Source: a virus. Taken from it: a DNA stretch of 49,466 nucleotides. The stretch spans positions 1 to 49,466 of IMG/VR virus record IMGVR_UViG_3300046453_000177; one strand, 5' to 3'. Each line of letters opens with the position of its first letter. The first letter of the stretch is position 1. The position numbers and the translations under genes are program-made. Under the pieces are notes generated by a model. The model was not told the origin of the DNA, did not search any database, and saw nothing but the letters and a program-made list of their open reading frames with translations. Positions 1 through 49,466 of this stretch are shown piece after piece.

Positions 1-426
1 TTGCCTTCGGAGGGCCAAGGACGGCCGGATTTACTAGACTGTTCTGATTCCGTTCTCGCGAACAATGCCGGAACGAATCGTTCGTGTGCGGTTGAAGCGC
101 ACACATTACCGCACACAAGCCGCGACCTTATCATCCCGATCAAAGGCATCTACTTCGACCAGATCGCATCGGGCGAGAAGCTGGAGGAATACCGGCTCGT
201 CACGCCCTACTGGAGCAAGCGGCTGCGCAACCGGACGTATGATCGCGTCATCCTCCTGCGCGGCTATCCCAAGGGCGGCGGCGTGGAAGGCAAGACGCGC
301 CTGACCCGGCAGTATGGTGGCGAGATGATCCGCACCATCACGCATCCGCATTTCGGGGACGATCCGGTCATGGTCTATGCGATCGATGTCAGCACGCCCG
401 CCCGCCTCAACGGAGGCGCTGCATGA
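1..426 (+). CDS. ASCH-domain protein, 5' end uncertain
   Basis: The ASCH (PUA-like) fold starts near residue 43, where the protein reads LIIPIKGIYFDQIASGEK, and continues with EEYRLVTPYWSKRL and a basic RVILLRGY strand. ASCH proteins bind RNA or modified nucleotides; this one's substrate is unknown. The frame has no ATG or GTG before the domain, only the TTG at base 1. About 40 residues upstream of the domain look non-conserved and contain two SOS-like boxes and an inverted repeat, so the true start may lie elsewhere, or the 5' end may have been remade at the attachment site. The stop overlaps the next gene by ATGA. Confidence 0.7.
   Translation: MPSEGQGRPDLLDCSDSVLANNAGTNRSCAVEAHTLPHTSRDLIIPIKGIYFDQIASGEKLEEYRLVTPYWSKRLRNRTYDRVILLRGYPKGGGVEGKTRLTRQYGGEMIRTITHPHFGDDPVMVYAIDVSTPARLNGGAA
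41..55 (+). promoter_or_regulatory. LexA (SOS) box, alphaproteobacterial type
   Basis: GTTC, seven bases, GTTC: an exact match to the alphaproteobacterial LexA consensus. A second box on the opposite strand lies only 4 bp downstream, which makes chance less likely than for a lone match. Confidence 0.5.
60..74 (-). promoter_or_regulatory. Second LexA-type box, opposite strand
   Basis: GAAC, seven bases, GAAC on the plus strand, that is GTTC-N7-GTTC on the minus strand. Together with the box at 41-55 it forms a back-to-back pair that could serve a gene left of the window or the plus-strand genes starting here. Confidence 0.5.
84..104. repeat. Perfect 7-bp inverted repeat
   Basis: GTGTGCG and CGCACAC are separated by seven bases. 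It lies beside the SOS boxes at the phage's left end. It could be an operator or part of the attachment region; nothing more is visible. Confidence 0.45.
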
Positions 427-710
427 AACGCTACCGCACCCCGACCGCCAAGCCCGGCGAAATCAAGATCGTCTATGGCCGGATCGATCGGCACAACAAC
501 CCAGACATCTGCGTCGCATGGGGCGCTGGCACCGACATGAGATGCACGGCCAGCCTGATGATGCACGCCATCACTGAGAAGACGCTTCGGGCGAAGTTTC
601 CCGGCCCCGGCCATGAATACCAACCATCCTTGATCGAAGAACTGGAAGCGCGCGGGTTCGACATCACGACGCTGCGCATATCCATCATGAAGAAGGAACC
701 CACCCAATGA
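423..710 (+). CDS. Hypothetical phage protein (95 aa)
   Basis: A small soluble protein of no family I recognise. The start is set by an ATGA overlap with the ASCH gene, and its stop overlaps the next gene the same way, so all three are probably translated as one unit. It is basic at the N-terminus (MKRYRTPTAKPGEIK) and has no membrane segment, signal peptide or Cys cluster. If the prophage circularises, this operon would lie just beyond the integrase, in the position of accessory early genes. Confidence 0.6.
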   Translation: MKRYRTPTAKPGEIKIVYGRIDRHNNPDICVAWGAGTDMRCTASLMMHAITEKTLRAKFPGPGHEYQPSLIEELEARGFDITTLRISIMKKEPTQ

Positions 711-1306
711 CCTCGACCACCACCACCGAACCCGAAGCGCTGGCGGATTTGAAAGATGCGCTCGAAAGCGTCGATATCGAAGAAGGACGCGCCATCTACA
801 ACCATACGCCGGAAGAGATTGGGCTGATGGTCATGGAGAACCGGGATGCCATGTTGGCCGCCCTTTCCACCCCCGCCGCCCGGATGCTCGCGGGGGAGGG
901 TGGAGCGTTGGCAGAAGCTGTTGGCCGGATATCCAAATTCTGCGACGAATGGCCAAAAATTCGCCATACAAACGATGATATTTATGGCCTTCATTTCGGT
1001 GAAAGCCGCGAAGCTGTTTTAAGGCTTTCTGATCTTAAGACCGTCCTTTCGCCTCTTTTCCCTGCGCCAGATCGCGGGGAGGTGGTGCAGATGGCGGTGC
1101 CTGCCGATGTCGCGGCACTGGTCGTCGCAAGCCGTGAAGCGTGGGAGACGCTGCAAGATGAGCATCCAACATATGAAGTGACAGGATCACTCAGCAAGGC
1201 GCTGGAAGCCTTTGCGTCGCGGGTATGCTGGGATGATGATGGCGGATCGATCCCAGAGGCCCATGCTAATCCGCATACTTGCGGGTTAGAGAGTGGGGAG
1301 GGGTGA
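707..1306 (+). CDS. Hypothetical phage protein (199 aa)
   Basis: An acidic protein that starts by ATGA overlap with the preceding gene. The N-terminal 50 residues are Thr/Glu-rich and predicted helical (EALADLKDALESVDIEEG). Residues around 58-90 (LSTPAARMLAGEGGALAEAVGRI) and the rest resemble many short phage hypotheticals without a named domain. No catalytic motif is seen. The local GC dips around 940-1030, and codon use there is less biased than in neighbours, which may mark recent acquisition. Confidence 0.6.
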   Translation: MTSTTTTEPEALADLKDALESVDIEEGRAIYNHTPEEIGLMVMENRDAMLAALSTPAARMLAGEGGALAEAVGRISKFCDEWPKIRHTNDDIYGLHFGESREAVLRLSDLKTVLSPLFPAPDRGEVVQMAVPADVAALVVASREAWETLQDEHPTYEVTGSLSKALEAFASRVCWDDDGGSIPEAHANPHTCGLESGEG

Positions 1307-1695
1307 TGTTCACCTCCCTACCTCCTGCCGAGGTGGAGCGGCGCAGGCTCGCATCGATCGAGGCAATGAAGGAGCGCAGCCGCACCGAGTTTGAGCGCCG
1401 GTATCAAAAGCGCTGCGATGAGTTCTTTTGGCAGAATGGACGATGCTGCGCCGGGTGCGACCATTGGAGCAGTGAGGCGGGCGATTTAGGTGAATGCATT
1501 TCCGCGCCGCCTGTCTCAGGTGAACAGGTTTTGAAAAGCCTTGGCATATCGTGGTCCAGCCACATCCCGCCACCGGGCCAGCCATTCACCCGGCGCGATC
1601 ACGTCTGTGGCGCGTTTCAGGATACATTCGATTGGCCCTCGCTTGGGGCGGACTACCTGGCTTCCATAGGCGCGACCGCCATCACCCCACCTTAA
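1306..1695 (+). CDS. Hypothetical Cys-containing protein (129 aa)
   Basis: Starts at the ATG in a TGATG overlap with the previous stop. The N-terminal third is a charged helix (EVERRRLASIEAMKERSRTE). It is followed by a Cys cluster, GRCCAGCDHW, then GECISAPP and DHVCGAF, spaced as in a metal-binding or Fe-S knuckle. The pattern C-x2-C, W, later C and C suggests metal or nucleic-acid binding, but I cannot name the family. The last 14 bases overlap the opposing gene at 1682-1948. Confidence 0.55.
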   Translation: MFTSLPPAEVERRRLASIEAMKERSRTEFERRYQKRCDEFFWQNGRCCAGCDHWSSEAGDLGECISAPPVSGEQVLKSLGISWSSHIPPPGQPFTRRDHVCGAFQDTFDWPSLGADYLASIGATAITPP

Positions 1696-1948
1696 CCCCA
1701 CCAGCCCGCAACTGCAGCTTGATCCCGTTCAGGCCAGCTGTGCAACTAGCCGATCGCCCCAGGTCATTGCCACTCCCAGCGCCGTCCCAGAAGCTATGTA
1801 GCGGCCATTGCTCTTTCATGTGGGGACGTAGACAGCGCAGGGCGAGGCGGACGGGCAGCGTGTCGACCATCTCCTTCGACGCCCGATCGCGGGCATCCTC
1901 CAGGATCTTGAGCGACAGTTCTATGATGGCGCGTTCATTCTTGTTCAT
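1682..1948 (-). CDS. Putative SOS-controlled small protein (88 aa)
   Basis: A minus-strand gene isolated at the end of the late operon. The first 40 residues form a charged amphipathic helix (NKNERAIIELSLKILEDARD) and the C-terminal half is Gly/Ser/Leu-rich. No family is recognised. A GTTC-N7-GTTC box lies 5 bp upstream of the start codon, where LexA would block transcription, so expression on DNA damage is the most useful clue to its role. It could be an antirepressor or an accessory induction factor. That is inference only. The 3' end overlaps the plus-strand gene 1306-1695. Confidence 0.5.
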   Translation of the reverse strand: MNKNERAIIELSLKILEDARDRASKEMVDTLPVRLALRCLRPHMKEQWPLHSFWDGAGSGNDLGRSASCTAGLNGIKLQLRAGGVKVG

Positions 1949-1953
1949 CCGTG

Positions 1954-1968
1954 GAACATACGGCGAAC
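1954..1968 (-). promoter_or_regulatory. LexA-type box upstream of the 88-aa gene
   Basis: The minus strand reads GTTC, seven bases, GTTC, ending 5 bp before the start codon at 1948. About 1.5 exact matches are expected by chance over both strands of the window, so the position is the main argument. Confidence 0.5.
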
Positions 1969-2126
1969 GTGGGTGAGTCGGCTAGGGGAAGTCTTGACCG
2001 AATCACCCACCCCTGATGATCTGCTTGCGTCTCGGCTCTGCCCACTGCTGCCCCATAGCATGATCGAGCCGGGACCGGCCCTAGCGCTGCTGCTCCACCG
2101 GTGGGGCTAGGGTCGTTATGGTTAGG

Positions 2127-4607
2127 TCATGTTATTTTTTGCCATTTGCTCACCGAGGTTGACCACCGGAAGGTGATTGTCCCTCCGACCGCTACCGTGG
2201 CTGTCGCTGCAAGTTCGATGTTGCCGCCCGTGACGGTCGTAAATGGCTGCGTAGATGCAACTGCATTGTAGACGGTCAATTTTTGGCCGTCATAAGCGCC
2301 TGGGTTGATATCGGTGATAGAGTTGCCAGCCGCCGAGGCGGTCACGACATAGAATAGCTCAGGGAAGCCGCGATTGGCCGTGTCTACAGTTCGTGTCGCG
2401 CCCGCGCCCCATGATGCTGTCCAGCGGTCCAGCAGCGCGGCAGTCCGCCCCCAATTGACGGTATAGGCCAAGTAGTACGTCGGAGCGCCGCCTAGCCCTG
2501 TTACGGCGGCGGTGGTCGCAATCGATCGGGTCATGTCGGTCAGATTTTGACCTTTGGGGCCGCCCATATAGAACGTTCCGCTCACCCCAACGAAGTCCGC
2601 AAAATAGGAAAGCACCCCGGTCGGGTCCGTGATCTTGCCGCCCTCTATTTCGATGCGAGCAGAAGACGACGTAAGCCGCGCCAGCCTGAGAAGAGTGGCG
2701 GTTGCGCCTGTATAGTCCACATCATGGTTTTTGACGCGGAGAGTGGCGCTGGCGTTCGCTTCGTAGATGCGGCCCTGATTTGTGGCGCCGGCTTGCGGGG
2801 CCAGCGTGCGGCCGCCGTCGATCGTCATATCGCCAAAGGTGACCTCAAAATGAGGCGATGTGTCTGCCCCGCCAAGCACGCGCGGGTTCACAACCTGAAT
2901 GCCTGAAACCAGCCCGCCCGACATACCTACGACATCGAACGCATGGTTTTCCTGGCTGGCGATGTTCGCGGTATACTGACAGTTGATGAAGCTATGATCC
3001 CTGCTGTTATCCGGCGACGCGTAATCAGAGAAGGCGCGAAAGCCAGTCCCGCCATAGCAAGTTGAGTTAATGACGCGATTACGGCGCCCCCGCAACGAGA
3101 AGCCGGTTTGGTTCCCATCTTCACCCCAATATGGCCCTTCGGCGTGACAGCCCATGAAGTCGATGTCCTCGCCATCGTCATGCGCTTCGAAGGCCGCAGC
3201 CTTGCAGTTCACACCTCGGCCGCCAATTACTTTTGTGGCGTAGTTGATCCCATAATTCTCGACAAAGGCGCTATTTGCCCCTGCTACCGTGTTCGCGGAG
3301 CAAGCATAGACATGGCGAACATCGCGGCCGGTCAGCCCCCAATGGCGTCCGCCAAAGCACGCGACCTCATGGACCAGATAGCCGAAGGCGTTGGCCGATA
3401 CGCTCGTGTGCAGATTGTTGCCTTGCAGATCCCGAGTGGTAGGCTCGTAACAACTAAGCAGCCTTACCGCTCTTTCGTTCAAGTCCCGGAAATCGATATT
3501 TTCTAGAACGGGCCGATATAGCCCGATCAGGTCCATAACCCCCGTAGAGCCAGGCACCGTAGAGCATCGCACGATGGCGTTGCGCATCTTAATGCTGACG
3601 CCCCGGTTCATTTTCGCGACGCGGGGATTGGTCGAGTAAGCCATGCGAAGCCGGCTAAATAACGTGATGGTGTTTGCAACGCCGTTGACCTGGGCGATCG
3701 TCGCATATTCGGCACGGCACCGGTTTTTGGTCGGGTCGGTGCCGATGATCTGGTCGTCGGACAGGATTTTGATGACATCCTGCGCTGCATAGACGGAGGC
3801 GTTTGGAACCGTCAGCACCGTCACGTCAGTCAGGGATGCATTGGTCCCGTTAGCGAGATCGATCGAAGTTTGCGCAATTGACGAGATAGCTTGAACATTC
3901 GTGAAGGAAGCCTTCGCGGAGAACCACTTAAAGTCCCCTTGAATGTTAATGGTGGCCCCGTTCCAATCGATATCGACCGACTGATTTGTGAGATTGACCG
4001 GCGACGTGAAGGTGTAAACGTCGCCCTGCTTAGCGACCAGCGGTGCGCCGGTAGCAATTGCCGCCGCCAGGGCCGCAGAATTGTCACTGGCCCCCGTTGT
4101 CAGCCCTATGAACGTCCGCAGTCCCTTGGATGCTAGTTCCGGGCCAAGCGAAGCAGCGGGAAGCGCAGCATTCGCTTTTTCGGCCAACGGACCGATAGCG
4201 GCTTCTCGCGCCTGAGCCTCACTCTGCACCGCACTGCCGATCGCCAAGTTGCGCGCCGTCACCTCGTCCGCAATGGCTGGAGCGACCGCCGCCGCGCCGG
4301 CACTTGCCCCTGCCGCCGCACCGGCGGCGCTACCAGCGCTTGATCCAGCATCAGCGCCCGCCGTCTGACCTGCCGATGCGCCAGCCGCCAAGGCGATCTG
4401 CTCAATCTGATCCGCAGCGCCATCGACAGCGACCGCGCCCAGATAGGCCGCATAAACAGCACTTAGCTGATCGTCGGGCGTGTCGGCAGGGATCAGGCCG
4501 TCAGCGCGGGCTTGGGCGGCCTCGCGGATGCCAGGCGGACCCACGACAGCAGCAGGCGCGACGCCAGCAGACGCGACCTGTGGCACCCATTGCAGCACAA
4601 GCGTCAT
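2127..4607 (-). CDS. Tailspike / tail fibre with beta-helix
   Basis: An 826-residue receptor-binding protein at the promoter-distal end of the structural operon. Residues 1-70 form a virion-attachment region with a PPG element. Residues 74-108 are a low-complexity Ala/Gly/Ser linker (GASAGQTAGADAGSSAG). The central 150-650 region has the short alternating repeats and NGxx turns of a right-handed beta-helix, typical of tailspikes that bind or cleave surface polysaccharide. The last 130 residues (LAYTVNWGRTAALLDRW onward, ending in TFRWSTSVSKWQKIT) look like a C-terminal carbohydrate-binding or trimerisation cap. The enzymatic residues cannot be assigned by eye. The start overlaps the upstream stop by ATGA. 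Confidence 0.8.
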   Translation of the reverse strand: MTLVLQWVPQVASAGVAPAAVVGPPGIREAAQARADGLIPADTPDDQLSAVYAAYLGAVAVDGAADQIEQIALAAGASAGQTAGADAGSSAGSAAGAAAGASAGAAAVAPAIADEVTARNLAIGSAVQSEAQAREAAIGPLAEKANAALPAASLGPELASKGLRTFIGLTTGASDNSAALAAAIATGAPLVAKQGDVYTFTSPVNLTNQSVDIDWNGATINIQGDFKWFSAKASFTNVQAISSIAQTSIDLANGTNASLTDVTVLTVPNASVYAAQDVIKILSDDQIIGTDPTKNRCRAEYATIAQVNGVANTITLFSRLRMAYSTNPRVAKMNRGVSIKMRNAIVRCSTVPGSTGVMDLIGLYRPVLENIDFRDLNERAVRLLSCYEPTTRDLQGNNLHTSVSANAFGYLVHEVACFGGRHWGLTGRDVRHVYACSANTVAGANSAFVENYGINYATKVIGGRGVNCKAAAFEAHDDGEDIDFMGCHAEGPYWGEDGNQTGFSLRGRRNRVINSTCYGGTGFRAFSDYASPDNSRDHSFINCQYTANIASQENHAFDVVGMSGGLVSGIQVVNPRVLGGADTSPHFEVTFGDMTIDGGRTLAPQAGATNQGRIYEANASATLRVKNHDVDYTGATATLLRLARLTSSSARIEIEGGKITDPTGVLSYFADFVGVSGTFYMGGPKGQNLTDMTRSIATTAAVTGLGGAPTYYLAYTVNWGRTAALLDRWTASWGAGATRTVDTANRGFPELFYVVTASAAGNSITDINPGAYDGQKLTVYNAVASTQPFTTVTGGNIELAATATVAVGGTITFRWSTSVSKWQKIT

Positions 4608-4939
4608 GGGGTGACCTCCGTTACGGGTTCGGTGATGCGGATGGCGTAGGTGGTGGTGAAATCAGGCGCGCCGTTGATCAAAAACCGGGCGTCGGCGAAG
4701 TGGATGCCGAGAGCCAGGCCTTCACTGGTCGCGCCGTCGATCGAGAACAGCCACCCGTCTTCGGTTTCGCTGACGGAAAACTCCGCAGATACAGGCAGGG
4801 CATCCGAAACCGGCGTTGCGAGATAGCGGGCGTACCGCATCTGCGATTTCATATCGGTGATGCAGTCGCGTTCACCCGTGGCCTTCAGCAGCACAGAGAA
4901 AGCCGTGCCTCGCTTATATTCATGGGTGACGGCGAGCAT
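4604..4939 (-). CDS. Tail-associated hypothetical protein (111 aa)
   Basis: Lies between the lysis genes and the tailspike, coupled to the tailspike by an ATGA overlap. The sequence is mostly beta strands, with FSVLLKATGERDC near the start and FSIDGATSEGLALGIHFADARFLI in the middle. This resembles the small beta-sandwich adaptor proteins (BppU N-terminal-like) that precede fibres in siphophages, such as the gene at 10882-11250 here. The likely role is fibre attachment or a fibre chaperone, by position. Confidence 0.5.
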   Translation of the reverse strand: MLAVTHEYKRGTAFSVLLKATGERDCITDMKSQMRYARYLATPVSDALPVSAEFSVSETEDGWLFSIDGATSEGLALGIHFADARFLINGAPDFTTTYAIRITEPVTEVTP

Positions 4940-4951
4940 CGGTCCAGCCTT

Positions 4952-5092
4952 TCAGTTCATAGGGCAGACGCGATCAAGCGCCTGAAGGGCTAGGGTTGCT
5001 GCGGCGCGGGCTTGTGGGGCGTTGGCGCAGGACGCGAGGTTGTGGGCGCAGCCGGTTAGGGCGAGCAGGAGGAGTGGGATGAGGCGTTTCAT
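4952..5092 (-). CDS. Small lipoprotein, possible outer-membrane spanin
   Basis: A 46-residue protein: basic start MKR, leucine-rich core, then the lipobox LTGC, so Cys15 should be lipidated. The mature part is only about 32 residues, Ala-rich with two further Cys. Its start overlaps the stop of the holin-like gene (ATGA), placing it in the lysis cassette where an Rz1-type o-spanin is expected. It lacks the usual proline richness and no clear i-spanin is beside it, so the spanin call is tentative. A longer reading from 5176 has no coupling and is less likely. Confidence 0.55.
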   Translation of the reverse strand: MKRLIPLLLLALTGCAHNLASCANAPQARAAATLALQALDRVCPMN

Positions 5093-5352
5093 GGCTTCGG
5101 CTCCGTCGCTGGTGGCTCGGAAGGCGGCGAATTGGCGAGAGACTGGCCCATGCGATCGACGCTGCGCTGGGTCCACCGCTCCTTGATCGCGCCGATGATC
5201 AGCGTGAGGACGACGAGATAGGCGGAGGGGTCGAAGTTGTTGGGGCTGCGGTGGATGCCGATGCCCATGACGATCGCCACGACGGCAGCGATGAAAGCGA
5301 GCGGGCCGATTTCACTACCGTGGTCGGTCATTTTGATAGCGGGAAGTTTCAT
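5089..5352 (-). CDS. Holin-like protein, two membrane segments
   Basis: The 87-residue product has hydrophobic segments at about residues 14-31 (LAFIAAVVAIVMGIGI) and 40-53 (AYLVVLTLIIGAI), then a charged, proline-rich tail (SPPSEPPATEPKP). This is class II holin topology, and it directly follows the endolysin by an ATGA overlap, which fixes the start at 5352. It would form inner-membrane lesions that release the muramidase. Two other small membrane proteins sit on the other side of the lysin, so which one is the true holin is open. Confidence 0.6.
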   Translation of the reverse strand: MKLPAIKMTDHGSEIGPLAFIAAVVAIVMGIGIHRSPNNFDPSAYLVVLTLIIGAIKERWTQRSVDRMGQSLANSPPSEPPATEPKP

Positions 5353-6035
5353 GCCGCCGACCTCCGCGCATAGGCCGCAGCCAACCGCTCGTCGTATCGA
5401 TTTGCCCGATATGCCGTGCCGTTGTACCCCTTCGCGAACCCGGCCCAATCACCACGCCGCAGCGCACCTTTCAGGCCCCGGCCTTCCACGAACATGGCGA
5501 AGGCATCCAACTGGTCCCCCTCCGTCTGAGCCTGCCGCCAAGCGAACGACCACGCATCATGCGCGCCGCAGATCGCGAAGTTCTCGCCCAGGATCTGGAA
5601 GCCGCCGTAGCTGGCCGACATGAATCCGGCATCGACATCAAGCGCGACAGCATCGACCAACTGCTGATACCGCGCAGCCTGGCCGCGAGGATACAGCGTC
5701 CGGTCCCAAGCGCGCGACGACAGGCGGGGATGCGTCTTGTCGTAACGATGGCCGGTCGATTTGCTGAACCGGTGCGGCTCGAAAAGGATGGACGGTCGCC
5801 CGTCGATGAATGGCTCGCCGGTGCTTTCGACATCATAGACAGCCCACACCTTGGCGGGTTCGACATCGAGACGCGTGGCGACCTGGGCGACATCCTGCGT
5901 GGTTAGCGGATGATCCGGCCCGCTGGTCAGGGCGGCGATCACCGCGCCCTTGCTCTTGGATAAGAACAGGCCGTCAATGGCGCCGTCGTAATGTCCGAGC
6001 GTGGCGAGGCGCTGCTGTAGCTGCTTATGGTTCAC
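5349..6035 (-). CDS. Endolysin, N-acetylmuramidase family (DUF3380)
   Basis: A 228-residue peptidoglycan hydrolase. Residues 1-40 resemble a peptidoglycan-binding repeat (QQRLATLGHYDGAIDG). The catalytic part starts near 45, with the family signature WAVYDVESTGEPFIDGRPS (putative catalytic Glu70), then ILFEPHRF, and later ASYGGFQILGENF. This matches the N-acetylmuramidase (PF11860) family of Gram-negative phages. There is no signal peptide or SAR segment, so export depends on a holin. It is coupled by ATGA to the membrane-protein genes on both sides. Confidence 0.85.
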   Translation of the reverse strand: MNHKQLQQRLATLGHYDGAIDGLFLSKSKGAVIAALTSGPDHPLTTQDVAQVATRLDVEPAKVWAVYDVESTGEPFIDGRPSILFEPHRFSKSTGHRYDKTHPRLSSRAWDRTLYPRGQAARYQQLVDAVALDVDAGFMSASYGGFQILGENFAICGAHDAWSFAWRQAQTEGDQLDAFAMFVEGRGLKGALRRGDWAGFAKGYNGTAYRANRYDERLAAAYARRSAA

Positions 6036-6334
6036 CGCAGCCTCCCCTGCTTCAATTGCAACTGGTTGGCGCGCTCATGCCGCCAGTGACGGGTCGTGCG
6101 GCCGATGAAGTAGAGCAGCACGCCGAGCGAAAAGAGGGTGGTTGCCCAGCCATCGAACGGGCTGCGCTGCGCCTCCCAGATGACCGTGATCGTCAGCACC
6201 GAGCAGCCTGCGGCAATGCTCATGCCAAACCGCTCCCAGGCGTTGAACAGGCCGGGGAAGCGGACCAGCTTCCAGATCAGGATTGCCGTGATCGCCAGTC
6301 GCGCCAGCGAGTTGAGGATGTCCCAGACAATCAT
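6032..6334 (-). CDS. Small membrane protein of the lysis cassette
   Basis: A 100-residue protein with about three hydrophobic segments: IAITAILIWKLV near 13-25, GMSIAAGCSVLTITVIW near 37-53 and LFSLGVLLYFIG near 67-78, then a basic tail. The topology fits a class I holin or an antiholin. It is translationally coupled to the neighbouring genes by ATGA overlaps. The family is not recognised. Confidence 0.55.
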   Translation of the reverse strand: MIVWDILNSLARLAITAILIWKLVRFPGLFNAWERFGMSIAAGCSVLTITVIWEAQRSPFDGWATTLFSLGVLLYFIGRTTRHWRHERANQLQLKQGRLR

Positions 6335-6639
6335 TGACTATCTCCCGTTCCAATCATCTTCTCCAGCCAGTGGACGAAGCGGGGCAGGAGGATGTGCGCG
6401 GCGAAGGCGAACAGATAGGTCAGGGCGACGGTCGCGCGGGCGTCGCCTTCCTGAATACCGATAAAGCTGTGGGCGGCGTATGGCGTGACGAACACGGCGA
6501 ACAGCGTGCCGGTGGCGACTGTCACAAGCATCTTTGTCCGCGTCATGCCTCGCCAGCTACGCGCGCCGAGCGATGAGAATGCGCCGGCCAATGCCGCAAT
6601 GCCGATGTAAAATCGCATCAGCAGATCATCTTGGCTCAT
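6331..6639 (-). CDS. Membrane protein, holin-like (102 aa)
   Basis: Three hydrophobic stretches (FYIGIAALAGAFSSLG, MLVTVATGTLFAVFVTPYAA and VALTYLFAFAAHILLP) and a C-terminal amphipathic end match the size and topology of class I phage holins. The start at 6639 is chosen because GGGAG lies 8 bp upstream. An upstream start at 6702 would add 21 polar residues. It is the first gene of the lysis group in transcription order. Confidence 0.6.
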   Translation of the reverse strand: MSQDDLLMRFYIGIAALAGAFSSLGARSWRGMTRTKMLVTVATGTLFAVFVTPYAAHSFIGIQEGDARATVALTYLFAFAAHILLPRFVHWLEKMIGTGDSQ

Positions 6640-6748
6640 TGGCTGCGCTCCCGGCTGCATATATTGGTCATCACGCAGCGACGGCATTGCTCGCCGCCTC
6701 ATCCCATGGCGTCATCGCCGCTGATCCTTGTGTGTTCACAACGATGGC

Positions 6749-7519
6749 CTACAGAATGTTGAATTCAGCGAGGCACGCCTGCGACCACGCCCAAAAAGCG
6801 GACTTCTCTGCTTCCGAGAGGTCGCGGCTCCAGCGCGCTGCGATGGCAATGTCGCCGGTGCCTTGGAATGGGGTCACCGGAGAAGATCCGATCGTCCATG
6901 GAAGGCCGCTGCCGATTCGGCTGTATCCGGCTGCGAGGCTCTGACTTGCGGACAGGCCAGCGCGAAGTTCGCTAACCAGCGGGTCATCTTCGGTCGATCC
7001 ATCGACGCCGTTCCCGGCCGTGGAGCCGAATAGCGCTCTGAACTGGCCTTGGGGTACTGCTATGGCCGGGTTCCGCGAAACCCCGGTCGAGCCATTTGAA
7101 TAGCGGGCGGTAAATGTCGCAGAGTCATCGGCGTTGGTGAAGATCGATGCGCCAGTGGTGTCGGCGCTGGCCGTGGAGAAGCTGCCACCGAAGAAAAAGC
7201 GGTGCGTATTGTCCACCTGCGTATCAGTATCTCGCGCAATGAACCCCAACGTCACAGCACCGCCAGTGTCGTTAATCGTCTCACGAAGATAATTGACCGA
7301 CGATTTCAACGAGAGGTAGCCGCCATGGGCGACCGGCGTCCCGACGATCGCGACATCAGGCTTCCCGCGCGCATAGTTGCGACTGGCATAGTCGAGGCCC
7401 CAGCCGAGCATCAGCAAGGTTTCAAGGCCATTGCCTAGGGTGCCGGGCATGATCAGCTCCGCACAATCTGGAATGAAAACAGCGGCGCCGGAAACGATTT
7501 CAAGGCCGGGATTGGGCAT
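6749..7519 (-). CDS. Virion-associated lectin-like protein (256 aa)
   Basis: Follows the SGNH-type fibre by 11 bp. It is beta-rich, with IVGTPVAHGGYLSLKSSVNY near residue 60, a Ser/Thr/Gly-rich middle and GDIAIAARWSRDLSEAEKS near the C-terminus. The last block is typical of concanavalin-A-like (LamG) proteins, where a jelly-roll ends with a strand followed by LSEAEK. It probably decorates the tail tip or fibre and binds surface glycans. A laminin-G domain could not be aligned residue by residue. Confidence 0.55.
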   Translation of the reverse strand: MPNPGLEIVSGAAVFIPDCAELIMPGTLGNGLETLLMLGWGLDYASRNYARGKPDVAIVGTPVAHGGYLSLKSSVNYLRETINDTGGAVTLGFIARDTDTQVDNTHRFFFGGSFSTASADTTGASIFTNADDSATFTARYSNGSTGVSRNPAIAVPQGQFRALFGSTAGNGVDGSTEDDPLVSELRAGLSASQSLAAGYSRIGSGLPWTIGSSPVTPFQGTGDIAIAARWSRDLSEAEKSAFWAWSQACLAEFNIL

Positions 7520-7530
7520 GGGTGATCCTC

Positions 7531-10500
7531 TCAGAAAAAGTTGGCTATGGCAGCGGCTAGCGGCTCGGAATGTTGATCCCGACCGCTGAAGAGGGGGTGG
7601 ACCGGCTCGGTAAGCTCATAGGGCGTGAAGCCGCTGGTTGCGTCGACCGCACCCAATGTTTGAAGCCAGCCCGCCTCCTGTGACTGATGCGCCCAAGCCG
7701 AACATAAGCGAATATTGGAGTCTCCTGCGCTGACCCGCGCGCGCACGAACTGCTCGACCGCTGCCAGGATGCCCGACCATCGCGGCCAATAGGCATCGCC
7801 ATATGCGCCACGCGGCATGGTGGTAGCCCAAATCAGGATCTTGGCGGTCGGCACCACACGGCGGATCTCATTGACCAGGTAGCCATAGCCGCTGGTCACC
7901 TGCGCCAGCGATGTCGCTTCATTCTCTTCCAGCATGTCGTTCATGCCCAGATTAAGGATGAACAGGCCCGGTGTCGGCAGGCCGAAACGGGTCAGATAAT
8001 AGGATAGGTCGAAGCGATAATTGGTGCCGCCAACCGTGACGATCGGGGCGGCCGATCCGGCGCCCGTGTCGGGGTTGAGGAAAGGATGCGCCAGCCGCTT
8101 GTTCGCCTTGGTCTGCCCCTGATAAGTAGCTTCGCCGCCGGCAGCGACGACACTGGTCCAGTCGGCATCCATCTTCGTGCCCAGGAAGTCAGAAAACGCC
8201 CAGCCTTCGCGACCTTCACCCAAAGGACCGGTGTCATCGTCTGCACTGGAGGCGCCTGCGCCGTTGATTGTGCCAACCCATGTCGGAATATATCCCCAGC
8301 CTGTCAGAAGGGCGTTGCACTTCTGCGCGGTCTGGCGGTTGGTGATGCTGTCGCCGAAGAACATGGCATTGAACGCAGGCGACCCGGTGACCGGCACGGT
8401 TTTGACGCGGGCGGTCAGGATGCGGGTGATGCCGGCACTACTGCCTTTGCGCCGAATGATCAGGTCGGTCTGTCCGCCAAGCCGTGCGGGGTCCAACTCG
8501 ATGGTGCCGGACGTCGCGCTGCGCGCATAGGCAAAATTGCGGTTCGATATGGTGACGATTGCTGGAGCTTCATCGCTACGCACCTTGAACAGAGAGCCGA
8601 CGTGCAGCGCCAGGCGACGATCGGATACGAGCGCAAGTTCGCCCCCGATCAGCGGCGTGATATCCGACGCGTCGGGCGTCGCGATCGCCAATGCCGAGGA
8701 ATATATGACACAGCCGAGCGGATTGACGACGCGGAAAGCCGCATCGGTGATCTCGCGAAACTGCCAGTCGGCAATCTGGGCACCTTCGCCCGACTTGGTG
8801 CGAAAGGCCACGCCGCCAGTGCGCTTGAATATCTGGATGCCGTCGCCGTAGCCACGCCACCGCGCGCCACCGGGAAGGAGGGCACCTTGATCATCGAAGA
8901 GGAAACGCGCGCACCCGAGCGGGTTAAGGGACGACTGTGCGGGTGCATCAGGGTGCACGAGGTTGCCCAGCACCGGAGCATTAATCGTTACGCCAGGAAT
9001 AGAGATGCCATTGGCGTAGAGATAAGCGAACACAGAACCGAGGGAGGTGCTGAACTTTACGATAGGATCTTCGGCTACCCCGGCGCCATCAGTCCGCCGA
9101 TAAGTATCTTCCACCGATGCAAGACGACCGTCTAGCGCGGCATCGCCGGCAATGCGGGCAGCATCTATAACATCGTCGGCATCGGCGCGAATTTCCGCTT
9201 CAGCTACCAGATCGATGGCATCAGCCTTTGACGGTAGTTCGCCCTCGACAGCGCCGACTCGATCTGTGAGCGCGCCAACGTCCGCACCGCCAAGGATTTG
9301 ATCGGTGACATCTTCTACGGCGATCGAAATGATATCGGTCTCTTGGCCGTTGCCATAGACCCATATCCCCGGCACCCCATAAAGCGCGGTTGGCGGAATC
9401 ACATAATCAAGACTGTCGGATGCACCGGCCTTCCCGATCAAAAACTGGCGCATGACCGCGCCGTCTGCAACAACCGGCTCCAACGGCGCACCTAACCGGA
9501 CATTGCTGACCGCGTTTTTGTTATAATTCAGGTTCTGCCACCGCAGATCGATCGCATTGCTAGACGGATCGGTAGGGTTGGAGTTACGCCGCAGGCGATA
9601 GGTGACCTGATAGATGCGGCCGTCATAAATGGGCATCGCGACGCGCGGCCCGATCTGTGCATAACCACTCTGATCGTTGGTGTCCGCTCCGATGATGCGA
9701 AGCACCGTGCCAGCCTCCGACGTCGCAACGACAGTTCCGGTCGCCCCTGCTGGCCGCGCGGTCGGATCGCCAATAAGCGAGGTCGAAAACAGCGAGCGCG
9801 CATCGCCTGCGCGATCGGGATATTGGGGGACCAGTGATGCCAGCGCACCGATCATTACTTCGGCCGGCGCCAGGCGCGCATCCAAGGCGGCGTCACCGGA
9901 CTGCCTAGCCAAATTCGCGGCCGTAAAGGCCGCTGCCTGCGCCGTGCTGACTGGCTTGTTAGCGTCTGATGTGTTGTCGGCATTGGGCAAGCCGACATCG
10001 CCCTTCGTAAGCGCCACAGCGCCGGTCCGGCCAGCAACCGACGTGACCGCGTTGACTTGCGCACCCGCAGCCACCCCAGCGAGCTTTGTCCGCTCGGATG
10101 CAGTCATGATCTTGCTGTCGGTTGTTTCTGCAAGAACGGTGATGGGTGAATTCGGTTGGACGGCGCTATCTGCTTTGGCACCCTGCGCAGCCGTCGCCTT
10201 TAACGGAAGCTGCGTCTCAACTGCATCCAGGCGCCCCCCTAGCGCTTGGTCTATCGAGGTGGTGAGTTCCGCTAATTCCTCACGAGCATCGATCTCGGCA
10301 TCAATGCGCGCATTGACATTGGTGTCTAGGCTGGTCCGCGCCGATATTTCTGCATTTAACCCGCCCTCTAGCTGGCTGATATCGGTTTCTGCCGAATCAA
10401 GCCTGCCGCCAAGGGCCTGATCAATGCCGGTAGTAACTGCGGCCAGATCCTCACGCGCATCGATTTCCGCATCCAAACGGGCGTTCACGCTCGTGCCCAG

Positions 10501-10878
10501 GCTCTCGCGCGCACTGACCTCTGCCGCCAGGCTGGCGTCAAGCTGAACAATATCGTCCTCACTGGCGCCTATGCGCTCGCCAAGAGCCTGATCCAGCGCT
10601 GTAGTGGAGGCGGCCAACGCTTCTCGGGCAGTAATTTCAGCGTCAATGCGGGCGTTTGTGTTAACGCCCAAACTTTCGCGGGCCGCAATTTCGGCGTCCA
10701 TGCGCTCGCCGAGAAGTTCATCCGCAGCGACCCGGTCGAAGCCTTCGTTCTCGCGGGCCTCTATTTCAGCAGCAAGGCCCTCCTCGACCAACGCGAGCGC
10801 GACCTTGTCCGCCTTCAACGCCAGCGGCGTCGCCAGCGCGGTCGTGACGATCAGGCGTTTGACATCAGAAAGCGCCAT
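7531..10878 (-). CDS. Tail fibre with C-terminal SGNH/GDSL hydrolase
   Basis: A large fibre of 1115 residues. Residues 40-230 are a coiled-coil stalk built of a 57-residue repeat. Residues about 250-300 (VTSVAGRTGAVALTKGDVGL) are a collar-type triple-strand motif common in tail fibres. The C-terminal 270 residues are an SGNH hydrolase: block I FFGDSIT (Ser at about 844), block III LNLGMNDM (Asn at about 980) and block V EPVHPLFSG (His at about 1094, with Glu in place of the usual Asp). Such domains de-esterify surface glycans, for example removing O-acetyl groups from capsule or LPS. It is separated by 3 bp from the preceding adaptor gene. Confidence 0.85.
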   Translation of the reverse strand: MALSDVKRLIVTTALATPLALKADKVALALVEEGLAAEIEARENEGFDRVAADELLGERMDAEIAARESLGVNTNARIDAEITAREALAASTTALDQALGERIGASEDDIVQLDASLAAEVSARESLGTSVNARLDAEIDAREDLAAVTTGIDQALGGRLDSAETDISQLEGGLNAEISARTSLDTNVNARIDAEIDAREELAELTTSIDQALGGRLDAVETQLPLKATAAQGAKADSAVQPNSPITVLAETTDSKIMTASERTKLAGVAAGAQVNAVTSVAGRTGAVALTKGDVGLPNADNTSDANKPVSTAQAAAFTAANLARQSGDAALDARLAPAEVMIGALASLVPQYPDRAGDARSLFSTSLIGDPTARPAGATGTVVATSEAGTVLRIIGADTNDQSGYAQIGPRVAMPIYDGRIYQVTYRLRRNSNPTDPSSNAIDLRWQNLNYNKNAVSNVRLGAPLEPVVADGAVMRQFLIGKAGASDSLDYVIPPTALYGVPGIWVYGNGQETDIISIAVEDVTDQILGGADVGALTDRVGAVEGELPSKADAIDLVAEAEIRADADDVIDAARIAGDAALDGRLASVEDTYRRTDGAGVAEDPIVKFSTSLGSVFAYLYANGISIPGVTINAPVLGNLVHPDAPAQSSLNPLGCARFLFDDQGALLPGGARWRGYGDGIQIFKRTGGVAFRTKSGEGAQIADWQFREITDAAFRVVNPLGCVIYSSALAIATPDASDITPLIGGELALVSDRRLALHVGSLFKVRSDEAPAIVTISNRNFAYARSATSGTIELDPARLGGQTDLIIRRKGSSAGITRILTARVKTVPVTGSPAFNAMFFGDSITNRQTAQKCNALLTGWGYIPTWVGTINGAGASSADDDTGPLGEGREGWAFSDFLGTKMDADWTSVVAAGGEATYQGQTKANKRLAHPFLNPDTGAGSAAPIVTVGGTNYRFDLSYYLTRFGLPTPGLFILNLGMNDMLEENEATSLAQVTSGYGYLVNEIRRVVPTAKILIWATTMPRGAYGDAYWPRWSGILAAVEQFVRARVSAGDSNIRLCSAWAHQSQEAGWLQTLGAVDATSGFTPYELTEPVHPLFSGRDQHSEPLAAAIANFF
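10204..10656 (-). repeat. 171-bp coding repeat, about 2.6 copies
   Basis: It encodes a 57-residue unit starting NAR(I/L)DAEI at residues 75, 132 and 189 of the fibre. The third unit is broken off after about 37 residues. The unit is itself two AEI-x-AR(E) heptad blocks, so the stalk can lengthen or shorten by recombination. Confidence 0.8.
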
Positions 10879-10881
10879 CGG

Positions 10882-11250
10882 TCACTCCGGCAGAAGGTTG
10901 ACGCGGCCGAAGACGAGCAGCGGCGCGTCCCCAGCCTTGGTGAAGCGGATTTTGTGCGAGAGGCGGACGACCTCATATTTGCCGTCCAGTGCAGCGAAGT
11001 CGGAGCCGTAGAAGGTGACGCGCGCTTGCCCGTTCGCCTGATCGGTCCAGACCAGGCCGGTCACGTTGTCGTTCGCTTCGGCGCCTGCGGTCTTGAGCGT
11101 GGCGGTGTCGCCAGCCTCATTGCGAAACTCGATCGCGACTGCCACGCCGGTCAAATCGACCGGGCCGCCATCGACATCAAGCAACAGCAGGGTGAATTGC
11201 GCGGCCCCGGAGCGCGGGATTTCGACGGGCATTTCCCAGCTACTCGACAT
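10882..11250 (-). CDS. Fibre adaptor, BppU N-terminal-like (122 aa)
   Basis: The motif FTLLLLDVDGGPVDLTGVAV followed by IEFRNEAGDTATL is the hallmark of the N-terminal beta-sandwich of BppU-like baseplate proteins, which anchor receptor-binding proteins to the tail tip. It lies immediately upstream (in transcription order) of the large fibre gene, as expected for an anchor. Its start overlaps the end of the previous gene by 11 bp. Confidence 0.65.
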   Translation of the reverse strand: MSSSWEMPVEIPRSGAAQFTLLLLDVDGGPVDLTGVAVAIEFRNEAGDTATLKTAGAEANDNVTGLVWTDQANGQARVTFYGSDFAALDGKYEVVRLSHKIRFTKAGDAPLLVFGRVNLLPE

Positions 11251-11923
11251 TGGAGAAGTCCTCTACGAAGCTGATGGACATTTCCGCGCGGCGACCGAAC
11301 GACAGCATAGGGGCGAGGTCTTGGCCTAGGACGAGCTTGCAGCGCACGACCGGCCAGTCGAATATGACGGGCGATCCGGCAGACATCGCAGCGCGGGCAG
11401 GCGGGGAAACAATCACGGTCGCTTGCTGAGCGGTGCGCGCAATGACACGTTCGATCTTGAAGCCGCGCCCGTTGATGCTGCATTTTTCGCCACCCTCGAT
11501 CCGCGCGCCACGAACGACGTTGATCGTCAATTGCGTTGCGCGAAGGGCCGCAGCACCGACAGTGACAGCCTCGATATAGGGCGAGGCATAGCGAACATCG
11601 GTCGGAAACAGAGGGTCGTCAGCCGCGATCTGGCTCGGTCGCGCCGGGTGCGAACCGGAAGCTGGACGCGGGGCTGACAGCAGCGACACCAGCGGGACGA
11701 GAAACACCCGCCCCGGCATGTAGCTAGTCCACGCATCCCAGAGCCGGATTTGCGCGGGAGAGCGAAGAATAATCCCTGAATAGGTGATCTCCCAGCGCCC
11801 GCCGCCATCGGTCTGAATTTCGGTCGTATCGCCGTTGATCGCGGTCCCACCGTCAATCAGGCGCGGCACCACATCGGCCTTGATCCCTTGTGGGTTGAAC
11901 TGATGGGCCGGGAAGACGAACAT
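11240..11923 (-). CDS. Minor tail (distal tail) protein (227 aa)
   Basis: Located between the tail-tip J-like gene and the fibre adaptor. The N-terminus (FNPQGIKADVVPRLIDGGTA) and the motif RLWDAWTSYMPGRVFLVPLV resemble small distal-tail proteins of siphophages, in which a W-x-AW-x4-G-R motif precedes a lipoprotein- or fibre-binding beta domain. No enzyme motif is visible. The gene has a CGTCCGTAG element 33 bp upstream of its start. Confidence 0.5.
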   Translation of the reverse strand: MFVFPAHQFNPQGIKADVVPRLIDGGTAINGDTTEIQTDGGGRWEITYSGIILRSPAQIRLWDAWTSYMPGRVFLVPLVSLLSAPRPASGSHPARPSQIAADDPLFPTDVRYASPYIEAVTVGAAALRATQLTINVVRGARIEGGEKCSINGRGFKIERVIARTAQQATVIVSPPARAAMSAGSPVIFDWPVVRCKLVLGQDLAPMLSFGRRAEMSISFVEDFSNVE

Positions 11924-11955
11924 GGCCGAACGATGGGCAGAAGGCGGCCAACGCT

Positions 11956-11964
11956 CTACGGACG
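11956..11964 (-). promoter_or_regulatory. Gene-boundary motif CGTCCGTAG, copy 1
   Basis: Reads CGTCCGTAG on the minus (coding) strand, 5 bp after the stop of the J-like gene and 33 bp before the next start. It is one of eight exact copies in the structural region, all in the coding orientation and all intergenic. Confidence 0.6.
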
Positions 11965-11969
11965 CCAGC

Positions 11970-14069
11970 CTATGCGGTGACTGTCACCAAGCCTGTCGCA
12001 TTCGCCGCAGAGCCGGTGCCGGATGCGTTGAATGCGCGGATGAAATAATACCACGCCCCCGCTGCAACGATGTCGGTGAAGTCCTGGCCCGCTCCCGCCG
12101 CAGATGGCAGGTCATCGCTGACCAGCGTCGCGCCGCTGATCGTGTTGGTCGAGTTGCGATAGACGCGGCTGTAGGCGAGATTCGAACTGCTGCCGTTCGT
12201 CCATGCCAGATCGGCTCGGAGCGATCCCCCTGTGCCGCTCGCGACGGTCGGAGGGGATGGGGCAAGGCTCGCCGTGGATGTGCTGACGACCACTATGGGC
12301 GACCATGGCGAAATACGCCCATCGCCCACGCCATAGGCTACCTCGACGTCGATGCCGACATTGAGCGGGACCAGGTTGGTGAGAAGCTGGACGGTCGGTC
12401 CGGGGTCGATGTCGGAATATTCCTGCTCGTTCCAAGTCGTGTCCGTCGTGACGCGCCAGCGGGCGTACCAGGTGATATCGTCGCGATCGTAGCCGTCCAC
12501 CGTGATGCGGATGCGGGCGGTTGTGCCGCCGTCGCCTAGTTCGGCGGTGGCTTCGGTTATTCCTGGGGTTGCAAGGGGCGCGGGGGCAATGCGGCCTTCT
12601 ACGGGTGCCGGTTCACCTTCTTCGGTCGCTGGGTTCCAAGTATCGATATTCGGTGAAACAGCGACCCAATCGAACGAAACGCCAAGGGTCTGCATGTCCC
12701 TTTCTGGGGAAGTGACGATTTCAGCCGCGCCGGTATAGAAGCTCGTGCCGACTTCGACGTGGTTAAGCCAAATGAAGCGCTCGCCCAACACGGACATGCC
12801 TTCATAATTCGTGGTGATCGTCCCTCGATCTGACGCGTTCTGGCGGGCCATGAAGCGCTTGGCTAACCGACGATTCTGAGAGTGGCTGGGCGTTTGCGGC
12901 GAAAAGTTTGTGCTGTTTACTTTACCGCGTTCGGCAATGTCATCCTCGTCGGTCCATGGCGTTGCATCCGGCTCGTTATAATCATGCTCGGCCGAAACAT
13001 AGGTGATGGCGATTTCATTGATAAAATCCTCATCCTCGACAAAGCCCTGGTGCCTGGCGTTGACGATCTGAGACGGACCAATCGTGACAGCTGGTTCGTA
13101 ATAGCGACCCGAATAGACGATATACCGGCCAAGTGCGTCCTCAGAATACCAGCCGTCGAATGTCTTGAGGAACTCATTAATGATGCCAGCCGGCTCGCCC
13201 GTCATATCGAAAAGGATGCAGCAGCGATAGCGGCGCTCAGACCCGCCGCCCTTTAGCGGGACCAGCTCATCGCAATGATCCGCTGCGGAAGTCCAATAAT
13301 CTATGACGGGCAATATCTGGGTGTCGTAATCAACACCGCGGTCGGTGATCAGATACCAGAGCAGGCCAAGCACCGGATTGTCGAGTAGTGGATCTGCCTT
13401 GACCCATGTGTCGGGGTCATAAGCATCCATGGTGAGGTCGCGAGGGTCGAACAGGTAGGACATGTCAAACACAGCCGACAGGATCGTGTTGTCGGCTTGC
13501 GGATATACTTCCAGATAGTTTTTGGCTTTAACCGGCTTTTTAATGAGATATCCGGAAGTAATGCCGTCCCCTCGATGGTCCGCAGTCCAAATGCCTGGCA
13601 GCGCTGAAATCACGGCCGGGAAGGCTGTTTCGGTGGCAAGGCCGAGATTGACCCCCGCCAGAACCTTCCCCGTCGCGTAAGCACCATCGGCAAGGCCCTG
13701 CACAACGCCCGCCGTGATCGTCACCTTATCATCGTTAAGATAGGCTTGGCGCATCGCGTGGGAGCGTCCCGACAGGAACGCCAGAACATCGACCGTTTCA
13801 CCGTTGTGGTTGGTGTCCCAAAGCATCGCCTTGCCATAGACGCGCCTCGTCCCAATACCCTTAGTGCGAACCGGGCGAGGCTCTTTTTTCTGCGTCTGAG
13901 CAGCTTCGGGCTTCGGCATGGAAGGGGCGAGAAGGAGCGCCACCGTGCTTGCGATAAGCATGTTGCCGCCCGCCAGCGCCAAACCTGGGTTGCCTGTCAC
14001 AACGCCAACGGTCAGCAGCGCCGCGCCGATGATTACGCCGACGAACTTACCCACGACGCCACACCGCAA
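11970..14069 (-). CDS. Tail-tip host-specificity protein (J-like)
   Basis: A protein of about 700 residues at the tail-tip position, downstream of an NlpC/P60-like gene. The N-terminus has two hydrophobic Gly-rich stretches (VGVIIGAALLTVGVV and MLIASTVALLLAP), then a conserved segment GIGTRRVYGKAMLWDTN. The middle has the central-tail-hub pattern GIINEFLKTFDGWYSEDALGRY. The C-terminal 180 residues are two fibronectin type III-like domains (ITWYARWRV, then AYSRVYRNSTNT). It recognises the host receptor with the fibres. The start is uncertain: TTG at 14069 or GTG at 14054, the latter overlapping the upstream stop by 8 bp. Confidence 0.75.
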   Translation of the reverse strand: MRCGVVGKFVGVIIGAALLTVGVVTGNPGLALAGGNMLIASTVALLLAPSMPKPEAAQTQKKEPRPVRTKGIGTRRVYGKAMLWDTNHNGETVDVLAFLSGRSHAMRQAYLNDDKVTITAGVVQGLADGAYATGKVLAGVNLGLATETAFPAVISALPGIWTADHRGDGITSGYLIKKPVKAKNYLEVYPQADNTILSAVFDMSYLFDPRDLTMDAYDPDTWVKADPLLDNPVLGLLWYLITDRGVDYDTQILPVIDYWTSAADHCDELVPLKGGGSERRYRCCILFDMTGEPAGIINEFLKTFDGWYSEDALGRYIVYSGRYYEPAVTIGPSQIVNARHQGFVEDEDFINEIAITYVSAEHDYNEPDATPWTDEDDIAERGKVNSTNFSPQTPSHSQNRRLAKRFMARQNASDRGTITTNYEGMSVLGERFIWLNHVEVGTSFYTGAAEIVTSPERDMQTLGVSFDWVAVSPNIDTWNPATEEGEPAPVEGRIAPAPLATPGITEATAELGDGGTTARIRITVDGYDRDDITWYARWRVTTDTTWNEQEYSDIDPGPTVQLLTNLVPLNVGIDVEVAYGVGDGRISPWSPIVVVSTSTASLAPSPPTVASGTGGSLRADLAWTNGSSSNLAYSRVYRNSTNTISGATLVSDDLPSAAGAGQDFTDIVAAGAWYYFIRAFNASGTGSAANATGLVTVTA

Positions 14070-14397
14070 TTACGTTGTCTTCCGGCAGGCGCACGAAGGC
14101 CAAGCCTTTGCTGGTCAAGAGCGCCCATTTGTCTCCGGTATAGATGCCGCCAATCTCGTCGGAGCCTTGCGGCGTAACCACATGCACGACGCCGATGTCG
14201 CCCGCTTCCGGCTCGATCACCAGAGCCAGCCTGTCACCGATCCAATCGCCCCAAATCTCAGACAGCGGGCGACCATGGGTGGAATAGTCGCACGGGAGTG
14301 GGATACCAGCCCAGCGCGCGGGCCATGCAGTGCAGTCATGCACGCCGTCTTTCCAAGGCGTCCGCGAACCTTCCAGCAGAAATTCGCCCAGCGTCAT
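14047..14397 (-). CDS. NlpC/P60-like tail protein (DUF6950 type)
   Basis: A 116-residue protein with RTPWKDGVHDCTAWPARW, in which HDC holds the putative nucleophile Cys, and GDIGVV plus WALLTSKGLAFV further on, as in the reduced NlpC/P60-like DUF6950 family that precedes J-like genes. The probable role is peptidoglycan cutting during DNA entry or tail-tip assembly. The C-terminal catalytic His is not obvious, so the enzyme may be degenerate. Confidence 0.65.
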   Translation of the reverse strand: MTLGEFLLEGSRTPWKDGVHDCTAWPARWAGIPLPCDYSTHGRPLSEIWGDWIGDRLALVIEPEAGDIGVVHVVTPQGSDEIGGIYTGDKWALLTSKGLAFVRLPEDNVIAVWRRG

Positions 14398-14951
14398 TTC
14401 GGGCCAAACCTGCGCGTCGTCCCGGCAGAAATGCCCGCAACGAAATCACAAAATCGATCGGTCGGCGACACCTTGGCCTGATCCGCCGCAGTGAAAAATG
14501 CTATCTTGGGATTGGCAAGCATGGTGTCGCCGCTCGCCATCGACAAGGACACTGTCCACTGTCTACCGGTTTCGCTCTCGACAGATTCGGAGATGATGAC
14601 CCCGCCGACGCCGGACCATTGCCACTTGATCGGGCCTTCCTGCTGCCAATCGCCATCGAATTTGACCAGTCCGATGTTGGCCTGCGCGCCCTTTACGCTT
14701 TCCCGGTCTTCATGCGCCATGCGCACCATCGCGGGCGTCACCCCAGAGAATTTAACCTCGATGCGGTCAGCCTCCCCATTGATGAGCTGCTTGAGCGTTG
14801 GCACCGAGACGAGTTCGGCCGCGCCTCGCCATACTGCACCGCTAGGATCAAGGCTGTCGGCGGCGGTGATCAATGGGCCATATCCGCTCCACAGATAGAC
14901 GGGCGGGTCGCAAAGGAGGCGAAACAGGATGGAAATGCGGTGCGAGGCCAT
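14394..14951 (-). CDS. Minor tail protein (185 aa)
   Basis: Placed between the tape measure and the NlpC-like gene. It begins with a segment typical of such proteins (VYLWSGYGPLI, then GAAELVSVPTLKQLINGEADRIEV) and continues as beta strands (GPIKWQWSGVGGVIISES). The layout tape measure, minor tail, NlpC-like, J-like matches the distal-tail set of lambda-like phages. It overlaps its downstream neighbour by ATGA. The enzymatic role is unknown; a structural tail-tip role is likely. Confidence 0.6.
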   Translation of the reverse strand: MASHRISILFRLLCDPPVYLWSGYGPLITAADSLDPSGAVWRGAAELVSVPTLKQLINGEADRIEVKFSGVTPAMVRMAHEDRESVKGAQANIGLVKFDGDWQQEGPIKWQWSGVGGVIISESVESETGRQWTVSLSMASGDTMLANPKIAFFTAADQAKVSPTDRFCDFVAGISAGTTRRFGPK

Positions 14952-17818
14952 TATCTGGTCCTGAACCGCTGCGCCCTGCGGACGGAACCGGGGGCATCCT
15001 TCATGGCCTGCTGGTAAGATGCGGCACCCGCACGCGCGGCGCTCTGATTGGAGATGCGCTCCATGTCGGCGTAAAGTTCGCGGGTGATGACCGCGCCTGC
15101 GAGGTTGAATTGGGGGGCGTTTATTACGGTTGGAGCGCTGTTGCCGCCGCGCAGGGCATGGTTCGGCACAATGACGCCCGCCTGCTGCGGCACGAACACC
15201 TCGCGTCCGTTCTCACCGACCTCATATGGAGTGCCTGCACGAACCGGCCCGCCGATTGCCCGGCCGCCACCGAAGAAGCTACCGACCGCAGTCCCGATTG
15301 ATTTGAACAACCCTCCCATGCCGCCGCCACTGCCCGACGCCTGCGACAACGCCTCAGTGATCGGCTTTATAAGCACGTCCTCTATCAGCATGTTGAGCAG
15401 GCCGCTGATCAGCGGGTCCTTGATCCCAAGCTGCTTCTCGATCCCGCTGCGGATGCTATCGCGCACCGATTCCAGCTCATCAACGACGTAGCCTTCGACC
15501 ATATCGCGTGTTTCGCCGGGATCACGGTCAAGGCGGCCACGGTATGCCTCAAGAGGTGACTGGTTCGACCGCCCTGCAACTGCGCGCCGCCCGTCATTGA
15601 TCTCGCCCAAGGTATCAAGGCCGATCTGGGCGCGCTTTCCTGCGGCTGAATTGGCGCCTTCCAGATCGATGATCGCCTGCAATTGCGCGCGCTGATATCG
15701 TTCTTCCAGATCTATGGAGGCGATCGCCAAGCGCTTTCGCTCAGCACTGCTGTCGGCCAGGTCATATTGGTTGCGGAGAATTTCTTGGTCGGCGCGGAAT
15801 CGCTCGTCAGCTGCGTCCTGCGCCTCTTGAGCAAGTTCTGCGTCCAGATCGCGTCCAATGCGCTGGCTGTAACGGCCTGGCGCAACGACAATATCATCCT
15901 CAGCGCCTTTGGCTCCATAAAGCCGGTCGATCGCTGCCAGCGCAGCCTTGCGCTGGGTGTCCGTCAAATCCTTGTCGGCCTTGATTTCGGCTACGCGCTG
16001 GGCGCGTTCCCCCGCAAGGATCTGTCGCTGTAGATCGGCGCGCGCTTCCGCCGTAATTGCGAGATCAAGGCGGGCCTGCAATTCCTCGACGCGCAGTCGT
16101 GACAGTTCGCGCTCCGCTGCTGTTGCGTCGGGGCCGTCCGGCTTGGATTTGCTGCCAGTCTTCTTTTTAGGGTCGTCGGCGGTGGGTGCAACGATGCGAG
16201 GTGCGGAAAGCCCATCAATGGTGGCGTTGATGCGCTTTATCTCATCCTCAGCCTTCTTCAGATTTTGCTCAGCGGCCCGGAGATTGGTCTGGGCTTGCCG
16301 ATTGGCTGTGTCGGTTCGCTGGCCGACTATATTGCCCCCAAGAATCATGCCTGATCCGGTAGAGACAGATTGCGCTCCCGATGATGCCGCAACGGCCCTA
16401 GCGTCTTGCGCTGCCTGCGAAGCCTTGGCTCGCGCGGCCGCTACTGCGGCTTTAGCGTTCGCGATGTATTGTTGGGTCTCCTGCTGAAGTGCCTTGGCAT
16501 TTGCCAAAGCCTCCACTCGCGCCTTGCCTGTAGCAGTAGCAACCGCCAAGGCTGCCGCCGCAGACTTGTCCTGAATCTTGGCCAAAACTTGCTGAGCTTT
16601 GGCGTACTGGCCAGACGCGTTAGCAGCGTCATCTGTTTTAAGTGCCAGATAAGCAATGCCCGCTGCCAACGCTAGGACTGCAACGCCCACAGGCCCACCA
16701 ACGGCGCCAAGCAAAATCCCACCGGCACGCGCTGCAACGCCTTGCGCTACAGCAAGGCCAGACACAGAGGCCGTCGCTAAGCGAGCGGCGGAAGCCTCGC
16801 CAAGCAAGGCTGCATTGGCTTGGTAGGTAGCGCTACTCAAGGCTTCGGCAGTAAGGGCCGCGCGAACATTTGCGGCCGCGAGAGCCGTCGAAGCCACAAC
16901 GGACGATCCGGCTGCGGCCACAAATCTAACGCCCATGACAGACGCAATCACCGCCAACGCACTGGACACGGTGTCGAGGTTGCTGCCCAAGCCCTGTAGA
17001 CCGGACGCTAGCGCGCCAGCAGCCCCACTACTAGAAGCAGCCGATCCCACGAACTCTATAAGGCGGTTGTTCAGGGATGTGTACGCGCCTTCTAGCGTGA
17101 GGGTTGCGGTCGCGGCTTTCTGCCCAACCACATCTGCTCCGGTTAGGATCGCTTGGAAAAATTCTTGCGACGATACCTTGCCATCATAGACGGCCTTGCG
17201 CAGTTTTTGGACGGACCCACCGTATTTCTCGGATGCCGCCGCAGCTTCCAGCAAGGGGCGAAGGCCGCCTTCATTGATCTGCGCCCATTCCTCTGCTTGC
17301 AGCTTGCCATTGCCGAAAGCCTGAACGAGGCCGAGGACGGCGCCGGATGCTTCCTGCGAACTTTTGCCGGTGACGATGAGGGACTGAGCCACAGCCTCAT
17401 TGATGCGCAAAACCTGCTGTTGAGTTGCGCCGAGTTCGCCGCTGACTTGTGAGAGGTTGCCGTACAGATCGGCCAGTGTGTTGACGCTGACGCCATATTT
17501 TCCGCCGAGATCAAGCAACTTGGCCTGAACGTCGGCCAGTGCCTCACCTTCAAGCCCGGCGACGCGCAGGCTATTTTGAAGGCGGGTATAGCTGTCTGAT
17601 AGACTGATAACCTGTTGTGCGCCGAACAATCCTGCGAGGGTTCGGAAAGCGGACCCGATCTTGCCCGATGAAAGGGCGATCTGACGTTCAAGTGCGACCA
17701 TCTGCCGCTGCTGCGCCTGCGTTACGCGCTCAAATATCGCAGCGGAACGGCGGAGGTCGGCCTCGTATTTGCCGACCTGAGCCTTGAACTCGACAATTAC
17801 TTCATCTGCTGTGGCCAT
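14951..17818 (-). CDS. Tail tape measure protein
   Basis: A 955-residue protein, the second-longest in the window. Residues about 60-260 contain the tape-measure domain (SLSDSYTRLQNSLRVAG, then NTLADLYGNLSQVSGELG and WAQINEGGLRPLLEAAAAS). There are hydrophobic and Ala-rich coiled stretches through the middle and a C-terminal GRAIGGPVRAGTPYEVGENG signature. It sets tail length, and at about 1.5 angstrom per residue predicts a tail near 140 nm. MATADEV at 17818 is chosen as start; an upstream reading to 17872 adds unrelated residues. The gene upstream runs on the plus strand, so this one needs its own promoter; a CGTCCGTAG element lies 33 bp upstream. Confidence 0.9.
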   Translation of the reverse strand: MATADEVIVEFKAQVGKYEADLRRSAAIFERVTQAQQRQMVALERQIALSSGKIGSAFRTLAGLFGAQQVISLSDSYTRLQNSLRVAGLEGEALADVQAKLLDLGGKYGVSVNTLADLYGNLSQVSGELGATQQQVLRINEAVAQSLIVTGKSSQEASGAVLGLVQAFGNGKLQAEEWAQINEGGLRPLLEAAAASEKYGGSVQKLRKAVYDGKVSSQEFFQAILTGADVVGQKAATATLTLEGAYTSLNNRLIEFVGSAASSSGAAGALASGLQGLGSNLDTVSSALAVIASVMGVRFVAAAGSSVVASTALAAANVRAALTAEALSSATYQANAALLGEASAARLATASVSGLAVAQGVAARAGGILLGAVGGPVGVAVLALAAGIAYLALKTDDAANASGQYAKAQQVLAKIQDKSAAAALAVATATGKARVEALANAKALQQETQQYIANAKAAVAAARAKASQAAQDARAVAASSGAQSVSTGSGMILGGNIVGQRTDTANRQAQTNLRAAEQNLKKAEDEIKRINATIDGLSAPRIVAPTADDPKKKTGSKSKPDGPDATAAERELSRLRVEELQARLDLAITAEARADLQRQILAGERAQRVAEIKADKDLTDTQRKAALAAIDRLYGAKGAEDDIVVAPGRYSQRIGRDLDAELAQEAQDAADERFRADQEILRNQYDLADSSAERKRLAIASIDLEERYQRAQLQAIIDLEGANSAAGKRAQIGLDTLGEINDGRRAVAGRSNQSPLEAYRGRLDRDPGETRDMVEGYVVDELESVRDSIRSGIEKQLGIKDPLISGLLNMLIEDVLIKPITEALSQASGSGGGMGGLFKSIGTAVGSFFGGGRAIGGPVRAGTPYEVGENGREVFVPQQAGVIVPNHALRGGNSAPTVINAPQFNLAGAVITRELYADMERISNQSAARAGAASYQQAMKDAPGSVRRAQRFRTR

Positions 17819-17850
17819 GATATTGAATGGCCACGCCGGTTCTCCATATG

Positions 17851-17859
17851 CTACGGACG
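17851..17859 (-). promoter_or_regulatory. Gene-boundary motif CGTCCGTAG, copy 2
   Basis: Lies in the divergent gap between the tape measure gene and the plus-strand gene at 17884, 33 bp upstream of the tape-measure start. This is the clearest site where a promoter role is needed. Confidence 0.6.
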
Positions 17860-17883
17860 GTGACGCAACCAAGGGGGGTTAAA

Positions 17884-18171
17884 ATGGCGTTTTCTCGTAC
17901 TTTGACAGGCAACGGTGTGCTGGTGGTTAGCGGCGCAGAACGCGGGCCGGTTTCCTACGAGATCGACGTGAGGAATGGCGCCCACGGATCAAAAATTGCG
18001 GATGGGAGAATAGAGGCGGGCGCCGAAGTGCTACATGCTGCGTTTGAAAGCGGTGAAGCCAAGCTGATCCGCGATGAGGGCGGGCAGGATTACGACCTGA
18101 TAGTGACTGGTCACAACACCGGCCAAAGCTGGGCGACGGTGGCTATCAAAGTGTTTTTGCCTGGAATGTGA
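17884..18171 (+). CDS. Plus-strand cargo (moron) protein, 95 aa
   Basis: The product begins MAFSRTLTGNGVLVVSGAERG and is a small beta-rich protein (VSYEIDVRNGAHGSKIADGRIEAG) with no recognised family. It runs against the direction of the surrounding structural genes, has a strong purine-rich ribosome site (AAGGGGGG) 4-11 bp before the ATG and is followed by a perfect stem-loop. This is the classic anatomy of a moron expressed from its own promoter in the lysogen. Function unknown. Confidence 0.6.
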   Translation: MAFSRTLTGNGVLVVSGAERGPVSYEIDVRNGAHGSKIADGRIEAGAEVLHAAFESGEAKLIRDEGGQDYDLIVTGHNTGQSWATVAIKVFLPGM

Positions 18172-18173
18172 AT

Positions 18174-18195
18174 AGGGCGACCCGAAGGTCGCCCT
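18174..18195. terminator. Perfect 9-bp stem-loop between convergent genes
   Basis: AGGGCGACC and GGTCGCCCT flank a CGAA loop, right after the plus-strand moron stop and 5 bp from the convergent Rha stop. It can fold on either transcript. There is no long U-tract, so it may be a weak bidirectional terminator or an RNA 3'-end protector. Confidence 0.6.
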
Positions 18196-18200
18196 CACCG

Positions 18201-18908
18201 TTAGGCGGCGCGCGCCACCGGCTGAAATTCTTTCGCGAGGCGGGTCAGGCCCTTGGCAGTCACGCGGACCTGCGTGGTCGTCTTTTCCGATCCATCAGTG
18301 CGGGTGACGACAGTGGTCTTGTGCTCCAGCAATCCCTGCTGGAGTTTGGCCTGATAGGCGATTTTCACGCCATCGCCCTGGCGCGTATATATCCAGTGAT
18401 GCGCGTGGAGGAACTGGAACAGCGCCTTTGGCTGGACCTGTAGCGTCTTTGCGGCATCAGTGATGCAGAGCGAGCCGTCCGAAATGGCGATGCGCTCCAA
18501 CGCCTGCACTTGCGGGCGCATTTCCTCGATCTCGCCCTGCAACTCGATCTGCTTTTCAGCATAGACCAGCAGCAGGCCACGCATCGACGCCGGATCATTC
18601 AGCATCATCACCGGATCGAAAGCCGGACGCGCTTCAAGCTCCTGCCAACGATCAATGATTCGGGCGCGCATGTGGACGTCATAGCCGGAAACGAGAATGA
18701 GGCTTTCGCGCTTGGGTAAGCAAAATTCAGCCGTGTAGCCGCGCGCATCTTTGATCTCGTGGACATGGCCCAAATCTGGGCCATCCCCCAAGGCCCCTAT
18801 CATCACGCGAATGTCACGAATGACGTGCTTATGTTCCTTGCCGGTCAGTTCCGCGATGTCGCGGCTGCTCATGGTCTGCTCACTGGTAGATGAAACAAGC
18901 TCGTTCAT
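18201..18908 (-). CDS. Rha family / KilAC-domain antirepressor
   Basis: A 235-residue regulator. Residues 13-110 form the Rha domain (MSSRDIAELTGKEHKHVIRD, with ESLILVSGYDVHMRARIIDRW). A coiled link (QIELQGEIEEMRPQVQALERI) follows. Residues about 140-230 form the KilAC/ANT domain (ITDAAKTLQVQPKALFQFL, then VRVTAKGLTRLAKEF). Such proteins counter the repressor or tune lytic development by binding DNA or repressor. It is embedded in the tail module, far from the repressor, with a 214-bp leader carrying hairpins and one CGTCCGTAG element. Confidence 0.85.
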   Translation of the reverse strand: MNELVSSTSEQTMSSRDIAELTGKEHKHVIRDIRVMIGALGDGPDLGHVHEIKDARGYTAEFCLPKRESLILVSGYDVHMRARIIDRWQELEARPAFDPVMMLNDPASMRGLLLVYAEKQIELQGEIEEMRPQVQALERIAISDGSLCITDAAKTLQVQPKALFQFLHAHHWIYTRQGDGVKIAYQAKLQQGLLEHKTTVVTRTDGSEKTTTQVRVTAKGLTRLAKEFQPVARAA

Positions 18909-19022
18909 AACGAGATTCCTTTTTCAGCCGACGCCGTGATAAGGCCGCGCATGTCGGCAGTTGAGACTGGCGGCGACCGGGGCGGGAAGCGGTCTCAAAC
19001 ACAACCCGCCCTGGTCATCCGA

Positions 19023-19061
19023 CCACCCTTGCGAGGTGGCTCCCTCCGCGCGAAGGAGGGA
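19023..19061 (-). promoter_or_regulatory. Two tandem hairpins in the Rha-gene leader
   Basis: CCACC/GGTGG (19023-19039) and TCCCTCC/GGAGGGA (19041-19061, 7-bp loop) follow one another inside the untranslated region 18909-19122. They could act as an attenuator or terminator upstream of the antirepressor. Confidence 0.4.
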
Positions 19062-19096
19062 CTACGAACTGGATATTCGCGTTCCTGGATATGCGA

Positions 19097-19105
19097 CTAC
19101 GGACG
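19097..19105 (-). promoter_or_regulatory. Gene-boundary motif CGTCCGTAG, copy 3
   Basis: Eighteen bp after the stop of the 138-aa gene, and 190 bp upstream of the Rha start. This is the longest motif-to-start distance of the eight. Confidence 0.6.
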
Positions 19106-19122
19106 GCAGGGGTTTACCGTCG

Positions 19123-19539
19123 TCAGGCAGCTAGTCGGATTGCGTCGGCCTCGACCAGTTCAAAGACATTTTCCGTGCCTTTGAACCGGTGCAACTCCTC
19201 CTCATTGATCAGGTCGATTTTGAAACGGAGCGCAGCAAAGTCCGGCGCGGCGATAGATACGAGAAGCTGAGCGGCTTCCAGCGCCGGGTCGCGATATGTG
19301 TTCCAGTATTTCTCGTTTTCGGCTTCATACCGGAGGCTTTCTTTGGAGAAAGCGTCATGACCGGCAGTCCCGGCCTTCACGCCCTCCCGCTTACCGAATT
19401 CCCGCTCCAGAATAATGTTGTTGAGCGTGTTCTCGTATTCAATCCGATCGCCAGGGCCGAATTTTTCAGCGGCTTCGCGGATCATGGACGCGGCAGTCCA
19501 AGCGGCAACGGCGCGATCCCATGCGGTGCGGTCGGTCAT
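19123..19539 (-). CDS. Hypothetical helical protein (138 aa)
   Basis: A helical, acidic protein: TAWDRAVAAWTAASMIREAA at the start, and PALEAAQLLVSIAAPDFAAL then FKIDLINEEEL later. The late block (APD-x2-AL-x2-KIDLI) is shared by small hypotheticals I associate with sphingomonad genomes and phages; no function is known. The start is joined by TAATG to the 37-residue gene upstream. Confidence 0.6.
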   Translation of the reverse strand: MTDRTAWDRAVAAWTAASMIREAAEKFGPGDRIEYENTLNNIILEREFGKREGVKAGTAGHDAFSKESLRYEAENEKYWNTYRDPALEAAQLLVSIAAPDFAALRFKIDLINEEELHRFKGTENVFELVEADAIRLAA

Positions 19540-19652
19540 TATGCAGCCCTCCGTGCGTCAGCGACGGGAGGCGTCGGCAGATCGTTATCGTTGGCAATGA
19601 TAATGCGGCGCTTCACATGGGGCGCGGCGAAGGGTATGACATTCGAAGCCAT
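19539..19652 (-). CDS. Very short gene, 37 aa
   Basis: Encodes MASNVIPFAAPHVKRR then IIIANDNDLP and a Pro/Ala tail. GGAG lies 8 bp before the ATG, and the stop forms a TAATG overlap with the next gene, so it is probably translated and coupled. Small VxPF...RRI proteins of this type occur in alphaproteobacteria. Function unknown. Confidence 0.55.
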   Translation of the reverse strand: MASNVIPFAAPHVKRRIIIANDNDLPTPPVADARRAA

Positions 19653-19720
19653 GATCGTCTCCATAGGACGGTTAGCGGTTAGGGCGGTTTGGGAAGGTGA
19701 GATTTCCCTTGCCGCCCGGC

Positions 19721-19764
19721 CTTTATGTGCTCATAAAGGTGTCATGTCAATACTAAATGAGCAC
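19721..19764. promoter_or_regulatory. Operator-like inverted repeats over a ribbon-helix-helix gene start
   Basis: CTTTATG and CATAAAG (19721-19738, 4-bp gap) form a perfect palindrome 5 bp before the ATG. Overlapping it, GTGCTCAT (19727-19734) is repeated inverted as ATGAGCAC (19757-19764) inside the gene. This suggests cooperative autoregulation. Confidence 0.55.
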
Positions 19765-19923
19765 AAAAAGAAAATGGGCCGTCCACCTGTCGATAGCGAG
19801 CTTGTGCGCGCCCGCATTCAACAGCCCTTGCTTGGCCAGCTTGACGCTTACGCCGATAGCGCAGGCATTCCGCGTTCCGAAGCAATCCGACGCCTAGTTG
19901 AAAAGGGGTTAGAATCGGAATAG
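19744..19923 (+). CDS. Ribbon-helix-helix DNA-binding protein (59 aa)
   Basis: After a basic arm (NEHKKKMGRPPVDSELV) the protein has a short strand RIQQPLLGQLDAYA and two helices, SAGIPRSEAIRRLVEKGLE, the CopG/Arc-type fold. It starts directly behind a palindrome, so it probably represses itself. It is transcribed against the surrounding structural genes with the lipoprotein gene 29 bp downstream, suggesting a two-gene cargo operon. An antitoxin role is possible, but no toxin partner is recognised. Confidence 0.7.
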   Translation: MSILNEHKKKMGRPPVDSELVRARIQQPLLGQLDAYADSAGIPRSEAIRRLVEKGLESE

Positions 19924-19952
19924 CTTTTCCCCTCCAACTTGGGGGTGCTGGT

Positions 19953-20285
19953 ATGCGTTGGTTTGGATTAACTTTGGCGTTCGCTATCGTGGGATGTAAT
20001 TCCACTGAGCCTTGCAAAGACAACACATTGGCCTTCGTGATGTCCCAAGATTTCATCAAACGCCAACTTAAGTCGCCTTCCACGGCTAAATTTCCTTACA
20101 CGACTGACCGCGATGTTTCCGTCACTCAATATGTGCATGAAGGAAAATGCGCGTTCACAGTCCGAACTTACGTGGATGCCCAGAACAGTTTTGGAGCAAT
20201 CGTTCGTCAGAATTTCCGAGTTGATGTTTCGCCTGATGATGCAACTGGAAATTCTTGGAGCTTGATAAATATCATTCCTTACTAA
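19953..20285 (+). CDS. Small lipoprotein, prophage cargo (110 aa)
   Basis: MRWFGLTLAFAIVGC is a signal peptide with a lipobox (Cys15). The mature part holds the motif FIKRQLKSPSTAKFP and RTYVDAQNSFGAIVRQNF, a pattern I know from small phage and enterobacterial secreted proteins of unknown function. The DNA here is clearly AT-richer than its surroundings and runs on the opposite strand, so it looks recently acquired. Surface lipoproteins carried by prophages often block superinfection; that role is inferred, not shown. Its stop overlaps the tail-chaperone frame by 4 bp. Confidence 0.65.
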   Translation: MRWFGLTLAFAIVGCNSTEPCKDNTLAFVMSQDFIKRQLKSPSTAKFPYTTDRDVSVTQYVHEGKCAFTVRTYVDAQNSFGAIVRQNFRVDVSPDDATGNSWSLINIIPY

Positions 20286-20895
20286 CCAAGCACCGCAATA
20301 CCACGCGCCTCTAGCCTCTTGCGCCGTTCCTCCGTCTCTTCGACAGATGGCGGCTCAGGCTGCTCCTCACCGGTCTTATGGGCCTGCTCCCAATTATGGA
20401 GGATGGCCTGGTATTCATAGAGAGTGAGTTGCTTGGCTTCCGATGGCGGGATGCCGCCCATCATCGCGCAGTTGGCAAGGATTTGGCCGATATCTATTCG
20501 GTCAGGTTCACTTCCTCGCCGTCCTTTTTTTTTGAGCCTTCCGACTGCGCTGACTCATATCCATGCATGAACGATCGGAAGATCGTCGCGGCCAAGCTCC
20601 AGCTTTCAGTAAAGGGCCGGGCATCGGGGCCGGTGACATACCGATCAATCAAAGGGGTGACCACCTGGGGCTTGCAATCGATCACTTGACCATCAACCAA
20701 ACCGCCTGAGCCGCATAGCAGCCCTTGCCGGATGATCTCGGCTACGTCGGCCAAGTGCGCCTGCCCCAGCTCGACGCGCTCATAAATCGCCTGGATGCCT
20801 GCGCCGGATTTGCGCTCAATCTCAGCACAGGCGGCCCACGGCAGCTTAAAATTATAACTGCCGTCCGCCCAATCCAGAGTGACATGGTTCTGCAT
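20282..20895 (-). CDS. Tail assembly chaperone frameshift fusion (G-GT type)
   Basis: Reading the chaperone to codon 124 and slipping back one base on the A9 run gives a 204-residue product without a stop. The extension reads GRRGSEPDRIDIGQILANCA, then MMGGIPPSEAKQLTLYEYQ and a charged tail. The block before the first Met (IDIGQILANCA) continues smoothly into the helical block, which argues that the real product is the fusion and not a protein starting at Met (20464). Long-tailed phages generally make such a fusion to chaperone the tape measure. There is a 29-bp gap between the normal stop and the first Met in the shifted frame. Confidence 0.75.
20494..20895 (-). CDS. Tail assembly chaperone (GTA gp10-like)
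   Basis: A 133-residue protein resembling Phage_TAC_11. It has VTLDWADGSYNFKLPWAACA with EIERKSGAGIQAIYERVELG, then ADVAEIIRQGLLCGSGG. It lies between the tail tube and the tape measure, the fixed place of this gene. The start forms a TAATG overlap with the tail-tube stop. The last codons are Ser-Lys-Lys-Lys-Asp, and the lysine codons make the slippery run. Confidence 0.8.
   Translation of the reverse strand: MQNHVTLDWADGSYNFKLPWAACAEIERKSGAGIQAIYERVELGQAHLADVAEIIRQGLLCGSGGLVDGQVIDCKPQVVTPLIDRYVTGPDARPFTESWSLAATIFRSFMHGYESAQSEGSKKKDGEEVNLTE
20524..20530 (-). other. -1 ribosomal slippery site A-AAA-AAG
   Basis: The coding strand holds nine A then G (plus-strand T run 20525-20533). In the chaperone frame this includes A-AAA-AAG, a strong -1 heptamer, with AAG as codon 124. 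No downstream pseudoknot was assessed. Confidence 0.75.
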
Positions 20896-21350
20896 TATGC
20901 AGCATCAGCCCAGGTCAGGAGGCCTGCGCCGGTGATCGTGATGCTCGCCTGCGTCCATTCGCCATCGTTGCCGGTGACTTCGAACGACGAGATAAAGCCC
21001 GGCCCCTGCCAATAGCCGTCATCAACAGCAACGGCGGGCGAGGGCGGTTCATCCAAAGCGAAACGCCAGTTCTGTTCGGAGCCGAGCAATTCGCGGATGG
21101 CGGCCATCTGCGCCCGATTATAGAGGCCCGAACCAGTGATCGACCAGTCCTGCGCACCAACCGAACGCACGGTTTCACCAGCGTCCTCCGGGTCGGCGCA
21201 GTCGTAATCGACGCTTTCGAACGCGCTGGCATAGGTGATCGTGATGCCGCGGGTGTTGATGCCGCAAAGCTGGGTGAAAACTTCGGGGCCGTTTCCATCG
21301 CCGAACATGATGTCGGCGTAATTGCCTTTAACCTTTGCAGCCTTAGCCAT
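20895..21350 (-). CDS. Major tail tube protein
   Basis: A 151-residue protein of the GTA/TP901 tail-tube type. It reads FGDGNGPEVFTQLCGINTRG, then DYDCADPEDAGETVRSVGAQ, and DWSITGSGLY with the final EVTGNDGEWTQASITITGAG strand pair. It forms the stacked hexamer tube around the tape measure. MAKAAKVKG at 21350 is chosen as start, with GAGG a few bases upstream; another frame-compatible start lies at 21365. The CGTCCGTAG element is 54 bp upstream. Confidence 0.8.
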   Translation of the reverse strand: MAKAAKVKGNYADIMFGDGNGPEVFTQLCGINTRGITITYASAFESVDYDCADPEDAGETVRSVGAQDWSITGSGLYNRAQMAAIRELLGSEQNWRFALDEPPSPAVAVDDGYWQGPGFISSFEVTGNDGEWTQASITITGAGLLTWADAA

Positions 21351-21404
21351 AGCCTCGATCCTCAATGAGATTTGGCTGACTTTGGTGGTGCGGGAGAAAG
21401 GCCG

Positions 21405-21413
21405 CTACGGACG
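21405..21413 (-). promoter_or_regulatory. Gene-boundary motif CGTCCGTAG, copy 4
   Basis: Begins 1 bp after the TAG stop of the tail-terminator gene; the tail-tube start follows 54 bp on. Tail-tube protein is needed in large amounts. Confidence 0.6.
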
Positions 21414-21414
21414 C

Positions 21415-21819
21415 CTAAAGCTGCTCGATCGCGGTGTAGGTGAATTGCACGAAGCCGTGCCAGCTATCCGCCTCATCACCCTGGATCATCTGGGTCCGAT
21501 CAACGTAGCAGTCGGGCATGGCATCCAAAGCGTCAGCGATCGCGGCGATTGCGCTTTCGGCGTAGGCCTTGGGGTCTGGGATGTCGGACGCCTTGTTCAC
21601 AAAGACATGGTATGAACTGGACACCTCACCCCCGCTCCAGCAAGAGGCGCGCACAGGTTCGGCCATTTCCACGCCGTACCGCCCGAACGGCTTGATCGGG
21701 CTTGTCGGCGTCTGTGAAGGGTACAGCCGCGCAGCTGGTATCTTCGACGTGACAGCTTGCGATGTCTTAATGGCGACCAAAACCGCCGATCGCGCTTCAA
21801 CCGTGGGGCTGATCGTCAT
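21415..21819 (-). CDS. Tail terminator (DUF3168 family)
   Basis: A 134-residue protein: ARSAVLVAIKTSQAVTSKIP, then FGRYGVEMAEPVRASCWSG, the GEVSSSYHVFVNKASDIPDP loop and final WHGFVQFTYTAIEQL. This follows the HK97 gp10 / DUF3168 plan, capping the tail tube and joining it to the connector. It overlaps its upstream neighbour by ATGA. Confidence 0.75.
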   Translation of the reverse strand: MTISPTVEARSAVLVAIKTSQAVTSKIPAARLYPSQTPTSPIKPFGRYGVEMAEPVRASCWSGGEVSSSYHVFVNKASDIPDPKAYAESAIAAIADALDAMPDCYVDRTQMIQGDEADSWHGFVQFTYTAIEQL

Positions 21820-22133
21820 TGTCCGGTGCCAGGAACGACGGAAATACCATCGCTTCCCCCAACATCATCATGATCTGCCAATTCGATTCGGGATGCGTTG
21901 ATTCGACGCGCGTCAGTATCGCGTCCATCCATTGGCCCAGAATGTTGACGTCGAGACGCTTCCCCATCGCTGGGAACCTTAGCTGATCGCTCCACCTCTG
22001 TCGCCTTGCCTTTGGCTATAGCGGCATCGCTGACTTCACGCTTCACCGTGCCGGACCATCCAGCCTTGTAGGCGGTGATCGCGCGGGACGGCCAGCGGTG
22101 ATCATAGTCGGCGGAGAAAATGATTTTTGGCAT
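21816..22133 (-). CDS. Hypothetical head-tail region protein (105 aa)
   Basis: The N-terminal 50 residues read IIFSADYDHRWPSRAITAYK then AGWSGTVKREVSDAAIAKGKA, a small domain I associate with alphaproteobacterial phages (a tyrosine/lysine-rich beta-hairpin followed by a helix ending GKA). The C-terminal half is low-complexity, charged and Ser/Asp-rich, and looks disordered. The role is unknown; position suggests a head-tail joining factor. A CGTCCGTAG element precedes it. Confidence 0.55.
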   Translation of the reverse strand: MPKIIFSADYDHRWPSRAITAYKAGWSGTVKREVSDAAIAKGKATEVERSAKVPSDGEASRRQHSGPMDGRDTDARRINASRIELADHDDVGGSDGISVVPGTGQ

Positions 22134-22164
22134 ACCTCATTGGAGGTTTTGACGGCCGATTAAG

Positions 22165-22173
22165 CTACGGACG
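22165..22173 (-). promoter_or_regulatory. Gene-boundary motif CGTCCGTAG, copy 5
   Basis: One bp after the TAG stop of the HK97 gp10-like gene and 32 bp before the next start. Confidence 0.6.
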
Positions 22174-22174
22174 G

Positions 22175-22588
22175 CTATAGCTTGCCGCCCCTCACAACGA
22201 TCTGGACGCCACGCACAAGTATTTTGTCAGCGCGCTGCTTTATCTTCTTTGCGGCAGGCTGCATGAATGGACGGGCGGCAATCTTGTCGTCTCCGAACTC
22301 AAGGCGAGCGGCGTAGGGCGCGTCCGCGACGGATTCTGCGGTCAGTTGGCCGGTGCGCTCGACGTGGATTGAGCGATCAAGGAAATGGGTGTCTGCATTG
22401 GGAGCATCCCCTGGAGCAGATGCGACATGGTTTTTCCCACTCACGGCGCCGGTGGTTACGCTTATCGCTGCCTCGGTGGCGTGCATGTCAGCAAGCACAT
22501 AGATCAGCTTGGACGCCTCTTTCCGCATCCCCAGCGTCATGCTTCGCATCCGCTTAAGGTGTTCGGCGGCGCCCTTGATCTTCGCCAC
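22175..22588 (-). CDS. HK97 gp10-like tail completion protein
   Basis: 137 residues from a GTG start that overlaps the upstream TAG (TAGTG). The helical N-terminus (AKIKGAAEHLKRMRSMTLGM) with EASKLIYVLADMHATEA, then GDAPNADTHFLDRSIHVERTG and YAARLEFGDDKIAARPFMQP, is the standard HK97 gp10 pattern (VGPxxxYAxxxEFGT-type ending). It works in head-tail joining or neck assembly. Confidence 0.7.
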   Translation of the reverse strand: MAKIKGAAEHLKRMRSMTLGMRKEASKLIYVLADMHATEAAISVTTGAVSGKNHVASAPGDAPNADTHFLDRSIHVERTGQLTAESVADAPYAARLEFGDDKIAARPFMQPAAKKIKQRADKILVRGVQIVVRGGKL

Positions 22589-22944
22589 TACGCCGCCCGC
22601 CCACGCAACACCCAATGGCTGTCCGCCGCGTCCAACTCCGCGCTGCCGACCGTCCACCGCTTGCCGGAAACGCTGATCTGACAGTCCGTGGTGATCTCGG
22701 CACCAAGCCCGGCAACAAGCACGATGATGCGCACGTCGCCCTCGCTGTAACCCTCACTCTGGCGCATGGCATAAGTGGCGGCATCAACCTGTGCGCGGCA
22801 GGCGATATCGGTGCCAGTTGATGGCAGGACGTTGCCTTCAAGGTCGGTCGCGTATTCTCCGGGGACGTGCAGAGTTGCGGGGAGATACAACCCCGACAGC
22901 ACAGATCCAAATATCGCCGCGATGCCTCCGTTCAATAAGCCCAT
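22588..22944 (-). CDS. Head-tail connector / stopper-like protein
   Basis: 118 residues from MGLLNGGIAAIFGSVLSGLY. The VPGEYATDLEGNVLPS loop and GDVRIIVLVAGLGAEITTDC block, with QISVSGKRWTVGSAELDAAD near the end, match small beta-barrel stopper (gpFII / gp16-like) proteins. It sits between the DUF4054 adaptor and the gp10-like gene. The 5' end overlaps the previous gene by 13 bp. Confidence 0.6.
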   Translation of the reverse strand: MGLLNGGIAAIFGSVLSGLYLPATLHVPGEYATDLEGNVLPSTGTDIACRAQVDAATYAMRQSEGYSEGDVRIIVLVAGLGAEITTDCQISVSGKRWTVGSAELDAADSHWVLRGRAA

Positions 22945-23363
22945 GGATAGCCCCCGTAGCCGCAGAGGGAGCCAGTCCCGGTCACGCGCGGGCCAGCCAC
23001 ACAAGCCTTGAGCATGGGCCAAACCTGCTGGCCGTAGGATGTAGCGCCATACTCGCCCATGCCTGCGGCCGACGTGTTATCAGCGCGTTCCAGCGTTATC
23101 GTACCGGACTTGATCGACTTGAAGCCGGACGCTCCCTGCGCCGCCATTTCCGCCTCTGTGCCGGTGCCGATGCCCTGGAGAGTGAGCAGATGCGCGGTGA
23201 TGAGCATGGCGGCCAGATCTGCGTCGTCGGCAAGACATGCCTGCAAGCCGTTCACCACGCGCCCGGCGCGGTCGGACCAGAAGGTATAGGCCTCGTCCTG
23301 CACCGCCGCGAAGGCAGGAAAGATCGCGATGAATGTGGTTTTGGTGGGCGGCGTATAGGCCAT
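22932..23363 (-). CDS. Head completion adaptor (DUF4054)
   Basis: The family plan is clear: FIAIFPAFAAVQDEAYTFW at the start, AAMLITAHLLTLQGIG in the middle, and SAGMGEYGATSYGQQVWPML near the C-terminus. These adaptors sit on the portal and receive the stopper. Just upstream of the start is a strong intrinsic terminator, so this gene and those after it depend on read-through or a new promoter. Confidence 0.75.
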   Translation of the reverse strand: MAYTPPTKTTFIAIFPAFAAVQDEAYTFWSDRAGRVVNGLQACLADDADLAAMLITAHLLTLQGIGTGTEAEMAAQGASGFKSIKSGTITLERADNTSAAGMGEYGATSYGQQVWPMLKACVAGPRVTGTGSLCGYGGYPWAY

Positions 23364-23376
23364 GGTCGATCCCTAC

Positions 23377-23409
23377 AAAAAGGGCCGCCGCTTCATCAGC
23401 AGGCGGCCC
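23377..23409 (-). terminator. Intrinsic terminator after the capsid genes
   Basis: On the minus strand GGGCCGCC and GGCGGCCC pair over a 12-nt loop and are followed by five U. It lies 22 bp after the stop of the 104-aa gene and 14 bp before the DUF4054 start. Confidence 0.75.
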
Positions 23410-23430
23410 CGTCTCCCCCGGAGAGGTTGG

Positions 23431-23745
23431 TTACTTCTTGTCGGCGGGCTTGGTCAGCGCCTCGACCTGCTTGGCGAGGTCGGCGTTGTCCTTTTTCAGG
23501 CCGTCGCGCTCACCCGTCAGCGCCTCGACCTGCTTGGCGAGGTCGGCCACCTTCTGGGTCAGCACATCGAAATCACCAGCATCGGGACCGTCGTCGGGAA
23601 GGTCCGACTTCTTGCCCAAGTCCGGCACTTCGCCCACGATGGTCTTGGGGTCGATCTCGGCGCTCTGGCCGGGATCGAGATAGACCACGCCGCTTTCGGT
23701 GCGGATGCCGCGCGTGCCTGGCGCGTAGTTCGTGTATTTCTTCAT
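23431..23745 (-). CDS. Small coiled-coil protein beside the capsid gene
   Basis: 104 residues. The first 45 (RGIRTESGVVYLDPGQSAEI) form a small beta domain like those seen in head-fibre or decoration proteins. Residues 60-100 form a coiled coil containing the 10-residue string ADLAKQVEAL twice, from a perfect DNA duplication. It lies immediately downstream of the major capsid gene and before an intrinsic terminator, so it should be made in amounts near the capsid protein. Possibly a head fibre or minor decoration protein. Confidence 0.6.
   Translation of the reverse strand: MKKYTNYAPGTRGIRTESGVVYLDPGQSAEIDPKTIVGEVPDLGKKSDLPDDGPDAGDFDVLTQKVADLAKQVEALTGERDGLKKDNADLAKQVEALTKPADKK
23453..23547 (-). 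repeat. 32-bp perfect direct repeat, 63-bp period
   Basis: Copies at 23453-23484 and 23516-23547 encode the same coiled-coil segment. The period of 21 codons is exactly three heptads, so copies can be added or lost without breaking the coil. Confidence 0.75.
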
Positions 23746-23748
23746 GGG

Positions 23749-24762
23749 TTACACTCCGTCAACGAGGGTGATGGCCTTCGGAATGCGGTTTTCGTAGCCG
23801 CCGATGTTCATCAGGCCCGGCACCTCCCAAGAGAACGGACCCTTCTGGTAGGGCTGGCTGCTGAACAGCTGATGGCCGCCACCGGGGAGGTGGAATTGAT
23901 GCACCTCGCGCGTGTTCGAATAGGCGATCATGCGCTTGGTCGAACCGGCGCCGGCGGTTTCCAGATGGCGCGACTTCTTGATGGTCAGCCCGGAAATCAC
24001 CGAATTTTCCTGCAAATAGCGCAGAAGCGACATGCCGGTGTCGGTCACGCGACGCGACGCCATCGAGTTATAGACGGAGGTTGGCACCGCAAGGGTGTCG
24101 GCCTGGTACGTCTCGCCGGTGTTGGTTTCGACCGACGTCAGCGCATCGTTGACGACCGCCACCGCCTGATCGGGGGTGCCGGTTGCAATGGCCTGCGCGG
24201 CGGTCGTCTGGGTCGCGAGCGGATTGTTGATGAAGCCGGTCGTGAACTTCAACCCATCACCGCGCATGGCGGTCTTGTGGATGAAGCGTTCGGCGGTCTT
24301 GGATGCCGCGTCCGACTTCTCCGCGAGGACGTTCTGACCGAGCTGCTGCGCCCGCTCCAGATCCATGCGGTTCCACTTGTAGCCGATCCCGGCCATGTGG
24401 TTTTCCTGGAGGAACTGCGTCCGGCTGACATCGGCGTAGGGCATATCGTCGGCCGCCACGTCGAACCATTCCGGCTTGCCCGCGATATCGCCCGAATAGA
24501 AGATCGAGCCAGCGGACCAGATGGTCCCCTGCGTGTCGATCGGCATGAACTCGGCATAGTCGGCGAGCGGGTAGCGCACCATGTAGGTGCCTTGCTCCAC
24601 GCGCATCAGCTGCGGGACGAGGAAAGCCATCGACTGCTGAGCATCGTTCAGGTCGATGTTGCGGATGCCATCCACGAAGCTGACACCGGGGCATTCGGGA
24701 TTTGCATCCAGATATGCCACCGCCGCCATGACGGAATCGAAAATCATTTTGGTCATTTTCAA
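23749..24762 (-). CDS. Major capsid protein (DUF2184, HK97 fold)
   Basis: 337 residues. ARG-free N-terminus (FDSVMAAVAYLDANPECPGV) followed by MAFLVPQLMRVEQGTYMVRY, GTIWSAGSIFYSGDIAGKPE, and the C-terminal HLPGGGHQLFSSQPYQKGPF with WEVPGLMNIGGYENRIPK. This is the DUF2184/encapsulin-like capsid family, with a short N-arm. The missing delta domain is supplied by the fused scaffold of the 25233-26333 gene. The start is either 24762 or MTKMIF at 24756. Confidence 0.85.
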   Translation of the reverse strand: MKMTKMIFDSVMAAVAYLDANPECPGVSFVDGIRNIDLNDAQQSMAFLVPQLMRVEQGTYMVRYPLADYAEFMPIDTQGTIWSAGSIFYSGDIAGKPEWFDVAADDMPYADVSRTQFLQENHMAGIGYKWNRMDLERAQQLGQNVLAEKSDAASKTAERFIHKTAMRGDGLKFTTGFINNPLATQTTAAQAIATGTPDQAVAVVNDALTSVETNTGETYQADTLAVPTSVYNSMASRRVTDTGMSLLRYLQENSVISGLTIKKSRHLETAGAGSTKRMIAYSNTREVHQFHLPGGGHQLFSSQPYQKGPFSWEVPGLMNIGGYENRIPKAITLVDGV

Positions 24763-24770
24763 GCTGCCCC

Positions 24771-25220
24771 TCAGCGACGCACGATGCGGACCAGGCCCGC
24801 AGCGGCAATGGTGTCATCAAATTCCCACCCGGCCGCCGCGACGTTGCTGGTCGAGACGTTGGTAATGAGGCCGCCCGGGGTCACATAAACCGGGTCGCCA
24901 TCAGCGACTGCGACGGCTGCGTTGACCCAGATTTTACCGCGGTTCTTGATGCGGAGATTATCCTTGGCGATGTAGGTGTCTGCGGCCCGATCGCTGGTGA
25001 CCGGAAGGCTGCGGTTGGCAATGGTGAAGCCGTACAGCGTGCCAGCAGCAGGCGTAACGGAAGCGCCTCGATCTGCGACGCCGCGGTAAACAGCCTTGCC
25101 GAAGCCAACGCTCGCGGATTCCAGCGAACGAGTAATGATATTGGAGGTTTCGCCGTCCGCTTCCATGCCAGCATAGCCGGAAGGAATGTCCTCAACGAAA
25201 GTGCTTTGAAGAACTGCCAT
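24771..25220 (-). CDS. Capsid decoration / cement protein (DUF2190-like)
   Basis: 149 residues in a beta-tulip pattern: VEDIPSGYAGMEADGETSNI, VGFGKAVYRGVADRGASV, and GDPVYVTPGGLITN, ending AAAGLVRIVRR. This is the trimeric cement protein that stabilises the expanded capsid. It lies between scaffold and capsid genes, 8 bp from the capsid start. The C-terminus, with the VTSDRAADTYIAKDNLRIKN loop, is where host tags often appear in relatives. Confidence 0.75.
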   Translation of the reverse strand: MAVLQSTFVEDIPSGYAGMEADGETSNIITRSLESASVGFGKAVYRGVADRGASVTPAAGTLYGFTIANRSLPVTSDRAADTYIAKDNLRIKNRGKIWVNAAVAVADGDPVYVTPGGLITNVSTSNVAAAGWEFDDTIAAAGLVRIVRR

Positions 25221-25232
25221 TGTCGTGACTCC

Positions 25233-25784
25233 TTATGCCGCGTTGGCGTTGCGGTGGGCGTTCTGCTTGTCGGCAAGCCAGGTGGCGCGCGCGGTGGCGA
25301 TGCCGGCGGCGCTGTCGGTGACAGGGCGGATGCCATCGCGGATCGTCTCGCGCAGCGGGTCAGGTGCCTTCGCGTCCTTGGTGAAAGCGATGAAAGCGCC
25401 CTCAATCGCAGCGTCCGCCATATCCTTGGCGGCATCACCCAGCTTGGCAGTCACAGCCTCCTTGCGGATTTCCGCGTCGCTCTTGCCATCGGTGACGATT
25501 GCGGGGGCCAGCGTCTTGGCCTTGCCGATGATATCGGCGCGGGCATCGGCAAGCATCTGGAGCTTGGCGGGGGTGACTTCGGCGTCCTTCAGCTTCTGCG
25601 TCAGGGCGGCGATCTCACCATCCTTGGTCTGAACAGCGGTCGTCGCGGTTGCCAGTTCGGCGGTCAGCGTTCCGACCTTACCCTGCGCGTCGGCAAGGGT
25701 GGCATTGAGGGTTCCGACCGCGAGGGCAACCGCCGCGCCGTCGCTCAGGTCAACGTCTTTGGCGTCGCCAATCGTGATCTTCAT
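25233..25784 (-). CDS. Nested in-frame scaffold protein (183 aa)
   Basis: The in-frame ATG at 25784 (MKITIGDAKDVDLSDG) has AGGAGA 6-11 bp before it, far better than most starts in this phage. It lies exactly at the protease-scaffold junction (codon 184). A separate scaffold would start here, as lambda Nu3 does within gene C. The product would be mostly coiled coil. Confidence 0.6.
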   Translation of the reverse strand: MKITIGDAKDVDLSDGAAVALAVGTLNATLADAQGKVGTLTAELATATTAVQTKDGEIAALTQKLKDAEVTPAKLQMLADARADIIGKAKTLAPAIVTDGKSDAEIRKEAVTAKLGDAAKDMADAAIEGAFIAFTKDAKAPDPLRETIRDGIRPVTDSAAGIATARATWLADKQNAHRNANAA

Positions 25785-26333
25785 GGGCTTCTCCTGGGGG
25801 ATTATGCGCTCGTCCACGATGCGCAATTCGGAGCCGCCACGCGCCGCGCGACAAGCTGCCAAATGGTTGTATTCAAGGTCGGTGAGAGAGGCGTCGTAAG
25901 CCTGCCCCTGATATTCGCCGGGGGTCATGTCCATGTCAGCGACATAGCCCCACGAAAATTCCTGATGCGTGGTAGCCAGCGCACGCACGGCGTCGGCATC
26001 GGTCACGCGAAACGGGATGCGCATCTTCTCGCCGTCGCGCATCACCTCATCGCCGGTGAAGCCGCGCGCCAGCTCGCGATAGTTGGTGGCGTTCACCGCC
26101 TGCTTGGGGTGATCCAGCGTGATCGGCACGCGAGCGGCGGAATCTAGCGCCTTTTTGCCGAACACAACGCTTTCAGGGCGGAACACACGCAGATCGCGGT
26201 CTATGCCCTCCAGTTCACCCTTGCGATAAAGCTGAATGTTGTTCGCGCGCGCCGTGTAGGCGTCGGCTACAAGGTAGCCTTCCTTTGTGATCGTGGCTGT
26301 GCCAGCCATAGGGACGCGATCGAACAATTGCAT
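25233..26333 (-). CDS. Prohead protease / scaffold fusion (DUF2213)
   Basis: 366 residues. Residues 1-170 form the DUF2213 protease: ALDSAARVPITLDHPK holds the catalytic-type His, followed by FSWGYVADMDMTPGEYQGQ and YDASLTDLEYNHLAACRAAR (SxxE-like region). Residues 185 onward form the scaffold: an Asp/Ala-rich part, then a coiled coil (ATLADAQGKVGTLTAELATA). The protease frees the scaffold during maturation. Start MQLFDRV at 26333 is preferred; an ATG at 26351 is also possible. A CGTCCGTAG element lies 33 bp upstream of 26333. Confidence 0.8.
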   Translation of the reverse strand: MQLFDRVPMAGTATITKEGYLVADAYTARANNIQLYRKGELEGIDRDLRVFRPESVVFGKKALDSAARVPITLDHPKQAVNATNYRELARGFTGDEVMRDGEKMRIPFRVTDADAVRALATTHQEFSWGYVADMDMTPGEYQGQAYDASLTDLEYNHLAACRAARGGSELRIVDERIIPQEKPMKITIGDAKDVDLSDGAAVALAVGTLNATLADAQGKVGTLTAELATATTAVQTKDGEIAALTQKLKDAEVTPAKLQMLADARADIIGKAKTLAPAIVTDGKSDAEIRKEAVTAKLGDAAKDMADAAIEGAFIAFTKDAKAPDPLRETIRDGIRPVTDSAAGIATARATWLADKQNAHRNANAA

Positions 26334-26366
26334 GGGGCTTGTCTGCCCCACGGCTTCGGGTAGGCT

Positions 26367-26375
26367 CTACGGACG
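26367..26375 (-). promoter_or_regulatory. Gene-boundary motif CGTCCGTAG, copy 6
   Basis: Thirteen bp after the stop of the HTH gene and 33 bp upstream of the protease start at 26333. Confidence 0.6.
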
Positions 26376-26388
26376 GTAGAAGGAAGGC

Positions 26389-26547
26389 TTATCCGGCAAG
26401 CCTGCGGATGCTCTCGATCTTGACCAATCGGCGCCCGCCAACGCGAACCGCCTCTATGCGACCCTCTGCAATCCAATTGTAAACCGTGGCGCGGGAAACT
26501 CCGATCGCCTTGCCAGCGTCAGCAATCGAGCAAAATATGGGTTCCAT
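26389..26547 (-). CDS. Excisionase-like HTH protein in the head module
   Basis: 52 residues from MEPIFCSIADAGKAIGVS, with RATVYNWIAEGRIEAVRVGG and KIESIRRLAG: a textbook MerR/HTH_17 domain, as in excisionases. AGGAGA before the ATG at 26547 supports the start. It is placed between the Mu-F head protein and protease genes, where such a regulator is not expected. Its upstream region holds two direct repeats. It may control local genes or act as a second recombination directionality factor; 48226-48600 encodes another Xis-like protein. Confidence 0.75.
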   Translation of the reverse strand: MEPIFCSIADAGKAIGVSRATVYNWIAEGRIEAVRVGGRRLVKIESIRRLAG

Positions 26548-26607
26548 GTCATTCTCCTTGTGGGAGACTTTGAGCATGGCTGGTTATGGCTGGACAGGGT
26601 ACACGCT

Positions 26608-26645
26608 CCGGATCGCGTACCGGTATTTGGACCGGATGTCGTACC
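26608..26645. repeat. Two 14-bp direct repeats before the HTH gene
   Basis: CCGGATCGCGTACC (26608-26621) and CCGGATGTCGTACC (26632-26645) differ at two positions and are 24 bp apart, about two helical turns. They lie upstream of the HTH gene and may be its binding sites. Confidence 0.5.
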
Positions 26646-27497
26646 CTATTCGATCTCTTCTAAGAGGGCGATATAGGCTTGCTCGCGACACCCGCACCAA
26701 GGTTGGACGCCTGCCCGCTGATCTGGAGAAAGGTCGCCACCTTCACCCCGCACAATCTTGCCAGATCGCAACTGGTAAAGGTTGCCCTCCCTCGCCTTGT
26801 GGTTCTGGCGTGGGTGAAGTTTACCGCTATGCCTCCATTTGACGAGTTCGATCCCAGCTTCGGCCTGCCGTTCCTTATCAAGCGCGGCCGATAGCTTGCT
26901 GTTCTGGTCGGCGGCGATTCCGATGGCTCGCGTCCGTCCCATGCCGGTAGCCTCGCGGATTTCCTTGGCCACTTCGCGCGGCGGCGTCCGGTTCTGGTAG
27001 CCGCGAAACACGGCGTCGGAAATGCGGCCCTGTGCCTGGTCGGAAATGTTGCGGACCAGCGCCACATTCCGCGCCATGAACGCCCCAAGCGTCTCCTGCG
27101 CGGCATCAGCCTGCAACACCATTTCGATGTCCACCCCGGCGCCCGCCTTGATCGCTGCGGCCCATTTGGAGCGGTGGATGCGCTCTGCTCGCACCACCCA
27201 TGCGCGCAGCCCCGGCGTGATGGTCGTGACAAGCCGCGTCAGAAACTCATTCGCCACGCTTTCGATGGCTGCGGTGATCTGGTCGGGGCTGTCGAGGACC
27301 AGCGCGTCAGCAACCGGCAGCGGGGCAGGGTTGTAGCCCGCCATGATGCGGTCGATGTTCTCGGCCCATATGCGCCAGGCCGGGGCGATGATGGCGGCTA
27401 GATCGATGGCTTGGGCGTCGGTTGGGATGATTGGGCGCAGTAGGACGTTGCGACGCTTGCCTGCTGCTCTGGCAAGGCTGGGGAGGGAGTAGGGCAT
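26646..27497 (-). CDS. Minor head protein, Mu gpF-like
   Basis: 283 residues from MPYSLPSLARAAGKRRN. The C-terminal core shows the Mu-F signature: ISDAVFRGYQNRTPPREVAKEI, then KEIREATGMGRTRAIGIAAD, KWRHSGKLHPRQNHKAREGN and QPWCGCREQAY. These proteins sit at the portal vertex and take part in head morphogenesis or DNA ejection. It follows the portal gene with one small membrane gene between them. Confidence 0.85.
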   Translation of the reverse strand: MPYSLPSLARAAGKRRNVLLRPIIPTDAQAIDLAAIIAPAWRIWAENIDRIMAGYNPAPLPVADALVLDSPDQITAAIESVANEFLTRLVTTITPGLRAWVVRAERIHRSKWAAAIKAGAGVDIEMVLQADAAQETLGAFMARNVALVRNISDQAQGRISDAVFRGYQNRTPPREVAKEIREATGMGRTRAIGIAADQNSKLSAALDKERQAEAGIELVKWRHSGKLHPRQNHKAREGNLYQLRSGKIVRGEGGDLSPDQRAGVQPWCGCREQAYIALLEEIE

Positions 27498-27498
27498 G

Positions 27499-27660
27499 TC
27501 ACCGAGTCTTGACCGGTGGAGGCGGCGCTCCGGGTGGCGGCGCGGGCGGTGCCTTGGGCCGATAAACGCCATATCCACCGCGCTGCCGTGGCGTGCCGCT
27601 GTCCGAGATGATCAGGGCTGCGATTATGATCACGATGGCAAGGATGGCGCAGTCGGTCAT
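27499..27660 (-). CDS. Small membrane protein, proline-rich tail (53 aa)
   Basis: A single hydrophobic segment (AILAIVIIIAALIISDSG) is followed by YRPKAPPAPPPGAPPPPVKTR, a poly-proline tail. The start at 27660 overlaps the portal stop by ATGA, and the stop is one base before the next ATG. Such a gene between portal and head protein is unusual. Its topology resembles small phage membrane peptides that cross-link to cell-envelope proteins, but the function is unknown. Confidence 0.6.
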   Translation of the reverse strand: MTDCAILAIVIIIAALIISDSGTPRQRGGYGVYRPKAPPAPPPGAPPPPVKTR

Positions 27661-29519
27661 GGCCGGATCTCCTCGAAAATCTCCGGCCCCAGCACAATCT
27701 TTCCGGTGTAAGGCTTGACCATCGCCAGATCGATGTCCCCGCCAACCTGAATGGAGATGTGCGGCTGATATTCCGGCCAATCGAACGACGCGCCCTTGTC
27801 TCGCATGTCCTGATTGCGGCTGATCAGCTCATAGGCGGTGAACAGGAGCGCCTTGTATTTGCCATCGGGGCCAAGTGCTTCGACCAGACGAGGGCCGCCT
27901 GCCTCGATCTCCAGCTTGCCACGCCAGGACTCGCCCATGGCCATCCAGTCAACCGGGGTGCGGCTGTAGGTGATCGTGACATGCAGATCCGGCGCGATGT
28001 CGGTGAAGCCCTGCGATTCCGCCCACTTCACGATGTCGGCGCGGTTGATGACGTCGCGGCGGACATAGAGCGGTTTTGCGGCCCAATCCTCCAGCATCCA
28101 TGCATCATTCGCAGCCATGGCACGGCGGGCGGGACGCGCGGCCCCGCCACTACCGGCAGATGCAAGATCACCTTCCTTTCCGCTGCTCTCATATCCGAGG
28201 GGCACGATCCCCAGTTCGGATTCGTCAACCTTGTCGGGCAGTTCCTCGCCCTTCTTCTCAGCCTCTTCGATCAGCTTCTTGAGGCCGGGGAAGCGCCCGC
28301 TCTCGATCAAGCGGTTCTGGATCGTCTTGGCCATGGCGCTTTCAGGAACCATCGCGAGCGAGACCAGCTTTTCGAGGGCCTGGGCTTCCTTGAGTTCGAT
28401 GTCAGCTTCATCCTTTTCGGAGAGCGACGCTAGGCCAGAGAATTTCCATGACAAATCGGCCGGCACGCCAGCGGATGGCAGGACGTAGGCGTCAATTCTC
28501 TCTATGTTGGGGCGGAGCTGCATATCCTGCTTGGCGGCGATGGTGTCTCGATAGCCCTTGTCGTCGCCTTCGCCTGTAGAGTTCATGCCATCCGGCGACT
28601 TCCCGAACAGTTTGGTCGCGGGCATTTCCGCCGCCCCGGCCAGGCGCCCGTCAAATGTAATGATGACGTCGCGCACACCGGCCAGCGATAACTGGCGTTG
28701 CTCCCACTCATCCTCCGCGTCCATAACAGCGGCGCGGTGGGCACTCTTGCCCTGCTGCGTCACCTCGATACGCTTCATGACCTTTTCGTCACCGCCAGGC
28801 TGCAACAGCGTCTCGGCCAGCCCCTTGAAGCGGTAGACGTCAACCTTCGCCTCTTCGATCAGCGATGCAAAACCAGCACATGCCGCGGTCGCCTGCTGGA
28901 CCGGTTCGTCAACCGCTTCCACGATCGACATGCCCCAGAAGCGATCTTCCCACGTCGCGGTGCGGATCGCTGGAATGGGCAAGCCCTTGAAGCATACGAC
29001 GCGCGAAGGGTGGATCTGGATTTGCCGCAACGTGCCGGACAGGCCGAACGTCTTGGGCTGGCGGAAGTTTTCGGACTGCGGGTCTTGCTCGATCTCACCA
29101 AGCGTCAGCTCGTAGCGCGACAGGACAGTGAGGTAGCGGATTTGCTGCGGGCGGATGTTGGTCGGAGCTGGCTGGCTGGGGTCGCTGTCACCGAACCCGA
29201 TAACGATCGCGCCACCACCCAAACGGCCAAGGGTTAGCGCTTCATACAGCTTCGGCCAGTATCCAAGCCGCCTTTCCTCTTTCTCGATCGCAGCGATCTG
29301 GTCGTCTTCGGCATCCCAATCGCGACCGGCGCGGGTCATGTCCTGCGCTGGGATGTCCACGATCTTGCGATGCAGCCAGGAGCCGAGATAGGCGGCTTCA
29401 ATCTGCGAAGGGTCTTGAAAGCGGCGCATCCACACATTGTGGACGGAGCGGTCAACGGTCGTGCCGCGACCTGTGAGGACATTAGCCAGTCCATCGAATA
29501 GGCGCGTGACGGTTCCCAT
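27657..29519 (-). CDS. Portal protein fused to Acb1-like 2H phosphodiesterase
   Basis: 620 residues. The first 430 are a DUF1073 portal: FQDPSQIEAAYLGSWLHRKI, IDIPAQDM-type segment, LGRLGGGAIVIGFGDSDPSQ, then RFWGMSIVEAVDEPVQQATA and LAGAAEMPATKLFGKSPDGMN. The last 150 hold two H-x-T/S motifs, DLHVTITYS (His513) and YQPHISI (His587), 74 residues apart, as in 2H phosphoesterases. DUF1073 portals are known partners of Acb1, which cuts the cyclic nucleotides used by CBASS immunity. Residues 440-475 are a flexible linker (SSGKEGDLASAGSGGAAR). Confidence 0.85.
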   Translation of the reverse strand: MGTVTRLFDGLANVLTGRGTTVDRSVHNVWMRRFQDPSQIEAAYLGSWLHRKIVDIPAQDMTRAGRDWDAEDDQIAAIEKEERRLGYWPKLYEALTLGRLGGGAIVIGFGDSDPSQPAPTNIRPQQIRYLTVLSRYELTLGEIEQDPQSENFRQPKTFGLSGTLRQIQIHPSRVVCFKGLPIPAIRTATWEDRFWGMSIVEAVDEPVQQATAACAGFASLIEEAKVDVYRFKGLAETLLQPGGDEKVMKRIEVTQQGKSAHRAAVMDAEDEWEQRQLSLAGVRDVIITFDGRLAGAAEMPATKLFGKSPDGMNSTGEGDDKGYRDTIAAKQDMQLRPNIERIDAYVLPSAGVPADLSWKFSGLASLSEKDEADIELKEAQALEKLVSLAMVPESAMAKTIQNRLIESGRFPGLKKLIEEAEKKGEELPDKVDESELGIVPLGYESSGKEGDLASAGSGGAARPARRAMAANDAWMLEDWAAKPLYVRRDVINRADIVKWAESQGFTDIAPDLHVTITYSRTPVDWMAMGESWRGKLEIEAGGPRLVEALGPDGKYKALLFTAYELISRNQDMRDKGASFDWPEYQPHISIQVGGDIDLAMVKPYTGKIVLGPEIFEEIRP

Positions 29520-29552
29520 GCTTGTGACGGTGGGGCGGGCGGGGCGTGATCG

Positions 29553-29561
29553 CTACGGACG
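29553..29561 (-). promoter_or_regulatory. Gene-boundary motif CGTCCGTAG, copy 7
   Basis: Lies between an intrinsic terminator (29572-29598) and the portal start, 33 bp upstream of it. Transcription past the terminator could restart here. Confidence 0.6.
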
Positions 29562-29571
29562 CTAGACGTAG

Positions 29572-29598
29572 AAAAGGGCGGCCATTGCTGACCGCCCC
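29572..29598 (-). terminator. Intrinsic terminator upstream of the portal gene
   Basis: On the minus strand GGGCGGTC and GGCCGCCC pair (one G-U) over a 6-nt loop, followed by four U. It is 23 bp after the stop of the 63-aa gene. Confidence 0.7.
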
Positions 29599-29620
29599 TA
29601 TTATTTTCTCAGCCCTGGCG

Positions 29621-29812
29621 TCAGGCCAGGCCAGCTCGCTTCGATGCCAGCGGCGAACGCGGATGGCCATTATCCAGCACGAAAAGAGGCTTGTCGCTGA
29701 TGAAGTCAGGTAGCAGATTCAGGGTGAAATCTACCGCTCGGTCAACGAGGGCCGATGCGAACGATAGCGCCGCGATGCAGGCCAGACTGATGATTGCGAA
29801 CATTCGTTTCAT
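29621..29812 (-). CDS. Small secreted or membrane protein (63 aa)
   Basis: The N-terminus (MKRMFAIISLACIAALSFASA) is a signal peptide or membrane anchor. The rest (LVDRAVDFTLNLLPDFISD and a basic C-terminus) has no known family. GGAG precedes the ATG at 29812. Sitting between terminase and portal and bounded by a CGTCCGTAG element and a terminator, it has its own transcription cassette, the look of a moron in the same orientation as the structural genes. There is no Cys for lipidation after the segment. Confidence 0.55.
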   Translation of the reverse strand: MKRMFAIISLACIAALSFASALVDRAVDFTLNLLPDFISDKPLFVLDNGHPRSPLASKRAGLA

Positions 29813-29887
29813 TGGAGTTCTCCTATTCCGCGGTGGGAAGTGATCGATCACGGAACCTGAAAAATGCCGCACGCCTACCGGCTTGGG

Positions 29888-29896
29888 CTACGGACG
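29888..29896 (-). promoter_or_regulatory. Gene-boundary motif CGTCCGTAG, copy 8
   Basis: Directly abuts the TAG stop of the terminase large subunit gene. The next start (29812) is 75 bp further on. Confidence 0.6.
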
Positions 29897-31369
29897 CTAG
29901 AGGGCGTCGAAGGCGGATGCGCCAGCCCCAAGCATCAACTCAGTCAGCGCCCACACCATCGCATCAGCCCTATCCGGCGATCCCTCACCGACGAACCCCG
30001 ACGCGGTGAAATTGCACATCTGGTCCTCAAGGTCGGGGAATGACCCAACGTGGCTGATCTTGCCCTGCTCATAGAGGGCCGCGATCGGCTCAGCGCGGAC
30101 GACCTTGCCGCGCGTGGCAGTAACCTCCTTGTATGCCACTGACCGGTCAGCAGTCTTGACCACGAACTCAACCATAGCCCCGCCATAGTTCCGCTCGCCG
30201 ATTACCCGGTCAGCACCCCAGCGCCGATGCATTTCGACGGTCCTGCGTCCCCATCCATCAGGTGATAGCTGGCATGTCGCATCCTCGAATATGTAGCCGC
30301 GCCCATCCACGCCCTTGCCAGCGACCACGATGCCGATGTCATCCCCTCCGCCATCGCCCTTAGTGCCGCTCGGATCGGCTGCGACGACAATGCGCTGGAG
30401 GTCGATGACATTGCCCGCATAGCGTACCTGCGGGCGACCATCCTGCGGGCCGCGCTCAAGGGTGGCGCGGTGGGTGTCTATGCCGGGAATCGCGCCACCC
30501 TCAGTCTGTCGATCCTCCAGCGACCACAGCGCGCCGTTTACCTCGCTGGCCCATTCGCCAGCCTCGAACCGCAGGCGCTTGGCCGCCGACATGGAAGCCA
30601 GCACGTCGAAGTATTCGGCAGGCAGGTTGTCCGCGTTGTCCGAAGGGTTAACCTTCATCTCAACATAATCGTCAGGGTTCGGCAGCGCTTCCTTGGTGCC
30701 GGGCTTCACCTTTGCGCGGAATAGCTGGAACGACCAATGCAGTTTCGACGGCGGGTTGCAGTCGAAATAGGCCTTGAGCGGCAGATGCGTCCGACCGGTG
30801 GCCGCGGCGATCTCAGGTGCCAGCTCGCACTTCTGCGCGAGGCGTGACATCGCCATTTCGACCGAACCCCAAGGGATTTGGCTGCTCTCGTTGAAGTAGA
30901 GCGTCACATATTCGGCACCAAGGATCTTCTCGACCCGATCCTTGTCGTCCAGACCCGCGATCCAGATTTGCGAACCGTTCGGAAGCTCGACGTAGAAATC
31001 CGTCTTGTCGAAGCGAACGCGCAAGGATGGAAAGCACAGTTTCAGCACCTTGGGCAGGGTGTCCGCCCATATGCTTGTCTTGGCGTGGTTGAACCGAAAT
31101 CGGAATATCGCGTGCCGACTTCCTGGGGCGTTGATGGCGCGCTGGATAATTGCGCGGCACAACAGGAACGTCTTGCCCGATCGCGATCCGCCGCGAAGCA
31201 TGATGTTGCGGGACGCGGACGCGAGCAGGCGATTGGCGATTTGCTGACGGGGGGTCAGCTTCGCTATCGGCGGGCCGCCGTTGTGTCCGATATCTGCTGC
31301 GGCAACCGGCGCTGGATTGGCCTGCTGCTTTGGTATTTTGATCGGGGTCGGTTTGCGTTTGGCGATCAG
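29897..31369 (-). CDS. Terminase large subunit, probable CTG start
   Basis: The DNA-packaging motor. The conserved N-terminal segment LTPRQQIANRLLASASRNI directly precedes the Walker A GGSRSGKT (residues 60-67), so the protein must extend upstream of the only nearby ATG (31201), which would leave just two residues before Walker A. In the upstream frame there is no ATG, GTG or TTG, but a CTG at 31369 overlaps the small-terminase stop as CTGA, exactly like the ATGA joints elsewhere. This gives 490 residues. Walker B is VTLYFNES (155-162), and VVAADPS starts the nuclease domain. Confidence 0.85.
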   Translation of the reverse strand: MIAKRKPTPIKIPKQQANPAPVAAADIGHNGGPPIAKLTPRQQIANRLLASASRNIMLRGGSRSGKTFLLCRAIIQRAINAPGSRHAIFRFRFNHAKTSIWADTLPKVLKLCFPSLRVRFDKTDFYVELPNGSQIWIAGLDDKDRVEKILGAEYVTLYFNESSQIPWGSVEMAMSRLAQKCELAPEIAAATGRTHLPLKAYFDCNPPSKLHWSFQLFRAKVKPGTKEALPNPDDYVEMKVNPSDNADNLPAEYFDVLASMSAAKRLRFEAGEWASEVNGALWSLEDRQTEGGAIPGIDTHRATLERGPQDGRPQVRYAGNVIDLQRIVVAADPSGTKGDGGGDDIGIVVAGKGVDGRGYIFEDATCQLSPDGWGRRTVEMHRRWGADRVIGERNYGGAMVEFVVKTADRSVAYKEVTATRGKVVRAEPIAALYEQGKISHVGSFPDLEDQMCNFTASGFVGEGSPDRADAMVWALTELMLGAGASAFDAL

Positions 31370-31866
31370 AGGGCCGCGTCCTCTTGGTTGACGACCAGTG
31401 TCATGGCGCCGCTATGCTCAACCTTCTCCTTGAAGGCCTGCACATCGACATGCTTGCCGATCAGCTCGACCCGCTTGATCCGCTCGCTGATCTTGACCTT
31501 CGTGACCTGACCAGCCCCTTCACCGATCGTTTCGACCTCGATGCCTGCGACAAGACCTTGCCGCCAGACTAGGGGCCAGTCCTTCACAGGCTTGATCCGT
31601 CCGATCTCGTCATACAGGTCAGCCATGTCGGCAAAGGCCTCATCCGCAAGGCGTTGCAGCACCCAGGCGGCATTGATGCCCGTCTCCGCAGACCGCGCCG
31701 CCTTGGCCTCCACAATGGCGGCCTGCACCTGAGCATTCCTGAGCAGCCGAGCCGCGTTGACCTCCGCCGCGTTCCCCTTCGCGACATAGCCAGCACGCCG
31801 GTATGCTGCCGTCGCGTTCAGGTCGATCAGGTACTCTTCGACAAAGCGCTGTTGCTTCGGGGTCAC
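31366..31866 (-). CDS. Terminase small subunit (Terminase_2)
   Basis: 166 residues from GTG 31866, whose GTGA overlaps the previous stop. The start gives TPKQQRFVEEYLIDLNATA, then AYRRAGYVAKGNAAEVNAAR with LLRNAQVQAAI: the DNA-binding HTH of PF03592. The C-terminal part (ISERIKRVELIGKHVDVQAF) drives assembly on the large subunit. It recognises the packaging (cos or pac) site, which was not located. An ATG start at 31893 adds nine unrelated residues. Confidence 0.85.
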   Translation of the reverse strand: MTPKQQRFVEEYLIDLNATAAYRRAGYVAKGNAAEVNAARLLRNAQVQAAIVEAKAARSAETGINAAWVLQRLADEAFADMADLYDEIGRIKPVKDWPLVWRQGLVAGIEVETIGEGAGQVTKVKISERIKRVELIGKHVDVQAFKEKVEHSGAMTLVVNQEDAAL

Positions 31867-32081
31867 GGCCTCACCCTCAACCCAAGCAGCCATTCCCGCC
31901 GCTTAGCCTTCAATTCCCGCTCACCACCGGCAAGCACGATCCATTTCCGCACAAGGTCATTCCGCGCCCCATAAACGCGCTCGATCCGGCGCCAACCGCC
32001 TTCGCAGAACTGCTGCACGAACTCAGGCGGCACAGGCGGCACCCTGCGCGACGACGGCCTGCGGTATTGAGCATTACGCAT
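31863..32081 (-). CDS. Hypothetical small basic protein (72 aa)
   Basis: MRNAQYRRPSSRRVPPVP is a basic, proline-rich start, followed by PEFVQQFCEGGWRRIERVYG and WIVLAGGERELKAKRREWLL, a helix-rich block. The WRRIERVYGAR segment looks like a small DNA-binding helix-turn-helix. It directly precedes the terminase genes, a place where HNH or HTH proteins assist packaging. The family is not recognised. Confidence 0.55.
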   Translation of the reverse strand: MRNAQYRRPSSRRVPPVPPEFVQQFCEGGWRRIERVYGARNDLVRKWIVLAGGERELKAKRREWLLGLRVRP

Positions 32082-32616
32082 CGATCACCCCCAAATGACT
32101 TTCCTTGATCTGCTCGGCGAAATCCTCGCGAACGGTCGGGCTGGCGCGGTTCCAAGCGTGTTGCAGGGCCATGCGGCAATGCTCGTCCCATTCGTCCTGG
32201 CTGAGCATCGACACATGACCATGCCCCACCTTGTGCGTGATCGCCTGCTTCCGCAGATCGTCATCGCTCCAATGTTCCCGCTTGGCCTGGCTCAGCAATT
32301 CCATCTGCTCACCGCGCGGCAGGTCAGCGACATGCGCGTGATGCTCGATCGACAATGCGGAATCGCGCAGGTGAACCGGGAACGCGGTCGCGGCCTTGGC
32401 GATGTCCTTCAGCCGCTTCGGCGCGATGCCAAGGCTGGACGACAGGAAATCGAAACCAGCCTGGTCGATGTAGCCCTGCGCCTGTCCAGCGACCATCCAG
32501 TCCGCGATCTCCCAATCGACATCGCGACGTCGGGCGGCAAGCGCGCGGCCCGTCTCGATCCAAGCATCCATCGGCGCGACGATCGCCGCGGCCTCGATTA
32601 CAGCGACAGCGTTCAT
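32074..32616 (-). CDS. ParB-like / HTH phage protein (180 aa)
   Basis: From MNAVAVIEAAAIVAPMDAW. The core reads WEIADWMVAGQAQGYIDQAG, FDFLSSSLGIAPKRLKDIAK, FPVHLRDSALSIEHHAHVAD and REHWSDDDLRKQAITHK. It resembles the helical HTH segment of ParB/KorB-type and related replication proteins (AxxLGI-like turn, then VS-x-EHHxxVADL). DNA binding is likely but the target is unknown. The final 8 bp overlap the next gene. Confidence 0.5.
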   Translation of the reverse strand: MNAVAVIEAAAIVAPMDAWIETGRALAARRRDVDWEIADWMVAGQAQGYIDQAGFDFLSSSLGIAPKRLKDIAKAATAFPVHLRDSALSIEHHAHVADLPRGEQMELLSQAKREHWSDDDLRKQAITHKVGHGHVSMLSQDEWDEHCRMALQHAWNRASPTVREDFAEQIKESHLGVIDA

Positions 32617-32647
32617 ATCCCCCACCCCCAAAAGAACCTTGCCCGGA

Positions 32648-32908
32648 TCATGCTGCGACCTTTCCACGCGATGGCGTCTCAACCACGATGTCGAACGAGC
32701 GTCTGCGATGCTGCACTGTCATGCGAACCTCAGCGCGCATTCCATCGCCAACAAACCGCATCTTCTGATCGAGCGATTGCATGTGGCGCGCGATGGTGGC
32801 GACCACCGCAGCGTCATCACGGGTGCGCTTCCACATGAAATTGTGACCTGCAACCCATCCCATTGCGAAGAAGCCGGCGAACGCGACCATGGTCATGATC
32901 TCGCTCAC
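32648..32908 (-). CDS. Small membrane-anchored protein (86 aa)
   Basis: GTG start in a GTGA overlap with the upstream stop. One hydrophobic segment (MTMVAFAGFFAMGWVAGHNF) is followed by a charged helical tail (DDAAVVATIARHMQSLDQKM). Fits a single-pass inner-membrane protein with a cytoplasmic coiled tail. Function unknown. Confidence 0.55.
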   Translation of the reverse strand: MSEIMTMVAFAGFFAMGWVAGHNFMWKRTRDDAAVVATIARHMQSLDQKMRFVGDGMRAEVRMTVQHRRRSFDIVVETPSRGKVAA

Positions 32909-33030
32909 TTCGGAAACTCCCCCATGGTGTTGCGCTTGCAGCTCCAGCAAAGCCGCGGCCGCTGCTGCCCGGTGTCGGTTTCCCTTGCGCCGCAAAGGCA
33001 TTCATTCTCTCGGATGCGGGGCGCGGTCAT
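32905..33030 (-). CDS. Short CxC/CxxC zinc-knuckle protein (41 aa)
   Basis: Encodes a 41-residue protein with NECLCGARE and LCWSCKRNT, a four-Cys knuckle. Its ATG overlaps the upstream stop (ATGA) and its TGA overlaps the next GTG, so the coupling at both ends is strong evidence of translation despite its size. Confidence 0.65.
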   Translation of the reverse strand: MTAPRIRENECLCGARETDTGQQRPRLCWSCKRNTMGEFPK

Positions 33031-33650
33031 TCCGCAGCCTCAGCGATCACGGGGCGGCGGATGACGTAACGCTTCTGCTCATTGATCCAGCGCAGATAGC
33101 CTTGCTCCATTGCGATCTGCTGCCATTGCAGCGGGGCAGCATCGACAAGATCTTGCGTTGCCAATCCCAGCTTCAAATCGGAAATGAAGTCTTCGAACCG
33201 GCCTTGGAAAAACCGATGGCACAGGCTCAGGGCACGATCCTTTTCGCTCACTGGCGGGCGGTACTGATCGGCAAACTCGATGCACTGCCGCGGCGTGGGA
33301 AACCAGTTCAGTTCGGCGCAGGCCCGGCGCGCCATGTAGGCCAATGCGTCGTTGCTGTACTCAGCGAGGACACTGGAATAGACCGCAAACCGCATCTTGC
33401 CGCTGTCGTCGTCCTGCGATTTGCTCGGCAGGGTGGCGCCAAGGAACGTCAGGTGTTTCGTGATCTGAAGCGGTGATGCGGGTCGCTGCCGATCATCCTG
33501 GGCATTGGCCCAAGCCTTCAGCGCCTTCGCCTCGTCAACCGTTTCCGGCAAACGGATAACGGGCTTGGGCATCACCGGCTTCGTAGCAAGCGTTGAGGAA
33601 TCCATCCCGCCCTCGACCACGGTTAGCGCTGCCTTGCCGATCGTTTCCAT
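33027..33650 (-). CDS. Putative replication loader-like protein (207 aa)
   Basis: The middle reads LQITKHLTFLGATLPSKSQD, then MRFAVYSSVLAEYSNDALAY, with ELNWFPTPRQCIEFADQYR. The FPTP-x2-x-E/IEFA type motif recalls lambda P-like helicase loaders, and it lies next to the initiator-like gene. AAGGA 8 bp before 33650 supports the start, although this makes a 116-bp overlap with the initiator gene. An alternative ATG at 33605 shortens it. Assignment is by context and pattern. Confidence 0.55.
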   Translation of the reverse strand: METIGKAALTVVEGGMDSSTLATKPVMPKPVIRLPETVDEAKALKAWANAQDDRQRPASPLQITKHLTFLGATLPSKSQDDDSGKMRFAVYSSVLAEYSNDALAYMARRACAELNWFPTPRQCIEFADQYRPPVSEKDRALSLCHRFFQGRFEDFISDLKLGLATQDLVDAAPLQWQQIAMEQGYLRWINEQKRYVIRRPVIAEAAE

Positions 33651-34356
33651 TTCTATTTTCCTTCATGATCCTGTCGTGCTGATCGCGGATCCGGTTGTGC
33701 CAAACCTTGTCCCAGTCGATGCGGGCGGCGTCGCGGTTGCGGGTCGCCCAATAATCCCGGAAGCCCTCAAGCTCCCGGACCTCCCGACCGGGGGGCCACT
33801 GGCCTGTGAGTTCAGCGACGGATGAGGGGAGGGAGCCAGGTTCCCAATTTGCAGGAATGCGATGGGCCTTCGCGGGCGTAGCGACCACTGAGGTATCTTT
33901 AGATACCGAAGTATATTCTTTCCCTTCTTCTTCTTTGGTCCGCCGTTGCCCCGGCGTTGCCCCGCTTTGCGGTTCGGCGTTGCCCCGCTCAGTTCCTTCC
34001 GGTGCCTGGTATCTGTCGTAATTACAGATAGTTATGATGCTTTGACCTTGCCCCGCTGCATGGTCCGCTGTTGCCCCGTTTTTGGTTCGCACGGCGATCA
34101 TGCCTTCGGAGCAAAGCGCCTTCAAAAACCGATCGACACGGCTCTTTGACCATCCCCATTTTTCGGCAAGGAAGCGCTGGGCAAAGCACAGTTCCCCACG
34201 CTGGAGGTCGATCATGTCGCCCTTGACGCGGACGCGACCCGGCTTCCAGGAAGCGCTCTCGATCAGCCATGCCCATGCATCGCGCCGCGAGTATTCCTCA
34301 CGGTCGAAAATCGGGTTGTCCTGCCACCCACGATGCATGAGGATGTAGCCGCTCAC
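33535..34356 (-). CDS. Phage replication protein with winged HTH
   Basis: 273 residues from a GTG whose GTGA overlaps the RusA stop. N-terminal half: SGYILMHRGWQDNPIFDREE, WLIESASWKPGRVRVKGDMI and FAQRFLAEKWGWSKSRVDRF with LKALCSEGMIAVRT, a winged helix-turn-helix as in replication initiators of the phage O or DnaD type. The C-terminus has a WATRNRDAARIDWDKVWHNR helix and a low-complexity tail. It probably binds the phage origin, which I could not locate; iterons are expected in or near this gene. Confidence 0.7.
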   Translation of the reverse strand: MSGYILMHRGWQDNPIFDREEYSRRDAWAWLIESASWKPGRVRVKGDMIDLQRGELCFAQRFLAEKWGWSKSRVDRFLKALCSEGMIAVRTKNGATADHAAGQGQSIITICNYDRYQAPEGTERGNAEPQSGATPGQRRTKEEEGKEYTSVSKDTSVVATPAKAHRIPANWEPGSLPSSVAELTGQWPPGREVRELEGFRDYWATRNRDAARIDWDKVWHNRIRDQHDRIMKENRNGNDRQGSANRGRGRDGFLNACYEAGDAQARYPFAGNG

Positions 34357-34718
34357 TCTGCGCCCATCTCCACAATGACCCGCCCCGGCTTCACCGCATC
34401 GGCAAATACGAAGGTCGGGTCGAAATACTGGTCGTCCACGCCGATCGCGTCCGCGATGCCGTCGAGGATGCTCTTGCAAGCCCCCTTCATGCCGTCGCGG
34501 TCGCGCCTGCGCTTGTCGGGCGGGCTTATGGTGATCGTCATGGCAATGTGACTGCCCGCCTCGTTCCGCACCGGGTAGAACTTGGCGGCCTTGGCCATCA
34601 TGCACGCAAGATCGCGCTGGGCCTTCACCGGCTTGTAATAGCTGCGCCAGTGGTGGCTCTGCCGATAGTTTGGCCATACCTGCGGCACAGGCCAGGGCAT
34701 GACGATCATGTTGCCCAT
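34353..34718 (-). CDS. rusA: RusA-like Holliday junction resolvase
   Basis: 121 residues. N-terminal WPVPQVWPNYRQSHHWRSYY is followed by the catalytic acid cluster ISPPDKRRRDRDGMKGACKS with ILDGIADAIGVDDQYFDP. The D-x2-N/D pattern (RRRDRDG... and DGIADAIGVDD) matches RusA, which resolves recombination intermediates. It sits beside GapR and the initiator in the replication block. Confidence 0.8.
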   Translation of the reverse strand: MGNMIVMPWPVPQVWPNYRQSHHWRSYYKPVKAQRDLACMMAKAAKFYPVRNEAGSHIAMTITISPPDKRRRDRDGMKGACKSILDGIADAIGVDDQYFDPTFVFADAVKPGRVIVEMGAE

Positions 34719-34723
34719 GAGGG

Positions 34724-34966
34724 TTATTCCATCCCCAACGCAGACAGATAAGTCTGGAGGATGGATTCCATCTCCTGGCGATCATGGGGTTGCATCTTCC
34801 GCAGGCGGACAATTTCACGCATGATCTTGGGTTCGTACCCGGTCGCCTTGGCCTCCAGATAGACGTCCTTGATATCGTCGCCGATGCCCTTCTTCTCTTC
34901 TTCCAGGCGCTCGATACGCTCGATCATCAAGCGCAGTTGGTCGGCCGCTACATTGCCTTCGGACAT
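34724..34966 (-). CDS. gapR: GapR-like protein (DUF2312)
   Basis: 80 residues: [20 protein letters not shown], then [20 protein letters not shown] and [20 protein letters not shown]. This is the alphaproteobacterial GapR/DUF2312 family, whose host member binds over-twisted DNA ahead of replication forks. A phage copy probably aids phage replication or modulates host supercoiling. It is close to full family length. Confidence 0.85.
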
Positions 34967-34968
34967 GC

Positions 34969-35142
34969 TCAGTTTCCTTCTTGGTTGAGAACGGTGAGAG
35001 GTGGCAGGCCAAGCTGTTGCCGCATGGCGCGGGCGGTCTGCTTGACGTGTTCACGGTGCTGGCGGTGGCCGATCATGGCCAATTCCCGCGCCGGGTTCGC
35101 CGGCTCAACAGGCATCAGCCAGCGGGCGAGGAAGGAGCGCAT
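34969..35142 (-). CDS. Short hypothetical protein (57 aa)
   Basis: A basic, helical protein starting [16 protein letters not shown] and ending [16 protein letters not shown]. The ATG overlaps the upstream stop by four bases and the stop lies 2 bp before the GapR start. No known family. Confidence 0.55.
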
Positions 35143-35342
35143 CACGCCCCCACCTCCAACCCAGCCCGCAAATCGCGCATGTACCCGGTCGCAGTCGCGG
35201 TCCCGACGCCCATGGCCTGGGCAGCACTGACGACGGTGTGGCCATCGGCGATCAGATCGGCGAACGTCTCAAGACGCTGGCGACGCTTTGCCATGCGGAC
35301 GGTGCGCGACGATGCGCGGGCTGCGGTGGTGTCGCTACTCAC
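35142..35342 (-). CDS. Small HTH protein (66 aa)
   Basis: GTG start in a GTGA overlap. MAKRRQRLETFADLIADGHT leads to VVSAAQAMGVGTATATGYMR, a helix-turn-helix like those of small terminase or Trp-repressor-type domains. Possible local regulator. Confidence 0.6.
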   Translation of the reverse strand: MSSDTTAARASSRTVRMAKRRQRLETFADLIADGHTVVSAAQAMGVGTATATGYMRDLRAGLEVGA

Positions 35343-35485
35343 GCCACATCCCCCTTCATCCACTGCGCCCATTCCCTGGCCCGCCTGCAAAGCTCGACGT
35401 TCTCAGGAAGGGCGCATGCTGCGGCGGCTGCGCGGCGTCGTTCTGCGCGGGTCGGATCAAGGGAGGTGAAGGGTTCAGGCTTCAT
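35339..35485 (-). CDS. Short basic protein (48 aa)
   Basis: MKPEPFTSLDPTRAERRR then an Ala-rich helix, ending REWAQWMKGDVA. ATGA overlap with the upstream methyltransferase stop. No family is recognised, but coupling supports expression. Confidence 0.55.
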   Translation of the reverse strand: MKPEPFTSLDPTRAERRRAAAAACALPENVELCRRAREWAQWMKGDVA

Positions 35486-36168
35486 GCCGCCACCTCCAGC
35501 GACAGCGCAGTGATGCGCTTGCAAGCCGTCTCGAAATGCACCGGGTTCTTCTCGATGCCGACGAACTGGCGGCCAGCTTTGATCGCGGCAACGCCGGTCG
35601 ATCCGGTCCCCATGAAGGGGTCGCAGATAGTGACGCCGCCCACATTGGTGATGATCTTGTCCATCACGGCGTCGGGCTTCACGGTTGGATGACCATAGAG
35701 CCTCGACGGATAGGACTGCGCGCTGATATGCCGGTGCATATCGTGATGCCTGCCAACCGGGTGATAACCCTCATTCCAAGCGTGGATGAAGAACTCCGTG
35801 TCGGCCAGATAATGCTTGTTCCGGTGAGGCGACGGGTTCGGCTTGGTCCAGACGTTGACGCAAACCCGGTGATAATTCCCTGCCAGGTAGGGCAGCAGAT
35901 CGGGAAGCTGGTCGTTGTGGCAGAACACGACCACGCTGGGATGTAGAAGAGGGTTGATGACCGTCTGGTCGAAACCCTGATCCAAACCTTCGGCGACTAT
36001 CTGGTCGGAAGCGCCGCGAGCCTTGCGGAACTCGCCACCGCCCGAATTATCGAACCGATATTGCGGGTCTGTCACCAACGACACGCGGCCCAATGTGGGC
36101 AGGATTTGGTATCCATCCCCCAGATACAGCGTGGCGCCGCCGATGATTTCCTTGCGCTGGTAGGTCAT
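35482..36168 (-). CDS. DNA N6/N4 methyltransferase, variant DPQY motif
   Basis: 228 residues, beta-class order: motif IV comes first, DPQY at 34-37, and motif I last, DPFMGTGSTG at 183-192. Around them are GGEFRKARGASDQIVAEGL, HPSVVVFCHNDQLPDLLPYL and the HPTVKPDAVMDKI block that precedes motif I. The canonical DPPY is changed to DPQY, which should weaken base stacking; activity is therefore uncertain. Start 36168 is fixed by an ATGA overlap. Confidence 0.8.
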   Translation of the reverse strand: MTYQRKEIIGGATLYLGDGYQILPTLGRVSLVTDPQYRFDNSGGGEFRKARGASDQIVAEGLDQGFDQTVINPLLHPSVVVFCHNDQLPDLLPYLAGNYHRVCVNVWTKPNPSPHRNKHYLADTEFFIHAWNEGYHPVGRHHDMHRHISAQSYPSRLYGHPTVKPDAVMDKIITNVGGVTICDPFMGTGSTGVAAIKAGRQFVGIEKNPVHFETACKRITALSLEVAA

Positions 36169-36260
36169 CCAACCCACCCCCGCTTAATAGCGCGCCCAAT
36201 AACGGGACCAGCGAGGAAGGAGAGGGCGAACCAGATGGCGATGATTTGGGGGATGGTCAT
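36165..36260 (-). CDS. Tiny membrane protein (31 aa)
   Basis: MTIPQIIAIWFALSFLAGPV then IGRAIKRGWVG: one transmembrane segment with a positive C-terminus. ATGA overlaps at both ends tie it to the two methyltransferases, so I treat it as real. Function unknown. Confidence 0.6.
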   Translation of the reverse strand: MTIPQIIAIWFALSFLAGPVIGRAIKRGWVG

Positions 36261-36778
36261 GCTGCGGCCCTCCCATGCGCTTCGATCAGGCGTTCTGCCG
36301 GGAAGGCGAGGATGCCCAGACCACAGCGGTACGCGTGGTCAAGCGCGGTCGAACCCTGCGGACCAATCGCTATCAGGGCAGAGCCGTTGGACGGCGACTT
36401 CCCGACCGATCCGTCAGGGCGAAGGAATTTCAGCTTGGGGGTGAACAGGACGGCATCAGCCTTAGCGAACGCGACCTGAAACCATGGCGCCGACGTGCGA
36501 TCAGGAACGAGCGCGATGCCGTTGCCGTGCAGGAAGAAGCGGTCCAACCATGGCTCTAGACTGTTGCGGCCGCCATAGGGCGGGTTCATCCAGACGAACC
36601 CATGCCACGCGCGATGGAGGCTATCGGCGCTGATATTGGCGCGCGCGGGAACGTGCGTCTCCATCGGATATGCCGGGTGTGCGACATCCAAGTCGAACAC
36701 GGTGTTGAGGGCTGCGAAGACGTGAGGCGGGGTGTACCACTCGTCCGACTGGCCCTGCGAAGGCTCCCAATGACTCAC
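36257..36778 (-). CDS. Phage Dam-type N6-adenine methyltransferase
   Basis: 173 residues. YTPPHVFAALNTVFDLDVAH opens the phage Dam family (PF05869). WMNPPYGGRNSLEPWLDRFF holds motif IV, NPPY at 65-68. LVPDRTSAPWFQVAFAKADA and FLRPDGSVGKSPSNGSALIA follow. It is typical in length for phage enzymes. It likely protects phage DNA from restriction or times packaging. ATGA overlaps at both ends. Confidence 0.85.
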   Translation of the reverse strand: MSHWEPSQGQSDEWYTPPHVFAALNTVFDLDVAHPAYPMETHVPARANISADSLHRAWHGFVWMNPPYGGRNSLEPWLDRFFLHGNGIALVPDRTSAPWFQVAFAKADAVLFTPKLKFLRPDGSVGKSPSNGSALIAIGPQGSTALDHAYRCGLGILAFPAERLIEAHGRAAA

Positions 36779-37269
36779 GCCACCGACCTCGGCCGACGAA
36801 GCTGTTCGATCTGCCCCAGCCAGTTGCCCGTCGCGCCGTGCAGCTGCCGGATCAGCAATTCCATGCCCAGCAGTTCAGTATGCACAACCGCCCGACCACC
36901 GGGGCTTTCGGGATGCTCAGCCTCTTGCAGCTTCACCATCAACCGGGCGATCAGCAGCGATGCGTCGTCGGTGTCGCAAACCGCGTCCTGATCGACCAGG
37001 CGCTTGCCCTTTTCGCGCAGATACTCGTCCAGCACGGTCGGGCAGGCGTCCAGAGCAGCGTCGATGCAGTCGAAGCCCGGCATGGAGCCGACAAGCTGTT
37101 TATCGAGCGCAGGACCGGACACGCCGATCGCATCTGCGAACCGACCCTTGCCCAGCTTTGCGATAGCGCGCGTCCATCCCTGCATGAGCAGCGAGTGCAA
37201 CTGCGGTTTGCTCAACGGTTGCCGTTTCGAAACGACCGTATCGTCATTGTGCTGCATTGCGGCATCCAT
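36775..37269 (-). CDS. Putative regulatory HTH protein (164 aa)
   Basis: From MDAAMQHNDDT. The core LSKPQLHSLLMQGWTRAIAK and GRFADAIGVSGPALDKQLVG is an HTH-like segment (FADAIGVSGPALDKQ). The C-terminal part is a helical region LLIARLMVKLQEAEHPESPG. It resembles CII-type or toxin-antitoxin-like regulators of phages; assignment is by pattern. The start could be 37269 or MQHN at 37257. Confidence 0.55.
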   Translation of the reverse strand: MDAAMQHNDDTVVSKRQPLSKPQLHSLLMQGWTRAIAKLGKGRFADAIGVSGPALDKQLVGSMPGFDCIDAALDACPTVLDEYLREKGKRLVDQDAVCDTDDASLLIARLMVKLQEAEHPESPGGRAVVHTELLGMELLIRQLHGATGNWLGQIEQLRRPRSVA

Positions 37270-37519
37270 GATTGAGGTTGAAAACATCAGCGCCGGGCGA
37301 GCGGCTATCCACTTTGCGCCCGGCGCTGGCCTGGGGTTGCGACCCAGCAGACATGGGGAGGAAGTTGGCGTTGGTGCGGCTGACAAGCTGGCCAGCATCG
37401 ACCTCCGCGACCGTGCGATAGTTCGCGAAATCGATCGGCCGTTGACGCCAGACGCGGGTGCCGTCTGCGTTGAAGCGGACGAGGGTGGCGCCAGGATGAT
37501 TGGGGAGGTGGTTGGGCAT
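37244..37519 (-). CDS. Hypothetical protein (91 aa)
   Basis: Three bp after the C5 methyltransferase stop and overlapping the next gene by 26 bp. The N-terminus (NHPGATLVRFNADGTRVWRQ) is beta-like, while the C-terminal half is polar. No family or motif. Kept because the spacing fits the operon, with low certainty. Confidence 0.4.
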   Translation of the reverse strand: MPNHLPNHPGATLVRFNADGTRVWRQRPIDFANYRTVAEVDAGQLVSRTNANFLPMSAGSQPQASAGRKVDSRSPGADVFNLNHGCRNAAQ

Positions 37520-37522
37520 GTT

Positions 37523-38278
37523 CTAGGCCGCCTGGCGCATCGAATTGAGGATGGCGCGGCCGATCGCTTCCGGGATCTGCGGAACTACGGCGTTTCCATA
37601 TTGTCCGATGCGGGCTCGTTCCATTGTGACGGAAAACCCATGATCAGAGCATATGCCTGTGAGATCGCCCGCCAGGACACGCCTCGCTCCAGCAAACGGG
37701 TCGCTGCTGAAGGTTGGTGTCTCTGCCGCGAAGCGAGATGCGCCGAAGTGCTCGAAACATCCTTGCCGTCCCGAGCATTGGGGGACGGCAAGTATCCATA
37801 CACGGTCCCTGATGATGGGCGCGCCAACGAACGCCGCTGGAATGCAGTCCCAGACAGCATCATACCCGACCGAGGCCAACGAACCGAGAACTTCTCCAAG
37901 CCCTCGATCCAGCAGCTCTGCAACGTTCTCCACGATGACGTAGCTGGGTCGAAGTTCGCCAACCAAGCGGGCGAACTCAAACCACAGTCCGCTGCGGCTG
38001 CCATGCAGGCCAGCCCCCAGGCCGGATATGCTGATGTCTTGGCAAGGGAAGCCTCCGCAGATGACATCGACCTCAATGGATCTAGCAGCCAAAGCGCTTG
38101 CGGTGAGACCGCAGACATCAGGGAAGCATGGCACGGATGGCCAATGCTTTCTGAGTGTGGCTCGGCTTCGTTCGTCGATCTCGCAGAAAGCGACGGTCTC
38201 GAAACCGCCAGTGCGTTCAAGTCCAAGGCTAAATCCTCCAATGCCGCTGAAAAGGTCGAGAACACGGAGCTTTTCCAT
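37523..38278 (-). CDS. DNA C5-cytosine methyltransferase (Dcm type)
   Basis: 251 residues, a complete but compact C5 enzyme: motif I DLFSGIGG (8-15), motif IV GGFPCQ with catalytic Cys79, motif VI ENV (117-119), motif VIII RDRVWILA, and motif X GNAVVP (about 228). The target-recognition region is short. Protection against restriction is the common phage role. A second long frame overlaps the whole gene. Confidence 0.9.
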   Translation of the reverse strand: MEKLRVLDLFSGIGGFSLGLERTGGFETVAFCEIDERSRATLRKHWPSVPCFPDVCGLTASALAARSIEVDVICGGFPCQDISISGLGAGLHGSRSGLWFEFARLVGELRPSYVIVENVAELLDRGLGEVLGSLASVGYDAVWDCIPAAFVGAPIIRDRVWILAVPQCSGRQGCFEHFGASRFAAETPTFSSDPFAGARRVLAGDLTGICSDHGFSVTMERARIGQYGNAVVPQIPEAIGRAILNSMRQAA

Positions 38279-38310
38279 CCCTCAAGCCCCCCTCTCATCA
38301 AGCGGAGCAA
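37585..38310 (-). CDS. Overprinted ORF inside the C5 methyltransferase (241 codons)
   Basis: Open in the other same-strand frame over 726 bp. It reads DPATSSWRTLQSCWIEGLEK, then RWPRSGMMLSGTAFQRRS, SPNARDGKDVSSTSAHLAS and MGFPSQWN. These blocks match standalone phage proteins I recall with the pattern SSWRT...WPRSGM...MGFP. This may be a genuine overprinted gene or only a conserved shadow of the Dcm frame. It is listed so it can be tested; translation is not shown. Confidence 0.3.
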   Translation of the reverse strand: MLRLMRGGLEGWKSSVFSTFSAALEDLALDLNALAVSRPSLSARSTNEAEPHSESIGHPCHASLMSAVSPQALWLLDPLRSMSSAEASLAKTSAYPAWGLACMAAAADCGLSSPAWLANFDPATSSWRTLQSCWIEGLEKFSVRWPRSGMMLSGTAFQRRSLARPSSGTVYGYLPSPNARDGKDVSSTSAHLASRQRHQPSAATRLLERGVSWRAISQAYALIMGFPSQWNEPASDNMETP

Positions 38311-38473
38311 GCCCAGCGGCGGGAGGGGTTATTCCGGCGAACTCCATGTCGCTGTGGTCGCAGATTGCCTGCTTACAGACGCGACAGACTGCGACAGCTA
38401 CCGGCTGAGGGCGCGCAAGCCGTTCGCGCAGGAGGCGGCGAAAATCGCTGTCGTTTGCGAATGGATCGCCCAT
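38282..38473 (-). CDS. Small Cys-pair protein (63 aa)
   Basis: MGDPFANDSDFRRLLRERL is an amphipathic helix, followed by VCRVCKQAICDHSDMEF, a C-x2-C-x4-C cluster suggesting a zinc site. It starts directly after the TGA of the previous gene and its stop is 3 bp before the C5 methyltransferase. Confidence 0.6.
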   Translation of the reverse strand: MGDPFANDSDFRRLLRERLARPQPVAVAVCRVCKQAICDHSDMEFAGITPPAAGLAPLDERGA

Positions 38474-38635
38474 TCAACGCCTCCCAGCAGCAAGGTGCCA
38501 GCCACCTGGGCGGCCCGTGGTGAGACGGACGACCGAATGACGATCACAGTTGATCGTGCTGCACCGGGCGCAGATCACGCGGACAGGCGCGGGCGTAGCG
38601 CTGGCGTCGTTTACGTTGGTGAGGCGGGGGGTCAT
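38474..38635 (-). CDS. Short Cys-containing protein (53 aa)
   Basis: ATG at 38635 in an ATGA overlap. ICARCSTINCDRHSVVRLTT gives a C-x2-C-x5-C-x2-H arrangement, possibly metal-binding. The C-terminus ends WHLAAGRR. Function unknown. Confidence 0.6.
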   Translation of the reverse strand: MTPRLTNVNDASATPAPVRVICARCSTINCDRHSVVRLTTGRPGGWHLAAGRR

Positions 38636-38877
38636 GCTACACCACCCGTCTTGGCGGAGCGGAACATTCGCGACCAAATCGAAACAGGCTTTGCAGGCGC
38701 ATGAGCGGCGAGCGCAGCAGCTACTGCCGTATCCACTGCTATGCGGATGCGGTGGCCCTCCACGATCTCGACGGCCAAGCCGACGCATTCCTCACAGATG
38801 GAAACGTCCTTGGCTGTGACGATCGCCAGAACCTCATCACTGCTTTTGCCGCAGAAGGAGCAGTAGATTGCGCTCAT
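38632..38877 (-). CDS. Standalone ClpX-type zinc-finger protein (81 aa)
   Basis: Begins MSAIYCSFCGKSSDEVLAIV, with SICEECVGLAVEIVEG, which is the C4 zinc-binding domain of ClpX (CSFCGK-x-SICxEC). The AAA+ motor is absent. In ClpX this domain binds adaptors and substrates and dimerises, so a free copy could compete for them. The remainder (AVAAALAAHAPAKPVSIWSR) is helical. ATGA overlap with the upstream gene. Confidence 0.75.
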   Translation of the reverse strand: MSAIYCSFCGKSSDEVLAIVTAKDVSICEECVGLAVEIVEGHRIRIAVDTAVAAALAAHAPAKPVSIWSRMFRSAKTGGVA

Positions 38878-39074
38878 GCTGCGACCCGCGTCTTGGCGGG
38901 GCGGTAGGTGGCCATGAAATGGCGGACCTTGCGCTCTGTTTCGGGCCACAAGCGGCGACCGTTCCGTAGTTGGCGGACGAGGTGCCTATCCTTCATCGCC
39001 AGGTCGCCGAATGTCGCGGCTCCCAGATCTTGAGCGTTGAGAAAGGCCTCGATGTCTGAGAGTAGCGTGTCCAT
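38874..39074 (-). CDS. Cro-position small protein, first gene of the left operon
   Basis: 66 residues, MDTLLSDIEAFLNAQDLGAA then TFGDLAMKDRHLVRQLRNGR, which can be read as an HTH (FGDLAMKDRHLVRQL), basic at the end. It is the first gene of the leftward early unit, divergent from cI and just below an operator-embedded promoter, the position of cro. The -10 box ends 8 bp before the start codon, so the transcript is leaderless or nearly so. Confidence 0.6.
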   Translation of the reverse strand: MDTLLSDIEAFLNAQDLGAATFGDLAMKDRHLVRQLRNGRRLWPETERKVRHFMATYRPAKTRVAA

Positions 39075-39082
39075 GCCGATGG

Positions 39083-39111
39083 ACTATAAGTGTGTCGAAA
39101 CACACCGTCAA
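39083..39111 (-). promoter_or_regulatory. Leftward early promoter with operator in its spacer
   Basis: On the minus strand: -35 TTGACG (39111-39106), a 17-bp spacer, -10 TATAGT (39088-39083). The spacer is filled by the palindrome at 39090-39105. Confidence 0.75.
39090..39105. promoter_or_regulatory. Repressor operator, GTGTGT-N4-ACACAC
   Basis: Perfect 6-bp arms around a 4-bp centre. A weaker copy (GTGTGTCG and a broken second arm) follows at about 39113-39126. Confidence 0.75.
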
Positions 39112-39149
39112 GGTGTGTCGCAAACCCCCTACGCTTTTATTAGTCGGAC

Positions 39150-39163
39150 GTGTGATAACACAC
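39150..39163. promoter_or_regulatory. Operator at the cI start, GTGTG-N4-CACAC
   Basis: A palindrome ending 2 bp before the cI ATG. It overlaps a plausible -10 (GATAAC with TG before it), so CI probably controls its own synthesis. The cI transcript may begin at or near the ATG. Confidence 0.6.
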
Positions 39164-39165
39164 AC

Positions 39166-39906
39166 ATGACTAAACAGGCTTTCCCCATTGATGCAGTGCG
39201 TGATTCGATACGTCGAATGATGGATGAGCGCGGCGATAAGGCGAAGCCACTGGCGATCGGCCTGGGTCTGAGCGAGACGGGCATCCGCGATATTTTTTTG
39301 GATAAGACGAAAAGCGTCGGCGGCCCCAAATTGTCAGTGATCGCGCGGTATTACGGGGTGACTGTGGACGATATCATGGCTGGTACCGCCACAACCGTCG
39401 GTCGGTCGGAGCGGCCCAAGGCAAACGGCAGGCCGGTAGAGTTTGAGGGCGCCTCACTCGCCGAAGTGCGGAACGATCTGCCTGTGTTCGGGACAGCGCT
39501 GGGAGCGGAGGTGTTGGTGGACGGTGAGCGGATCGAGCAAACCACGCTCAACACCGGCGATATCATCGAATACCGCAAGCGTCCGCCGGTCAGCCACGGC
39601 GTGGAAAAGGTCTATGGTCTCTATGTGCAGGGTGCCAGCATGTATCCGGCCCACCGCGACGGCGCTTTCCTTTTCGTCCAGCGTGACGCCCGCTTGCGCG
39701 TCGATGACGATGTTGTGGTCTATCTGCGCCCCAAGGATGAAAGCGACGACGGCGAACGTGCTGCATGCGTGCTTGTGAAGCGCCTGGTTAAGCGGTCAGC
39801 GCAGTTTGTTGAGCTGGAGCAATACAACCCGGCCAAGGTGTTTCGCATCGACATGAAGGATGTCTTGCAGATCGATCGCGTGCTGACGGCGGACGATTAT
39901 ACCTGA
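39166..39906 (+). CDS. cI: CI-like repressor, LexA/S24 type
   Basis: 246 residues. N-terminal HTH: LAIGLGLSETGIRDIFLDKT, then SVGGPKLSVIARYYGVTVDD. The C-terminal S24 peptidase-like domain has the putative cleavage region VFGTALGAEV, catalytic Ser158 in YVQGASMYP, and Lys205 in VLVKRLVKR, so it should self-cleave with activated RecA. It would hold the palindromes on both sides of the region. The start at 39166 is placed just after the operator; longer readings from 39037 pass through the operator sequence. Confidence 0.85.
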   Translation: MTKQAFPIDAVRDSIRRMMDERGDKAKPLAIGLGLSETGIRDIFLDKTKSVGGPKLSVIARYYGVTVDDIMAGTATTVGRSERPKANGRPVEFEGASLAEVRNDLPVFGTALGAEVLVDGERIEQTTLNTGDIIEYRKRPPVSHGVEKVYGLYVQGASMYPAHRDGAFLFVQRDARLRVDDDVVVYLRPKDESDDGERAACVLVKRLVKRSAQFVELEQYNPAKVFRIDMKDVLQIDRVLTADDYT

Positions 39907-39944
39907 CGGGCAGGGTGTAAGCTGGGGATAAGTGGGATGAGCGC

Positions 39945-40409
39945 TTGAACGCGGACGAGGTCGACCGATTTCTGCAGTACGGGCGCCGAACGTTGCCAGC
40001 GTCACCCGACTGGCGCGTTGGCAACAGGACCGGCGAGCGGCGATCCTCGTTACCGGTTTCTTTGGACGGCAGATCGACACCGGTAACTCTTGAAATCACG
40101 GTCAGATTGCTTGAGCCAGACTATCTGATGTTGCTGCTGCTGGCCGATCGATCGGTGTTCTGCCGCCTTTGTATGACTACCGGTCATATGGATCGGGCAG
40201 GCAAGCAACTGGTGAACCAAGCTCATTTCCATAGCTGGGAAGCGAACAGGGCCGGCCTCAAGAATATTCCTAAGAAATTGAATCAGATAGAGATTGTGCC
40301 GCCTGATATCGCCAGGCGAGACGACGCATTAAGCTGGTTTTTACAACGCAATGGTATAGAATCTCCAAGCTGGTTTCCCCCAGCATGGCCACACGGGCAG
40401 CTAATTTAA
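39945..40409 (+). CDS. Rex-position protein 1 (DUF6978-like, 154 aa)
   Basis: Follows cI by 38 bp in the same orientation, from TTG 39945. VTLEITVRLLEPDYLMLLLL is followed by VFCRLCMTTGHMDRAGKQLV and AHFHSWEANRAGLKNIPKKL, then DDALSWFLQRNGIESPSW. The HFH-x-W segment and final FLQRNGI recall DUF6978 proteins, which often pair with DUF1828 proteins; the match is weak. Expressed with the repressor, it would be on in the lysogen. Function unknown. Confidence 0.5.
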   Translation: MNADEVDRFLQYGRRTLPASPDWRVGNRTGERRSSLPVSLDGRSTPVTLEITVRLLEPDYLMLLLLADRSVFCRLCMTTGHMDRAGKQLVNQAHFHSWEANRAGLKNIPKKLNQIEIVPPDIARRDDALSWFLQRNGIESPSWFPPAWPHGQLI

Positions 40410-41131
40410 TGGACTGGAAAAGCGTCAAGACAGCTATATGCGAAGGGCGGCGGTTCACCGAAACCGCTGACGGCTGTAGCGTTGTGTCCGACACACTGAT
40501 GCCTTCGGGAGGGGTTATCAAAGTTCATTTCGTGGCAAAAACAGATCACTTGATGGCGCACGATGGCGGCGCTGCTTTCGACGAACTGGCCCGCCACGCC
40601 GTCGAAATTTCCAGCCTTCGCGGCGTTCGACGGATGCTTGCTGAAACCAATTTCAATCTAAACGATGACGGGACTGTTTGGCGCGATCGGTTCAAGATCG
40701 AAGAGGCCCCAATTGCTGTAGCACTAATTGCTGACGCGTCGGTTCGGGCCGCGGCCTATATGATGGCCAAAGGCAAAGTACGAGGCGGGGCGCCACTCGA
40801 CCAAAGACTGCGCGACGAATTGCGGCGGAGATTTCCTGACGGGCACCCGAACTATGAGTTCGCCGGCAAGCATCGTCAGCATCGGTTTGATTTCGGCATG
40901 CAGGATGGGGATCGGACGATCCTTGTTCAATCCGTCAGCCCGGAGCAGTCGTCCATCGCTTCCGCCATTCTGAAGGGACTGGACGCGAAAGCGGAAGGGT
41001 CGAACGTAGTGCCTATTTTCGTTTTCGACCGCCATGACAGATGGTCATCTGGATCACTGGGGATGCTCGACCTCGGGGGGCGGAGCATGGAGATCGATGC
41101 AGCCCTCAGTGGACAACTGCTCGCCGCCTGA
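40409..41131 (+). CDS. Rex-position protein 2 (DUF1828/DUF1829-like)
   Basis: Starts MDWKSVKTAICEGRRF by TAATG overlap with protein 1. The N-terminal FTETADGCSVVSDTLMPSGG and VHFVAKTDHLMAHDGGAAFD match the DUF1828 pattern (a beta sandwich with DDG-like loop). The C-terminal HRFDFGMQDGDRTILVQSVS and VVPIFVFDRHDRWSSGSLGM resembles DUF1829. A terminator 30 bp downstream closes the unit, so it is probably co-transcribed with cI. I suggest a defence or exclusion role by position only. Confidence 0.55.
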   Translation: MDWKSVKTAICEGRRFTETADGCSVVSDTLMPSGGVIKVHFVAKTDHLMAHDGGAAFDELARHAVEISSLRGVRRMLAETNFNLNDDGTVWRDRFKIEEAPIAVALIADASVRAAAYMMAKGKVRGGAPLDQRLRDELRRRFPDGHPNYEFAGKHRQHRFDFGMQDGDRTILVQSVSPEQSSIASAILKGLDAKAEGSNVVPIFVFDRHDRWSSGSLGMLDLGGRSMEIDAALSGQLLAA

Positions 41132-41160
41132 CCCAAGTTTTCAACTACCAAAATATTTGA

Positions 41161-41190
41161 CCCCGCCCGATCCGTCGCGGCGGGGTTTTT
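41161..41190 (+). terminator. Intrinsic terminator of the cI operon
   Basis: CCCCGCC and GGCGGGG pair around an 11-nt loop and are followed by five T. It separates the lysogenic unit from the rightward early promoter. Confidence 0.85.
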
Positions 41191-41207
41191 CGTGCCAAAT
41201 TAAAATA

Positions 41208-41259
41208 GTGTGTCGCGCCACACTTTGTGCTTGACGGTGTGTCCTAACACACTTTATAC
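41208..41259 (+). promoter_or_regulatory. Rightward early promoter with two operators
   Basis: -35 TTGACG (41231-41236), 17-bp spacer, -10 TTATAC (41254-41259). The spacer holds GTGTGT-N4-ACACAC (41237-41252). A second, slightly weaker operator, GTGTGTCG...CCACAC, lies at 41208-41223. Confidence 0.75.
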
Positions 41260-41273
41260 GTTCTCTCACACCA

Positions 41274-41334
41274 GATGAGGGCGGCCTTCCATCCTCATCG
41301 GCAATCAGGAGCCACCCGCTCCGCATGATGAGGG
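41274..41334 (+). promoter_or_regulatory. Leader with mutually exclusive hairpins
   Basis: GATGAGG (41274-41280), its complement CCTCATC (41293-41299), and a second GATGAGG (41327-41333) that contains the Shine-Dalgarno site (GAGGG, 7 bp before the ATG at 41342). The middle arm can pair with either copy, so it can expose or hide the ribosome site. Confidence 0.5.
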
Positions 41335-41341
41335 ATCGAAG

Positions 41342-41608
41342 ATGGCTGGACTTACAAACGCTGAAATAGTTTTCGCCAAGCGCATGCTTCCGCATTTTAT
41401 GGCGGGCATGGCGCCCGAACAGGCGGCCCGCGCAGTTCTGGAAGACGACGCTCGCCTAGTGACGGCGGCTTTTGACCGCCGCAGTTCCAGCTTTTTCCCT
41501 ACCCCAGATGAGCGTGGTCGCTCGCAATCGGCAGCAGAGGGCAAGGGCGATGTGATCGCTGCCGAACTGTCGCGCCGGGTTCACACCGTTTTTCAAGCAG
41601 CCGCCTAA
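41342..41608 (+). CDS. Early hypothetical protein (88 aa)
   Basis: First gene of the rightward early unit. GLTNAEIVFAKRMLPHFMAG, then MAPEQAARAVLEDDARLVTA, a helical protein with no known family; the end (AAELSRRVHTVFQAAA) is basic. It is preceded by the operator-controlled promoter and the alternating-hairpin leader, so its synthesis may be finely controlled right after induction. Confidence 0.6.
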   Translation: MAGLTNAEIVFAKRMLPHFMAGMAPEQAARAVLEDDARLVTAAFDRRSSSFFPTPDERGRSQSAAEGKGDVIAAELSRRVHTVFQAAA

Positions 41609-41672
41609 CCTGCCCAGACGGCGGGTTTCGATCCGCCGCGCGGCTCAGTTTAGTTTTGTGAGGAGGATGTGG

Positions 41673-41843
41673 ATGATCATCGACATCGACTGCCCGCTTT
41701 GTCGAGGCGAGGGCCGAATTGAAACCGGCCAGATGGAGCGCGGCACCGCTGGTGTCGGCTTTGAAGCAATTGACTGCCCTCGCTGCGGCGGAACTGGCGC
41801 GGTCGCTCACGATCTAAATGAGGATTGCGACGATGACGATTGA
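41673..41843 (+). CDS. Small zinc-binding protein (DnaJ-like CxxC pairs)
   Basis: 56 residues. AGGAGG 6 bp before 41673 fixes the start. DCPLCRGEGRIETG and DCPRCGGTGAVAHD are two C-x2-C-x-G-x-G motifs as in the DnaJ zinc domain. The tail is Asp-rich. Possibly a chaperone-like or RNA-binding cofactor. Confidence 0.65.
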   Translation: MIIDIDCPLCRGEGRIETGQMERGTAGVGFEAIDCPRCGGTGAVAHDLNEDCDDDD

Positions 41844-42126
41844 GCATGTCTCCAAATTTCGCGCGGACGCTGACGAGAAGGGTTTCATCACTATTCGCAC
41901 CGGTGAGCGCAATGATTCCCCGGATAGTGACCTGATCGCTTCTGTGTGGAACGGTGACTTTTTGCCGCTGCTGTTGAACGCGCCGTCCCTGCTGGTCGAG
42001 CTGATCGCCCTTCGCACCCGTTTCCACAATGCATGTCGGGGAAGCGGTTCTGACGAAGAATATGTGGTCGGTTCCACCCCAGGTGCTGACGCCGCCATCG
42101 CCCGCGCCACCGGTGCGCAGTCATGA
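41833..42126 (+). CDS. Early hypothetical protein (97 aa)
   Basis: MTIEHVSKFRADADEKGFIT, with NGDFLPLLLNAPSLLVELIA. Overlaps the previous gene by 11 bp. An upstream ATG at 41818 is also in frame. A beta strand and leucine-rich helix, no family recognised. Confidence 0.5.
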   Translation: MTIEHVSKFRADADEKGFITIRTGERNDSPDSDLIASVWNGDFLPLLLNAPSLLVELIALRTRFHNACRGSGSDEEYVVGSTPGADAAIARATGAQS

Positions 42127-42509
42127 CCGCCGCCCTCCACCCCATAACCGCTTTCACGGCCCAGCCCAGCGACTTCACCCGCGCGCAGATCCTTGTCCAG
42201 GGCCACATCGCGCAGATTGACGCGGCAATGGACCAGTTGCGCCTTCATCGGGCCACCATGGTCCCGTCGATCGCGGACATGCATGACCATCGTCTGGGTC
42301 GGTTAAAATGCTATCTGGTCCGCGACTTGGAGAGCGTTCTTGCGGCTCCTGCCATGGCCAGCTTCTATTGCGGCAAGTGGGGCGGCAATGGCCACGGTCC
42401 CAACGTCATGGACGCCTGCGAAGCCGTGGATCACTCCATCGGTCGCCGCAACGCCTATCGCGACATGCTCGCGGCCCGGCATGGTGGTTTGGTGGTGGTG
42501 CGGTCATGA
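42123..42509 (+). CDS. Early hypothetical protein (128 aa)
   Basis: ATGA overlap start. The middle is a helical segment (ILVQGHIAQIDAAMDQLRLH), with IADMHDHRLGRLKCYLVRDL following. His- and Asp-rich; no enzyme motif identified. It lies in the small-gene early block. Confidence 0.5.
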   Translation: MTAALHPITAFTAQPSDFTRAQILVQGHIAQIDAAMDQLRLHRATMVPSIADMHDHRLGRLKCYLVRDLESVLAAPAMASFYCGKWGGNGHGPNVMDACEAVDHSIGRRNAYRDMLAARHGGLVVVRS

Positions 42510-42844
42510 GCGATATCGAAAATCCTCCCGCTTTCCCACGCGATCATCGTCACATTGGACACAATGGCATGACGCTGCGGGACTGGTTTGCTGGGCAGGC
42601 TTTGGTCGGCCTTATGGCCAACAGCGTGCATGATCATTGTCCGCTGTTCGGCGATGGCCTTCCGTTCGCTCGCGATGCCTACGCTGTTGCCGACGCCATG
42701 CTGGCCGAGCGCTCCAAGCCCGCCAAAGCTGATCCCGAACCAAAGATGCAGCACGTCGCGTATTTCGATGAGGGCCAGTTCCATTGGATGAGCGGGATCG
42801 CGCCACACGATTGCGAGCTGTTTGCCAAAGAGGTCAGCCAATGA
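42506..42844 (+). CDS. Early hypothetical protein (112 aa)
   Basis: ATGA overlap start. It carries the widespread phage block GMTLRDWFAGQALVGLMA and FARDAYAVADAMLAERSKP, found in many phage hypotheticals of unknown role. The C-terminus QFHWMSGIAPHDCELFAKEV may form a separate small domain. Confidence 0.55.
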   Translation: MSDIENPPAFPRDHRHIGHNGMTLRDWFAGQALVGLMANSVHDHCPLFGDGLPFARDAYAVADAMLAERSKPAKADPEPKMQHVAYFDEGQFHWMSGIAPHDCELFAKEVSQ

Positions 42845-42981
42845 CCCTCCGCGCCCCACCCCGCGAACCAGACGCACCCGGCGAACACTGGCCCATGGGC
42901 GCCATCATCGTCGCGGTTGTCGTGATCATCGTCATCTTTGGCCTCGCGCTGGTCGCTTGGCCTAATCCGAAGGAGTTTTGA
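42841..42981 (+). CDS. Small membrane protein (46 aa)
   Basis: ATGA overlap start. A polar, proline-rich head (RAPPREPDAPGEHWP) leads to one strongly hydrophobic segment, MGAIIVAVVVIIVIFGLALV. It is in the early region, so a role in superinfection or host control is possible. Confidence 0.6.
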   Translation: MTLRAPPREPDAPGEHWPMGAIIVAVVVIIVIFGLALVAWPNPKEF

Positions 42982-42984
42982 AAC

Positions 42985-43305
42985 ATGGCTACTGTTTTGA
43001 CCGACGCGGAACGCCAGGCGCTCAATGATGCAGCCGCGATCTTCGAAAAGTTCACAACGAAGGGGTCGTCTTGGCTGGTCACCATGGCGTTCTACAAAGC
43101 GAACGAAAAGCCCTCACAGGGCAGCTTCTGTTACTTCGATAGCTCCGGTGAGCAGCACAGCTTTCTGCAAGGCGAAACTTGGGCTGATAAGGTCCAGTGC
43201 GCTTTGGAAATTGAGGACGGTGTCGAGAAGGATGAAGAACTCATCCGTCAGCGCGAGATAAAGCGCCTCCGCGACCAGCTCGAAGATCTGGAGAAAGCAG
43301 CATGA
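42985..43305 (+). CDS. Early hypothetical protein (106 aa)
   Basis: MATVLTDAERQALNDAAAIF, then FTTKGSSWLVTMAFYKANEK, and a C-terminal coiled coil DEELIRQREIKRLRDQLEDL. Located just before the exonuclease gene and overlapping it by 4 bp; in recombination operons this slot often holds a nuclease inhibitor or single-strand binding partner, but no motif proves that. Confidence 0.5.
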   Translation: MATVLTDAERQALNDAAAIFEKFTTKGSSWLVTMAFYKANEKPSQGSFCYFDSSGEQHSFLQGETWADKVQCALEIEDGVEKDEELIRQREIKRLRDQLEDLEKAA

Positions 43306-44225
43306 CCGCTCATTCTGCGATCGTGGCGGGCGACGGCGACGATGCATTCCGCGCATCTGTGGTCGGAGCGTCCGAGGTGTCGGCGCTGTTCGACGCCAAC
43401 CCCTGGCTGACCCATTTCGAACTGTTCCACCGCAAGGCTGGCAGCATCGCGACGCCGGATTTCGGCGGCAACGAGCGGATTGAATGGGGCGTCCGTCTGG
43501 AGCCGGTCATCGTGGAGGCCGCTTGCGATCGCTACGGCTATACCAAACTGGAAACGCCCAAGCGCCTCGACAATGGAAAAGGGCTAGGCGGCCATCCCGA
43601 TCAGATCGTCATGTGTCCCCGTCGTGGGCGCGGCATCCTTGAGGTCAAGACGGCTGACTGGCTGGTCGCGAAGGGATGGGGAGACGAGCCGCCGCTCAAC
43701 TATCTGCTGCAAGTCATGTCCTATGCGGGGCTGGCAGGCTGCGATTGGGGCGATGTGATCGTGCTGGTCGGCGGCAACGAGCTGCGCCGGTTCGAATATG
43801 AATTTCGGCCGGTCATCTATGCTGACATCGAGGCCCGCGTCGTTGCGTTCTGGCGGTCGATCGAGGCCGGGACGCCGCCGAAGCCGGATTACACCCGCGA
43901 CGGCGACACGATCGGCGCGCTCTATCCGAACGCGACCGATGAGGTTGTGGACCTGCGCACGAATAACTTGGCGCACGACGCGGCGGCGCGATGGCTGTCC
44001 GGCAAGGCGCTGGAGAAGCAGGGCAAGGCACAGGCCGATGCCGCGCAGGCTGAATTGCTCGACAAGCTGGGTGAGGCTGGCGTGGCACTGCTCGACGGCA
44101 TGACTGTCAAATGCCCAACCGTGAAAGCCACCCCGGATCGCCTCATCGCCGCCGAAGATGTCGGCACCACCATCAAGGGCCGGAAATCGCACCGGCGCTT
44201 CACCATCACAGAGAAGGCAGCATAA
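43302..44225 (+). CDS. YqaJ-family (lambda-Exo-like) recombinase exonuclease
   Basis: 307 residues. The PD-(D/E)xK core is visible: WGVRLEPVI (Glu67), LGGHPDQIV (Asp100), and GILEVKT (Glu114, Lys116). NYLLQVMSYAGLAGCDWGDV follows. It degrades double-stranded DNA 5' to 3' to make single strands for RecT. It is followed by recT with a TAATG overlap. The C-terminus is Ala/Lys-rich. Confidence 0.85.
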   Translation: MTAHSAIVAGDGDDAFRASVVGASEVSALFDANPWLTHFELFHRKAGSIATPDFGGNERIEWGVRLEPVIVEAACDRYGYTKLETPKRLDNGKGLGGHPDQIVMCPRRGRGILEVKTADWLVAKGWGDEPPLNYLLQVMSYAGLAGCDWGDVIVLVGGNELRRFEYEFRPVIYADIEARVVAFWRSIEAGTPPKPDYTRDGDTIGALYPNATDEVVDLRTNNLAHDAAARWLSGKALEKQGKAQADAAQAELLDKLGEAGVALLDGMTVKCPTVKATPDRLIAAEDVGTTIKGRKSHRRFTITEKAA

Positions 44226-45247
44226 TGGCTACTCAGCTTCAAGAGCGGAAGGCGGACCCGGTTGTCGTCCTACGCCAAAGCCTCGTCCAAATGGGCGATC
44301 AGCTTAAGATGGCGCTCCCGTCTCATATCAATGTCGAAAAATTCCAGCGCGTCACCATGACCGCGATCCAGGCCAATCCGGACCTGCTGATCGCTGACCG
44401 ACGGTCGCTGTTCGGCGCTGTCGTGAAAGCGGCGCAAGACGGCCTGTTGCCAGATGGCCGCGAGGGCGCGCTGGTGATCTTCAATACGAAAAACCGGCAG
44501 ACCAACGGATGGGACAAGAAAGTCCAGTGGATGCCGATGATCGCAGGCGTCTTGAAGAAGATCCGGCAGTCTGGCGAGATTTCGAGCGTCGACGTGCATG
44601 TCGTCCATGAGCATGACAAATTCACCTACCGTCCCGGTCTGGATGTGATGCCGGTTTTCGAGCCGGACTGGTTCGCTGATCGCGGCAAGCCGATTGGCGC
44701 CTATGCCATCGCCACACTCAAGACGGGCGAAATTATCCCGCCTGAGATCATGAACGTGGCGCAGATCGAGGCAGTGCGGAAGGTGTCCAAGGCATCTGAT
44801 AAGGGGCCGTGGGTCGATTGGTGGGGCGAGATGGCGCGCAAGACTGTCATGCGTCGGTTCGCCAAGCGGTTGCCCAGCTCGACGGATATAGAGGCTGAAT
44901 TTGAGCGCGACGAAACCATGCTGGCTAAGTCGGCCGCGTTGGCGATCTCCGCTGAACCCCAAAGCGAACACGACGACGCAGGGCAGGGCGCGGCCCAACC
45001 TGTTGGACGCCTTGATGCGCTGGAGCATCGCATTCAGGAAGAGGCCGGCGAGGGCGAAGGCCCGGCCGACATCCAGCGCGGCGAGGTGATTACGCTCGAC
45101 CAGGCCAAGGAGGTAATCGACGCCTGCGAAACGGTGATCGACGTCAATGCCAAGTTGGAATCGCTTCTCCCTGATTTGTCGGAGGAAGATGGCGACGACC
45201 TGTTCGTTCATGCCGGCGTCCGCAAGACGGAATTGGGGGCCAAGTAA
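44225..45247 (+). CDS. recT: RecT-family single-strand annealing protein
   Basis: 340 residues. LPSHINVEKFQRVTMTAIQA, PDLLIADRRSLFGAVVKAAQ, DGLLPDGREGALVIFNTKNR and QWMPMIAGVLKKIRQSGEIS are RecT core blocks. WVDWWGEMARKTVMRRFAKR closes the core. The tail is acidic, typical of the family. It anneals the single strands from the YqaJ nuclease for phage recombination and circle formation. Confidence 0.9.
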   Translation: MATQLQERKADPVVVLRQSLVQMGDQLKMALPSHINVEKFQRVTMTAIQANPDLLIADRRSLFGAVVKAAQDGLLPDGREGALVIFNTKNRQTNGWDKKVQWMPMIAGVLKKIRQSGEISSVDVHVVHEHDKFTYRPGLDVMPVFEPDWFADRGKPIGAYAIATLKTGEIIPPEIMNVAQIEAVRKVSKASDKGPWVDWWGEMARKTVMRRFAKRLPSSTDIEAEFERDETMLAKSAALAISAEPQSEHDDAGQGAAQPVGRLDALEHRIQEEAGEGEGPADIQRGEVITLDQAKEVIDACETVIDVNAKLESLLPDLSEEDGDDLFVHAGVRKTELGAK

Positions 45248-45696
45248 TGGACTGCCCCCACCCAAAATCGAAAGGCGCCAAGCGCTGCAAATCCTGCTCG
45301 GCGAAGTTCATGGCGACGGACCCGAAGATCCAGCGCAAGCGGCGCGAGGGTATCCAGCGCTATCACCAGCAGCCCGGCGTGAAACTCGAATATCGCGAGC
45401 GGATGCGTAAGGCGCTGGCCGCAAGCATGGCTGATCCGGCCCAACTGGAGCGCCGTCGCGAGCATGGCCGGTGGCTGCGCGCCAACGTTTTGACCCGGCC
45501 CGATGTGGTCGAAAAGACGCTCGCGCCTGAGACGCGGGCGAAGAGGGCGAAGTCGCTTTCATCCACCCGGATGCGCGACATCCCGGCCGCCTATCGCGAC
45601 GAATATCGACGGTTGGTCGATGGCAAGAAGGCCAGCGCCGCAGAGGCAAAGGCCATGATCCTGGAGCAATTCAAGCGCGACATGCGCGCGGCCTGA
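45247..45696 (+). CDS. Hypothetical basic phage protein (149 aa)
   Basis: N-terminus MDCPHPKSKGAKRCKSCSAK has a C-x10+-C-x2-C cluster. A basic helical middle (DPKIQRKRREGIQRYHQQPG) is followed by RDIPAAYRDEYRRLVDGKKA and SAAEAKAMILEQFKRDMRAA. The last block is frequent in alphaproteobacterial phages and may bind DNA, like small GcrA- or HNH-like factors. Start overlaps recT stop by 1 bp. Confidence 0.55.
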   Translation: MDCPHPKSKGAKRCKSCSAKFMATDPKIQRKRREGIQRYHQQPGVKLEYRERMRKALAASMADPAQLERRREHGRWLRANVLTRPDVVEKTLAPETRAKRAKSLSSTRMRDIPAAYRDEYRRLVDGKKASAAEAKAMILEQFKRDMRAA

Positions 45697-45709
45697 GAGG
45701 AGAAGAACC

Positions 45710-46036
45710 ATGTTCGTTTGGAAGAAGACGCATGACAGCATGATCGCCCATTACCGCCGGCTGTTCGATGCTCGCGGTGAGGTGATTTCCGACCGCGACG
45801 CGACGATTGGCCGGTTGCAGCGGGAAAATGCGCGACTGCTCGCGGAGGTTTCGGGCCTGCGCTCCGATGTCACCGCCGCTGAAATGGCCTACGAGGAATC
45901 GCACAAGGCGCACAAGCGCGTCGCCGCCGAACTCGCCACCCTCAAAGCCGAGCGCGACCGCCGCATGGCCCCGCTGATCGCTGCCAATGCTGCGAGGGCT
46001 GCGAAGGCTCGCGAGCGGGCGGGGAGTGTGGGGTGA
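45710..46036 (+). CDS. Coiled-coil hypothetical protein (108 aa)
   Basis: MFVWKKTHDSMIAHYRRLF, then a long coiled coil with DRDATIGRLQRENARLLAEV and AHKRVAAELATLKAERDRRM. AGGAG precedes the ATG. No family recognised; likely a dimeric scaffold or partner protein. Confidence 0.6.
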   Translation: MFVWKKTHDSMIAHYRRLFDARGEVISDRDATIGRLQRENARLLAEVSGLRSDVTAAEMAYEESHKAHKRVAAELATLKAERDRRMAPLIAANAARAAKARERAGSVG

Positions 46037-46440
46037 TGGCTGATGCTGACGCGCCATGGTGGCACACCCGCGACGAAGAGCATCTGTGGGGCGGTGAAGC
46101 TACCCGGCAAGCGGCGATCGATGCTGGCATCAACGATTATGACGGCGAGCCTTTCTATATCTGCCAGGGCAAGCACTTCCTACATCGCACGGATATCTTC
46201 GACGGCGGGCAGATCGCGGACACCTTCGATGACGCGAACGACGAATATGCTGGTGATGAAAATCCATCGTCCGATTGGAAAGCTGAACACATCGCCGAAT
46301 TGGAGGCGGAGTTGAACGCGGTCATGTCGTCTTGGGTCGCCCGCCACGGATACGAGAAGGCGTGGGGAATTGACGCCGGACCATCCGAGAGGGTGACGCA
46401 CGAAATGATCGCCACACGCAAAGCGGAACTCGCCGCCTAA
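46036..46440 (+). CDS. Hypothetical acidic protein (134 aa)
   Basis: TGATG overlap with the previous stop. DAPWWHTRDEEHLWGGEATR with DAGINDYDGEPFYICQGKHF and SDWKAEHIAELEAELNAVMS. Acidic; no domain assigned. The DYDGEPFYICQGKH segment is a recurrent small fold in phages. Confidence 0.55.
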   Translation: MADADAPWWHTRDEEHLWGGEATRQAAIDAGINDYDGEPFYICQGKHFLHRTDIFDGGQIADTFDDANDEYAGDENPSSDWKAEHIAELEAELNAVMSSWVARHGYEKAWGIDAGPSERVTHEMIATRKAELAA

Positions 46441-46537
46441 CAATCCCCACGCCTCCACCCGCGACGAACCCCCTGACGCGGACACGTTGCAGTTAGACCG
46501 CGATCTCTGAATTTGGTCATGCAACCGGGCAGCATAG

Positions 46538-46564
46538 CATCGGCGAAATGGGAAATTGCCGATG
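46538..46564 (+). repeat. 7-bp inverted repeat before a ribosome site
   Basis: CATCGGC and GCCGATG with a 13-nt loop, directly before the GGGAG site of the gene at 46576. The stretch 46441-46575 otherwise holds nothing I can identify. Confidence 0.4.
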
Positions 46565-46575
46565 CGGGAGATTTG

Positions 46576-46794
46576 ATGATGGCGACGCGAACCGTCACCT
46601 TTGAGGTCCACACCGACCAGCTTTTCGATACGCTGCACAGTATGGGTGGCGACACGTCGGGTATCGGAGCGCGCGTCATCGGCGTGCTTATGGCGGACCC
46701 CGACTTTGCCGACATTCTCGGCATGGCGATCTACGGCATCCATATGCCTGTCCACCAGACTCACGCCCACACCACGGAAGGGCAACCAGCATGA
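46576..46794 (+). CDS. Small hypothetical protein (72 aa)
   Basis: MMATRTVTFEVHTDQLFDTL, then RVIGVLMADPDFADILGMAI. GGGAG lies just upstream of 46576. A mixed alpha/beta protein of no known family. Confidence 0.5.
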   Translation: MMATRTVTFEVHTDQLFDTLHSMGGDTSGIGARVIGVLMADPDFADILGMAIYGIHMPVHQTHAHTTEGQPA

Positions 46795-46940
46795 CCCGCC
46801 CCCAACGCCCCGAAGAAACCCGCTGGCGAGCCGTCCATGCGATGGGGGATCGGAACCCGCCTATCGTGCTGCATCGGTCGCGTGCGGTCAGTGGGTTCGA
46901 GCGGCCTACTGCGGATTGTAAGCATCGGGTGATGTCGTGA
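46791..46940 (+). CDS. Short gene (49 aa)
   Basis: Starts by ATGA overlap and ends in a TGATG overlap, so coupled on both sides. MTRPQRPEETRWRAVHAMGD then RNPPIVLHRSRAVSGFERPT and a C-terminal DCKHRVMS. Basic; function unknown. Confidence 0.55.
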   Translation: MTRPQRPEETRWRAVHAMGDRNPPIVLHRSRAVSGFERPTADCKHRVMS

Positions 46941-47146
46941 TGCTTTATGTCGAGGATTTCGAGATCGGGCAGCGCTGTCCAACAGCAGCAGATCGCGGTG
47001 GTCATTATCAGTGCACTGGCGTTCTGATGTTGAGCGTCGGCGCCGACTGCACCTGCCACATCAACCCGCCTTGCCCGCCATGTACGGAAGCGCCGCTGGT
47101 ATGCACCGTCTGCGGGTGGGAAGCTGAGGATTTGGATCATGACTGA
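46940..47146 (+). CDS. Cys-rich small protein (68 aa)
   Basis: MLYVEDFEIGQRCPTAADRG, then HYQCTGVLMLSVGADCTCHI and CPPCTEAPLVCTVCGWEAED. Eight Cys in C-x-C, C-x2-C and C-x2-C pairs suggest two zinc sites, rubredoxin- or RING-like spacing. Could mediate protein contacts. Confidence 0.55.
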   Translation: MLYVEDFEIGQRCPTAADRGGHYQCTGVLMLSVGADCTCHINPPCPPCTEAPLVCTVCGWEAEDLDHD

Positions 47147-47720
47147 CACCATCGCAGAACTGCGCGCGCTGCTGGCGAAGGCGACGGGCGGGCCTTACGA
47201 TCATATGGAGGGTATGGGCATCGTCCGCGCATTGCGTGGCGATGTTGCTATCCCGCTGTTTGAAACCCGAACCCCGTGGCATGATCCGCAGCACGGTGCG
47301 CCGACTGTCCGCTTGGCAGGCGAGGTGGTTTTTCGGGCCAACAGCGAGGGCGCTAAAACGTCCGAGGCGCTGGGGCGCGAATGGAACAACGCCGCGCTGG
47401 TTACCGCTGCCCTCAACGCCCTTCCCGCCCTGCTGGATCGGGTGGAGGCGGGGGAGTGGCGGCCGATTGAGACGTTTGAAGGGCAACCTACCGGTCAAGC
47501 CAACTCCGTACTGGTCGCGGTAACTGGCGGCGACCGTCCTTCCGTGGTCGGCGAGGCGTATTTCGATCCGAGAGCCTATGGCGGAACGTGGTGGTGGGCC
47601 GGGACCGATTCCGCCGATTATCATGCCAGCCCGATCGATGAAATAATGCATGGCACGGTCACCCACTGGCGCCCGCTCCCCGATGCCCCCGCCCTCCAGC
47701 AGAAGGCCGACGCCCCATGA
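47139..47720 (+). CDS. DUF551-like phage protein (193 aa)
   Basis: The C-terminal half reads WRPIETFEGQPTGQANSVLV, then YGGTWWWAGTDSADYHASPI and THWRPLPDAPALQ, the DUF551 pattern (WxxI ... HWxPLPxxP). The N-terminal half (LRALLAKATGGPYDHMEGM, then ALVTAALNALPALLDRVEAG) resembles an Ead/Ea22-like domain. Function unknown; common in lambdoid early regions. Confidence 0.65.
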   Translation: MTDTIAELRALLAKATGGPYDHMEGMGIVRALRGDVAIPLFETRTPWHDPQHGAPTVRLAGEVVFRANSEGAKTSEALGREWNNAALVTAALNALPALLDRVEAGEWRPIETFEGQPTGQANSVLVAVTGGDRPSVVGEAYFDPRAYGGTWWWAGTDSADYHASPIDEIMHGTVTHWRPLPDAPALQQKADAP

Positions 47721-48190
47721 GCGAGATCTATCAGGCGCGAGATTTCGCGCTCAAGGCGCATGGCGATCAACGGTATGGCGATGAACCATATGGCGTTCAT
47801 CTTTTCGCCGTCGTTCAAGTCGCCCGCGATTTCAATTGCACCAGCACGCAATGGAAAGCCGCCTTCCTGCATGATGTGTTGGAAGATACGGCAGCGACAT
47901 CGGACCAAATCCTTGACCTATTTGGGCCGGAGGTGCTTGCCATAGTCTACGCCTGCACCGGGGAGGGCGAAGACAGGTACGACCGCAACCAGTCGATCTA
48001 TCGCAAGATCGCTGCGCATCCACCAGCGGCCTTCGTCAAACTGGCAGACCGGATAGCTAACGTCGAGGCGGCCGAAAAATACGATCGGCATTGGGAGCGA
48101 TACGCTCTTGAGCAGCCATCATTCTGCGCCGTGATCCGCCCACATGTTCCGACTGGAATGTGGGATCGGTTGGAAAGGGCTTTCGCATGA
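47717..48190 (+). CDS. HD-domain phosphohydrolase, MESH1/SpoT-like
   Basis: 157 residues. FALKAHGDQRYGDEPYGVHL, then AAFLHDVLEDTAATSDQILD (HD at 52-53, ED at 56-57), and FVKLADRIANVEAAEKYD (Asp111). This is the arrangement of the (p)ppGpp hydrolase MESH1/SpoT HD domain. The substrate could be ppGpp, a related nucleotide or a signalling nucleotide from defence systems. ATGA overlap with the previous gene. Confidence 0.8.
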   Translation: MSEIYQARDFALKAHGDQRYGDEPYGVHLFAVVQVARDFNCTSTQWKAAFLHDVLEDTAATSDQILDLFGPEVLAIVYACTGEGEDRYDRNQSIYRKIAAHPPAAFVKLADRIANVEAAEKYDRHWERYALEQPSFCAVIRPHVPTGMWDRLERAFA

Positions 48191-48225
48191 ACGCCATCGA
48201 CGCTGCTTTGCGGGGGGATTGAGCC

Positions 48226-48600
48226 ATGACGAAATTGATGACCGCGCAGCAGATCGCGGACGAATTCGGGCTTCCATCTTTTCGCACCGTTAGGACAATG
48301 CGCAATCAAGGGCTTCCTGCTGCAAGGCTGGGCAAAGCCTACCTCTATGACCATGACGATGTTGTCGCCTTCATCCAGGGGGCAAAGGAAACGAGATGCC
48401 AAGACCGAATCGCGGCGCCTACCTCAAGTGGATCGAGGAGAGGGGCTGCTTCTATATCCAGTGGTATGAGCAGGGACGCCCACGAAAGCGCTCGACTGGC
48501 TTTGCAGATGTGCGGGACGCAGAAAAAGCCCTCTCCGACTTCATCGTCAGCCGGCAACGTGAGCGAGTTTCCGGGCCGCGCGAACCGGGGCAACTGCTAG
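48226..48600 (+). CDS. Xis-like HTH protein (MerR type), long 3' overlap
   Basis: MTAQQIADEFGLPSFRTVRT, then MRNQGLPAARLGKAYLYDHD and DVVAFIQGAKE is a MerR/excisionase HTH of about 55 residues. The open frame continues 70 residues past the integrase ATG, through a Ser-rich stretch that reads as an out-of-frame integrase shadow. The functional part is therefore probably the first 55 residues. A GGGGGGA ribosome site lies just upstream. The likely role is directionality factor for the integrase. Confidence 0.7.
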   Translation: MTKLMTAQQIADEFGLPSFRTVRTMRNQGLPAARLGKAYLYDHDDVVAFIQGAKETRCQDRIAAPTSSGSRRGAASISSGMSRDAHESARLALQMCGTQKKPSPTSSSAGNVSEFPGRANRGNC

Positions 48601-49466
48601 TGACCGACGCGCTCGCCTATTATGTCGAGCATCATGCGGACACGACGGCGGACCCGGTGCGGATCAAGCAGGCCGTCAAGGCGCTGGTCCCATTCTGGAT
48701 CGGCTTGATGGTAGACGGCGTGACGAAAGGAACCTGCCAGCGCTACCAGAAGCAGCGGGAGAAGGCTGTTGCGACGGTGCGGCGCGAGCTGACGACATTG
48801 CGCGCGGCGATCAACTTCGCGCATAGCGAGGGCATTTTGACCCGGCCTGTTCCCGTCTGGCTACCGGAGAAGCCAGATAGCAAAGATCGCTGGCTGACGC
48901 GGGCAGAAGCGGCGCGGCTGATCAACCATGCGCGCACCGGGCGCAGCGATGTTCGCGCCTATCTGCCGCTATTCATTGTGCTGGGCCTCTATACCGGCAA
49001 GCGGAAGCAGGCGATCCTTGACCTGCGCTGGCCACAGGTGGATCTAAAGAACCGGCTGATCGATTTTCGTGGTCGGGCCGATGATGGCGAGTTGAAAGTC
49101 AAGACGAGCAAGCGGCGAGGCCGGCAACCGATTCCGAACAGGCTCATGACATTCCTGCGCCTCGCGTATGGTCGCCGCTATAGCGACATCGGTTTCGTCA
49201 TCCACGACAAGGGCAAGCGCATCCTCGACATCGGGGACGGCAAGAGCGGCAGCTTCGGCACGGCCTGCAAGCACGCCAAGCTAACCGGGGTGACGCCGCA
49301 CACGCTGCGACATACTTGCGGGACATGGCTCGCACAGAAGGGTGTGCCGCTGTTCCAGATCGGGGGCTGGCTGGACCACTCGGACAGCCGCACGACCGAA
49401 CTCTACGCGCATCATCACCCCGATTTTCAAGGCGAAGCACTGGACGCTTTCAACCGCCGAAATTGA
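48396..49466 (+). CDS. int: Tyrosine-family phage integrase
   Basis: 356 residues. Core-binding domain about 70-165. Catalytic residues by family pattern: Arg203 in TGKRKQAIL, Lys about 236-239 in VKTSKRR, His302 and Arg305 in PHTLRHT, His328 in WLDHSD, and Tyr337 in TELYAHH. The N-terminal arm-binding part (residues 1-60) begins PRPNRGAYLKWIEERGC. AAGGA before the ATG supports the start. It ends at the last base of the window, so attP/attR lies outside. Confidence 0.9.
   Translation: MPRPNRGAYLKWIEERGCFYIQWYEQGRPRKRSTGFADVRDAEKALSDFIVSRQRERVSGPREPGQLLVTDALAYYVEHHADTTADPVRIKQAVKALVPFWIGLMVDGVTKGTCQRYQKQREKAVATVRRELTTLRAAINFAHSEGILTRPVPVWLPEKPDSKDRWLTRAEAARLINHARTGRSDVRAYLPLFIVLGLYTGKRKQAILDLRWPQVDLKNRLIDFRGRADDGELKVKTSKRRGRQPIPNRLMTFLRLAYGRRYSDIGFVIHDKGKRILDIGDGKSGSFGTACKHAKLTGVTPHTLRHTCGTWLAQKGVPLFQIGGWLDHSDSRTTELYAHHHPDFQGEALDAFNRRN

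Follow-up and report, generated by a model that had tools for sequence, protein, structure and literature searches.

Why should one nine-nucleotide sequence, CGTCCGTAG, recur at gene boundaries throughout the structural genes of a phage? We addressed this in IMG/VR record IMGVR_UViG_3300046453_000177, the whole 49,466 nt of which form the window analyzed here, since late gene control in phages of the abundant order Sphingomonadales is essentially undescribed in the literature searched. An earlier note on this DNA had reported eight exact copies between genes and none in other regions. All eight were recovered on the − strand, the late-gene strand, with none on the + strand when both orientations were counted over the whole window (Table 1); every copy is intergenic by our own gene calls, and the motif is restricted to the late operon. 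The note had expected well under one copy, and shuffled sequences gave 0.21, with eight reached in 0 of 100 shuffles. Allowing one mismatch added just three sites in the window, the chance level. In the 5.6-Mb genome of Sphingomonas sp. Root720, six of 17 copies fall on the same strand of a single 22-kb prophage block at C1:98143-120478, the other 11 being scattered over the rest of the genome. Hence, with copies confined to the late operon and clustered in a prophage block, the repeat shows neither an equal density in host DNA or inside genes nor a lack of conservation, which the note had named as grounds against a functional motif.

Table 1. Predicted promoter boxes (CGTCCGTAG) and associated ORFs in the window. 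Distances run from the end of the box to the ATG; SD, Shine-Dalgarno sequence.
Feature	Position	Strand	ATG	Distance (nt)	−10-like element	Remarks
Candidate late activator, 72-aa ORF	31863..32081	−				Immediately upstream of the terminase small subunit gene
Promoter box	29888..29896	−			CATTTT (candidate), 29861-29866	Directly after the TerL stop
Inserted 63-aa ORF	29621-29812					Predicted to be driven by the 29888 box; carries its own SD
Portal promoter box	29553..29561	−	29519	33	CACCGT, 29527-29532	No SD; just past the intrinsic terminator that ends the inserted 63-aa ORF
Head maturation protease promoter box	26367..26375	−	26333	33	CAGACA, 26340-26345	No SD
Promoter box of small tail/neck-region ORF (21816-22133)	22165..22173	−		31		Short GAGGT before ATG; −10 weakest of the eight
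Major tail protein promoter box	21405..21413	−	21350	54	CAAAGT, 21379-21384	Predicted TSS, A near 21372; leadered mRNA predicted
Promoter box	19097..19105	−				Upstream of antirepressor-like gene (18201-18908)
Tape measure promoter box	17851..17859	−	17818	32	CCATTC, 17825-17830	No SD; follows a small opposite-strand ORF
Distal-tail-type gene (11240-11923) promoter box	11956..11964	−	11923	32	CATCGT, 11930-11935	No SD

Two positional regularities described previously required amendment. Five copies do lie within 0 to 5 bp of a TAG, but at 29553 this triplet is the stop of no gene, the small upstream ORF terminating earlier, in TGA. The extended motif, CTRS-CGTCCGTAG-MG, explains the coincidence, since its CTAG sometimes provides the stop codon of the upstream gene. 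Likewise, the note had four copies beginning 32 to 34 bp upstream of a start codon, but it is the end of CGTCCGTAG that lies 32 to 33 nt from the ATG at 11956, 17851, 26367, and 29553, and 31 nt from it at 22165.

Collection-wide scans with box plus ATG returned mostly chance single matches in unrelated genomes and, therefore, only clusters of copies were used, the comparison set being 106 distinct CGTCCGTAG copies drawn from some 30 records of related phages. The same genes bear the motif in every relative, never those encoding MCP, TerS, TerL, or head morphogenesis proteins, and the box upstream of portal has an ortholog in relatives whose sequence covers that upstream region. In 68 of the 106 copies, the motif is followed by an ATG at a distance of exactly 32 or 33 nt, against a background of 1.8% per position. 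Aligning the flanks for −10-like elements, a check that the earlier note had proposed, revealed a sigma-70-like block at −12 to −7 relative to the ATG; the best six-column spacer block starts at −12 in both spacing classes (matched in 0 of 500 shuffles), C is found at −1 in 52/57, and T at −7 is kept in CGTCCGTAG copies (32/57 and 13/13). The −10 match is degenerate, most of all in the protease copies. The box itself spans about −42 to −33, leaving a gap of ~20 to 21 nt to the −10 block where 17 is usual. TTG was found at −37 to −33, the position of a canonical −35 element at 17-bp spacing, in none of the 68 motif-ATG copies, and TTGACA/TATAAT sites were in no excess over expectation. Shine-Dalgarno sequences, carried by 55 to 64% of 507 control genes, were lost from all but three of the 68 motif-ATG genes, which thus display the sequence features of leaderless genes, namely an ATG preceded directly by a −10 element and by no Shine-Dalgarno sequence.

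A second, leadered class comprised 13 non-redundant copies, nearly all before the major tail protein gene. In this class, A at box+21 and T at box+25 were invariant (13/13), A occupied +32 in 10/13, and the ATG stood ~21 nt further downstream, behind a Shine-Dalgarno sequence, while the −10 block kept its distance to CGTCCGTAG. Hence, the two blocks form a bipartite element of fixed geometry, in which each keeps its position relative to the other, independently of the start codon. Transcription should consequently begin at about +32/33, which would leave most virion mRNAs without a leader.

We propose, with a probability of roughly 0.78, that CGTCCGTAG is the upstream recognition box of bipartite late promoters with a fixed start, producing mostly leaderless mRNAs under the control of a helix-turn-helix (HTH)-like activator. 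From the sequence, we strongly infer both the promoter function and the leaderless output. The box would replace, and slightly overlap, the position of the −35 element and act with the sigma-70-family −10 element, presumably on host sigma-70 RNA polymerase, to set the start 32 to 33 nt past the box. At most promoters (portal, protease, tape measure or tail tube, and distal tail) this start would be the A of the ATG, so that the mRNA would be leaderless in the cell and need no Shine-Dalgarno sequence; an identically placed start would instead give the major tail protein mRNA a leader of about 21 nt containing one. Several promoters every few kb in one operon may boost single virion genes, and internal promoters could restart transcription past terminators or inserted opposite-strand genes, as the 19097 box probably does after the gene at 19189-19923 (+). 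Among its proposals, the earlier note had put first a promoter or anti-termination element, which it considered necessary behind the opposite-strand gene (for tape measure) and behind the intrinsic terminator (for portal); it is the promoter half of that proposal that is well supported.

As to what reads the box, the likely candidate on correlative evidence is the 72-aa ORF, whose product, about one HTH domain in size with three predicted helices arranged HTH-like, would substitute for the −35 contact. The protein had no match in Pfam, PHROGs, or PDB (sequence and fold) and represents an orphan family. Its ORF was present in 18/18 CGTCCGTAG phages whose sequence covers that region, was the only non-virion gene common to 12/12 near-complete relatives, and was absent from the sampled single-copy (chance) CGTCCGTAG records, the single exception, a fragment, being genuinely related. 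The ORF at 32074-32682 was rejected as a regulator, being found in just 12 of the 18 motif phages. Motif differences correlated with HTH distance (Mantel r 0.39 to 0.43) but more strongly with portal distance (0.71), hence the motif-HTH correlation is confounded by phage relatedness; the partial correlation of motif with recognition helix, given portal, was only 0.24. Identical CGTCCGTAG is accompanied by recognition helices as dissimilar as YGARNDLVRKW and FGLHWQTERRC. One record with the ORF (G190) has a single motif copy, and in seven others with matches to it (G089, G882, G943, G920, G937, G231, and G054) the motif is not repeated and a related late region is absent or nearly so. Our prediction that G882, G943, and G937, with an NWR-type or similar helix, carry CGGCGGTAA failed; no related late region was detected in them by tblastn with the window proteins.

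Diverged homologs of the ORF head phages in which the motif is spelled differently (CGGCGGTAA, CGTCGGTAA, CGACGGTAA, CGGCGGCAA, and CGGCGGGAA) and the layout is the same. Of these variant copies, 54 were forward and 1 reverse; an ATG followed at 32/33 nt in 30, only two of which had a Shine-Dalgarno sequence, and the −10 element was of the ordinary TAnnnn-like type without T at −7. In Rhizobium phage RHph_TM3_3_3, the 9-nt gap before portal leaves no space for the element. The arrangement is conserved over diverged phages and the motif co-varies between lineages, its spelling being replaced lineage-wide while the layout is kept. We give even odds to the joint reading that a 9- to 15-bp box in place of the −35 element is read by small late activators forming a new family, with no sequence relationship to those known, that the DNA specificity of this family has diverged over Sphingomonadales phages (CGTCCGTAG, CGTCGGTAA, CGGCGGTAA, CGACGGTAA, and CGGCGGCAA) and relatives (CGGCGGGAA), and that most virion mRNAs are leaderless. 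If so, late translation would be separated from Shine-Dalgarno initiation. Motif spellings paired with HTH sequences offer a ready system in which to study how the DNA specificity of a small activator changes, motif and ORF together provide a means to recognize phages of this kind, to revise start codons, and to locate virion genes, and promoters with leaderless output could become tools in Sphingomonas.

It is unlikely that the box is instead read by an alternative sigma factor, of phage or host, or by a sigma-region-4-like split-sigma protein. Such a reading would fit the replacement of the −35 element, the single-domain size of the candidate protein, and the retention of T at −7 in CGTCCGTAG copies, a base that is not conserved when Zymomonas or Caulobacter −10 elements of the housekeeping type are examined (PMC7566282). 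However, no sigma-like protein was found by Pfam among the early-region ORFs scanned, T at −7 is missing from the variant-spelling phages, and the gap between box and −10 exceeds the usual length. A sigma-54 promoter (TGGCACG-N4-TTGC, −24/−12) was rejected, its consensus missing from the invariant CGTCCGTAG and from variants such as CGGCGGTAA. EcfG (general stress) promoters have the consensus GGAAC at −35, which the invariant box lacks.

The fixed ATG distance and missing Shine-Dalgarno sequences of most copies might also point to an RNA-level element, either a 5′-leader translation enhancer or a processing site, that stands in for the Shine-Dalgarno sequence. This is very improbable, given that the major tail protein class shifts the ATG distance yet keeps the box-to-(−10) spacing, that RNA structure around the box gave no signal (mean z −0.17), and that one CGTCCGTAG copy stands before a tRNA gene rather than an ORF. 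The stoperators of L5 likewise occur in many copies sharing one orientation, and the earlier note had considered such a site, through which a prophage repressor would silence the late operon; with every copy paired with a −10 block and fixed start, no repressor role is needed, and the motif is common to phages without the CI-like repressor of the window (present in 1/21 records compared), leaving this option with almost no likelihood. A lambdoid-type boundary sequence for module exchange through recombination is scarcely credible: the copies do lie at gene borders, with the inserted 63-aa ORF, the antirepressor, and opposite-strand genes between them, so recombination may occur there as a by-product, but the spacing to the −10 element is constrained and related phages swap the letters and keep the layout.

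The note's comparison with the start-associated sequences of cluster K mycobacteriophages, which are also repeated, intergenic, and at fixed positions before start codons, was set aside. Those sequences adjoin the start codon and contain the ribosome binding site, unlike the present box, which is 32 to 33 nt away, free of a Shine-Dalgarno sequence, and at a varying distance from the ATG in the major tail protein class. The middle/late promoters of Thermus phage P23-45 give leaderless mRNAs. They too are temporal phage promoters without a −35 element but belong to an extended −10 class with Gp39 and have no box like CGTCCGTAG (PMC7403470).

T4 middle promoters, at which sigma is appropriated by MotA/AsiA (PMC6755090), similarly retain the sigma-70 −10 element and carry a phage-specific box in place of −35. 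Unlike the present box, centered near −38, the MotA box is centered near −30, and we saw no sequence similarity. T4 requires AsiA, and the targets here are late virion genes with mostly leaderless mRNAs predicted. In the early-region ORFs scanned, neither MotA nor AsiA had a Pfam match, and the candidate's structure had no PDB match. The gene transfer agent (GTA) activators GafA of Rhodobacter and GafY/GafZ of Caulobacter (PMC6363796, PMC11150451) are DNA-binding proteins that likewise turn on alphaproteobacterial phage-type structural clusters at promoters with a degenerate −35. GTA expression involves IHF and relies mainly on a single promoter for the cluster, whose leader is long, the gtaT start codon lying at +251, in contrast to the many short intra-operon promoters of this phage. 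Leaderless mRNAs are established in alphaproteobacteria, with 375 in Caulobacter (PMC4117421) and 119 in Zymomonas (PMC7566282). Unlike these host mRNAs, most virion mRNAs are predicted to issue from a dedicated phage promoter, which would be an unusual program. Host ribosomes translate such mRNAs, and the 6-bp distance from −10 element to the predicted TSS is that of Zymomonas.

The window, a complete IMG/VR virus record, has the genes of a temperate siphophage (integrase, RecE/RecT, CI-like repressor, terminase, portal, head, tail, and tape measure). The eight copies of the 9-mer box CGTCCGTAG reported by the earlier note were each recovered where it had placed them. All lie on the - strand, as do the late-operon genes, with none reversed and 0.21 expected. 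Our own gene caller likewise placed all eight between genes. The claimed 32 to 34 bp spacing to a start codon held at four genes but counts from the box end: portal, protease, tape measure, and distal-tail genes have their ATG 32 or 33 nt past it. The extended box reads C-T-R-S-CGTCCGTAG-M-G, its first letters being CTAG or CTGG. This accounts for the TAG previously seen near many copies, since a box beginning CTAG offers a TAG that can double as the stop of the preceding gene. In phages with a differently spelled box, TGA often directly preceded or overlapped the box at the analogous letters, again often as a stop codon.

With further records added through pattern scans, the analysed set comprised 106 distinct box copies. 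In 68 of these an ATG began at +32 or +33 (background 1.8% per position); such counts are not independent trials because copies before orthologous genes share descent. The strongest six-column spacer block started at -12 from the ATG in both spacing classes (0/500 shuffles); among 57 non-redundant ATG-anchored copies, A occurred at -11 in 38, T at -7 in 32, and C at -1 in 52. None of the 68 box-ATG copies had TTG at the canonical -35. Shine-Dalgarno (SD)-like sequence preceded 3 of the 68 box-ATG genes; it occurred in 19% of random 20-mers and, among 507 control genes, in 55% at the called start and 64% when any nearby start was allowed. A leadered class, nearly all of whose non-redundant copies lay upstream of the major tail protein gene, served as an internal control in which the start codon had moved (ATG mostly 52 to 59 nt past the box, behind an SD) and the block had not: A at box+21 and T at box+25 were present in 13/13 copies, and A at +32 in 10/13. 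This ties the second block to the box rather than to the ATG. Judged from sequence, box+32/33 behaves as a transcription start, and the 6-bp discriminator agrees with the promoter geometry mapped in Zymomonas mobilis (TANNNN, 6 bp discriminator; PMC7566282). We put the probability that the box is part of a late promoter at roughly 85%, and leaderless output from these promoters is likely, if held a little less firmly. No description of the motif was found in the literature searched, which, being open-licence papers only, is weak evidence of absence.

Conservation in relatives, whose absence the earlier note had named as a refuting result, was evident from a portal search, in which 12 of 15 IMG/VR loci (48 to 90% identity) carried the same 9-mer. 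In nine whole records, 43 of 44 copies followed the orientation of the late genes, and the one reversed copy (record G008) precedes that record's own reversed tail genes. Compared ortholog by ortholog, the box precedes portal, protease, major tail protein, tail tube or tape measure, and distal tail genes, and in CGTCCGTAG phages never TerS, TerL, head morphogenesis, or major capsid protein genes. A few of the 106 copies are probably chance, e.g., a copy within a G007 ORF and the two antisense ones in G010 and G020. Comparable density in host DNA had been named as a refuting result; in Sphingomonas sp. Root720 (5.6 Mb), clustering was confined to one 22-kb prophage block (6 of 17 copies, same strand), the other 11 being scattered, and box plus ATG across 299 genomes of its family was at about chance level.

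Extra box copies in the window go together with insertions. A 63-aa ORF is a self-contained, moron-like inserted gene, the order being box 29888, ORF, terminator, and portal box 29553, while boxes 19097 and 17851 are predicted to restart transcription past opposite-strand genes. In one relative (G003), a tRNA starts ~37 nt past a box copy; judged by eye it is initiator-like, and it is placed as if a late promoter transcribed it, of possible interest alongside leaderless mRNAs. tRNA-Met genes lie on the opposite strand in two other relatives.

Features by location (window positions unless a stretch is named)
Feature	Location	Strand	Remarks
63-aa ORF	29621-29812	-	between TerL and portal; own box and terminator; hydrophobic N-terminus
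HTH-like ORF, 72 aa	31863-32081	-	directly upstream of terS
~180-aa protein	32074-32682	-	directly upstream of HTH-like ORF
GapR-like DNA-binding protein	34724-34966	-	phage-encoded; Pfam PF10073, E 7e-35
CI-like repressor gene	39037-39906		
Inverted 25-nt arms	39088-39112, 41230-41254		84%; contain GTGTCGAAACAC and TGTGTCCTAACACA
tRNA, CAT anticodon	L030 4749-4825 (G003 C1:24749-24825)		
Extra terS box	L361 713		G116
Extra terS box	L368/L369 494	late orientation	G858 region

Alignment searches with the HTH-like ORF detected it in 10 of 299 genomes from Root720's family and 14 of 399 from its order; a draw of 385 across the class gave Root720 alone. A de novo k-mer search downstream of diverged homologues yielded variant boxes that keep the gene order and spacing: CGGCGGTAA in G116, G289, G858, and G865 (G847 added by inspection), CGACGGTAA in G187, CGGCGGCAA in G897, and CGTCGGTAA in G287, the last picked by repeat count. 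Pooled, 54 were forward and 1 reverse, with ATG at 32/33 in 30 and SD in 2 of those 30. Box spelling that varies within one host order while the layout is kept is most simply explained by phage-encoded recognition. In a published isolate, Synechococcus phage Ssp-JY40 (PP438430.1), the HTH-like gene lies beside terminase, and the box CGGCGGGAA stands ahead of portal (32 nt), protease (33 nt), and a tail-region gene (32 nt). Both this phage (63% GC) and Synechococcus phage Yong-M3-232 have portal and HTH-like protein in common with sphingomonad prophages (L387, from PP438430.1), and the recorded host may deserve a check. Unlike the window, some CGGCGGTAA phages have an extra box before terS, with ATG at 31-32 nt and an SD.

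HTH-like homologues occurred in all 18 CGTCCGTAG records covering that region, a count that is not circular as these were found via portal or motif; the 8/8 presence among variants, chosen by having the ORF, is circular. It was the only non-virion window gene in all 12 near-complete CGTCCGTAG records and, among sampled records with a single, chance copy, appeared in none but fragment G037, a true relative. AlphaFold modeled three helices (pLDDT 79), and neither the 72-aa ORF nor a longer form with a C-terminal domain matched Pfam, PHROG, PDB sequence, or fold. Late regulators are typically encoded next to terminase, as this ORF is. We lean toward this ORF as the putative activator. Motif distance correlated with HTH distance at r 0.39-0.43 versus 0.71 with portal distance, and with the recognition helix at a partial correlation of 0.24 once portal was controlled for; relatedness among the phages confounds the link between motif and HTH. 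The neighboring ~180-aa protein is conserved in 12 of 18 relatives and shorter in some variant phages. The GapR-like protein was present in 6 of 21 related records compared, and the inverted arms near the CI-like repressor gene are candidate repressor operators.

Follow-up and report, generated by a model that had tools for sequence, protein, structure and literature searches.

A divergent relative of the PDC-M24 gene pair in the immunity region of a viral genome: a likely anti-phage module

PDC-M24 is a candidate system of PADLOC-DB 2.0.0 that comprises two protein families, PDC-M24A and PDC-M24B. The PDC entries are the output of a guilt-by-embedding screen and are mostly unvalidated (PMC12988326); for PDC-M24 neither a validation nor a mention was found in the literature searched, and it stands as a catalogue entry. 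HipAD/DS-6 (DefensePredictor) is a validated two-gene defence system, proposed to be of the toxin-antitoxin type, in which a HipA-like kinase is partnered by a DUF3037-DUF1829 protein predicted to bind both the kinase and DNA (PMC13092281). It provides the closest experimental support for DUF1829 proteins partnering toxins in defence. In TumE-TumA a small alpha/beta toxin that contains an HxH motif is coupled to a partner (PMC10584680). Lambda RexAB, a two-gene prophage system situated in the slot beside the repressor, serves as the precedent for phage exclusion, and a RexAB-type system of Pseudomonas putida is an example of two prophage genes acting together through growth arrest (PMC12894663).

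In the current analysis a gene pair from a viral genome (IMG/VR record IMGVR_UViG_3300046453_000177, positions 1 to 49,466; this whole stretch of 49,466 bases is referred to as the window) has been compared with these systems. The pair has in common with PDC-M24 the two families, the gene order and the frequent overlap of the genes; relatives of both genes match the PDC-M24 models and occur both in phages and in defence clusters. It differs in that the window proteins themselves lie below detection and belong to a divergent sphingomonad clade with 11-18% identity to most viral members. Like HipAD/DS-6 it has two genes, one of them related to DUF1829, but it is devoid of a kinase, and the second protein of HipAD/DS-6 also carries DUF3037. 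Unlike the RexAB-type systems of lambda and Pseudomonas putida it has no membrane effector, and its families are unrelated to theirs. The HxH motif and the coupled partner are reminiscent of TumE-TumA. Kinship with TumE was considered and is not supported by the profiles: gene 1 does not match Pfam PF20126 and scores 0.1% in hhalign, and DUF6978 against TumE reaches 0.4-1.2%, which is not significant. A weak match to TumE (E 0.0028) is seen for the DUF6978 protein of the virus Humcor1, and a sequence search of the PDB found no TumE structure.

Layout and exchange of the cassette

An earlier note on this DNA had described two genes joined by TAATG that follow a repressor and are closed by a terminator before the early right promoter, as in the rex slot of lambda. 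These elements are present exactly as described, and the position is indeed shared with rexAB. The features are as follows.

39090..39105, no strand: operator 1, palindromic GTGTGTCGAAACACAC, upstream of the repressor (exact match)
39150..39165, no strand: operator 2, abutting the repressor start codon (1 mismatch)
39166..39906, plus strand: CI-like repressor with HTH and S24 peptidase-like domain (Pfam/PHROG matches)
39945..40409, plus strand: gene 1, DUF6978-like / PDC-M24A-like, 154 residues, TTG start at 39945, TAA stop (open frame, hhalign, AF2)
40164..40232, plus strand: codons of the invariant residues R74, H81, H94 and H96 of gene 1 (alignment of 32 sequences)
40407..40411, plus strand: TAATG stop/start overlap of genes 1 and 2, translational coupling (sequence, relatives)
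40409..41131, plus strand: gene 2, DUF1828/1829-like / PDC-M24B-like, 240 residues, two domains, ATG start at 40409 (hhalign, AF2)
40409..40780, plus strand: N-terminal domain of gene 2 (residues 1-124), YbjN / type III secretion chaperone-like (VIA-align)
40787..41128, plus strand: C-terminal domain of gene 2 (residues 127-240), PD-(D/E)XK-like without (D/E)xK (VIA-align, alignment)
41159..41187, plus strand: intrinsic terminator at the cassette end, GC-rich hairpin with U tract (-21.3 kcal/mol, z -2.75)
41208..41252, no strand: operator pair (41208-41223, 41237-41252) at the early right promoter region (palindrome scan)

The repressor, which matches HTH_26 (E 7e-5), Peptidase_S24 (E 3e-5) and phrog_4 (E 5e-16), is separated from gene 1 by 38 bp on the same strand. 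Four palindromic GTGTGTYNNNACACAC-like operators (39090, 39150, 41208 and 41237) flank the repressor and the cassette; the motif has 9 strand matches against 0.67 expected, a count reached in none of 100 shuffles. The terminator hairpin, equalled by 3 of 200 shuffles, is conserved between the window and the prophage of Sphingobium sp. TCM1 (L005), and beyond the operators at 41208 and 41237 come the early genes read rightwards, among them YqaJ and RecT. This layout makes the repressor and the cassette one operator-flanked, terminator-closed unit on a single strand. No forward promoter was found between the repressor and gene 1 in a scan that covered sigma-70 consensus sites only. The cassette is probably transcribed together with the repressor in the lysogen, with the repressor as its driver. 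The overlapping stop and start recur in relatives of the pair, as TGATG in L001 and as TAATG in L005 and in the Caenibius plasmid L002.

To the left of the repressor, on the minus strand (35482-38278), three DNA methyltransferase genes are encoded (N6_N4_Mtase, E 9e-15; Dam, E 8e-11; C5 cytosine methylase, E 1e-39). They are likely to be a self-methylation or anti-restriction cluster.

The cassette is exchanged between otherwise similar genomes. The DNA of the window and of L005 is 77-79% identical over the repressor and recombination genes, and the blastn match ends at 39936 and restarts at 41161, a little beyond either end of the cassette. The flanking proteins are 79-83% identical (repressor 82.5%, recombination genes 79-80%), whereas those of the cassette share 35% (gene 1) and 43% (gene 2). 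Conversely, L001 has an unrelated repressor that gives no meaningful alignment, yet it carries the closest cassette, with 60% and 64% amino acid identity. These two comparisons show that the cassette is exchanged as one block, whichever repressor it stands behind. Such swapping is typical of variable cargo like exclusion or defence genes and does not sit easily with a regulator specific to the repressor.

Family identity and distribution

Neither product has an above-threshold match in Pfam, PHROGs, NCBIfam or PADLOC. Gene 1 has no Pfam match, either to DUF6978 (PF22398; cut-off 29.6 bits) or to any other family; gene 2 scores 13.1 bits (E 0.14) against DUF1829 (PF08862), below the cut-off of 22.2 bits, and does not match DUF1828 (PF08861; cut-off 22 bits). 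Profile-profile comparison (hhalign) relates gene 1 to a clean DUF6978 set (93.5%, E 2.3e-7) and gene 2 to DUF1828/1829 (97.3%, E 1.6e-11). When repeated with viral members only, the comparison gave 93.2% (E 3e-7) for gene 1, with a viral set of 28 members, and 78.7% (E 1.7e-5) for gene 2. Reversed alignments and gene 1 against gene 2, used as controls, score 0.1-0.2%. A previous test of the gene 1 profile, with a mixed and badly aligned comparison set, had given only 4%. The family names put forward in the earlier note are therefore right as remote homology only (E 2e-7 and E 2e-11 in round figures), and gene 1 is best described as a remote DUF6978 relative outside the Pfam family proper. Searches of PDB sequences with the gene profiles gave nothing convincing, and direct tblastn with the window proteins found no match in named phages.

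Five homologous pairs were assembled, namely those of the window, L001, L002, L003 and L005. The nearest relatives of the window are in sphingomonads, in the Sphingobium sp. TCM1 prophage and the Caenibius plasmid. The window proteins do not match the PADLOC profiles PDC-M24A and PDC-M24B directly; in profile-profile comparison gene 1 is strongly linked to DUF6978/PDC-M24A members. PDC-M24B is reached directly by the gene 2 homologues of L005 (E 3e-5; 43% identical to window gene 2) and L002 (E 1.3e-3), and both models are matched by DUF6978/DUF1828 proteins of other bacteria and phages. The two genes of the window are adjacent on one strand, in the A-then-B order of PDC-M24. The assignment of the pair to a divergent branch of this catalogued but unvalidated family is well supported by these comparisons, and the pair is not wholly undescribed. 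The earlier note had proposed an undescribed prophage-encoded defence or immunity system; the slot, the coupling, the families and the co-occurrence behind that proposal hold, and the word undescribed is too strong since relatives are catalogued as PDC-M24A/B and DUF1829 is found in HipAD/DS-6 (PMC13092281).

Among these relatives, the gene 1 homologue of L003 (L003:3984-4448) is interrupted in frame by a stop at 4412, ahead of the conserved C-terminal tail. Plasmid p1 of Caenibius sp. WL carries gene 1 without annotation (L002:7534-8001). No repressor lies directly upstream of the cassette there, and an HTH gene is encoded by the other strand 0.7 kb downstream; this plasmid may be a phage-plasmid.

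Two scans with gene 2 alignments alone gathered 48 IMG/VR loci. A lack of co-occurrence in other prophages had been named by the earlier note as grounds for dropping its proposal; a DUF6978 HMM match is found directly upstream of gene 2 in 47 of the 48. These 47 pairs comprise at least 40 distinct gene 2 sequences and include L063, whose copy is N-terminally short, and L082, whose copy is split into two frames. The open frames upstream of viral pairs (63 scanned) include 22 that match Peptidase_S24 and 22 that match HTH_3. The synteny recurs, exactly or nearly so, in named phages that infect Lactobacillus, Staphylococcus, Streptococcus and Pseudomonas. Javan197 and Javan642 have repressor, DUF6978, DUF1828 and integrase in succession; in phage 37, phiSP119-3, Lj965 and MissF this series is interrupted by a single small gene or a few of them, and Pseudomonas phage 5371 has cro, cI, a small open frame, DUF6978 and DUF1828. 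In the Lactobacillus prophage Lj965 a gene annotated as 'superinfection exclusion' (L040:4520-5044) lies between the pair and the integrase, which supports an exclusion-gene slot. The archaeal Halorubrum virus Humcor1 (L049:2498-2914) also carries DUF6978 and DUF1828.

The distance matrices of the two genes are correlated with r = 0.97 (n = 32; 0 of 2000 permutations), as would be expected for a co-inherited unit, and this value is not in itself proof of a complex. When viral structure models were searched, the top matches of both window proteins came from a single phage, Siphoviridae ctRg81: its DUF1828 protein for gene 2 (E 2e-12) and another of its proteins for gene 1 (E 4e-3). The pair is thus recovered independently by fold. 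It is a real and phylogenetically broad two-gene module.

In bacterial chromosomes both families are uncommon. DUF1828 is present in 10 of 398 Pseudomonadota genomes and DUF6978 above the cut-off in 2 of the 398, and a small DUF6978-type gene nearly always precedes DUF1828 where the latter occurs. Defence genes occur in the neighbourhoods: type I HsdS and HsdR flank the pair in L025 and type IIG enzymes adjoin it in L030 and L031, while L032 is close to PDC-M59A and PDC-S18 genes and L029 to a reverse transcriptase. In L028 the DUF1828 gene is situated between BrxC and PglX and is preceded by a short open frame only. The neighbours in L036 are ordinary chromosomal genes, and the defence context is therefore not universal. 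The restriction operon of L025 also encodes, between the pair and HsdR, a 265-residue protein without PADLOC match (L025:7021-7818). Loci discarded during the analysis were L011/L038 (a chance match within an oxidoreductase-like gene), L009/L039 (a fragment only) and L014/L027 (a spurious DUF6978 match).

Predicted folds and conserved residues

As the earlier note had suggested, structures were predicted and compared with known folds. AlphaFold2, supplied with the window proteins and their relatives, gave confident models of both. Gene 1 (pLDDT 91.3, pTM 0.87) is predicted to be a small alpha/beta protein. No PDB chain at Z >= 5 was found among the 1000 highest-ranked by Foldseek, a result that does not of itself show a novel fold. 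Across 32 sequences, mostly 11-18% identical to the window protein, R74, H81, H94 and H96 are the sole invariant columns, and the position of D83 is occupied by N in 30 of the 32. The four residues look like an active site; given the lack of a PDB match at this level, it is their conservation that suggests an enzyme. In the DUF6978 proteins of the Streptococcus phages Javan197 (L045:2478-2948) and Javan642 (L046:2431-2901) the HxH is replaced (GNRINIF), and these proteins are possibly inactive or altered.

Gene 2 has a pLDDT of 91.1 and a pTM of 0.55, the latter as expected for two domains of loose mutual orientation. In VIA-align its N-terminal domain resembles 8q8o (Z 10.0, rmsd 3.1, 116 residues aligned), 4h5b (9.4), CesT (5wez, 8.8) and Spa15 (2xga, 8.6), and its C-terminal domain Can2 (7bdv, 8.9), VC1899 (8.7), PspGI (8.4) and EndoMS (8.3). 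The alpha-beta-beta-beta-alpha-beta core of the PD-(D/E)XK fold is recognised in the C-terminal domain at Z 8-9 over about 107 residues with fitting element order. The Z values are close to the middling range of the tool and are strengthened by the recurrence of many members of one fold class on each half. All 34 sequences compared keep an acidic residue at D131 and at D161, and none of the 34 has (D/E)xK on the third core strand (169-175), which carries hydrophobic or QSV/DAV/KTM/FGV-type residues instead. With the acidic residues retained and this motif missing, the domain gives the impression of a nuclease fold that has degenerated and kept binding alone.

Proposed function and significance

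Some anti-phage or exclusion role for the pair is likely, and it probably protects the infected cell as a defence or toxin-antitoxin-like module. We give about even chances to the specific reading of the pair as a divergent PDC-M24 member, an exchangeable and lysogen-expressed cargo of the immunity region in which a toxic gene 1 product is held by a phage-sensing gene 2 product. From the folds and the conserved residues we infer a division of labour. Gene 1 would be a small enzyme, toxic if free and perhaps acting on RNA, with Arg/His/His/His as its active site. The chaperone-like N-terminal domain of gene 2 would grip and silence it in a complex, while the C-terminal domain, which lacks the usual catalytic motif, would serve as the sensor by binding nucleic acid or a phage product. 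The complex would be disturbed by a second phage, and the freed gene 1 product would shut down the cell before that phage multiplies. Points that count against this reading are the lack of a PDB fold match for gene 1, the loss of HxH in the two Javan phages and the location of L036 outside a defence cluster. It is a more tentative suggestion that the pair represents a new class of two-component defence, in which an unseen enzyme fold is restrained by a chaperone-like domain fused to a dead-nuclease sensor, in the same immunity slot of temperate phages of Bacillota and Pseudomonadota.

The roles of the two genes could be reversed, with the C-terminal domain of gene 2 as an unusual active nuclease. 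A defence module in which gene 2 is a phage-activated, non-canonical PD-(D/E)XK effector and gene 1 a regulator or signal-processing enzyme would agree with the resemblance of that domain to active defence nucleases (Can2) and restriction enzymes and with its two acidic positions; it is rendered unlikely by the third core strand and by the strictest conservation, of active-site-like residues, residing in gene 1. An addiction module, stabilising the prophage without useful protection against other phages, is a more doubtful explanation still. The two small overlapping genes, their tight co-inheritance and the partnership of DUF1829 with the HipA kinase speak for it, but the chromosomal copies within restriction-modification and BREX neighbourhoods suggest defence and not maintenance alone.

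Lower again we place an accessory of lysogeny control that tunes the repressor or the integration decisions of its own phage. Many phages do place the pair between the repressor and the integrase or early promoter, and regulators occur among YbjN-like proteins; against this, related cassettes stand behind unrelated repressors and different cassettes behind the same repressor, and the cassette also adjoins restriction-modification and BREX genes where phage genes are absent. True homology to lambda RexA and RexB, for which the position is the one argument, is given next to no credence and is rejected here: RexB-type effectors are membrane proteins (PMC12894663), whereas both models are soluble alpha/beta folds at pLDDT 91 with no membrane helices, and DUF6978 and DUF1828/1829 are unrelated to the families of RexAB.

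The preferred reading of a restrained toxic enzyme with a phage sensor provides, through the predicted architecture of a chaperone-like domain, a dead nuclease fold and a small putative enzyme, a testable mechanism for a catalogue entry hitherto without one. The window pair also reveals that the current defence models miss divergent branches. The occurrence of the module in one slot by the repressor in lactobacillus, staphylococcus, streptococcus and pseudomonad phages, and in restriction-modification and BREX neighbourhoods, suggests that it is likely to be among the commoner unrecognised prophage defences.
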